This document shows positions 1 to 24,103 of a stretch of 24,103 nucleotides of DNA, piece by piece. How positions within the stretch are numbered: position 1 is the first letter of the stretch; each line of letters starts with the position of its first letter. The notes beneath the pieces are model-generated. The model was not told the origin of the DNA. It was given only the letters and a program-made list of their open reading frames with translations, and did no database searches. The stretch lies in IMG/VR virus record IMGVR_UViG_3300030116_005755, positions 25,828-49,930 of that record. One strand, 5' to 3'. The DNA comes from a virus. Position numbers and translations under genes: made by a program.

Positions 1-15
1 TTTCCTTCCGTAGAG

Positions 16-870
16 TTAAGATTTAAGGATATTTGTGAAGCGATCAATTGCTTCAAGAACTTCAGGCTGTTCTTCTTTTACAGCATCCCACTGTTCAAGT
101 GCCTTGGAAACTGCGCTTGCAGCCGCCTTTGCCTCAGTCCTAGAAAGGCTTCCTTCATCCCGAAGGAATTGTTCCCAATCTCTGACTGTGCGTTCTGCCC
201 CTTTTACCGCTTGTATCCTTGCGCGAGGATTCATTGGAAAAGTTACTGCAGAAATCTCCATAAGGTCTACTGATTTAAGATAGCGTCGTTTGCGCTTCTC
301 ATCATAGTGATACCCTTTAGGCTCAACCCGATAGCCGATTGAAAGACCATCTATTGCTCCCATTTTCATTAATTCATAAACTTCACGACCGCGCTGTGTG
401 CCCATCGCCAGTCGACCTTTAACTTTTAAGCCTTTGCGGTCTTCTATAATCTCATCGAAAATACCGATCGGCTCATCTTGTTTGTGCTGATAAAGAAGTT
501 TTACAGCTTTTGCGCCTTTTCTTCCGATTGATTGCGCGAAAGCACCTTGCATTACAACGTCATTGCCCAAGTCTTTATTATTAAATATAGACCCATACCC
601 CGAAAACATGCCTTGTTGCTCATCGTCATCAGAAGTTTTTACTTCAAAAGAAACATCTAGCTGCTCATTTTTGAATTCTACCTCTGTTTCGACCTCAACA
701 TCTGGATTTTCGATAGGTTCATCTGTCATTTTTTTGCCCTCATACTGTGTCATACAGACTGCAACCCTCTGTGCTTGGTCTGAAAACTCATTAACTATTT
801 TAGCGTCACTCAAACAGCGACTCATAAAATCACTTCTGCTTTCACCCGAACTAGGCTTTGGCAATGGCAT
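16..870 (-). CDS. HK97-family prohead maturation protease
   Basis: Serine protease that cleaves scaffold and capsid N-termini during head maturation. The S78-type core is clear: an FSGYGSIFNN start to the fold, catalytic His at about 129 (LLYQHKQDEPIG), nucleophile Ser at about 177 (DGLSIGYRV) and Glu at about 205 (LMEISAVTFPMNP). The C-terminus (EQFLRDEGSLSRTEAKA) is the helical tail usual for these proteases. The chosen ATG has GAGG just upstream and gives an N-terminus beginning MPLPKPSSGES, followed by a Cys-pair module (SRCLSD ... QRVAVC, Cys at about 19 and 39) seen on many environmental phage head proteins. Another ATG at 729 also has a GAGGG site and would drop this module, so two forms are possible. 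Last gene of the leftward head module here; the major capsid gene probably lies beyond the left edge. Confidence 0.93.
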   Translation of the reverse strand: MPLPKPSSGESRSDFMSRCLSDAKIVNEFSDQAQRVAVCMTQYEGKKMTDEPIENPDVEVETEVEFKNEQLDVSFEVKTSDDDEQQGMFSGYGSIFNNKDLGNDVVMQGAFAQSIGRKGAKAVKLLYQHKQDEPIGIFDEIIEDRKGLKVKGRLAMGTQRGREVYELMKMGAIDGLSIGYRVEPKGYHYDEKRKRRYLKSVDLMEISAVTFPMNPRARIQAVKGAERTVRDWEQFLRDEGSLSRTEAKAAASAVSKALEQWDAVKEEQPEVLEAIDRFTNILKS

Positions 871-934
871 ACGATACCTCATATTTTATTAAATACAAAA
901 TAGCACTACTACTATAAAATTGCAATTACTAGAT

Positions 935-1105
935 TTAAAGCACTACATCCTGTGTCGGAAGGGCAGGTATTGGGGTGTTTGTTTTGATCGCTTCTATGAT
1001 TTGTTCAGCATGCTCTAAAATAAAACCTCTGCCAAAAACAGGGGCTTCTCCAAATTTTTCTATGTAAAGTTTTTCCCAACCTTTATAAAATTCTTCATGT
1101 GTCAT
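935..1105 (-). CDS. Small hypothetical protein (56 aa) between MuF and protease genes
   Basis: Short reading frame beginning MTHEEFYKGWEKLYIEKFGE and ending PALPTQDVVL. The ATG sits nine bases after a clean GGAGG and overlaps the end of the MuF gene by 11 bases, which suggests translational coupling in the leftward head operon. The product is soluble, mildly acidic and probably helical, with aromatic residues near the N-terminus. No family is recognised. The ribosome site, overlap and lack of any competing gene argue that it is real. A small head-completion or chaperone role would fit the position but is a guess. Confidence 0.7.
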   Translation of the reverse strand: MTHEEFYKGWEKLYIEKFGEAPVFGRGFILEHAEQIIEAIKTNTPIPALPTQDVVL

Positions 1106-2603
1106 TATTAAAGTCCTCCATTTTCGCTATGAATGCTGCCCAAAGATTAGGTATGTTTTTTTCAGCCCATGCCTTGGCTTGGGGTTTGTTCATGATCGCA
1201 AACATATCCGCGAAAGCTTCCACCTCATTGAAGTTATTTCTTCGCCAGTATGATTTTCCATGCCCAAAAGCTCCATACTCACTGTAAAAAATACCTTGAA
1301 CGAAACTGTCTACAATATCGGACAGAGCATTTGCCCCATTAAAAGCCAACCCTTGTGACTTTCTTAATTTAACTGTTACCCCAAAACTATTCGTAAATTC
1401 GCTTTCAACCATGTCATACAACTCAGATTGTATTTCTTTAAGCCTTGCTGCTTTAGCTGCTGCACTAACGCGGAAAAGACCCATAGCTTTTCGGTCTGCC
1501 TTCCACGCTGTTTTAAGATTTTCTCTTGACCAAAATACTGTACCTTCGCGTTTTCCTAGCTGACTGTCAACATGATGCCCATATTCATGGGTTGCTGATC
1601 TCTTTGATGTCTGTATGCGTGCTGCACCAACTGAATAAAAGCTGCCGCGAGCCGCTGTGACCGCTACAACTCGCTTGGGTTTCGGAAGTTTCGCCACAAC
1701 TTGCGCAGATAATGTAGTGAATTCTGTATTTAAAATATCATTAATTACTGCCGCACTTTCTCCATTCTCTTCTATGTTGGTCAATTCTAGTCTTGGTTTT
1801 GGATCAGGATCAATATTATCTCTTGTGTCAGCAACGATCTCATCATCATCAGAAAAATAAACCGCTAAACACCGACAATTAATATTGTTTGCTGCACCTC
1901 CACTACCATCGTGAGGATAATTCATCAATATTTCTTGACCTTTAAAACGCACAACAAATTTTTCGTCTATGCCGACTTCTTGTCCGTTCGCAGAAGCATG
2001 GTGCGCTCTTGTTCTGGCATCACCTACTGAAACCCATCGCTTTTTTTGATTTGGCAACCTTAAAAGTTCTTGTGCTGTATGGTTAGCATAGGAAGCTGCT
2101 GCGTGCGTTTCTGTTCTGGCTATTGTCGATGCCCTTGATCTGCCTATTGCCCCACTGGTGCGCTCTGTAATCAATCGTGCAGTGCGGTCTACACCTAATC
2201 CTTCTTTTTCCGCGCTAACGATTGCCTTATGAATTAAATTCCTAGTAGTGCGTGTAATTCCGACTACTTTCTGTGCTTGCTCCATAGAATAAAACGTATT
2301 GATTAAGCTATCAAAGCTCAGTTTACGACTTTCAAAAACCCTGTTTGCGAAACGCGTAAGGACTTCTGTAGAGTGAGCATAGAGTATTTGACCTAGTTCG
2401 GTCTGCATTGGCTTGATGCTTTCAACAACGTCACCTGTTTCTCTGTATTCCTCTGCAGCCGCCCTACCGATCTTGGAAAACAATCGCATAATACCGCTTT
2501 GCAATGATTTTTCGTATTGTAAGCGAAGTCTAGAAACTTCTCTAATTTCTTTTGCAATAGATATTCGGCTTCTAGAGCCTTTAATAAACACAGGAAAAGT
2601 CAT
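1095..2603 (-). CDS. MuF-type minor head protein with C-terminal HEXXH metallopeptidase-like domain
   Basis: Protein of 502 aa. Residues about 1-260 are a phage Mu gpF-like head morphogenesis domain: STIARTETHAAASYANH, KRWVSVGDARTRAHH and a closing NINCRC motif at 241-246. MuF proteins sit near the portal inside the capsid and can be injected with DNA. After an Asp/Pro-rich linker (about 253-270), a second domain contains HEYGHHVD (His339, Glu340, His343), a zincin signature. EVEAFADMF (Glu460/Glu462) is a plausible third zinc ligand. The domain could process head proteins or act as an ejected effector; MuF proteins with variable C-terminal enzymatic domains are known. The ATG has no good Shine-Dalgarno site; a TGCTATAGT box ends six bases upstream, so the message may be leaderless. 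Confidence 0.88.
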   Translation of the reverse strand: MTFPVFIKGSRSRISIAKEIREVSRLRLQYEKSLQSGIMRLFSKIGRAAAEEYRETGDVVESIKPMQTELGQILYAHSTEVLTRFANRVFESRKLSFDSLINTFYSMEQAQKVVGITRTTRNLIHKAIVSAEKEGLGVDRTARLITERTSGAIGRSRASTIARTETHAAASYANHTAQELLRLPNQKKRWVSVGDARTRAHHASANGQEVGIDEKFVVRFKGQEILMNYPHDGSGGAANNINCRCLAVYFSDDDEIVADTRDNIDPDPKPRLELTNIEENGESAAVINDILNTEFTTLSAQVVAKLPKPKRVVAVTAARGSFYSVGAARIQTSKRSATHEYGHHVDSQLGKREGTVFWSRENLKTAWKADRKAMGLFRVSAAAKAARLKEIQSELYDMVESEFTNSFGVTVKLRKSQGLAFNGANALSDIVDSFVQGIFYSEYGAFGHGKSYWRRNNFNEVEAFADMFAIMNKPQAKAWAEKNIPNLWAAFIAKMEDFNNDT

Positions 2604-2609
2604 GGAAGA

Positions 2610-2618
2610 ACTATAGCA
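2610..2618 (-). promoter_or_regulatory. Possible extended -10 element for the MuF gene
   Basis: On the minus strand TGCTATAGT matches an extended -10 box. It ends six bases before the MuF ATG, so initiation would fall at or next to the start codon and give a leaderless message. No convincing -35 lies at 16-18 bp. MuF is cut off from the upstream portal gene by an inverted island, so a private promoter is plausible. This is a weak call. Confidence 0.3.
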
Positions 2619-2670
2619 GAGTGGGAAAATTAAAGAAATATCAATTTTTTTCTACTTTTTTACATTATTT

Positions 2671-2712
2671 TGTAAATAAACTATTTACATACGGTTCGGA
2701 TTAGGGCAGACT
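2671..2712 (+). promoter_or_regulatory. Inverted-repeat promoter, copy 1
   Basis: The 19-bp inverted repeat TGTAAATAAACTATTTACA (2671-2689; 8-bp arms, 3-bp centre) is followed by the shared promoter layout: -35 TTTACA (2684-2689, within the right arm), a 17-bp spacer and -10 CAGACT (2707-2712). An ATA begins seven bases after the -10 (2719), the predicted start site. About 28 bp including the repeat and its upstream T-rich flank are nearly identical to copy 2. Drives the gene at 2822. Confidence 0.75.
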
Positions 2713-2718
2713 GTCTGT

Positions 2719-2794
2719 ATAGGAGGGGTCGTTAATATCTACTAAGTGCTACTCAACGATGAGACCACAAACAGTAAACCTTTAGCGACCCTCC
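2719..2794 (+). promoter_or_regulatory. Structured 5' leader with long-range stem
   Basis: From the predicted start at 2719, the first bases of the transcript (GGAGGGGTCGTTAA, 2722-2735) can pair with TTAGCGACCCTCC (2782-2794). That forms about 13 base pairs with one bulged G and one G-U wobble, closing a loop of about 46 nt. The stem ends 27 bases before the gene's ATG and leaves its AGAGG ribosome site free. It also sequesters the 5'-terminal GGAGG. There is no U-tract, so it is not an intrinsic terminator. It may stabilise the RNA or bind a regulator. Confidence 0.5.
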
Positions 2795-2821
2795 CTCAAA
2801 GCAAAATTTAAAGAGGTAAAA

Positions 2822-3133
2822 ATGTCTAATAAAATTCAAGAAGATTTTTCAAGAACTACTTTCGAAGGAAATGTCATCCGTTGGGTAAGCAACGGTAATG
2901 TACCACCCAAAGATATTGTTGAAGGGTTTTTTGAAAGCGGTCTTATTACTGCAGTGCAAAAAGAACATTCTGATGCAACTAGAAGTAGAGAAACAATGCA
3001 GTTTCTTGAGCGATACAAAGAGGCTATGGCAAACCGCACTGAAGAACAGAAAGCTGCCGAAAGAGCAGAGGTACGTGCTGCTTTTGGAAATGACGCAACT
3101 GTTGTAAATATTATCACTGGCGAAGTGGTATAA
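2822..3133 (+). CDS. Hypothetical protein (103 aa), first gene of the inverted island
   Basis: Soluble protein beginning MSNKIQEDFSRTTFEGNVIR. The middle and C-terminal parts are highly charged and probably helical (about residues 53-90, rich in Glu, Arg and Ala). It ends in a short hydrophobic strand, VVNIITGEVV. No family is recognised. The ATG follows AAAGAGGTAAAA, the ribosome site repeated before several rightward genes here. It is expressed from inverted-repeat promoter copy 1 through a structured leader and lies opposite to the surrounding head genes. The regulated promoter and island location suit a host-takeover or anti-defence accessory gene, but nothing in the protein shows that. 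Confidence 0.75.
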   Translation: MSNKIQEDFSRTTFEGNVIRWVSNGNVPPKDIVEGFFESGLITAVQKEHSDATRSRETMQFLERYKEAMANRTEEQKAAERAEVRAAFGNDATVVNIITGEVV

Positions 3134-3148
3134 CTTTTTTCATTATTT

Positions 3149-3190
3149 TGTAAATAAACTATTTACATTAGTATTCTATTGAGGCAGAAT
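3149..3190 (+). promoter_or_regulatory. Inverted-repeat promoter, copy 2
   Basis: The same 19-bp inverted repeat as copy 1 (3149-3167) is followed by -35 TTTACA (3162-3167), a 17-bp spacer ending GAGG, and -10 CAGAAT (3185-3190). ATAAAGCAA starts at 3197, seven bases after the -10; copies at 18145 and 20539 have ATAAGCAA at the same offset. It gives the gene at 3221 its own promoter although the preceding gene is only about 90 bases upstream. Confidence 0.78.
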
Positions 3191-3220
3191 ATACTCATAA
3201 AGCAAACTAAAGAGGTAAAA

Positions 3221-3556
3221 ATGACAAACTTTGATAAAAATCTTTTTTCTTACGACAGCGGATACCTTTTCTATAACGGAAGTTATGAGGGTCAACCAAC
3301 TTACGGTGAAGTTTATGGTGCAGAAAAATGTCACCCTTCACGTGTAAATATGCCTGTGCCACTTTTTATCGCTAGATTTAAATATTCTGGCTCACCAGTA
3401 ACTAAAGCTAAATTCGTGAAACAGCTTTGCAAAGCCTTTACTGTAGAGGACTATGCAGAGGCAGTTAAGCATGACGCACCATTCCGAGTTTTGAAAGCAA
3501 ACGACCCAACTTGGTTTGCTAACCTGATGGATGCAGCCCTCGCGAAAGCTTCTTAA
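3221..3556 (+). CDS. Hypothetical protein (111 aa) in the island
   Basis: Begins MTNFDKNLFSYDSGYLFYNG and is aromatic-rich (Tyr, Phe, Trp). A central VPLFIARFKYSGSPVTKAKF segment is followed by a helical C-terminus. No family is recognised. The frame stays open upstream to 3179, but the inverted-repeat promoter's -10 and predicted start site fall inside that extension. The ATG at 3221 follows AAAGAGGTAAAA, so it is the supported start. A hairpin 8 bases after the stop probably ends the message. It is independently promoted, like its island neighbour. Confidence 0.75.
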   Translation: MTNFDKNLFSYDSGYLFYNGSYEGQPTYGEVYGAEKCHPSRVNMPVPLFIARFKYSGSPVTKAKFVKQLCKAFTVEDYAEAVKHDAPFRVLKANDPTWFANLMDAALAKAS

Positions 3557-3563
3557 ATTAGAA

Positions 3564-3586
3564 AGCCACCTCTAAATGGGGTGGCT
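3564..3586 (+). terminator. Probable hairpin terminator after the 111-aa gene
   Basis: AGCCACC (3564-3570) and GGTGGCT (3580-3586) form a perfect 7-bp GC-rich stem with a 9-base loop, immediately after the stop codon. The following bases, CTCTTCT, are only moderately T-rich, so termination may be partial. It separates the 111-aa gene from the membrane peptide and GIY-YIG pair. Confidence 0.5.
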
Positions 3587-3628
3587 CTCTTCTGGGGGAG
3601 ATCGTTTCATTAGCGTATGGAGAAACCA

Positions 3629-3745
3629 ATGAACTTAATTAAGCTTATCATACAATTCGTTTTATTTCTAGGATTTACTGTTTTTGTTTTTCACCTGCCC
3701 TTGGCGTGGGCTTACTTTGGAGGCATGATGAATGCAATCAATTAA
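3629..3745 (+). CDS. Small single-pass membrane peptide (38 aa)
   Basis: Reading frame starting MNLIKLIIQFVLFLGFTVFV and ending GGMMNAIN. Residues about 4-30 are almost wholly hydrophobic, enough for one membrane span or an uncleaved signal anchor. GGAG lies six bases before the ATG. An in-frame ATG at 3617 would add MEKP but has no good ribosome site. The 3' end overlaps the GIY-YIG gene by 14 bases in another frame, and GGAGG for that gene lies inside this one, which implies coupled translation. A holin-like, exclusion or anti-defence role is possible but unproven. Confidence 0.5.
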   Translation: MNLIKLIIQFVLFLGFTVFVFHLPLAWAYFGGMMNAIN

Positions 3746-4715
3746 GCGCAAACAAACAACAAGTATCCGCAAATCACCAATTTATAGTGCCAGTTACAAA
3801 CCAAGTCATCAGAAAGGTGGAATAGTTTCTATTAACCTGTGGCTTGATAATGCTGCAAACGGCAAAGGTGAAGCAATAGAAGACTTGTACAAAATTTTTC
3901 CGAAGGGACAATCTTGCGTTTATGTTCTAACCGACCCTAAAACAAAACCTCTTTATGTTGGAATGACCAGTAATTTAACACAGAGAATGGAAAATCATAA
4001 GTATACTAAGAGTTGGTTTGAAGAAGTCTCTAATGTTCTTGTTTACCCTTGTCATGAATCTTTAACAGCAAAAATAGAAAAAGAAACAATCGCTTGGCTC
4101 AATCCACCTTATAATAAATCAAACAAAAATAAAGAGGAAACATTCTTAGCACCAAATTTTCTAGAATTAGGTAATATGGATTTTCGTTTCTATGTGGAAC
4201 TACACAAACGTGATGGACACGAAAGCGATAGACCTTTCTTAGATGAAATCATGAATGACCATTTAGTGCGAAAGGCACAAGAAAAAATGCTTGCAGAACA
4301 TCAGGCAAAAGTTGAACGCTCAAAAATTTTTAGGAAAGAAAGTTTTGAAAATCGCCATAATGACCCTCTGCAACCGTACCATACAAAATACGGTGAAATT
4401 GATAAACCACGTAAGGCTCCTCCCACACTGCGTAATTACTTGATAAAATGCCGATATACAGCACCATACAATGATAACCAAATAAAATTTGCCCAAGCTA
4501 GGACTAAGAAGGAACTTGCCGAGCATGTCAAAAAATTCGGTAAATCAGAGTTTGTCCGCAAACATTTACATGAGAGACATCATGTTGCGTTTGCTGAAGG
4601 AAGATTAAATAAGTTCGATAACGAAATTGATCAGGAAATAAATTTACGATTACAAAATCTCCAAAGAGCAGGTTGGGACTTTGACATTATGCAAATTGTA
4701 AAGACTTATAGTTAA
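3732..4715 (+). CDS. GIY-YIG endonuclease-domain protein
   Basis: Protein of 327 aa. Residues about 60-128 form a GIY-YIG nuclease domain: CVYVLTD (first strand), LYVGMTSNLTQRMENH (second motif with catalytic Arg at about 85) and KIEKETIAWLNPPYN with the metal-binding Glu (116 or 118). The remaining ~200 residues are charged and helical, and their target-binding fold is not recognised. The start is eight bases after GGAGG. Its TAA overlaps the oppositely oriented portal stop by two bases, so the island is fused exactly to the end of the portal gene. It may be a homing or intron-less mobile nuclease, or act in DNA degradation. The whole inverted island could be a unit moved by this enzyme. Confidence 0.83.
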   Translation: MQSIKRKQTTSIRKSPIYSASYKPSHQKGGIVSINLWLDNAANGKGEAIEDLYKIFPKGQSCVYVLTDPKTKPLYVGMTSNLTQRMENHKYTKSWFEEVSNVLVYPCHESLTAKIEKETIAWLNPPYNKSNKNKEETFLAPNFLELGNMDFRFYVELHKRDGHESDRPFLDEIMNDHLVRKAQEKMLAEHQAKVERSKIFRKESFENRHNDPLQPYHTKYGEIDKPRKAPPTLRNYLIKCRYTAPYNDNQIKFAQARTKKELAEHVKKFGKSEFVRKHLHERHHVAFAEGRLNKFDNEIDQEINLRLQNLQRAGWDFDIMQIVKTYS

Positions 4716-6973
4716 TCTTTAGAGGAAAGTGGGTGTCCTGAGGGTAATAAATCAAGATCAAACTTACCACCTGAGAATCTTCCTGTTCGCACAGCCCTGA
4801 GAAAAGCGTTTACCCTAGCGTATGCCCATTGTTCTTCGCTCCTCACGTTTGGACGTACTGACTGTGGGTTTGTACGGTAAGCACCTACACCTCTACGGAA
4901 AACTGCTTCTAACATCCTCTGCGTTACACGTTTACCCTTTTTGTCACCGTGTTTTTCGTTATGGTCTTTAACTTTTTCTGCTAAACCTTTTTTGACTGCA
5001 CCCGAAACTGGCTTTTTAATTTCATTGAATGCTGCAGTAATAAATTCTTCTAGCTCAAGCTGCTTGTCTCTTTCCCTGTCTAACTCTGCAACTTTTCTCC
5101 GCGCCCATGATTGTCCTTCATCACCACCCCACAGAAGCCATGCAATCAAACCTGCACTTGGAAAGCCCTCTTCCCCACGATTAAAACCTTCTGCTTGTTT
5201 GTCGACTTCGTGCCTTGAAAAGAAGCTGTGCATTCGCCTTACACTCCTAGGGCTTAGCCTTTCCCTATTTTTTAAACTGGATGCTCTTTGTACTCCAACC
5301 ATTGTGCCACCACGATTGTACCGCTTTCTTAACTCCAAACCTCGGGTTGCATTAACAGCCATTGCTGCGGTTGGCTTTGTATCAACATCACTTTCCGCTT
5401 TATCTAAAAGATCATCATCTTCCTCTTTGCGCTTTGGCTTTTTACGCTTTGGCTTTTTTCTTTTATCGTCTTCATCATCATCATAGTATTTAGCATACTC
5501 ATCAATAGCTTCTTCATATGCCGCATGTGTTCGACAAGGCATATAAATCGTTCTACCATCTTCATCAATACTATGCGTTCCAACACAACCTATTTGCTCT
5601 GCCCTTTCTTCGGCTTCCGCTTGGGTTGTGAAGTGGTCTTTGCGGATTTCGGTTTTTTCTTCGTAGTCGTAACCTTCGTCTCCGTAGGCTTCTTTCGCAG
5701 CATCTTCTGGATCAATGCCTTTATCTTCTGAAACATCGTTGCCTCCTAATGGGAATAAATTAGCGGCAATAAATACTTCATCACCACCGTTTATAGGTTC
5801 TAATCCTAATCTTTCCCTTGCTTCATTTCTACTTATAATACCTTCACGGACTGCTGCTGTGACATTTTCATAGATACGTCTGCGCCTTTCAGTCATTGCA
5901 GGTATGGCTTCAATATCCAGTTGGATATTAATGTCATCCCCGAAACTTGGGGAAATCCATTCGTTCAAATCATTCGTTACCCTTTCAGCTAATGGAATGA
6001 TGGTTTCCTCATACAAAGCTAACCTTGCCTCTTGCACGTTTGCATAGGTTTGACTGTCGGGAATACCGATAAGCTGAGAAGGCACACCGAAACATAAAGC
6101 AATATCTTTTGCTGCCATATGTTTATTCTGTAAGAAATCCATGTCTTTTGGAGACATTGCCATTTCCTTCCAATCAAAGTCACCCTCAAGCAAAACTGGT
6201 CGACCTGCATTTTTAGTTCCAGTAAATCGCTGCTCTAAATCTTGAGATATTTGTTGCCGTTGACCGTCTGTTAACATCGTATTGTTGCCAAGATCGTCTT
6301 GCGGTTTAAAAATGATAGCTCCCGAAGGTCTTGCCCCATTTACCAACAACCCAATGTTGTGCTTCGCAATCATGTTGTGTTGATCTAAATCCACTGCTGC
6401 TGCCATCAAAGGGGAACAACCTAAGTAATCGTCAAGAGGATGCCACATCTTAAAATGTTTTACTTCAGACTGCCCTGTGGTTGGGTCTGCCTCATACTGC
6501 GCTAATACCTGACCATTTATTTTATATTTATAAGCCTTAGGAATAGAGTTGTCGCTAGGATCAATTTCTACTCGGTCTGGTCGCAGTAAGTATAGTTCTG
6601 TAGGTACCATGTTCACTGCGCTAGCCAAAGCATAGCTGTTTCCAGATAATAATAAAAATGAGTACAATGCTTGGAAATATTCAATCCCTGCTTGCGTTGG
6701 GTTTGGTCGTTTCAGCAAAGAAATTAATGGGTGACTCTCTAGCTCCTGATCGCCATTAAATACTTTAAGAGGTATCGCTGCAGCACCGTAAGCAATTTCA
6801 TTGACGCAACGGTAAACTATCGCATTTTCCTGATAACCTTCTTTTGCATAAGACTTGTAGTTGTCCCTACGGTTATGGTTATACATAGCCGCACCGCCCA
6901 TATAAATTTTCGGTGCTTCCTTAACTTGCAACGTATTAGTGAAAAGATTTTTGATATTATCAACGATGCCCAT
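4712..6973 (-). CDS. HK97-type portal protein with long C-terminal extension
   Basis: Dodecameric portal of the DNA-entry vertex. Residues about 1-415 are the classic core: YRCVNEIAYGAAAIPLKVF, HPLISLLKRPNP, AAKDIALCFGVPSQLIGI and YANVQEARLALYEETI. The next ~340 residues are unusual. A Cys-pair motif (GCVGTHSIDEDGRTIYMPC) lies near 462-480. A Lys/Asp-rich linker follows at about 497-525. A domain with SSLKNRERLSPRSVRRM and SAGLIAWLLWGG spans about 535-635. A terminal DUF5824-like domain (FRRGVGAYRTNP, EQWAYARVNAFL, LLPSGHP) completes it. The ATG shares its A with the large-terminase TAA and follows GGAG; a TTG five codons earlier is less likely. The extra domains may be internal head or ejection modules. 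Confidence 0.93.
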   Translation of the reverse strand: MGIVDNIKNLFTNTLQVKEAPKIYMGGAAMYNHNRRDNYKSYAKEGYQENAIVYRCVNEIAYGAAAIPLKVFNGDQELESHPLISLLKRPNPTQAGIEYFQALYSFLLLSGNSYALASAVNMVPTELYLLRPDRVEIDPSDNSIPKAYKYKINGQVLAQYEADPTTGQSEVKHFKMWHPLDDYLGCSPLMAAAVDLDQHNMIAKHNIGLLVNGARPSGAIIFKPQDDLGNNTMLTDGQRQQISQDLEQRFTGTKNAGRPVLLEGDFDWKEMAMSPKDMDFLQNKHMAAKDIALCFGVPSQLIGIPDSQTYANVQEARLALYEETIIPLAERVTNDLNEWISPSFGDDINIQLDIEAIPAMTERRRRIYENVTAAVREGIISRNEARERLGLEPINGGDEVFIAANLFPLGGNDVSEDKGIDPEDAAKEAYGDEGYDYEEKTEIRKDHFTTQAEAEERAEQIGCVGTHSIDEDGRTIYMPCRTHAAYEEAIDEYAKYYDDDEDDKRKKPKRKKPKRKEEDDDLLDKAESDVDTKPTAAMAVNATRGLELRKRYNRGGTMVGVQRASSLKNRERLSPRSVRRMHSFFSRHEVDKQAEGFNRGEEGFPSAGLIAWLLWGGDEGQSWARRKVAELDRERDKQLELEEFITAAFNEIKKPVSGAVKKGLAEKVKDHNEKHGDKKGKRVTQRMLEAVFRRGVGAYRTNPQSVRPNVRSEEQWAYARVNAFLRAVRTGRFSGGKFDLDLLPSGHPLSSKD

Positions 6974-8271
6974 TAACTTATTCTCCAAACTGGTTCACCG
7001 CTACGCTGCGATAATTCCGTGACAGCCCACACTAGAGCGTCCATTCTATCAGGTGATTTTCTTACGTTGGGCGTGTATGTAGTCATTTGATCTTCCAATT
7101 TTTTAAACTCACCAACGTGATAAACCTTGCCCTGTTCATAAAGTGCAGCCACTGGTTCTGCCCTTACCATCTTTCCACGACTTGCCCTTACAGCACTGTA
7201 TGGAACATTCCTTTCTACTGTTCTTACCACTTTCTCAACTAAATCGCCACCATTATTGACTTCTGCTATGATCCTGTCTGCTTTGTAGTGGTGAAAAGCT
7301 GCCACCGCTTCCCTTGCCCAAGCATCAGGACTGCCATGAAAGCTGTGATCAGCAAGCACATAAAAAGTACCTTCTTGCGTCCTCCCTGCAACAATAATTC
7401 CTGTCTCATCACTCTCCTCAGAGTTCGTTACCGCAGGGTCAATAGCCACTACGATCCGTTGTAAGTTTGGCATATTTTCTTGTTTAATTCTAGCCTTTTC
7501 AATCATTGTCCAAGACCACAACGCCCCATCTATGTCCTCAAGCACCTCTGCATATAGCTCTTGTCTGCCTAACCTTGTTCCCTGATATTTCTCTTGAAGC
7601 TGCTGCAATGCTGCAGGTGCAAGGTTCGCTGCATTGTCAAAAGTACTGCCTTTTGTAATGACTGCGCCCTCACGTTTAATTAGGTTTTTTATCAATGGGG
7701 TCGGCTTTGGTGTCGTTGTAATTACGACTTGTGGATTTGTTCCCAACCGTAATCCAAACATTAATTGGTCAAAAGCTTCTGGATACTGCCATGCTGCAAT
7801 CTCATCGCACCAAGCCCTATGAAATTGTGGTCCACGCAGTCGCTCTGGCTCTGCTGCGGAAAAACCTTGAATGATACTACCATTGTACAAACGTATCTCT
7901 TGGGCTGAACTGTTGTAACCTTGCCCTCTGCCCGAAAGCAAACACTCTCTCGGTAAATAAGACAGGATACCGCTTTCGCCTCCAAACGCTACCCTTTTAA
8001 GGTCTCCGAATGTCGGCACAACTACCGCAACTCTTACATTCGGGTGTTTTAGTGCATATAAAATCGCATCTACACCGCCTGTCCTAGTTTTACCCCAACC
8101 GCGCCCTGCCAAAATTAACCAGACATTCCAATCACCTTTGGGTGTTACTTGCTCTGGTCTAGCTGTGTCTATCCAATCACTGTATAATGTGGTTAGCTTC
8201 TTGTGACTTTTCCTCGGCAAGTTGATCCAACTGGTCAATAATTCTTGTGAGGCTTGTTGGGATTGAATCAT
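6973..8271 (-). CDS. terL: Terminase large subunit
   Basis: ATP-driven packaging motor and nuclease. Walker A is GRGWGKT at 56-62 and Walker B AWCDE at 153-157. The nuclease domain has acidic residues in AIDPA (Asp278), IIAEVNNGGD (Glu337) and SPDRMDALVWA (Asp408/411). The length of 432 aa is normal for this compact family. The N-terminus reading DWIDTARPEQ before the ATPase core matches the family, which supports the ATG at 8271 even though it overlaps the upstream gene by 95 bases. The stop overlaps the portal ATG by one base. It is the downstream partner of the modification genes in the same leftward transcript. Confidence 0.95.
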   Translation of the reverse strand: MIQSQQASQELLTSWINLPRKSHKKLTTLYSDWIDTARPEQVTPKGDWNVWLILAGRGWGKTRTGGVDAILYALKHPNVRVAVVVPTFGDLKRVAFGGESGILSYLPRECLLSGRGQGYNSSAQEIRLYNGSIIQGFSAAEPERLRGPQFHRAWCDEIAAWQYPEAFDQLMFGLRLGTNPQVVITTTPKPTPLIKNLIKREGAVITKGSTFDNAANLAPAALQQLQEKYQGTRLGRQELYAEVLEDIDGALWSWTMIEKARIKQENMPNLQRIVVAIDPAVTNSEESDETGIIVAGRTQEGTFYVLADHSFHGSPDAWAREAVAAFHHYKADRIIAEVNNGGDLVEKVVRTVERNVPYSAVRASRGKMVRAEPVAALYEQGKVYHVGEFKKLEDQMTTYTPNVRKSPDRMDALVWAVTELSQRSGEPVWRIS

Positions 8272-8743
8272 CTGATACTACCTGTTTAATTTCACCTGCT
8301 TCACCAAGTGCAAGTTTGCCTGCTTTCTGCGCTTTAAGCACGGTTTCCGCAATGTCTTTAAGTTCTGTTGTTGCCAAGCTATCGCTTCCTTGAGCCTGAT
8401 CTGCACGTGCCGCAGTTGTTAGTTTCCTACCGACCCTTGCTAAAATATTTTCTGCTAATGTCAGGGAAGTATCATCAAACTTGTCTGCTCTGGCTGCTTT
8501 ACGCTCTGCTCTAGCCTTAATTCGCTTTGCTTCGTATGTAGACTTGAAGCTATTGCGTTGACCTTGCCAATCATCTTCTTTTGCTCTGCGATATAATGTA
8601 GTTGACGGTATTTTGTGTTTTTCCACAAGGCTTTCCAACGTCGGATAAACCCTTATTTGATTTTCCTCATAGCCCTCAACAAACTCTAATCTGAGCTTTT
8701 CTGTGACTTTCTGATCTAGTTTGCTGTCAGAGCGAATACCCAT
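8177..8743 (-). CDS. terS: Probable terminase small subunit / HTH DNA-binding protein
   Basis: Protein of 188 aa. The N-terminal helix-turn-helix-like segment (about 15-60) includes PTLESLVEKHKIPSTTLYRRA and DDWQGQRNSF, the pattern of small terminase and transposase-like HTH proteins that read a DNA site. A basic Ala/Lys/Arg-rich middle (about 65-90) and a helical C-terminus follow. The position directly before terL is the main argument for a packaging-initiation role. AGAGG precedes the ATG by eight bases. Only 14 bases separate it from the kinase gene of the modification cassette, so both are probably on one message. Confidence 0.8.
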   Translation of the reverse strand: MGIRSDSKLDQKVTEKLRLEFVEGYEENQIRVYPTLESLVEKHKIPSTTLYRRAKEDDWQGQRNSFKSTYEAKRIKARAERKAARADKFDDTSLTLAENILARVGRKLTTAARADQAQGSDSLATTELKDIAETVLKAQKAGKLALGEAGEIKQVVSDDSIPTSLTRIIDQLDQLAEEKSQEANHIIQ

Positions 8744-8757
8744 CTGACCACCCTCTC

Positions 8758-9291
8758 TTATTTACCACTTGTTATCCATTGTAGCAATTCTTCTGCTAAT
8801 TGTACAGAATGGCTCGGTTCTGTCATATAGCGAACATCTACTTTGCCTTCAAACTCAGCCATAATGTTCTTTATTTTGGTAGCCCGACCGCGCAAAAAAG
8901 TTTCTGATTGAGTATCGTTTCTGGCGATATGTCTTGCGTGTTTTTCTTCTTCAGTAGCTGCCAATACTATTATTTTAAGATCATAGTGTTTATCTAACAT
9001 GAGAAGATTATCTTTTCCAAACAAGCGGTCTCCTTCAAAAATAATGTTTCTTTTCTTGTTAATTGCAAACTTTTGGAAATCTTTATTGACCGCCATAGAT
9101 AAACGGTCTGTCCCTAAAAATGTCCCTGAGTCATTGTATATACCTAACAACGCTGTATTTGTTTGTGAGTTTAAGTGACCTCGAAGCAAACCTTGTTTTA
9201 AATTATGTGTCGCTTTCATCTTCTTAAAAAAATGTTTCATCATTGTGGTCTTACCAGTTGCAGGTTCACCACCGACTGCTATCGCTTTCAT
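8758..9291 (-). CDS. P-loop kinase, likely 5-hydroxymethyluracil-DNA kinase
   Basis: Protein of 177 aa starting MKAIAVGGEPATGKTTMM; the Walker A loop (GEPATGKTT) is at residues 8-16. An acidic strand, IIFEGDRLFGK, follows, then a basic lid region HARHIARND. The ATG has GGAG six bases upstream and forms an ATGA overlap with the FAD gene, so the longer frame to 9369 is rejected. In thymidine-hypermodifying phages (ViI, M6 and relatives) a kinase of this class phosphorylates 5-hydroxymethyluracil in DNA, making the leaving group for amino-acid transfer. Adjacency to a transferase-like gene, an FAD enzyme and a TET/JBP oxygenase supports this. A nucleotide kinase with another substrate is the main alternative. 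Confidence 0.78.
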   Translation of the reverse strand: MKAIAVGGEPATGKTTMMKHFFKKMKATHNLKQGLLRGHLNSQTNTALLGIYNDSGTFLGTDRLSMAVNKDFQKFAINKKRNIIFEGDRLFGKDNLLMLDKHYDLKIIVLAATEEEKHARHIARNDTQSETFLRGRATKIKNIMAEFEGKVDVRYMTEPSHSVQLAEELLQWITSGK

Positions 9292-10109
9292 GCGTACTCC
9301 CCTAAAAACTTTTCTGCTAAATATGGATAAATCATTAAGCCCATTTTCCAACCTCCAGTCATTACCCAAACTCTAGAGCTGATTTTTTCTAGGTGACCCA
9401 TCTTTGGGCTGTTTGCGCTTGCACCGACATATGGACGCATTCCGAAAACTATCTGTGACGGATCGCTTAAACCGAAGTAATCATAGGCACGTGACAGGCT
9501 TTTTCCTATATAGTCCTGTTGCTTTGCCATGTAGTTTTTATGTTTGATAGCCACGCTATCGCCAAACCATATCCTGTCCTCGTCAAACTGAAACACTTTA
9601 AAATGTTTATGAGGTATTGGCATTAGCATCATTGGCTCTTTACGCCACTTGCCCTTAAATAACAGACCGTGACCAGAGAGTGAGTTCAGCCCCATTACTG
9701 GGACAAGCTTATTGCAAAACGCACCTGCACAGATAATGGTCGCACCTTTTTGAAAGCCATTGTTTTTTGTCAGTATACCATCGTCTGAAACTTCTATGGC
9801 TTTGTCTTTAATATATTCGACCAGAACATTTTTAGGTTGCACACGATAAGATTTAATTAAGTTCTTGTTTCTAAAATTTACTTCGTCAACCTTTACCGTG
9901 TCTTGTAAAATCCTTTTTGCTATATCGGCAATGTCTGTACCTAAACGCTCTGCCCATCCGAAACTAAAAATATTTTCACTGTATGGGGATGCAGCATAAC
10001 TGTTTTCTTCATCGAATATTCTTGTTTTGATATTATTTTTTCTAGCAAGCCTTTCTACAAAACTACCTGCTAAACCTGCACCAATTATATTAAGGGTTTC
10101 GGTAGACAA
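9288..10109 (-). CDS. FAD-dependent oxidoreductase/lyase of the DAO type, DNA hypermodification
   Basis: Protein of 273 aa with an N-terminal Rossmann dinucleotide motif LNIIGAGLAGS (about 6-16), a middle strand GATIICAGAFCNKLVPV and a C-terminal FAD-closing segment VWVMTGGWKMGLMIYP. This is the layout of glycine-oxidase/D-amino-acid-oxidase-like flavoproteins. Flavin-dependent lyases of thymidine hypermodification trim an amino acid attached to 5-methyluracil, and this gene sits exactly where one is expected. The start is a TTG eight bases after GGGAG; no useful ATG exists. It overlaps the transferase gene by 25 bases and the kinase by ATGA, so all three are translated together. The DNA-adduct substrate is inferred from context. 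Confidence 0.8.
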   Translation of the reverse strand: MSTETLNIIGAGLAGSFVERLARKNNIKTRIFDEENSYAASPYSENIFSFGWAERLGTDIADIAKRILQDTVKVDEVNFRNKNLIKSYRVQPKNVLVEYIKDKAIEVSDDGILTKNNGFQKGATIICAGAFCNKLVPVMGLNSLSGHGLLFKGKWRKEPMMLMPIPHKHFKVFQFDEDRIWFGDSVAIKHKNYMAKQQDYIGKSLSRAYDYFGLSDPSQIVFGMRPYVGASANSPKMGHLEKISSRVWVMTGGWKMGLMIYPYLAEKFLGEYA

Positions 10110-10873
10110 GGCTGCAACTCCCTTATATCTGGGTATTCGCTTTTTTCGATCCGCATATGCAATCGCTCTATGTCTTCACCTGCTTTGTAGTGTCCGTGAT
10201 AGTATGAATGATATTTACAGAGACAAGTTTCTATTTCCTGCATATTTATAGGTCGCGTATATTGTGGTGGTGCTAGTTCGTCCGTCACGCCACCTACTTC
10301 CAGTTGATGAATCACCTCTGCCATTGAACTGCGGTACAGATGATTACCTACATTTTTATGTTTCTGCTCATCTTCCCCTGCAACAAGCAACATACCTCTG
10401 ATCGGATATTCATAGGCTAAACGAAAATCGACGTTTTTAAAATTAAAGTTAAAACCCAAACAACAATTCAAAAGGTCAAGTATTTTCCACGCTGCCCATG
10501 GACCAATACCTTGAAATTTTTGAAGCTGCTTCAATGCAATGTTTGCATCCTGATGAACTTTGCTAAACATTGAATAGAAACCCTGATGGGCTTTGGCGTT
10601 TTGGTATAGAGCTTGCCAGAAAAATTCTGCATTGCGCTTATGTTTTCTTCTTTCGTTTCCGTAATCGACATCTTCAAAGGTTTTGTTATGCAGCATAAAC
10701 TCTAGCTCACCTATAGAGTTATAGATTACGCTCTTCACAGCTATCCATTTTGCCTTTACCTCTTCACCCCAATCCTTTTGGTCACAAACATTATTGATAA
10801 ATATATAATCGGGGTCTAAGTCACCGCTTGTAATGAGCACTCTACTAAAATCCGCAAAATTTAGTTTTGTCAT
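10085..10873 (-). CDS. Alpha-GPT-PPlase-like amino acid:5-hmU-DNA transferase
   Basis: Protein of 262 aa that looks like a DNA-glycosylase-fold enzyme. A helix-hairpin-helix-like motif, LQKFQGIGPWAAWKILDLL, lies at about 117-135, preceded by RRKHKRNAEFFWQALYQ. A C-terminal element ETCLCKYHSYYHGHYKAGED follows at about 215-234. These features match the alpha-glutamyl/putrescinyl-thymine pyrophosphorylase group (clade 2), which joins amino acids or amines to phosphorylated 5-hydroxymethyluracil in DNA. The ATG overlaps the amidotransferase-like stop (ATGA). It is the strongest sign that the oxidised base here is thymine rather than 5-methylcytosine. Recognition is from motif pattern only, without a search. 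Confidence 0.75.
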   Translation of the reverse strand: MTKLNFADFSRVLITSGDLDPDYIFINNVCDQKDWGEEVKAKWIAVKSVIYNSIGELEFMLHNKTFEDVDYGNERRKHKRNAEFFWQALYQNAKAHQGFYSMFSKVHQDANIALKQLQKFQGIGPWAAWKILDLLNCCLGFNFNFKNVDFRLAYEYPIRGMLLVAGEDEQKHKNVGNHLYRSSMAEVIHQLEVGGVTDELAPPQYTRPINMQEIETCLCKYHSYYHGHYKAGEDIERLHMRIEKSEYPDIRELQPCLPKPLI

Positions 10874-11478
10874 GGCTTGGTTTCCTCAAACCCTTCAACA
10901 AACTGATATGCCATGTATCCGTTTTTTTCTGTAATACGGTAATGATGACCTGCCTCACAAAGCTTTGGAAAAATTGTTATCTCTGACTCTGCAAAGCTAT
11001 CTTTTCTGGTCGTCACCCAACAACAGTTGTCATCATCTTCATAATCATACCAAAGGTGTTTGTAGCCATTGCGGAAAAAGCCAAGCTCTGCGCCTTCTCT
11101 CTCATTCAAGATCATTGCACAGGAAATCGGTTCGTTAGGGAATACTTGCAAAGGGTGCAAATCAAGATCAAAAGTATTTAAAATTGATTTAGTATGAACT
11201 TCTGCCTCATGCGCTATGGCATAATCTTCCCCTGACATTGGATAATTATATGCAAAATCACCCATATAATGTCGACAATGTGCAAGTATCAAAGGTGTAT
11301 CGACGTTTCCTAATTCAAAAAGATCGTTTTTCTCCGCATTTTTAACACTTCTGATTTTTTTATCTTCAAACCAACTGATTGTAGTCTCTTGGCTGTTTTC
11401 CATAGATTGCAGGAGAAGCTTACGAAACGTAATCATATCTACACCATTATGGTTAAAACCTGCAATGACTGCACACAT
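10870..11478 (-). CDS. Class-II glutamine amidotransferase-like (Ntn) protein of the modification cassette
   Basis: Protein of 202 aa beginning MCAVIAGF. Removal of Met would expose Cys2, the N-terminal nucleophile of class-II glutamine amidotransferases. Further family-like elements are LILAHCRHYMG (Arg69), NYP at 78-80 and AIAHEAEV at 87-94, which line up with the usual GHTRW ... NAHP ... HNG glutamine-binding series. The domain is shorter and divergent, with no synthetase domain attached. It may release ammonia from glutamine, or handle a glutamine-derived group, for the modified base. The ATG follows GGAAG and shares one base with the dioxygenase stop. The fold assignment is moderate and the role inferred. 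Confidence 0.6.
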   Translation of the reverse strand: MCAVIAGFNHNGVDMITFRKLLLQSMENSQETTISWFEDKKIRSVKNAEKNDLFELGNVDTPLILAHCRHYMGDFAYNYPMSGEDYAIAHEAEVHTKSILNTFDLDLHPLQVFPNEPISCAMILNEREGAELGFFRNGYKHLWYDYEDDDNCCWVTTRKDSFAESEITIFPKLCEAGHHYRITEKNGYMAYQFVEGFEETKP

Positions 11479-12419
11479 TAGTTTACTTCCGCGTTTAACC
11501 CTTTTAAATCTTTACGGCTTTTTACAAGTTGTAATTCATTTTCTGCGCTGCCGCATTTAAACATATTTTCTCTATAATAACTTACGATGGAAATACGCTC
11601 ATATGGTGCTTTGGCTTTTATCTCTAAATTACCATGCCACTCATGCACATTGAAAAAACAAACATCGGTATTTCTTACGTCAAATCCAATTCTGTATCTA
11701 GGCAGACAGGTAAAACCACCAGAAAATTGACCTGCTTGTAAGACTGCTAAATTACCTAAACCACCTTTGTAATCACCTTGATCGGTATGGATTGCTGTCC
11801 TAAAGTTTTTGTTTACCGTCACTGTAGTAAAAACAGTTTCACCGATGAGGAAATCTTTATTGGTTTGTTGCGCGACTGCATTCTGTGCCTCCCATCGTTC
11901 TGGGCAAGCTTCTTTAAATAAATCTGAAATCTTTTTAATATATGGATAAGCTTTTCTAAATTGGTCAAAATTTTTCTCTGTCCATGCAGTTTGACGGCAA
12001 TAAGGAAATCTTACTGTCCGATCAAAAAAACCTATGATGCCACTATCGACTGTTTTGGCTCGCATCGTTTTAGAAATATAGCCTTCCTTAGTTACCGTCT
12101 GGTATCTAGTTTTTGTCTTTGCGCTCACTTGCATATTTTTTTGAGCGACATCTTCAGTAATGTCGAACTCACCTGCTGCGTTTCCCCTGTTATTGGTTGG
12201 GGTCGCGGCATGCCGTAAAACACCATAAGCTTGTTTGCATAGTGCTGCAGGTATTACGTTTTTCCTAAACATAAAAAGTGGATTGCCCTCATCATCGTAT
12301 GCATCACAATCATAGTCGATAATGTGGTCTATTTCTTTTTCGTTTATAAGAGACCCTGCACGCTCTGACCATTCCTCAAAAGTCCCATACGCTTTCGCGT
12401 CATACTGTTTTATACTCAT
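11478..12419 (-). CDS. TET/JBP-family 2-oxoglutarate/Fe(II) dioxygenase
   Basis: Protein of 313 aa. The double-stranded beta-helix core carries the iron triad: FRTAIHTDQGD supplies His211 and Asp213, and NVHEWHGN the distal His (262 most likely). Arg275 in YERISIVSYYREN is the expected 2-oxoglutarate contact. The order HTDQGDY ... LGNLAVLQAG ... GGFTCLPRYR ... FFNVHEWHGN is typical of phage TET/JBP proteins, which hydroxylate the 5-methyl of thymine or 5-methylcytosine in DNA. With a kinase and transferase of 5-hmU chemistry next door and no cytosine methyltransferase, thymine is the likelier target. The ATG follows a GGCGG-type site and overlaps the ParB-like gene by 20 bases. Confidence 0.88.
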   Translation of the reverse strand: MSIKQYDAKAYGTFEEWSERAGSLINEKEIDHIIDYDCDAYDDEGNPLFMFRKNVIPAALCKQAYGVLRHAATPTNNRGNAAGEFDITEDVAQKNMQVSAKTKTRYQTVTKEGYISKTMRAKTVDSGIIGFFDRTVRFPYCRQTAWTEKNFDQFRKAYPYIKKISDLFKEACPERWEAQNAVAQQTNKDFLIGETVFTTVTVNKNFRTAIHTDQGDYKGGLGNLAVLQAGQFSGGFTCLPRYRIGFDVRNTDVCFFNVHEWHGNLEIKAKAPYERISIVSYYRENMFKCGSAENELQLVKSRKDLKGLNAEVN

Positions 12420-13017
12420 TTTCTACCGCCTGATAAACTGTATCTGTGACATTATCTATACCATACTTTTCTTGTAATTTGGTACACATTTCACGAAACT
12501 TTGGTTCAGTTTCTGTAGTTAAATAGAGTAAAAACATTTTTACGTGACTTTTCTCTAAACCTTCAAGTTCTTCGAAGTTAACCTCTTCTAATTCTTCAAC
12601 ATCATCTGCAAATTCTAAAAGCTCATCACCTGCTAATTTTGTAATTTCATCTAAATCAAAGCCAGTTAATTGTAGGTCGAAATCTAATTCTTTTAAGGCA
12701 GCAAATTCCTCTTTGAGCAACTCCTTGTCCCATTCAGCAAGCTCAGAAGTTTTGTTATCTACAATGCGGTAAGCTTTCTTTTGCGCCTCACTGAGCCCCT
12801 CTGCCGTGACTACTGGAACTTCTTTCATACCAAGTTGCATAGCCGCTAAATGTCTTGTGTGACCTGCTAAAATTATTTTGTTTTCATCAACGACGATCGG
12901 CTGCTGCCACCCATACTCTTGTAAACTTTCTGCAACCTTTTCGACGGCTGCTGAGTTATCACGTGGATTTGATTCATATGGGGTGATTGCTTCAATTTTA
13001 GTATTTTTAACTTTCAT
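12400..13017 (-). CDS. ParB/Srx-fold N-terminal domain protein heading the modification operon
   Basis: Protein of 205 aa. Residues 1-95 form a ParB-like domain: ITPYESNPRDN, VAESLQEYGWQQPIVVD, then IILAGHTRHLAAMQLG with the GHTRH box at about 52-56. An acidic linker (about 125-155) and a small C-terminal domain with FLLYLTTETEPKF follow. No methyltransferase is fused, and the HTH of chromosomal ParB is absent. Such proteins occur in phage TET/JBP and hypermodification neighbourhoods, where they may guide or license modification; nuclease or CTPase activity is also possible. It is the first gene after a strong leftward terminator, so transcription of the cassette probably begins just upstream. 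Confidence 0.8.
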   Translation of the reverse strand: MKVKNTKIEAITPYESNPRDNSAAVEKVAESLQEYGWQQPIVVDENKIILAGHTRHLAAMQLGMKEVPVVTAEGLSEAQKKAYRIVDNKTSELAEWDKELLKEEFAALKELDFDLQLTGFDLDEITKLAGDELLEFADDVEELEEVNFEELEGLEKSHVKMFLLYLTTETEPKFREMCTKLQEKYGIDNVTDTVYQAVENEYKTV

Positions 13018-13076
13018 AATGCAGCCTTTTTTTCTATATACACAATTTTCTAGACAGTTTTATTTGCGACTGCAAC

Positions 13077-13120
13077 AAAAAAAACCCCTCTGTGAGATGC
13101 CAATCGTGAGTACAGAGGGG
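13077..13120 (-). terminator. Strong intrinsic terminator of the leftward replication operon
   Basis: Read on the minus strand, CCCCTCTGT (complement of 13112-13120) pairs perfectly with ACAGAGGGG (complement of 13085-13093), a 9-bp stem with an 18-base loop. It is followed at once by eight T residues (complement of 13077-13084). This should stop leftward transcripts from the 13155-14337 genes before the modification cassette. The cassette would then need its own promoter within 13018-13076, where TATATA (minus strand) is the only visible -10 candidate. Confidence 0.85.
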
Positions 13121-13154
13121 AAAGTTGAAGCAGATAAGTAACCAAAAACGAACC

Positions 13155-13655
13155 TTATCTATTATTTACTTTAACATTTTGTCGTTTGTAATCAAGAAAT
13201 TTTTTGTAAGGTTGCAAGTCTTCCTCAGTGACTAATTTCCTATCTAATAAATCTTGTGCGCTTACCCCTTCGATCCAATGATGCGGAACATCTTCTCGGT
13301 TTTTAATTTTTCTTGCCCAATATTCGCTTTGGTCAAAATCTTTAGGCAAAGTGTCGGGAATATCTATTATGCTGTCTTTAATGTCTTCACGAAAATCTTT
13401 AATTGCATTGGTAAATTGGTAGGTCGTTGGCCAAGTTCTTGTTCTATGTGTTTTTCTTGTTCGGGATGAAACTTTATCTAACAAAAATTTGAAAGAGTTT
13501 TCGTCACAGTTTGGTATCTCGCTATTCATATCTTCAACAATTAGGATCATTTCCTCTCTTGCTGCATCATCATCCAAGTGCCGTGGCTTCTCATAACGCT
13601 TAAGAAAATTGATCAACCAACCTGATAATATTTTTTTTCTTTTTTCATACTTCAT
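13155..13655 (-). CDS. Hypothetical protein (166 aa), possible helicase loader
   Basis: Begins MKYEKRKKILSGWLINFLKR and contains TWPTTYQFTNAIKDFRE near residues 78-94. That N-terminal helical domain followed by a 'WP-T-x-E/Q-F' segment recalls lambda-P-like or primosomal loader proteins. The C-terminal half is charged (KDFDQSEYWARKIKN, VSAQDLLDRKLVTEEDL). It overlaps the initiator-like gene by 11 bases, and an initiator-loader pair is the usual lambdoid arrangement. Both end at the terminator near 13100. Identification is by position and general character only. Confidence 0.6.
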   Translation of the reverse strand: MKYEKRKKILSGWLINFLKRYEKPRHLDDDAAREEMILIVEDMNSEIPNCDENSFKFLLDKVSSRTRKTHRTRTWPTTYQFTNAIKDFREDIKDSIIDIPDTLPKDFDQSEYWARKIKNREDVPHHWIEGVSAQDLLDRKLVTEEDLQPYKKFLDYKRQNVKVNNR

Positions 13656-14337
13656 CGTTTCGCACCGTAAGTTCTTGTAATTGATTGTCTAATGTTTTTC
13701 CATCGCTAGAAAAAAGACTTTTCAAATATTCTGTAGAGGTTTGTGTTACCTCTAACTCATCCATCCAACGCTCTTGATTTAACCATGTAGAAAGATGCGG
13801 TATGTACTGTTTATCCTTACCTTGTATGCTTTCAATATAAGCGTTGATAGCATCTAATAAATCTTTTTCGCTAATTTTTTTAACAGCTTTTAACCAAGCT
13901 TTCATTGCTGCGCCTTTTCCAACTTTTCTTGGGTAAGTTTCCCAAACTGCCGTAAACAAGAACTTCTGTTTTAAACTTATAGGTTTATTACTTAATGGTT
14001 CTTTGGGGTGTCTCTCTGAGACTGACAGGGGTGTCAGAGTGACATGGGGTGGGTCGCTCTCTGAAACTCCCTCAAAGGCAAATATATACCTGTTAGAAGT
14101 TTGGCTTTTGTTGTCGCGAAAAGCTGCTTGTTTTCTTATTAAACCAATATCTTGTAGCTGCCCTAATGTCCTTAAAACAGATGAGCGACTGATCCCTGTG
14201 TCTTCAATGATTGTATTGATGCTAGGGAAACAACCGTGATCTGGATTGTGCCGATCTGCTAATGCAACTAATATTAATTTTTGAAAAGGTTTTAGGCTCT
14301 TTTGCTTCCAAGCCCAATTTACTGCTTCAAAACTCAT
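13645..14337 (-). CDS. Lambda-O-like replication initiator (winged helix-turn-helix protein)
   Basis: Protein of 230 aa. The N-terminal HTH domain (about 1-95) includes WAWKQKSLKPFQKLILVALA and FPSINTIIEDTGISRSSVLR, the usual form of phage HTH_36-type initiators. A Ser/Pro-rich linker (about 95-120) leads to a C-terminal domain with WETYPRKVGKGAAMKAWLKA and YIPHLSTWLNQERWMDEL, common in phage replication proteins. The ATG has an excellent GGAGGT site. The linker-coding DNA holds GGGGTG repeats and a palindrome that could be the origin, as in lambda O. It overlaps the possible loader gene and lies downstream of an HTH repressor-like gene. Confidence 0.8.
   Translation of the reverse strand: MSFEAVNWAWKQKSLKPFQKLILVALADRHNPDHGCFPSINTIIEDTGISRSSVLRTLGQLQDIGLIRKQAAFRDNKSQTSNRYIFAFEGVSESDPPHVTLTPLSVSERHPKEPLSNKPISLKQKFLFTAVWETYPRKVGKGAAMKAWLKAVKKISEKDLLDAINAYIESIQGKDKQYIPHLSTWLNQERWMDELEVTQTSTEYLKSLFSSDGKTLDNQLQELTVRNDEV
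14005..14067. repeat. Candidate origin iterons inside the initiator gene
   Basis: Within about 60 bp lie three GGGGTG units (14005-14010, 14028-14033, 14046-14051), each flanked by CTCTGA/TCAGAG-type bases. The middle one sits in a perfect palindrome CTGACA-GGGG-TGTCAG (14022-14037). CTCTCTGA also occurs at 14012-14019 and near 14056-14063. The encoded linker is low in sequence constraint (Ser/Pro/Glu), as with the lambda origin inside gene O. Repeats are degenerate and unevenly spaced, so this is tentative. Confidence 0.4.
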
Positions 14338-14355
14338 TTCTTACCTCCATGATTT

Positions 14356-14419
14356 TATTGCTATTGCCTTTATTAAATTTTTTTGTCATAAAGGCAACAT
14401 CAGTATTACCTCTACTGAT
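14356..14419. promoter_or_regulatory. Operator-like region between the HTH gene and the initiator gene
   Basis: Contains TATTGCTA (14356-14363), the exact reverse complement of the TAGCAATA repeat found on the other side of the HTH gene. It also contains TTGCC words near 14364 and a perfect 7-7-7 inverted repeat ATCAGTA / TACTGAT (14399-14419). This gap lies just upstream of the initiator's GGAGGT site and is a likely place for control of replication genes by the small HTH protein. Confidence 0.4.
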
Positions 14420-14449
14420 ATTGCTTTGTGGCTGATTCTTGTAAAAGGG

Positions 14450-14635
14450 TCAGCCATTATTTTTTTCTAGGTATTCTTGTACCCTTGTGATAGTTCGCTT
14501 TGTCGGTTGCCCACCGCGCATAATCCTTGACAAACAAGCGTATGTCATACCAATTCTTTCTGCGACCACTGCTAATCTGCGGTCACTAAGTTTCTGACGT
14601 AATTCTTCGACACTCATTAATTTTTTTTGTTTCAT
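14450..14635 (-). CDS. Small HTH (XRE/Cro-like) regulator, 61 aa
   Basis: Begins MKQKKLMSVEELRQKLSDRR. A helix-turn-helix of the lambda-repressor type is visible as LAVVAERIGMTYACLSRIMRG (about 21-41), followed by PTKRTITRVQEYLEK. The size is that of Cro-type proteins. It sits at the divergence point between leftward replication genes and rightward recombination genes, with TAGCAATA motifs on both sides. It probably sets the balance between the two operons. No larger CI-like repressor or integrase is present, so lysogeny cannot be inferred from it. A hairpin GGCTGA/TCAGCC overlaps its stop codon (14430-14455). Confidence 0.75.
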   Translation of the reverse strand: MKQKKLMSVEELRQKLSDRRLAVVAERIGMTYACLSRIMRGGQPTKRTITRVQEYLEKNNG

Positions 14636-14667
14636 GATAAAAAAACCTGTTGCCTTTTTTTCTTATA

Positions 14668-14691
14668 TAGCAATAACTGTATTTAGCAATA
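14668..14691. promoter_or_regulatory. TAGCAATA direct repeats in the divergent control region
   Basis: TAGCAATA occurs at 14668-14675 and 14684-14691, 16 bases apart and so about one and a half helical turns, between the HTH gene and the first rightward gene. A third copy in reverse orientation lies at 14356-14363. A minus-strand TATATAAG and plus-strand AT-rich boxes show that promoters in both directions are likely here. The repeats are good operator candidates for the adjacent HTH protein. Confidence 0.45.
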
Positions 14692-14709
14692 TTTTAGAGA
14701 GAGGTAAAA

Positions 14710-14919
14710 ATGAAAAAGAAACCAGCTAATGCTATGATCGCTTTAAGTCTTGTTTATCAAGCTATACGCGAACACAATGAAGCCCTTGGAAAGCAATTTG
14801 ATAACGAAGAAATTGATCGCGAAGAATATCTTCGTGCTACGTTTCCACCGTTAGCAATTCCTACCATCCAGAAAAAAGTAGATGAATGGTATAGGACTGG
14901 TGTCTATGCTATTAAATAA
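14710..14919 (+). CDS. Hypothetical protein (69 aa), first gene of the rightward recombination operon
   Basis: Begins MKKKPANAMIALSLVYQAIR. It is helical and charged, ending PTIQKKVDEWYRTGVYAIK. No family is recognised. The ribosome site GAGAGGTAAAA is ideal. It is followed with a 14-base overlap by the Gp157-like gene, so it is the likely promoter-proximal member of the Gp157-ERF-SSB operon and is probably controlled from the TAGCAATA region upstream. Confidence 0.7.
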   Translation: MKKKPANAMIALSLVYQAIREHNEALGKQFDNEEIDREEYLRATFPPLAIPTIQKKVDEWYRTGVYAIK

Positions 14920-15388
14920 AGAACTCATAGAGCGTATCGCGGAAGAGCTTGCACCTTATGCAGATGACATTGACGTTTTCTGGGATACGCTAGACGGTGA
15001 GACCGACGTAATGGACGTCGTAGGTACACTATTAGAAAACATTGCAACCGCAGAAGCAGACATGGAAGCTGTTGTTGCCTTGTTAGATAAATTCTCCGAT
15101 AGAGTTAAGACTATTAGAAACCGTAGGGATAGGCTAAAGTCTACCTTACAAAATATACTGGTTGCCACTGGGCAGAAAAAAATACCTCACCCATTTGCAA
15201 CCGTTTCAATGAGGAAAGGATCGCAAAGACTTATAATAGAAAATGACGAAGATATACCATCACAGCTTTGTAAGGTTATCAAATCACCTGATAGGGCTGA
15301 AATCAAAAAACATTTACTCGCAGGGGAAAAGATTGATGGTTGTGTTTTAGTAAATTCCCCTGACACAATTTCAATAAGGATGAAATAA
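14906..15388 (+). CDS. Siphovirus Gp157-like protein
   Basis: Protein of 160 aa beginning MLLNKELIERIAEELAP. An acidic N-terminal half leads to a helical basic segment (FSDRVKTIRNRRDRLKSTLQ). The diagnostic Gp157 ending follows: GQKKIPHPFATVSMRKGSQRL, then DIPSQLCK and TISIRMK. Gp157 proteins accompany phage ERF/RecT recombinases; resistance to phage infection has been reported for the founding member, but the biochemical role is unclear. The ATG at 14906 follows AGGA; an upstream in-frame ATG at 14882 would add eight residues. It lies just before the ERF gene, as usual for the family. Confidence 0.8.
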   Translation: MLLNKELIERIAEELAPYADDIDVFWDTLDGETDVMDVVGTLLENIATAEADMEAVVALLDKFSDRVKTIRNRRDRLKSTLQNILVATGQKKIPHPFATVSMRKGSQRLIIENDEDIPSQLCKVIKSPDRAEIKKHLLAGEKIDGCVLVNSPDTISIRMK

Positions 15389-15390
15389 TT

Positions 15391-16092
15391 ATGGTTAAAA
15401 ATGATGATAAGATAAATGATGATAATGAAGTAATGGATCGTGCTGACGATAATAACGATGTCGATAAGCTTATTTCCGATCTTGAGGAATTAGCAGCAAA
15501 AGAGGACGAACTGATCGACCCTTATCGGTGTCTCATAGCCGCTCAATCCGATGTCGGCACAGTTATTAAAGATGGTAAAAATGATTTTCTGTCTAATGAA
15601 TATGCTACTTTGGAAGCTGTGCAAAATATTGTTTTGCCTGTTTTTCGTATGCATGGTTTTGCAGTATTGCAAAGTGGTGGGGCAGATGAGCATGGAAAGT
15701 ACATGAGTACAATTTTGGTGCATGCAAGCGGTCATAAATTTGAAAGCAAAATATATTTAATCCATAGCAAACAAGATATGCAATCTTTAGGGTCAGCGAT
15801 CACTTATGCCAGACGTTATGGCTTACTAGCTATGTCAGGTGTCCAAGCGGTTGATGATGATGCTAATGAGGCTGTTGGAAAAGAAGAGCTATACAAAAAG
15901 GTTATGCTTCAAGCTAAAGGGATATTAACTTTCTTAGAGAAGAAAGACATATCTGAATACGATATGGCAAGTAAGAAAGCGAAAGCAGATGTTCTCCTTG
16001 ATCACCTATTGGTATGCAATCCTGCATTAAATGCTGAATTAAGAGCAAAGTGGGATGAAGTCGAAAAGCGTTTAAAGATGGAGCGTGAATAA
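15391..16092 (+). CDS. erf: ERF-family single-strand annealing recombinase
   Basis: Protein of 233 aa. After an acidic Asp/Asn-rich N-terminus (about 1-40), the ERF core is clear: FLSNEYATLEAVQNIVLPVF, HGFAVLQSGG, ILVHASGHKFES and the hallmark SLGSAITYARRYGLLAMSGV, then DDDANEA. It anneals complementary single strands in phage recombination and repair. The unusually long acidic start may mimic DNA or block a partner site. It lies two bases after the Gp157 gene, and its TAA overlaps the SSB ATG, giving a coupled Gp157-ERF-SSB unit. Confidence 0.9.
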   Translation: MVKNDDKINDDNEVMDRADDNNDVDKLISDLEELAAKEDELIDPYRCLIAAQSDVGTVIKDGKNDFLSNEYATLEAVQNIVLPVFRMHGFAVLQSGGADEHGKYMSTILVHASGHKFESKIYLIHSKQDMQSLGSAITYARRYGLLAMSGVQAVDDDANEAVGKEELYKKVMLQAKGILTFLEKKDISEYDMASKKAKADVLLDHLLVCNPALNAELRAKWDEVEKRLKMERE

Positions 16093-16505
16093 TGGGTATC
16101 ATGGATGTGAAAACAATAGGCAATTTAACAGATGATTGCCGTGTGCGCCAAACTAACGATGGTACGACAGTCGCTAATTTTACGGTTTGTTATAATAATC
16201 GCAAAACCCAAGAGAGACTTTTCTTGCAATGCTCTCTCTGGGGAAACCTAGCTTCTGCATTACAATCGTATCTTAAAAAAGGCACTCAGGTTTTCGTAGA
16301 GGGTGAATTAAGTGTCCGAGAATATGAACACAATGACGAAAAGCGTTGGAGCTTGGAATGCCGAACGCGAACAATTCAATTGTTGGGCAGCAAGGAAGCA
16401 ATTCGAAATGATGTAGCGCAAACCCAAGCTAATCGGATGGATAATGCTGACAAAGAAAACAGCAAAACCGATCTCAACGATCTGGATGATGAAATACCCT
16501 TCTAG
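16092..16505 (+). CDS. ssb: Single-stranded DNA-binding protein
   Basis: Protein of 137 aa with an OB-fold: MDVKTIGNLTDDCRVRQTND, VANFTVCYNN, LQCSLWGNLASALQSYLKKG and VFVEGELSVREYEH. A flexible linker ends in DDEIPF, the acidic tip that binds host replication and repair proteins. It protects single strands and supports the adjacent ERF protein. GGAG lies eight bases before the ATG, which overlaps the ERF stop; a second in-frame ATG is three codons in. Size and layout are standard for a bacterial-type SSB. Confidence 0.93.
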   Translation: MGIMDVKTIGNLTDDCRVRQTNDGTTVANFTVCYNNRKTQERLFLQCSLWGNLASALQSYLKKGTQVFVEGELSVREYEHNDEKRWSLECRTRTIQLLGSKEAIRNDVAQTQANRMDNADKENSKTDLNDLDDEIPF

Positions 16506-16507
16506 CT

Positions 16508-16921
16508 ATGGCAAAAAATATTAAGCCTAGGATACAAGTGGAAAAAAGGGATGGGCAGTTTTTGCCCATTACCCGATACGATGCAGAAGAAATCGAAAAA
16601 CACCCAGACGGTCAGCTTTACAATGTGGTTGTCGCGTCCGACAGAAGTGACCCCCATCACAAGTTTTATTGGTTGATGCTAAACAAAGTTGTGCAAAACA
16701 ACAATGAGCTTTGGGCAACCTCTGCACACTTGCATGACGATCTTAAAATGATTTTAGGTTATTATCGCACAGTCATTAATCAAGCGACAGGTGGCGTTTA
16801 TTATGTACCAAACTCAACTGCTTATAAGTCAATGGATCAAAAAGAGTTCCGCGAGTATTTCGACAAAGTGGTAGAGCGTTTAACAAAGATACTAAAATAT
16901 GATCCCACAATATTTGAATGA
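16508..16921 (+). CDS. DUF1367-like phage protein
   Basis: Protein of 137 aa. HHKFYWLMLNKVVQNN, HLHDDLKMILGYY, YYVPNSTAYKSMDQKEFREY and a final ERLTKILKYDP match the pattern of DUF1367 proteins, found in phage replication/recombination modules next to Nin-type nucleases. The function is not established. It follows the SSB stop by two bases and overlaps the next gene by 23, so it belongs to the same operon. Confidence 0.65.
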   Translation: MAKNIKPRIQVEKRDGQFLPITRYDAEEIEKHPDGQLYNVVVASDRSDPHHKFYWLMLNKVVQNNNELWATSAHLHDDLKMILGYYRTVINQATGGVYYVPNSTAYKSMDQKEFREYFDKVVERLTKILKYDPTIFE

Positions 16922-17345
16922 AGAACATATTAAAGCGGAAAAGGAAGTAACTAAAGTCCTTGAGCAAGCTTGGGATTGCAAGGTCGAACATCAGTATAAA
17001 TTTTCTAGCTATGATTGTGTGGCGCATAGAGATAATAAACCTTTAGCTTTTGTAGAGCTTAGAGTTTTAAATTATGCTTGGCCTGACCTTGACTCAATTA
17101 TGATTAGTTTAACAAAATTGATTGCAGGTAAGCAACAAACTGAACTCACTAAAATAAAAAGCTTGTTTGTTGTAAAATGGAAACAGTCAGACATGATCGG
17201 TTGGGTTGATGTAAATAAGCTCTCTGGCAAACCAGACTTTCGTGTTACTATGAAAGGGACTAACAGACTAAATGATAGTAACGAAATAGAGGTTTGCAGG
17301 TATATTCCTGTCTTAGATTTTAATGTCATACGAACTTGGAAATAA
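16899..17345 (+). CDS. Hypothetical protein (148 aa), possible PD-(D/E)XK-like nuclease
   Basis: Begins MIPQYLNEEHIKAEKEVTKV. The segment FSSYDCVAHRDNKPLAFVELRVLNY has the spacing of a restriction-nuclease-fold core (Asp ... Glu-x-basic), but the last position is Arg instead of Lys. Later strands (IKSLFVVKWKQ, DMIGWVDVN) fit an alpha/beta fold. No family is recognised with confidence. The start lies inside the DUF1367-like gene and has only a weak ribosome site, so translation is probably coupled. The neighbouring HNH and RusA genes make a nuclease role reasonable. Confidence 0.6.
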   Translation: MIPQYLNEEHIKAEKEVTKVLEQAWDCKVEHQYKFSSYDCVAHRDNKPLAFVELRVLNYAWPDLDSIMISLTKLIAGKQQTELTKIKSLFVVKWKQSDMIGWVDVNKLSGKPDFRVTMKGTNRLNDSNEIEVCRYIPVLDFNVIRTWK

Positions 17346-17463
17346 AGAGTTGCGTGAAATGACCGAAATGCTCAGACGCGAAGTTGACGTAAAAAACAAT
17401 CATGACCAACTTAGCGAAAAAACCCCCATTAGGTCTCAAAACGAAAACTCAAAAGAAAAATAA
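17323..17463 (+). CDS. Possible small protein (46 aa) bridging two genes
   Basis: Frame beginning MSYELGNKELREMTEMLRRE and ending QNENSKEK. It overlaps the preceding gene by 23 bases and the HNH gene by 62. It fills the only gap in this operon and its N-terminal half looks like a charged helix, but it lacks a clear ribosome site and overlaps a better gene heavily. It may be chance. Confidence 0.3.
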   Translation: MSYELGNKELREMTEMLRREVDVKNNHDQLSEKTPIRSQNENSKEK

Positions 17464-17734
17464 AAAACACCTAGATTATATTAGGAGTTTGCCATGTTGC
17501 GTCTGTAAAGCTTTCGGAGAGGTGCAGTTAAGCCCAACGACAGCCCATCATACAATTCATGACCGTTTTGGCACTCACAAACGCTCTGACAGTCTTGCTA
17601 TACCGCTTTGCGAAGGACATCATCAGGGATTATGGGATCAAAGTAAATTAGCTATACATAAACACCCGAACAAGTGGAAAGAAAAATACGGTTCTGATTA
17701 TAGCTTTATCGCGTCCATGAAAAGCTTACTATGA
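17402..17734 (+). CDS. HNH/Ref-like nuclease domain protein
   Basis: Protein of 110 aa with a CCVC pair (SLPCCVCKAFG), TTAHHTIHDRFGTHKRSD, then IPLCEGHHQGLWDQSKLAIHKH and WKEKYG. Paired cysteines and HH motifs define a zinc-supported HNH fold of the phage recombination-nuclease type (DUF968/Ref-like). It lies at the end of the rightward recombination operon and overlaps the 3' end of antisense rusA by 29 bases. The start has no strong ribosome site; the basic N-terminus (KTKTQKKNKK) may bind DNA. Confidence 0.75.
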   Translation: MTNLAKKPPLGLKTKTQKKNKKHLDYIRSLPCCVCKAFGEVQLSPTTAHHTIHDRFGTHKRSDSLAIPLCEGHHQGLWDQSKLAIHKHPNKWKEKYGSDYSFIASMKSLL

Positions 17735-18137
17735 TACTCGGTTTCATATCCCAAGTTTCGTAAATTTTTTTTGCCCAAATACTGTAAACCTGTGCATCAT
17801 CATTATAAACGATCTTATTACAACCGTCTAAAACTGCCTTTACTAAATTGTCTATGTCTGGTCGACTAGGACGGATTGCACCTGCTTGAGCTTGGTGTTT
17901 TTTCTTTTGTGACCAACTTTTGGGTATTGGCATGTACGCAATCATTTCTAAATGCACTGGTGATTTAGTCATTGCAGTCTTTTCTTTTGCCATTGCTACC
18001 CACGCACTCTGACCGACTACACGCTCATAATCTTTTGTTTTCTGAGGAGTATAGGTATGCCCTGATTTAGTGAATTTGGGGCGCGATTTAGGCACTGGAT
18101 TGCCATTAATCACAAATCTTACTTCTGTCTTTTCCAT
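17706..18137 (-). CDS. rusA: RusA-family Holliday junction resolvase
   Basis: Protein of 143 aa starting MEKTEVRFVINGNPVPKSRP. The family core RPDIDNLVKAVLDGCNKIVYNDDAQV carries the three catalytic Asp residues (in PDID-N, LDG and NDD). It resolves branched replication and recombination intermediates before packaging. The ATG at 18137 gives the normal RusA N-terminus; the frame runs on to 18188 but that stretch covers the inverted-repeat promoter. It is the only leftward gene among rightward ones, so its transcription probably starts in or beyond the repeat at 18145, which could serve both directions. Confidence 0.9.
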   Translation of the reverse strand: MEKTEVRFVINGNPVPKSRPKFTKSGHTYTPQKTKDYERVVGQSAWVAMAKEKTAMTKSPVHLEMIAYMPIPKSWSQKKKHQAQAGAIRPSRPDIDNLVKAVLDGCNKIVYNDDAQVYSIWAKKIYETWDMKPSIIVSFSWTR

Positions 18138-18144
18138 TTTCTTT

Positions 18145-18185
18145 GTAAATAAACTATTTACTTTCTTTATTAATTTTGATAGACT
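18145..18185 (+). promoter_or_regulatory. Inverted-repeat promoter, copy 3
   Basis: GTAAATA-AAC-TATTTAC (18145-18161) is the shared repeat less its outermost pair. It is followed by -35 TTTACT (18157-18162), a 17-bp spacer and -10 TAGACT (18180-18185). ATAAGCAA begins at 18192, seven bases after the -10. Drives the papain-like gene at 18216. The repeat also lies eight bases before the divergent rusA start, so a bound protein could control both. Confidence 0.75.
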
Positions 18186-18215
18186 CACCGTATAAGCAAT
18201 TCATTAGGAGGTAAC

Positions 18216-19046
18216 ATGAAGCTTAAATTAAATCAAATAGTTGACGAAAAAGGTAACACTAATCGTTATTGTGGACCAAGTGCTATCAGTGCTGTCACTG
18301 GTATGCCTACTGGTTCAGCCGCAAAGTTAATTAGGATCGTTGGTGGTCGTAAGACTATCAAAGGTGCTTATGTGGGTGAAGTTAAAAGTGCTTTGCATTA
18401 TTGCAACATTGTAGCTGAAGTCTCAAAGCCAACTACATTAGGTGTAAAGATGCCTGATGGTTCAGATCGCAAAAGTTGGTCACAAGAACCTAGAGTGACT
18501 TTGGCACAGTGGTTGAAGCACAGCAAAACTATCCGCACATCTGGGCGCATCTTTTTGATTGTTGCAGGTAATCACTATCAACTTGTTTCTGGTCGAAAGT
18601 TTACTTGTGGTCGTGTCAGAGACATAATCAGCATTCGCGCCAAAGGTGTAAAGCGTAGATCAAGAGTTGAGCGTGTCTTTGAACTTACTGCAAGAGAAGG
18701 TGGTGTGAAAATACCTGACATACTTTTTCAAAAGAAGCAGTTGACCGAAGAGCAAAAGCAAAATGCCAAATGGCGGTACCAAGCAAGGAAGCTTGCCAAG
18801 GAACACGGCATTACCATTGAGCTTGAGCAAATTGATTCATATGACAACATGCGCCAGTATTATGTTTCGATGCCCACAGAGTTTGAAGAGCTAGCGCACC
18901 ACCTTGACGATGGTCTTTACTGTGATCATTTGTGTTGGGGTTTTTCGGAAGTCCTTAGTAAGGTTGAAGAACAGATCGCCTTCATGACAGAAAACAAGGA
19001 GCACCCATGGCTGAAGAAGTACCGCCAAAACAAATCATCTACGTGA
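18216..19046 (+). CDS. Papain/C39-like cysteine peptidase-fold protein
   Basis: Protein of 276 aa. NRYCGPSAISAVTG near residues 16-29 places Cys19 at the start of a helix, as in papain and C39 peptidases. GRIFLIVAGNHYQLVSG supplies the expected His at about 120. The basic middle (KGVKRRSRVERVFE) and C-terminal half (EEQKQNAKWRYQARKLAKEH) suggest nucleic-acid contact. The ribosome site is TAGGAGGTAAC. It is expressed from inverted-repeat promoter copy 3. It could be a protease acting on host proteins or only a structural relative; the C-terminal domain is not recognised. The downstream small gene overlaps its 3' end. Confidence 0.6.
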   Translation: MKLKLNQIVDEKGNTNRYCGPSAISAVTGMPTGSAAKLIRIVGGRKTIKGAYVGEVKSALHYCNIVAEVSKPTTLGVKMPDGSDRKSWSQEPRVTLAQWLKHSKTIRTSGRIFLIVAGNHYQLVSGRKFTCGRVRDIISIRAKGVKRRSRVERVFELTAREGGVKIPDILFQKKQLTEEQKQNAKWRYQARKLAKEHGITIELEQIDSYDNMRQYYVSMPTEFEELAHHLDDGLYCDHLCWGFSEVLSKVEEQIAFMTENKEHPWLKKYRQNKSST

Positions 19047-19306
19047 CTCTTGGCGAAGACGTTGACCCTGCACTTGCAGGGTTGATGCTTCCTCATCTCG
19101 CAAACGCTTACCCGAAGTTTTTAATCCAATTTAATTTGGAAGTTAAATTTTCCGCAAGGAACGGACATGGAAAAAATATCTTAGCCGTGATTGTGGAAGA
19201 TGAAACCAAAGGCTTAGTTGATGATGACTGTGAGCTTTACATTATAGATGTGAATGCCGCCCTATTAAGCGAACCTGAATTTGGTGAGCAAGGTACAGTG
19301 CATTAA
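19007..19306 (+). CDS. Hypothetical protein (99 aa)
   Basis: Begins MAEEVPPKQIIYVTLGEDVD and ends PEFGEQGTVH. It is acidic, with alternating strands (KFLIQFNLEVKF, ILAVIVED, LYIIDVNAA) that suggest a small alpha/beta or beta-rich fold. No family is recognised. The ATG follows AGGAG by five bases and overlaps the papain-like gene by 40, so it is co-expressed with it. Partnership with that gene is inferred from the overlap. Confidence 0.7.
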   Translation: MAEEVPPKQIIYVTLGEDVDPALAGLMLPHLANAYPKFLIQFNLEVKFSARNGHGKNILAVIVEDETKGLVDDDCELYIIDVNAALLSEPEFGEQGTVH

Positions 19307-19334
19307 TTATTTTGCTATTATCGCAAAAAAGTGT

Positions 19335-19363
19335 TTGTCTTTTTTAATTAATAAAACCATAAT
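19335..19363 (+). promoter_or_regulatory. Probable promoter for the DUF932 gene
   Basis: TTGTCT (19335-19340), a 17-bp spacer and CATAAT (19358-19363) lie in an AT-rich 87-base gap before the DUF932 gene. The -10 differs from consensus by one base. Unlike the four shared promoters it has no inverted repeat, so this gene is probably regulated differently. Confidence 0.5.
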
Positions 19364-19393
19364 CATAATTACAAAAAAGCAATGGAGGTAAAT

Positions 19394-20263
19394 ATGCTAG
19401 ATTTTTGTAACTTCGCAAACAAAGCCAATGATTGGAATTTTCCAGTTGAGGAAAAGCCATTGACCGTAGAGGGTGTTGGTAAAGTTGAGGGCAAAAAAGC
19501 CCTAGTCAGAACTGACAACAATACGATTGTTGGTGTTCATTCCGATAACTACAAAGTGTTGAACCATGATGATGTGGTTAACGCTCAATACGATGCCGTA
19601 AAGCAAGCAAACCTATCAAGTGACTTTGAGTTTAAAGTTACCTGTCTTGAAGGTGGTAAGAAATTATCCATCAAGGTCATGTTTCCTGATTTGACTATAG
19701 AGCCTATGGTTGGTGACATAGTAAATTATGAATGGAATGCTTTTAACAGCTATGACGGTATGTGGGCTTATCAGGTTGAGGCACAAGGTAATAGGTTAGC
19801 TTGTAAGAACGGAATGGTGTCCCCAACAATGCTAAACAGAATTTGGGCAAAGCACACTTCCTCAATCAATGTTGTTGGCACTGCCGAGCATATGCTGAAG
19901 TCCGTAGAAGTATTCAAGAACCATCGTGAAGAATGGAAGCATTACAATACAGTACGATGCGACTCAGGTAGAGTTGAGGACTTCTTCAAAGGCAATGTTG
20001 TAAATTACGGCAAAGGCTTGAAGACCGTTGAAGATAATTACAACAAGAAACAATTATCTGCTTTGGTCAATCATTATGGTGATTACTCTCGGTCTTTAGG
20101 AAATACAAAGTGGGCTGTTTATAATGCTCTTACACATTGGTCTACTCATTGTGAGGATACCGCAGTACCAGAAATCACTGCACGTTACAGACAAGACCGC
20201 GTAGTGAAGGCAATGAAAAGCAAAGCTTGGGATGATATCCATAAGCATAGGTTCGCAGCTTAA
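19394..20263 (+). CDS. DUF932-family phage/plasmid protein
   Basis: Protein of 289 aa beginning MLDFCNFANKANDWNFPVEE. Family features are ALVRTDNNTIVGVHSDNYKV near the N-terminus, the central NSYDGMWAYQVEAQGNRLACKNGMV and an Asn/His/Trp-rich C-terminus (NTKWAVYNALTHWSTH). DUF932 proteins are frequent on phages and plasmids next to recombination genes; their function is unknown. The ATG at 19394 follows GGAGGTAAAT; an in-frame ATG at 19382 lies before that site and is rejected. It is transcribed alone or with the small HTH gene after it. Confidence 0.83.
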   Translation: MLDFCNFANKANDWNFPVEEKPLTVEGVGKVEGKKALVRTDNNTIVGVHSDNYKVLNHDDVVNAQYDAVKQANLSSDFEFKVTCLEGGKKLSIKVMFPDLTIEPMVGDIVNYEWNAFNSYDGMWAYQVEAQGNRLACKNGMVSPTMLNRIWAKHTSSINVVGTAEHMLKSVEVFKNHREEWKHYNTVRCDSGRVEDFFKGNVVNYGKGLKTVEDNYNKKQLSALVNHYGDYSRSLGNTKWAVYNALTHWSTHCEDTAVPEITARYRQDRVVKAMKSKAWDDIHKHRFAA

Positions 20264-20270
20264 CCAGAGG

Positions 20271-20304
20271 GGAGGAAGGGTTGCTGCTTAAATAGTGGCA
20301 ACCC
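20271..20304 (+). promoter_or_regulatory. Hairpin-bridged ribosome binding site
   Basis: GGAGG (20271-20275) lies 38 bases before the ATG at 20314, too far to act directly, and no nearer site exists. Between them GGGTTGC (20278-20284) and GCAACCC (20298-20304) form a perfect 7-bp stem. Folding removes 27 bases and leaves 11 bases plus the stem between GGAGG and the ATG, as described for T4 gene 38. No T-tract follows, so it is not an ordinary terminator. Confidence 0.45.
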
Positions 20305-20313
20305 AAAATTACG

Positions 20314-20523
20314 ATGAAAAAGAAATTATCAAGAGACGAAGTGAGAGACATCCGCGTAGCCTTAATGAAGGACAACGCAAGGATAGAGCGTGACAGAGTA
20401 TTCGGTGATCAGAAAACCGCTATGAATGCTAAACGTGCAGAACACCTTCGACCTAGCAACCTAGCAGCCCGATACAAAGTGACCGTTGGTCAAATATATT
20501 ACGCAGCTAAAAATATTATTTAA
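20314..20523 (+). CDS. Small basic HTH-like protein (69 aa)
   Basis: Begins MKKKLSRDEVRDIRVALMKD. The C-terminal part, PSNLAARYKVTVGQIYYAAKN, looks like a homeodomain-type helix-turn-helix as in phage HNH-associated or sigma-like DNA-binding modules. It is strongly basic overall. The start lacks an adjacent ribosome site; a hairpin-bridged GGAGG may supply one. It ends just before inverted-repeat promoter copy 4. It might regulate that promoter, but any link is by position only. Confidence 0.65.
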   Translation: MKKKLSRDEVRDIRVALMKDNARIERDRVFGDQKTAMNAKRAEHLRPSNLAARYKVTVGQIYYAAKNII

Positions 20524-20538
20524 TTTTTTTCACTTTTT

Positions 20539-20580
20539 TGTAAATAAACTATTTACATTATATTTTTTCTGTGGCATACT
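20539..20580 (+). promoter_or_regulatory. Inverted-repeat promoter, copy 4
   Basis: The same perfect 19-bp inverted repeat (20539-20557) is followed by -35 TTTACA (20552-20557), a 17-bp spacer ending GTGG and -10 CATACT (20575-20580). ATAAGCAA begins at 20587, seven bases after the -10. It drives the long run of small genes from 20612. Confidence 0.78.
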
Positions 20581-20611
20581 CAGATCATAAGCAATATCAG
20601 AGGTGATTAAA

Positions 20612-21010
20612 ATGGAATATACTTACTGCGACAGAACTTTCTCAGACCTTCATAAAGACGCAACTGGCTTTCGTCCGTCAGTTGGCGCAATGCAAGAATG
20701 GGAGGATCGCACCCCACGGCAGAAACAAGAGCTTTGGAATGCTCTTTGTGATGAGCTTGCCCAAAATGAGGCAGCAGCTCGCATAGCTGAAAAAGAAGCT
20801 GTAGAAGAATTTGAGCAGCTTGTATCCAAAACAATATCATACGGTGCAGCAGACCGCAAAGCAGCACTTCGTTGGATAACTCAGACCGAAGAGTTCTGGC
20901 ATCCACAGTCAGTTGAGCATTTCGTCTGGGAGCAAGGTATACTTTTTACCGAATACGGTAGAAAGCTTGTTGACGAATTAATACCACTTGTAACTTTCAA
21001 AACCGCATAG
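20612..21010 (+). CDS. Hypothetical protein (132 aa)
   Basis: Begins MEYTYCDRTFSDLHKDATGF. It has an acidic, helical centre (about 45-75) and a C-terminal part rich in aromatics: LRWITQTEEFWHPQSVEHFV. No family is recognised, though this kind of ending is common in environmental phage proteins. The ATG follows AGAGGTGATTAAA; a GTG three codons earlier overlaps that site and is rejected. It is the first gene after inverted-repeat promoter copy 4 and heads a tightly packed operon of small genes. Confidence 0.75.
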   Translation: MEYTYCDRTFSDLHKDATGFRPSVGAMQEWEDRTPRQKQELWNALCDELAQNEAAARIAEKEAVEEFEQLVSKTISYGAADRKAALRWITQTEEFWHPQSVEHFVWEQGILFTEYGRKLVDELIPLVTFKTA

Positions 21011-21019
21011 GAGGTAAAT

Positions 21020-21343
21020 ATGCGTCTATATGTAAACAGCAAAGGGGAGTGGTTCGGTACTAAACTGGACGCTCGCCGACTTTCACCGAGGGATTGGCGC
21101 GAGGTAGACGTGCCAACCTCAAAGCCCAAGTTAAGGCAGTGGCTAGAAATCCACGAAGTAGGTGCAAAGAAAAAAGCTTTAGAGCAGCCTTCCCCTACCG
21201 TAGCTTCTGGTTCGCTTGAGGAATACCCCGAAGCACTGAGTTGGGTGAAGTGGGCTTATGAAACCTTAAAGCGTGGCGACAAACGTGAGGCAGAGGCAAT
21301 GCTGCGTAACGGTTTGGGCTATATAGAAAAAGGTGCGTCCTGA
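21020..21343 (+). CDS. Hypothetical protein (107 aa)
   Basis: Begins MRLYVNSKGEWFGTKLDARR. An N-terminal beta-hairpin-like segment leads to basic and Trp-containing stretches (KPKLRQWLEIHE, ALSWVKWAYETLKRG) and a helical end. No family is recognised. It has an excellent TAGGAGGTAAAT site, and its TGA overlaps the next ATG by one base. The function is unknown; host takeover is a usual role for genes in this position, but nothing in the protein shows it. Confidence 0.72.
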   Translation: MRLYVNSKGEWFGTKLDARRLSPRDWREVDVPTSKPKLRQWLEIHEVGAKKKALEQPSPTVASGSLEEYPEALSWVKWAYETLKRGDKREAEAMLRNGLGYIEKGAS

Positions 21344-21570
21344 TGGGGCGCACTAAGGCACAGTTGCAAAGTGATGCAGAACATGCTTGGGGTATGTTTG
21401 AGCAACTGTTACCCGAATGCACTACTTTAGGAGACGCGCAAGAACAGGCTCATTGGCTAATCACAGACAATGGCTTGGACGGTTACATCAGCCGTAAGGA
21501 GATAGACGAAACTGCGGCTGAACTTTACCATGAAAGGCTAAAGAAAATCTTGGGTGCTTCCAATGATTAA
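21343..21570 (+). CDS. Hypothetical protein (75 aa)
   Basis: Begins MGRTKAQLQSDAEHAWGMFE. It is acidic and mostly helical (EQLLPECTTLGDAQEQAHWL, ISRKEIDETAAELYHERLKK). No family is recognised. It starts within the upstream stop (TGATG), so translation is coupled, and it overlaps the next gene by eight bases. Confidence 0.68.
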   Translation: MGRTKAQLQSDAEHAWGMFEQLLPECTTLGDAQEQAHWLITDNGLDGYISRKEIDETAAELYHERLKKILGASND

Positions 21571-21793
21571 CTATGTAGAAGCATGGGGTGATGAACTTTA
21601 TTTTCACGCAGATGATAAAACCAAAATTAAATGGTGGTACGTTAAAAGTATTGAGGAAGGTGTAGAAATTTTAAACCGAGAAACCTTCTCAAGTCATATG
21701 TGTTGGCATGAAAATATTTCAGAAGGCTCAGAGCATGAGCGAATGTTATTGCAAATAATCGGTAAAACTAAAACAGAAGCGGTTGTAGAATAG
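21563..21793 (+). CDS. Hypothetical protein (76 aa)
   Basis: Begins MINYVEAWGDELYFHADDKT. It is acidic and aromatic-rich with MCWHENIS in the middle. No family is recognised. The ATG at 21563 overlaps the previous gene; a GTG at 21554 is possible. The ribosome site is weak, so coupling to the upstream gene is likely. Confidence 0.62.
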   Translation: MINYVEAWGDELYFHADDKTKIKWWYVKSIEEGVEILNRETFSSHMCWHENISEGSEHERMLLQIIGKTKTEAVVE

Positions 21794-21798
21794 GAGGA

Positions 21799-21990
21799 AT
21801 GATGGGGGAAGGTGTTTGGGCAGAAATGCTAAAGCGGCAAAAACAAGAAAGGGTCGCTTTAGTAAAAAGCTTTGCAGACGACGGTCACAGTAAATCTGAG
21901 GCAGCTACATTTTTAGGTATCACACGGCAGCAGCTTCAATTGTTCTGCAAGGTTAATAACATTGAGTTTGCGAAGGAAAAGAAAACATGA
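21799..21990 (+). CDS. Small HTH DNA-binding protein (63 aa)
   Basis: Begins MMGEGVWAEMLKRQKQERVA. The segment LVKSFADDGHSKSEAATFLGITRQQLQLFCKVNNIEF fits a resolvase- or homeodomain-like helix-turn-helix with the pattern 'SxxEAAxxLGITRxxL' (quoted here as a summary). AGGAGG lies four to five bases before the tandem ATGATG. The next gene, also HTH-like, begins in an ATGA overlap, which suggests a pair of related DNA-binding proteins. Confidence 0.7.
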   Translation: MMGEGVWAEMLKRQKQERVALVKSFADDGHSKSEAATFLGITRQQLQLFCKVNNIEFAKEKKT

Positions 21991-22262
21991 ATGATTTGAA
22001 GCCATTCCCTGCTTTGAAGTATAAGCATTATAAAGAAGTAAAAGAACTTTTGATTATGTATCAAGATCATACAATCGGTGAAGCTGCAAAAAAACTTGGG
22101 CTTGATCCTAACAATCTTCGCACGTTAGCTTTTCGCGTTGGTGTAAAGTTTTTAAGAGCGAATGGATCAGGCAAAACGACTGTCGACCAGAAAGTTAAAA
22201 AACCTCATGTCACTTTGGCTGTTGAGCCTTGGATGCTTGAAAGAGATCGTGGGGAAGTATAG
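21987..22262 (+). CDS. Small HTH DNA-binding protein (91 aa)
   Basis: Begins MNDLKPFPALKYKHYKEVKE. The helix-turn-helix is visible as YQDHTIGEAAKKLGLDPNN followed by LRTLAFRVGVKF. A basic tail (GSGKTTVDQKVKKP) follows; its GSGKTT is not a Walker A in a proper fold. It is coupled to the preceding HTH gene by ATGA. Similar core patterns (SEAATFLGIT, GEAAKKLGLD) suggest an old duplication. Confidence 0.68.
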   Translation: MNDLKPFPALKYKHYKEVKELLIMYQDHTIGEAAKKLGLDPNNLRTLAFRVGVKFLRANGSGKTTVDQKVKKPHVTLAVEPWMLERDRGEV

Positions 22263-22274
22263 GAGACCTTCCCC
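22251..22274 (+). terminator. Hairpin at the end of the HTH gene pair
   Basis: GGGGAAG (22251-22257) and CTTCCCC (22268-22274) form a 7-bp GC-rich stem with a 10-base loop spanning the stop codon of the 91-aa gene. The following TTAAATTGAATT is AT-rich but not a T-tract. It may slow transcription or protect RNA ends. Confidence 0.4.
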
Positions 22275-22310
22275 TTAAATTGAATTAAAGTAAACAGAGA
22301 GGAAATACAA

Positions 22311-22676
22311 ATGTTTATTCAAAAAACAATTACTACTTATAGACTTACCAAAACTGATCGCACCGCTGTGCGGAAATTATGGAGGCAATGGGTTGATGTA
22401 GATGTCAGCAACGACCCAAACAATCCTGTGGTAAAAAATATTTACAATCCTGTCATAAGAGAAGGTATATCTCAAGAAACAATTACAAATTTTGTAAGCT
22501 TCTTTGAGGAAGCAATTGATAAAAAAATTGCATCGTTTGAGTCTACGATTGCAGCATTGAAGAAAGAAAAACCTGTTGATCGTGCAGAACAGTTTATTGA
22601 AATGTTTAACAGAAGAATATTTGAGGCAGAAGATGCTAAAAGCTGCATGAGTAATTTATTGGAAGTACAACAATGA
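22311..22676 (+). CDS. Hypothetical protein (121 aa)
   Basis: Begins MFIQKTITTYRLTKTDRTAV. The N-terminal part is basic with KLWRQWVDVDVSND. The C-terminal half (about 60-121) is a long amphipathic helix with coiled-coil character: FFEEAIDKKIASFESTIAAL. No family is recognised. The ribosome site is AGAGAGGAAATAC, and the next gene begins in an ATGA overlap. Confidence 0.68.
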   Translation: MFIQKTITTYRLTKTDRTAVRKLWRQWVDVDVSNDPNNPVVKNIYNPVIREGISQETITNFVSFFEEAIDKKIASFESTIAALKKEKPVDRAEQFIEMFNRRIFEAEDAKSCMSNLLEVQQ

Positions 22677-22906
22677 TAAAATATTACACATTCATGATTT
22701 TAAGTTTTTACATTAATGGAGAAAAGTTAGAGTACCCTTTGATGTTTCCAAGCTATGATGCTTGTAGCTATGCAAAAGCTATAATCAGAGATACCTTTGA
22801 GCCGTTTGCAACTCATGAGAATGTTCATGTTTACTGCAAAGGAACAGATGTTGCTTCTAATGAACTGGTGAAGCCACAGGTTCGTCCTGATACGCTTTAT
22901 CAGTAA
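22673..22906 (+). CDS. Hypothetical protein (77 aa), last rightward gene
   Basis: Begins MIKYYTFMILSFYINGEKLE. The first ~13 residues are hydrophobic and could be a membrane or signal segment. The rest is soluble with cysteines at about 31 and 59. No family is recognised. The start is coupled to the previous gene by ATGA. The last 50 bases overlap the convergent gene at 22857, which is unusual and leaves no room for a terminator. Confidence 0.6.
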   Translation: MIKYYTFMILSFYINGEKLEYPLMFPSYDACSYAKAIIRDTFEPFATHENVHVYCKGTDVASNELVKPQVRPDTLYQ

Positions 22907-23144
22907 ATTGTTCTGGCTTAAGACCTGCCATTGATACTAGCCTAGTTAATTCACGTCTGCCCAAGTCCGTGAGTTCTAGGTTATTATCACAATCTATTAT
23001 AAAACCATTTTCAGTTAAATCATTAAGAATTGTATCGTATGGTCTGCGACCACAAACAAAAGCAATCAGACCGCCTAACCTTACTAACTGTCTCTGAGAA
23101 AGCTTCCCAGTGTATGCGATTGATGTTTTCAACTCTGTAACCAA
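22857..23144 (-). CDS. Small winged-helix-like protein (95 aa) after the endolysin
   Basis: Begins MVTELKTSIAYTGKLSQRQL. It resembles a winged helix: RQLVRLGGLIAFVCGRRPYD, DTILNDLTENGFIID and LELTDLGRRELTRLV. Its start overlaps the endolysin gene by 16 bases, so it belongs to the leftward lysis group. The 3' end runs 50 bases into the convergent small gene. It may regulate late genes or just be a lysis-cassette passenger. Confidence 0.65.
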   Translation of the reverse strand: MVTELKTSIAYTGKLSQRQLVRLGGLIAFVCGRRPYDTILNDLTENGFIIDCDNNLELTDLGRRELTRLVSMAGLKPEQFTDKAYQDEPVASPVH

Positions 23145-23740
23145 CCGTAGATTTTTATAGTTTCCTCTTTTCGGTGCTGTAGACCATTATACCCACCGTT
23201 TATTTTTTTAGTAATCACTTTTATAGTTTCCGCATTCACACCCTCATCACAGATGTCCCAGAGTTTATTGCGATTAAAAAACCATACGGCTGATTCCATT
23301 GGGTAATCTTTTGCGACTAAATCAGGATCGTCTAAAACTTCTGGAAGGTTCATGTCAGCCGCAAACTGCATATAATTATTTCTTCCTGTGCACTGTAAGA
23401 AGCCCCTGCCGCGCCATAAATAACCTTGACCACGATTACCCATTCTTTCACCGTACACGACGTCAGCGAGTGCCTGAGGGTTTCTAGCGCACGATTCAGC
23501 AGCCCTTTCGTCTGCAAAATATTTACCAAACACAGCTAAAATAGATTTTGTCGAATAATTTAAATTTTCCTCAGTATATCTAAACGTACCTGATTCATGA
23601 ACAAGCTGCCCTAAAAAATGCGCTCCGCGCTCTGCGTTCAATACATAGTGATTACATATTTTGCGTGCGGTATTTGGTCCAAAGCTTCCATCTGGTTTTG
23701 CGCCTATTTTTTCTTGTAACGTCTTCAAAGCTGATGACAT
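23129..23740 (-). CDS. GH19-family endolysin (chitinase-like lysozyme)
   Basis: Protein of 203 aa that cleaves cell-wall glycan for lysis. A short peptidoglycan-binding-like N-terminus (LQEKIGAKPDGSFGPNTARK) is followed by the GH19 core: LVHESGTFRYTEENLNYS with catalytic Glu49 and the second acid near 57-58, then YLWRGRGFLQCTGRNNY and VITKKINGGYNG. There is no signal peptide, so a holin is expected elsewhere. The ATG has GGGAGG five bases upstream and abuts the nuclease stop, so both are on one leftward message. Confidence 0.92.
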   Translation of the reverse strand: MSSALKTLQEKIGAKPDGSFGPNTARKICNHYVLNAERGAHFLGQLVHESGTFRYTEENLNYSTKSILAVFGKYFADERAAESCARNPQALADVVYGERMGNRGQGYLWRGRGFLQCTGRNNYMQFAADMNLPEVLDDPDLVAKDYPMESAVWFFNRNKLWDICDEGVNAETIKVITKKINGGYNGLQHRKEETIKIYGWLQS

Positions 23741-24103
23741 TTATGCCTCCCTCTTTTTCTTTAATAGATCAAAATCTTTCTTTTTCGACCCTCCGTCATA
23801 TTCCCAAGCATATCCTTCATCAATCATTTTTTGATTAATAGAATATATCGAAAACTGATTTTCAAAAAACCAACCAAGCATTCTGCCGTACTTGCCATCC
23901 TTTTCCGTTTTAACGATCAAATTTTGGGAATTTTCTAATAATTCTTCTAAGTAGGCTTTTGCCTCCAAACCATACTTCTTTTCAATCAGGTTCCGCGTTC
24001 TGCTTTCGGGTGTATCAATACCTGCTAACCTGACACGTTCTTTTTTTGTCAGGCTAAAACCTAAGTCAATTTCCACGTCAACCGTGTCTCCGTCGACTAC
24101 CTT
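23741..24103 (-). CDS. Thermonuclease (SNase-like), 5' end cut by the window
   Basis: The visible 120 residues begin at the right edge with KVVDGDTVDVEIDLGF, the opening Asp-rich strand of staphylococcal-nuclease folds. RVRLAGIDTPESR (catalytic Arg) and YGLEAKAYLEELL (Glu) follow, then KYGRMLGWFF with the second Arg. All catalytic positions are present. The first residues and start codon are outside the window; an internal GTG at 24076 is not the true start. It is a Ca2+-type nuclease that may degrade host DNA. It lies directly upstream of the endolysin gene. Confidence 0.88.
   Translation of the reverse strand, partial: KVVDGDTVDVEIDLGFSLTKKERVRLAGIDTPESRTRNLIEKKYGLEAKAYLEELLENSQNLIVKTEKDGKYGRMLGWFFENQFSIYSINQKMIDEGYAWEYDGGSKKKDFDLLKKKREA

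Follow-up and report, generated by a model that had tools for sequence, protein, structure and literature searches.

Repeated operator-like promoter units in two regions of an uncultured marine phage genome and a candidate Fis-like regulator

Four predicted promoter units and the genes behind them

The window, meaning the whole 24,103-nucleotide stretch of DNA that was analysed, corresponds to G000:25828-49930 of a 49,930-bp virus record. Four copies of the inverted repeat TGTAAATAAACTATTTAC(A) were found in the record, all on the plus strand and in two separate regions. Each 19-bp dyad, with 8 or 7 arm pairs, had the -35 hexamer (TTTACA/T) in its right arm and was followed by exactly 17 bp, a -10 hexamer of the form YAKAMT, and ATA seven bases further. 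In P1 (2671..2712), the operator occupied 2671-2689, its last six bases being the -35, and the 17-bp spacer led to the -10 CAGACT at 2707-2712. The operators and -10 hexamers were 3149-3167 and CAGAAT (3185-3190) in P2 (3149..3190), 18144-18162 and TAGACT (18180-18185) in P3 (18144..18185), and 20539-20557 and CATACT (20575-20580) in P4 (20539..20580). Since the spacing was fixed, transcription was predicted to start at 2719, 3197, 18192, and 20587 respectively. Repeat copies were exact at 2671, 3149, and 20539, and the P3 operator ended in T, so that its outer pair was lost. The original prediction of four matching promoters with a shared inverted repeat was borne out, as all four had this one layout. 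Three of its positions were correct, but P3 had been placed at 18145, which leaves the outer pair off. Similarly, the form ATAAGCAA that had been said to prevail was exact only at P3 and P4, with ATAAAGCAA at P2 and ATAGGAGG at P1.

A repeat search allowing up to 3 mismatches returned 7 matches, counting both palindrome readings, where 0.05 were expected, and none of 100 shuffles reached 7. Besides the four, no further place in the whole record lay within 3 arm mismatches. With both strands of the record counted, TTTACW-N17-YAKAMT had 5 occurrences and TTTACW-N17-YAKAMT-N6-ATA had 4; YAKAMT stood at spacing 17 in all four sites, one of which also had it at another spacing (22). The palindrome with a free centre was absent from 200 first-order Markov surrogates. 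A chance repeat was excluded by the shuffles, the surrogates, and the whole-record scan, in agreement with the earlier claim that such fixed spacing at four loci was not fortuitous, and the repeat was not common at random places. A sigma-70 scan requiring at least 9 of 12 matches to the consensus picked only two of the four promoters (3162, 20552); its totals were 4 versus 2.5 in shuffles and 11 versus 6.6 in the two regions scanned. The -10 hexamers are therefore weak by E. coli standards.

The first gene of P1 (2822..3133, +) encodes 103 aa, and no family was found for it. The P1 leader (2719..2800, +) was predicted to form a long hairpin (-26.6 kcal/mol versus -18.0, sd 3.2; 4 of 200 shuffles fold equally well), which the other three leaders lacked, and it recurred in one other stretch only (L025), preceding a different gene. 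The first gene of P2 (3221..3556, +; 111 aa) had weak relatives in G001 and G019 (E 7e-5 and 6e-5), both following an operator of the early region. P3 is divergent from the RusA gene, and its first gene (18216..19046, +; 276 aa) also had relatives behind an operator in G001 and G019; its description as papain-like was not confirmed, with no Pfam match above cut-off and a poor structural model (pLDDT 62). P4 heads the gene run containing the HTH gene considered below, and G016 carried a relative of its first gene (20612..21010, +; 132 aa) within the MuF-portal island (39.5% over 129 aa, E 9e-29). No Rfam families were found in the window, and ARAGORN found no tRNA genes.

Conservation of the dyad and its distribution

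The dyad was present at matching places in related metagenomic phage records: in the MuF-portal island, in several records divergent from RusA, and ahead of the operon that encodes a 63-aa HTH protein. G001, G002, and G019 carried 4-5 operators each. Across 19 sites of 6 records, which were located via their arms, identity between records was 0.91 and 0.96 for the two arms, compared with 0.58 for the centre, 0.31 for the spacer, and 0.37 upstream. More distant phages retained [AT]GTAAA-N7-TT[TG]AC[AT]. The strict TGTAAA-N7-TTTACA was absent from 5 of 12 records (G016, G020, G021, G026, and G027); G016 and G021 carried an AGTAAA form instead, and the G027 record is 5.8 kb long. G321-G325 had TTGACA, the consensus -35, as their right arm. 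The overlap of the dyad with the -35, as originally proposed, held in related records too. Moreover, members of one gene family followed the operator in two different settings, the early region in one phage and the MuF-portal island in a second one. This, and dyads that kept their places while their surroundings diverged, supported the proposal of one phage regulon in two genome regions.

The exact 18-mer occurred in 22 viral-contig stretches, 13 of which promoter context or homology placed in the phage group, with 9 outside it, so the 18-mer alone is no proof. Ten outside-group records with a palindrome or composite match yielded no relative of the HTH protein at E 0.001, and both positive controls were found. 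L026 and L033 had a promoter-like context despite lying outside the group. No operator within 3 mismatches was found in Roseobacter phage CRP-6 (whole) or in part of CRP-901. The nearest terminase in the phage collection searched was 48-49% identical, with no close named relative.

On the host side, none of 289 bacterial genomes from the class to which the Leisingera genome belongs, a sample outside which the true host may lie, contained the composite, and 1 of 115 had the palindrome alone. A host regulon was rejected on these counts. That a host transcription factor acts on the phage dyad is very improbable as well: the half-site of the enterobacterial TyrR box is identical (TGTAAA-N6-TTTACA; PMC4374768), but the spacer was 7 instead of 6 in every one of the four sites, and the dyad co-varied with a phage-encoded protein. 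A terminase search for a prophage or host gave 73 loci, the best of which (61%) lay on a 12.5-kb contig of a Flavobacteriales-labelled metagenome-assembled genome. That contig had no exact operator and a single one-mismatch match without a -10.

The candidate regulator and competing proteins

The 63-aa HTH protein at 21799..21990 (+), hereafter HTH21799, is the most likely candidate for the cognate regulator of the putative operator. Where a DUF932 locus had a strong HTH homologue, an operator was present in 15 of 15 cases; the figures were 1 of 14 for a weak homologue and 0 of 51 for none. Kinship makes these loci non-independent and inflates the 15 of 15: several are nearly identical, and those with the HTH come from a single phage group. 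A control run backwards gave 0 of 80. In all 20 HTH-bearing records, the nearest same-strand upstream operator lay 410-2043 bp away. Divergence of the operator was correlated with that of the HTH protein (r=0.47, 1/5000, n=14), compared with 0.03 for RusA and 0.12 for DUF932; the DUF932 value at n=15, with HTH not yet accounted for, was 0.26. With n=11, the HTH correlation was 0.49 (3/5000) and that of TerL 0.05, and when TerL was accounted for the former was still 0.49 (3/5000). When only the 7 records carrying XRE as well as TerL were used, HTH on its own gave a correlation of 0.40 (468/5000), which was not significant. Because the operator sequence changes in step with HTH21799, HTH21799 is probably the regulator.

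The structural model of HTH21799 (pLDDT 86) had Fis (Z 7.0-7.4) and the NtrC4 DNA-binding domain (Z 7.2) as its best PDB matches, values under 8 that can reflect a common arrangement. Foldseek gave no match for the model at E 0.001 or better. For Pfam HTH_8 (cut-off 22), HTH21799 scored 19.9 and its G001 homologue 23.7.

Four candidate regulators had originally been named. Co-occurrence and co-variation both pointed to 21799 and spoke against the XRE protein at 14450..14635 (-). The candidate at 20314 matched no predicted protein among 10 other records. The XRE protein is of a kind typical of phage repressors (phrog_18104, 2e-12), and its segment TYAxLxR(I/V) was kept in 10 aligned sequences. 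However, the flanks of its gene lacked the dyad, and those of its nearest relatives had AAGGCAA-N7-TTGCCTT. A model built from 10 sequences, which recognised XRE in 12 of the 14 other records, found it in none of the 8 distant records with operator and HTH, which are fragments, and XRE divergence did not follow that of the operator (r=-0.26, n=7 records). Regulation by the XRE protein is thus exceedingly improbable.

The fourth candidate (21987..22262, +; 91 aa) adjoins HTH21799 and is a weak relative of it, hence a possible partner or rival; however, no second HTH relative was found in G016, G017, or G021. Close relatives' cassettes differed exactly at operator copies (L011, L015), which would also fit sites that are recombination joints and promoters only incidentally, but recombination needs neither dyad symmetry nor fixed -10 spacing. 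Overall, we regard it as improbable that another phage protein, such as that at 21987 or an unrecognised one, binds the sites or that they are such joints.

A proposed phage regulon and its comparison with known systems

The observed promoter anatomy, which is conserved, confined to these phages within the data searched, and both co-occurring and co-varying with HTH21799, is probably that of a dispersed phage regulon, with the repeat as operator and a Fis-like mini-regulator as putative repressor of its own promoter and those of other cassettes. Each unit comprises a T-rich upstream stretch, the 19-bp dyad, 17 bp, the -10, and a predicted purine start seven bases on, followed by a short leader, a ribosome site, and an ATG about 70 bp behind the operator start. 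As the right arm of the operator doubles as the -35 hexamer, each unit would be a ready-made controlled promoter. We infer that HTH21799 forms a dimer, binds the operator, and is co-transcribed from P4. The dimer would lie over the -35 and silence its own operon (P4, upstream of the HTH gene) plus the other cassettes, in a Cro-like negative feedback loop.

Given this reading, repression is slightly favoured over activation. The same operator and HTH21799 might instead activate, with the dimer over the -35 recruiting RNA polymerase in a Mor-like manner. The exact register of the dyad to the -10, the weak -10 hexamers, and the T-rich stretch upstream would suit an activator, as would a weak -10 combined with a dyad centre near -39. 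At the Mu middle promoter, the dyad bound by Mor has its centre at -43.5 and takes the place of a -35, with an UP element (PMC4390567). However, the centre here is near -39, not -41 to -44, and the usable -35 kept within the arm would be superfluous for a -35-replacing activator. The TTGACA arm of G321-G325 favours repression, as if RNA polymerase reads the arm directly. Activation therefore appears rather unlikely, and we retain HTH21799 as a putative repressor.

More tentatively, operator, promoter, and leader could form a standard socket in these uncultured marine phages, so that a gene recombining in would fall under the Fis-like regulator. Cassettes would then be lost, gained, or swapped via the repeats, with the early region and the head-gene island as exchange partners, while regulator and sockets co-evolve in specificity. 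For phages without a close named relative, the analysis provides a defined regulon together with a candidate regulator and its predicted binding site. If this regulon reading is right, co-regulated genes of such phages would be predictable from sequence alone, and it would explain how accessory genes can enter a phage already controlled. The co-variation of operator and regulator also supplies natural variants with which to study site choice by a very small HTH protein. HTH21799 had no match in the phage collection searched. In the literature, as far as the sources were available, no such regulon was found described for marine phages or roseophages, nor was a Fis-like phage repressor.

TyrR is a large amino-acid-sensing host protein with a Fis-type HTH. 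Its box shares the half-site TGTAAA/TTTACA with the operator, whereas its spacing is N6, with the arm G and C 14 bp apart (PMC4374768), and N7 in all four sites here. Phage P1 C1 is one repressor with 22 operators spread over the genome (PMC8546580). Our phage likewise has several like operators over one genome, four in two regions. However, the P1 operator is asymmetric and 17 bp long, unlike the 19-bp dyad locked to the -35, and the regulator proposed here is a 63-aa Fis-like protein. Cluster K mycobacteriophages carry SAS/ESAS repeats before a subset of small genes, some with upstream inverted repeats (PMC3203893), and so also have repeats before small genes across a phage group. In contrast to the dyad here, which overlaps the promoter, SAS is a 13-bp asymmetric element at translation starts and ESAS has 17-bp arms and a variable spacer. 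By inspection, the 13-bp repeat GGGATAGGAGCCC was absent from the leaders here. Finally, Mu Pm and Mor (PMC4390567) resemble the proposed system in having a phage-encoded dimer (putative here) on a dyad in the -35 region and an UP-like upstream stretch. Pm is one promoter without a normal -35, whereas here the arm is itself a -35-like hexamer, and it recurs at several promoters.

Four putative operator-promoters, their footprint and their relatives

It had been noted that four copies of a 19-bp inverted repeat are each followed by a -35 element, a 17-bp spacer, a -10 element and ATA seven bases on. All four (P1-P4, with operators at 2671, 3149, 18144, and 20539, + strand) were present as described. 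When the whole 49,930-base virus record, whose final 24,103 bases form the window, was searched, only these copies fell within three arm mismatches, and TTTACW-N17-YAKAMT-N6-ATA was likewise confined to the four sites. A plain sigma-70 scan accepted P2 and P4 and did not accept P1 and P3, a soft spot of the promoter reading. A structured leader RNA (2719-2800, +) lay behind P1 only, with 4 of 200 shuffles folding equally well, and was also kept in contig locus L025, there preceding the P2 gene.

The exact 18-mer was found in 22 stretches of viral contigs and the looser composite pattern in 34. Phages reached through these matches shared 76-79% (terminase) and ~68% (portal) with the window. The related records G001 and G002 held four composite sites each, and in G001 the operator centres differed (AAC, CCC, ATC, GTG) on constant arms. 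Since G001-G015 were selected for holding a match, their presence counts are no test; a backwards control pattern matched once across these 15 records. Further relatives were retrieved by the XRE protein (14450-14635, -) or RusA instead of the operator. The operator read AGTAAATAAACTATTTACA in G019, AGTAAATTAAAGCTTTACT in G016 and G021, and TGTAAAATAATAGTTTACA in G017, the latter two forms coming from a scan relaxed post hoc.

Across 19 sites from six records, excluding near copies and the G016/G017/G021 forms, between-record mean identity was 0.91 and 0.96 in the arms, values that are partly circular because the arms served to find the sites. Elsewhere it was 0.58 (centre), 0.51 (-10), 0.31 (spacer, where low values are not circular), and 0.37 (upstream). 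The start region of most sites carried a purine-TA(A)GCAA motif. As (T)A(A)GCAA also directly preceded the ribosome site in leaders whether or not they had the dyad (e.g. 3197-3210, 18192-18203, and 14690-14720), including dyad-less leaders near the XRE gene, it marks leaders, not the operator. Inverted TTGCC/GGCAA elements flanked the XRE gene (14340-14720), and its nearest relatives had a perfect AAGGCAA-N7-TTGCCTT at the matching position, a candidate XRE operator.

Among genomes from the class of a Leisingera genome (L240), a sample that may not include the true host, the composite occurred in 0 of 289, and a search with just the palindrome matched 1 of 115. The nearest named terminases, Roseobacter phage CRP-6 among them, were ~48% identical.

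Placement and exchange of cassettes

In annotated records, sites lay within the MuF-portal island, at a position divergent from RusA (the window's record, G001, G002, G019, and near copies of these), and past DUF932, ahead of the genes among which the HTH is found. The first gene began 68-76 bp from the first operator base in 18 of 22 rows. P1 was an exception at 151 bp because of its structured leader; G002:24081 gave 165 bp by script, which took a later frame, with an ATG at 74 in the sequence; and in the remaining two the longest frame began at 58. Behind two additional operator sites the script detected no gene.

Alignments of the window with loci L015 and L011 reached the P1 operator and resumed at the P2 operator with ~37 bp of overlap, so that one operator-leader-gene unit is missing there. 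The junction in L025 fell inside the leader repeat rather than at the operator. A relative of the first P4 gene was the second gene behind an operator in G016's MuF-portal island (39.5% over 129 aa, E 9e-29), and the P2 gene had weak relatives behind early-region operators in G001 (E 7e-5) and G019 (E 6e-5).

Other features of the window were also observed. The MuF-portal island contained a GIY-YIG endonuclease (3732-4715, +; 2.6e-6). The gene at 18216-19046 (+), which carries a CGPSA motif, was found in records of only four named phages (Roseobacter CRP-901, Erythrobacter XM05, and two Brevundimonas phages). A likely DNA base hypermodification island occupied 8758-13017 (-), with matches to Tet_JBP oxygenase (9e-21), ADDT amino acid:DNA transferase (7.5e-13), FAD oxidoreductase DAO (2e-7), and ParB_N (7e-8), and to a P-loop kinase with a score under the cut-off.

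Association of the operator with an HTH protein

The proposed cognate regulator, HTH21799, is a 63-aa protein encoded downstream of P4 (21799-21990, +). Among the best 80 of at least 501 DUF932 loci, which include some short fragments and several near copies, the relaxed operator accompanied a strong HTH21799 relative in 15/15 loci, a weak relative in 1/14, and no relative in 0/51; the backwards control gave 0/80. Loci L350, L353, L356, and the truncated L286 had RusA and DUF932, and both HTH and operator were absent. Eight more distant records read at length (G321-G328) had HTH and operator, and XRE was undetectable in these eight and found in 12 of 14 other records. The backwards control was absent from 10 records scanned, most of them chosen for having the operator. 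The nearest same-strand upstream operator lay 410-2043 bp from the HTH gene in all 20 HTH-bearing records. L033 and L026, contigs with no detected HTH21799 relative, had one operator-like promoter each, due either to chance or to another system.

Operator distances over all columns except the centre three were compared with protein distances, restricted to sites that had both a ribosome site and an ATG within range (three of four in the window) after near copies were removed. The correlation with HTH was r=0.47 (1/5000) versus 0.03 for RusA and 0.12 for DUF932 (n=14), and 0.49 (3/5000) versus 0.05 for TerL (n=11); at n=7 the values were 0.40 (468/5000) for HTH, -0.26 for XRE, and -0.03 for TerL. 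Given TerL, the HTH correlation was 0.49 (3/5000), and given DUF932 it was 0.37 (21/5000; n=15), with DUF932 alone at 0.26. By eye, proteins whose second HTH helix contains SRQRLNG (G017, G326, G327, G328) paired with TGTAAA operators whose inner bases were unlike the window's, and YQIAKR proteins (G016, G021) with AGTAAA...TTTACT operators. The terminases of G017 and of G326/G327 differ in type, and HTH and operator thus move jointly across backbones.

Predicted mode of control

In the predicted structure of HTH21799 (pLDDT 86, pTM 0.64) a long helix leads into an HTH, and the best matches to this model were Fis and the NtrC4 DNA-binding domain, at Z ~7, under the tool's secure level. In the most likely reading, a Fis-like dimer would bind the dyad and mask the -35, and would silence the operon that encodes it, along with the remaining cassette promoters, following an early burst. 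In G321-G325 the right arm was TTGACA, which suggests direct use by RNA polymerase. Such direct use favours repression over activation at the dyad, a rival modelled on Mor of phage Mu (PMC4390567) that is considered less likely. The operator half-site is the same as that described for TyrR, there with a 6-bp spacer (PMC4374768).

Follow-up and report, generated by a model that had tools for sequence, protein, structure and literature searches.

A phage operon that may hypermodify thymine in DNA, with a TET/JBP dioxygenase in place of a dUMP hydroxymethylase

Introduction

In phage PaMx11, an amino acid:DNA transferase (ADDT) and a flavin lyase constitute the route to 5-aminomethyl-dU (5-NmdU), and the genes are arranged in the order ADDT, DAO, GNAT, kinase, HMUDK_hel and ThyA. 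Characterised phage TETs reportedly act on 5mC, and from Burke's 2021 work the combination of a phage TET with a C5-methyltransferase is said to signify cytosine hypermodification. To our knowledge, no phage TET is known to oxidise T. A five-gene thymidine hypermodification cluster has already been annotated in Rhodococcus phage Tonitrus (PMC11955845).

Here a window of 24,103 nt, the whole stretch of DNA analysed, is compared with these systems. It belongs to a 49,930-bp record of a marine-type phage, which is probably complete because it carries a terminal repeat of 97 bp. With a probability of about 0.7, the operon in this window serves post-replicative thymine hypermodification, with a TET/JBP dioxygenase standing in for the dUMP hydroxymethylase that works at the nucleotide level.

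Organization of the cassette

Six leftward genes form the cassette, in the order ParB, TET/JBP dioxygenase, amidotransferase-like protein, ADDT, DAO flavoenzyme and P-loop kinase. They are listed below together with the next gene downstream.

12400..13017, minus strand: ParB N-terminal-domain protein at the head of the cassette (PF02195, ParB_N)
11478..12419, minus strand: TET/JBP Fe(II)/2OG dioxygenase (PF12851; invariant residues; fold match)
10870..11478, minus strand: class II glutamine-amidotransferase-fold protein with a degenerate active site (homologue alignment, profile, Foldseek)
10085..10873, minus strand: amino acid:DNA transferase (ADDT/aGPT-PPlase2), putative glycinyltransferase (PF18724; PDB 25qc, 8z2m)
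9288..10109, minus strand: DAO-family FAD enzyme, putative flavin-dependent lyase (PF01266; PDB 8z2o)
8758..9291, minus strand: P-loop kinase, putative 5-hmU-DNA kinase (Walker A; PF18751; ATG start at 9291)
8177..8743, minus strand: terminase small subunit, directly downstream and outside the pathway (position immediately before TerL)

An earlier note on this DNA had described a contiguous leftward set of six genes, and the open reading frames do lie at the positions given, head to tail, each overlapping or abutting the next. The enzyme identities it had given were also right. TET/JBP and ADDT scored above the Pfam cut-offs. The related record L002 repeats the cassette, with pN/pS of 0-0.08 for each gene between the two, which shows that the arrangement is not due to chance; purifying selection acts on every one of the six. 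The 8177..8743 protein has no significant Pfam or PHROG match of its own, and its gene is kept 3' of the kinase in most relatives. A scan for promoters and terminators yielded no more signals than shuffled sequence.

The ParB protein matches ParB_N (PF02195, 7.4e-8) and the ParB-like family phrog_620 (1e-54) and is without a methyltransferase domain of its own. Its gene stands next to TET in the majority of relatives for which the sequence reaches that far upstream, as well as in actinophage Margaery and L136; in Tonitrus ParB is the first gene, one gene ahead of the TET. A role as DNA-binding or targeting factor is proposed. A defence-system reading of the locus was dropped: among the PADLOC models, the sole match was to the ParB part of a methyltransferase (MTase_II).

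The dioxygenase and its substrate

The dioxygenase matches Tet_JBP (PF12851) with 8.9e-21 and scores 74-76 bits against a curated cut-off of 34.9. H211 and D213 of the HxDxxD motif, the distal H262 and R275 are invariant among 22 aligned sequences. The AlphaFold2 model (pLDDT 88) has NgTET1, CMD1, TET2 and CcTet as its best PDB matches in Foldseek. A phmmer search of the PDB with the protein alone found no TET match; profile and fold were needed. The PHROG label 'queuine tRNA-ribosyltransferase' was dropped as a weak cross-hit.

We infer that this enzyme probably oxidises T in DNA rather than 5mC. T is favoured because the ADDT has its profile match and the probably complete genome holds neither a dUMP hydroxymethylase nor a C5-methyltransferase. 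Profile searches of the 49.9-kb record found no PF00303 or Thy1 (PF02511), in keeping with the earlier note's view that no dUMP hydroxymethylase is needed, and no PF00145, the cytosine-5 methyltransferase that the note had named, in combination with oxygenase activity only on 5mC, as evidence against its reading. PF00145 and PF00303 were likewise found in none of 48 related TET records, nor in the complete phage HTVC112P, L059, L061, L062, Tonitrus, Margaery or P12024L; PaMx11 and M6 both carry PF00303. Among the TETs of the remote Melnitz-type clade, a C5-methyltransferase is adjacent in all 58 loci with room for one.

Alternatively, the TET could oxidise 5mC supplied by a methyltransferase of the host, or by an unrecognised one of the phage, with kinase, ADDT and DAO decorating the resulting 5-hmC; we regard this as unlikely. 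The active-site residues do not favour T, and those predicted to contact the base resemble the 5mC enzyme CMD1. In alignments with CMD1 and TET2, D216 and R283 correspond to Asp350 and Arg418 of CMD1, which bind 5mC in that enzyme, where docking disfavoured T (PMC7854593). R283 (+8 after the 2OG Arg) had been considered as a thymine-specific donor; since CMD1 shares the Asp/Arg pair, this residue argument was abandoned and is counted against T. Every solved top match of the TET is a 5mC (or 6mA) enzyme. The cytosine route also gains from the Melnitz-type phages, which combine C5-methyltransferase, TET and a related kinase, and from ParB proteins, which are often fused to methyltransferases (phrog_498; the MTase_II match over the ParB part). 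It is opposed by the contrast between the cytosine-type clade, with its methyltransferase at every such locus, and this genome and its 48 relatives, which have none. Furthermore, the ADDT and DAO are closest to those of thymidine-modifying phages, and 5mC from the host would be sparse and host-dependent.

Transferase, flavoenzyme and kinase

The earlier note had described the 10085..10873 protein as alpha-GPT-PPlase-like, and the profile match was found (PF18724, 7.5e-13, 49.2 bits against a cut-off of 26.2). Its best solved relative is PDB 25qc (2.3e-19), followed by the PaMx11 protein 8z2m, 'Glycinyltransferase' (5.3e-11), and its phage matches are mostly of M6/YuA type and PaMx11 type. The DAO enzyme matches PF01266 (1.9e-7), and its best solved relative is 8z2o of PaMx11, 'Flavin-dependent lyase' (1.4e-11); both PaMx11 roles are taken from PDB molecule names. 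GAGLAG and GxRP (R225) are conserved with PaMx11 gp47, and the match to ThiO glycine oxidase is weak and below cut-off. Identity of the DAO and ADDT to their PaMx11 counterparts is just 23-25%.

The kinase has a clear Walker A motif (GGEPATGKTT), matches Ploopntkinase3 (PF18751) below cut-off (9e-5) and was aligned with the kinases PaMx11 gp49 and Tonitrus gp7. The gene probably does not start with the TTG at 9369: the ATG at 9291 shares the sequence ATGA with the DAO stop and gives a protein of 177 aa, with close homologues of 175-178 aa. A P-loop kinase is present as the earlier note had it, but the HMUDK_hel partner found in PaMx11 is missing. The HMUDK_hel profile gave only a weak cross-hit to the ADDT, and the kinase itself lies below the Pfam cut-off; the 5-hmdU DNA kinase plus helical domain of the PaMx11/M6 type is not encoded as such. 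A related kinase occurs alongside TET and C5-methyltransferase in the Melnitz clade, so that membership of this kinase family cannot serve as a marker of T. The PHROG label 'terminase small subunit' was dropped for the kinase; the PaMx11 kinase bears the same label, and a separate gene precedes TerL.

The absence of HMUDK_hel would also fit a shorter pathway, which already ends with TET and kinase, at hmU or phospho-hmU, while ADDT and DAO serve another job, e.g. in small-molecule metabolism. The close relatives L011-L017 and Margaery retain just ParB, TET and kinase. However, the strongest constraint in the cassette lies on the ADDT (pN = 0 against L002), and the pair of ADDT and DAO accompanies TET and kinase in L059, L061/L062 and L135, the last with a different gene order; the TET tree forces at least three changes for the three lineages included. 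We consider the shorter pathway very improbable.

The amidotransferase-like protein

The 10870..11478 protein has no Pfam match of its own. Its homologues match GATase_6, its profile matches the PurF/GlmS glutaminase domains, and its model matches the class II glutamine amidotransferases PurF, GlmS and EgtC in Foldseek. The fold attributed to it is thus borne out, but a functional glutaminase is not: the RGxHxTG motif, the NG oxyanion motif and the glutamine-binding ND(T/S)E are all lost in the window and L002, whereas they are intact in L004-L007 and largely intact in L030-L039. A genuinely new base, made through amide or amine transfer by this protein after the flavin lyase, is rejected as the least likely reading: although the protein is otherwise intact, under purifying selection (pN/pS 0.075) and in possession of Cys2 (N-terminal Cys, Ntn fold), it has lost the glutaminase motifs and about 20 residues relative to intact homologues, has no synthetase partner domain, shows a higher pN/pS than the other five genes (Fisher p 0.03) and is missing from the sister ADDT-DAO cassettes L059, L061 and L135. 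It is probably a leftover of a neighbouring cassette type, catalytically dead or re-employed. The six genes adjoin, as the single pathway of the earlier note would have it, but the set is not indivisible.

Proposed pathway and comparison with known systems

In the favoured thymine pathway, the TET, perhaps guided by ParB, would turn T in phage DNA into 5-hmU, and the P-loop kinase would phosphorylate the hydroxymethyl group. As suggested by the solved homologues, glycine would then displace the phosphate via the ADDT to give N-alpha-glycyl-T, and the DAO would oxidatively remove the two-carbon part to leave 5-NmdU. The end product is probably this known base. The earlier note's suggestion of a new base is unlikely, because ADDT and flavin lyase make up the 5-NmdU route of PaMx11. 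Its post-replicative pathway within DNA is the best explanation of the gene content, given the match to the PaMx11 module (lyase, glycinyltransferase, same order, ThyA in the place of TET), but draws no support from the TET residues.

Beyond this locus, there is an even chance that the window belongs to an entire clade of phage dioxygenases acting on thymine in DNA. These would be the prokaryotic equivalent of JBP, and the tailoring module downstream of them would be exchangeable: glycine transfer with flavin lyase as in the window, GAT-GNAT-ADDT-kinase, kinase alone (phosphomethyl-U), or glycosyltransferase (a phage base J analogue). In the close relatives L018-L023 a TET-associated glycosyltransferase takes the place of the kinase. 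If the thymine pathway is correct, phages oxidise thymine within DNA as kinetoplastids do with JBP, and they hypermodify it leaving the nucleotide pool untouched; partial or sequence-targeted modification would therefore be possible, perhaps via ParB. The cassette would also offer a compact, expressible enzyme set for writing 5-NmdU into ready-made DNA. TET clades with and without C5-methyltransferase would be a clean pair for working out the discrimination between T and 5mC. The cassette joins two known parts kits, and thymine oxidation by a phage TET is now directly testable.

The module enzymes match the thymidine-hypermodification enzymes of M6 and PaMx11 in sequence and order. PaMx11 has the same order of ADDT, then DAO lyase, then P-loop kinase as the window (TET-GAT-ADDT-DAO-kinase), but it has a ThyA-like dUMP hydroxymethylase and HMUDK_hel, and no TET in the stretch read, whereas the window has TET and ParB and lacks ThyA, HMUDK_hel and GNAT. 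Tonitrus has ParB, a TET-like protein, aGPT-PPlase2 and kinase in a genome without C5-methyltransferase or ThyA; it differs in its lack of DAO, in an extra gene 8 and in a TET that is very remote, its Pfam score falling slightly short of the cut-off. Methylophilales phage Melnitz shares the TET/JBP fold, the invariant HxDxxD, distal His and Arg, and a nearby kinase, but TET identity is about 22%, and the adjacent C5-methyltransferase of its clade never occurs in the window group. With kinetoplastid base J (JBP1/2) the cassette shares the proposed course, in which T is oxidised to hmU within DNA before being decorated; in kinetoplastids the decoration is glucosylation.

Gene content of the cassette and of the genome

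The six leftward open reading frames that the earlier note had described as one overlapping set are present, each overlapping or abutting the next:

12400-13017, leftward, ParB-like protein
11478-12419, leftward, TET/JBP dioxygenase (TET)
10870-11478, leftward, amidotransferase-like protein (GAT)
10085-10873, leftward, amino acid:DNA transferase (ADDT)
9288-10109, leftward, DAO family protein
8758-9291, leftward, P-loop kinase

Pfam assigned five of the six (ParB_N, Tet_JBP, ADDT, DAO and, weakly, Ploopntkinase3), and the ADDT match bears out the alpha-GPT-PPlase-like identity proposed for 10085-10873. The kinase should start at 9291, where its ATG and the DAO stop codon share the sequence ATGA. 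The label "terminase small subunit", carried by the modification kinase in PHROG 800 and in the records of the thymidine-hypermodifying phages PaMx11 and M6, appears to be a mislabel for both the window kinase and PaMx11 gp49 (L054:8284-8853). For the AlphaFold2 model of TET (pLDDT 87.9) the top PDB matches were NgTET1, CMD1, CcTet and TET2. The 10870-11478 protein gave no Pfam match of its own; its homologues matched GATase_6, its family profile matched the glutaminase domains of PurF and GlmS, and its AlphaFold2 model (pLDDT 83.5) resembles PurF, GlmS and EgtC.

The virus record is 49,930 bp long, and the window covers its bases 25828-49930. The record has a 97-bp direct terminal repeat, as expected of a complete, circularly assembled genome. 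In this record, in whose left half a few bases read as N, the survey suggested earlier found neither a cytosine-5 methyltransferase (PF00145) nor a dUMP hydroxymethylase or other member of the ThyA family, thymidylate synthase included (PF00303). ThyX was also absent, and the only signal for the HMUDK helical domain was ADDT cross-hitting weakly. The genes for the replication protein, ERF, SSB and terminase are of ordinary phage type. A GIY-YIG domain frame, possibly a homing endonuclease, lies on the opposite strand at 3732-4715 (+) adjoining a portal-like gene, and a DUF932 protein (5e-17) is encoded at 19382-20263 (+) within the rightward gene block.

Thymine or 5-methylcytosine as TET substrate

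A search with the window TET yielded 48 related virus records, many of them fragments and ten longer than 25 kb, and none contained PF00145 or PF00303. Both families were also absent from the complete Pelagibacter phage HTVC112P, from the related loci L059, L061 and L062, and from Tonitrus, Margaery and P12024L. As a control we used the TET of Methylophilales phage Melnitz, 22% identical and adjoining a HhaI-type methyltransferase. Of its 71 relatives, 58 have over 1.3 kb of upstream sequence, and each of these has an adjacent C5-methyltransferase; the 35 window-type loci with equal room have none. This contrast between the clades is the best evidence that thymine, or at any rate something other than 5mC made by the phage, would be the substrate of the window TET.

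The active-site residues count against thymine. By TET2 alignment and clade comparison, D216 (HxDxxD) and R283, eight residues past the 2OG arginine, occupy the positions of CMD1 Asp350 and Arg418, which bind N4 and O2 of 5mC, and docking of T into the CMD1 site is unfavourable (PMC7854593). D216 is invariant in both TET clades and therefore does not discriminate between them.

In Melnitz, positions 4010-8090 of the locus (L053) encode the HhaI-type methyltransferase, TET, a protein of 427 aa that matched nothing in Pfam, and a P-loop kinase. This set is likely the equivalent of the pathway for cytosine, leading from 5mC through 5hmC to a phosphorylated form. A kinase is also present in some Melnitz-type relatives (L067, L069, L120).

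Exchange of modules around TET

Genes downstream of closely related TETs are exchanged between loci. Four gene sets are listed here, and further ones also occur near related TETs.

GAT-GNAT-ADDT-kinase, downstream of TET: L003-L010, L030-L034, L039
Kinase alone, downstream of TET: L011-L017
TET-associated glycosyltransferase (PF20691), downstream of TET: L018-L023
N6/N4-type methyltransferase-ADDT-kinase, with TET: L024, L025, L035-L038

The ADDT-DAO-kinase set accompanies three separate TET lineages (window/L002, L059, L061/L062), and the supported branches of the TET tree force at least three changes to account for its distribution. This repeated assembly with TET supports a shared pathway. 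A different order, ParB-ADDT-DAO-kinase-TET, is found at L135:2696-6951; this contig is probably from a phage or prophage and was placed in a Parcubacteria MAG by binning.

The window TET is nested in a clade that otherwise has intact GAT-GNAT-ADDT-kinase (support 100/95). In the window and in L002, which repeats the whole cassette, the GAT motifs RGxHxTG, NG and ND(T/S)E are gone and about 20 residues are deleted; Cys2 is kept. Its pN/pS of 0.075 is the highest among the six cassette genes, though still low (Fisher p 0.03 versus the rest). In the simplest history, GNAT and the old ADDT were exchanged for an M6/PaMx11-like ADDT plus DAO, and GAT lost its glutaminase role afterwards; a structural or other role for it is possible.

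Other relatives may have other end products. L018-L023 (e.g. L020:10942-11721) encode a TET 69-71% identical to that of the window, followed by the PF20691 glycosyltransferase and no kinase; their records hold no C5-methyltransferase (the L021 record spans 46 kb), and they are candidates for glycosylating 5-hmU, which would give phages an analogue of base J. L011-L017 and Microbacterium phage Margaery (L057, 1-2161) carry ParB-TET-kinase with the terminase genes directly next to the kinase, and phosphomethyl-uracil may be the final modified base of their DNA. Beside TET at L024:1305-1976, at L038:10942-11625 and in relatives lies a methyltransferase of permuted N6/N4 type; its motif IV reads TPCY instead of the usual (S/N/D)PP(Y/W), and it might methylate a pyrimidine or the adduct.

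Comparison with known systems

Phage matches of the window ADDT fall mostly in the M6/YuA group, with PaMx11-type phages as well, and those of DAO in PaMx11/Ab18-type and similar phages. In the PDB, ADDT matched 25qc "Amino acid:DNA transferase" (2.3e-19) and 8z2m "Glycinyltransferase" (5.3e-11), and the best match of DAO was 8z2o "Flavin-dependent lyase" (1.4e-11); as far as they are printed, the 8z2o and 8z2m sequences are PaMx11 gp47 and gp46, respectively. The PaMx11 gene order is ADDT, DAO, GNAT, kinase, HMUDK_hel, ThyA. The window thus resembles the PaMx11 module in its ADDT, DAO and kinase, with TET substituting for ThyA, but lacks GNAT and HMUDK_hel. The product to be expected is a base already known, 5-aminomethyl-dU, rather than the new one considered earlier; we infer the chemistry of every step by the window's own enzymes.

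Phage modification operons containing TET were reportedly predicted long ago, by Iyer in 2013, a work cited in PMC6449724. In the Rhodococcus phage Tonitrus, thymidine hypermodification is the function annotated for ParB, TET, aGPT-PPlase2 and kinase (PMC11955845). New in the present case are the combination of the flavin-lyase branch with TET, the methyltransferase contrast (0/48 versus 58/58), the exchange of modules between loci and the decay of the amidotransferase. With the window cassette it becomes possible to test for oxidation of thymine in DNA by any phage TET.
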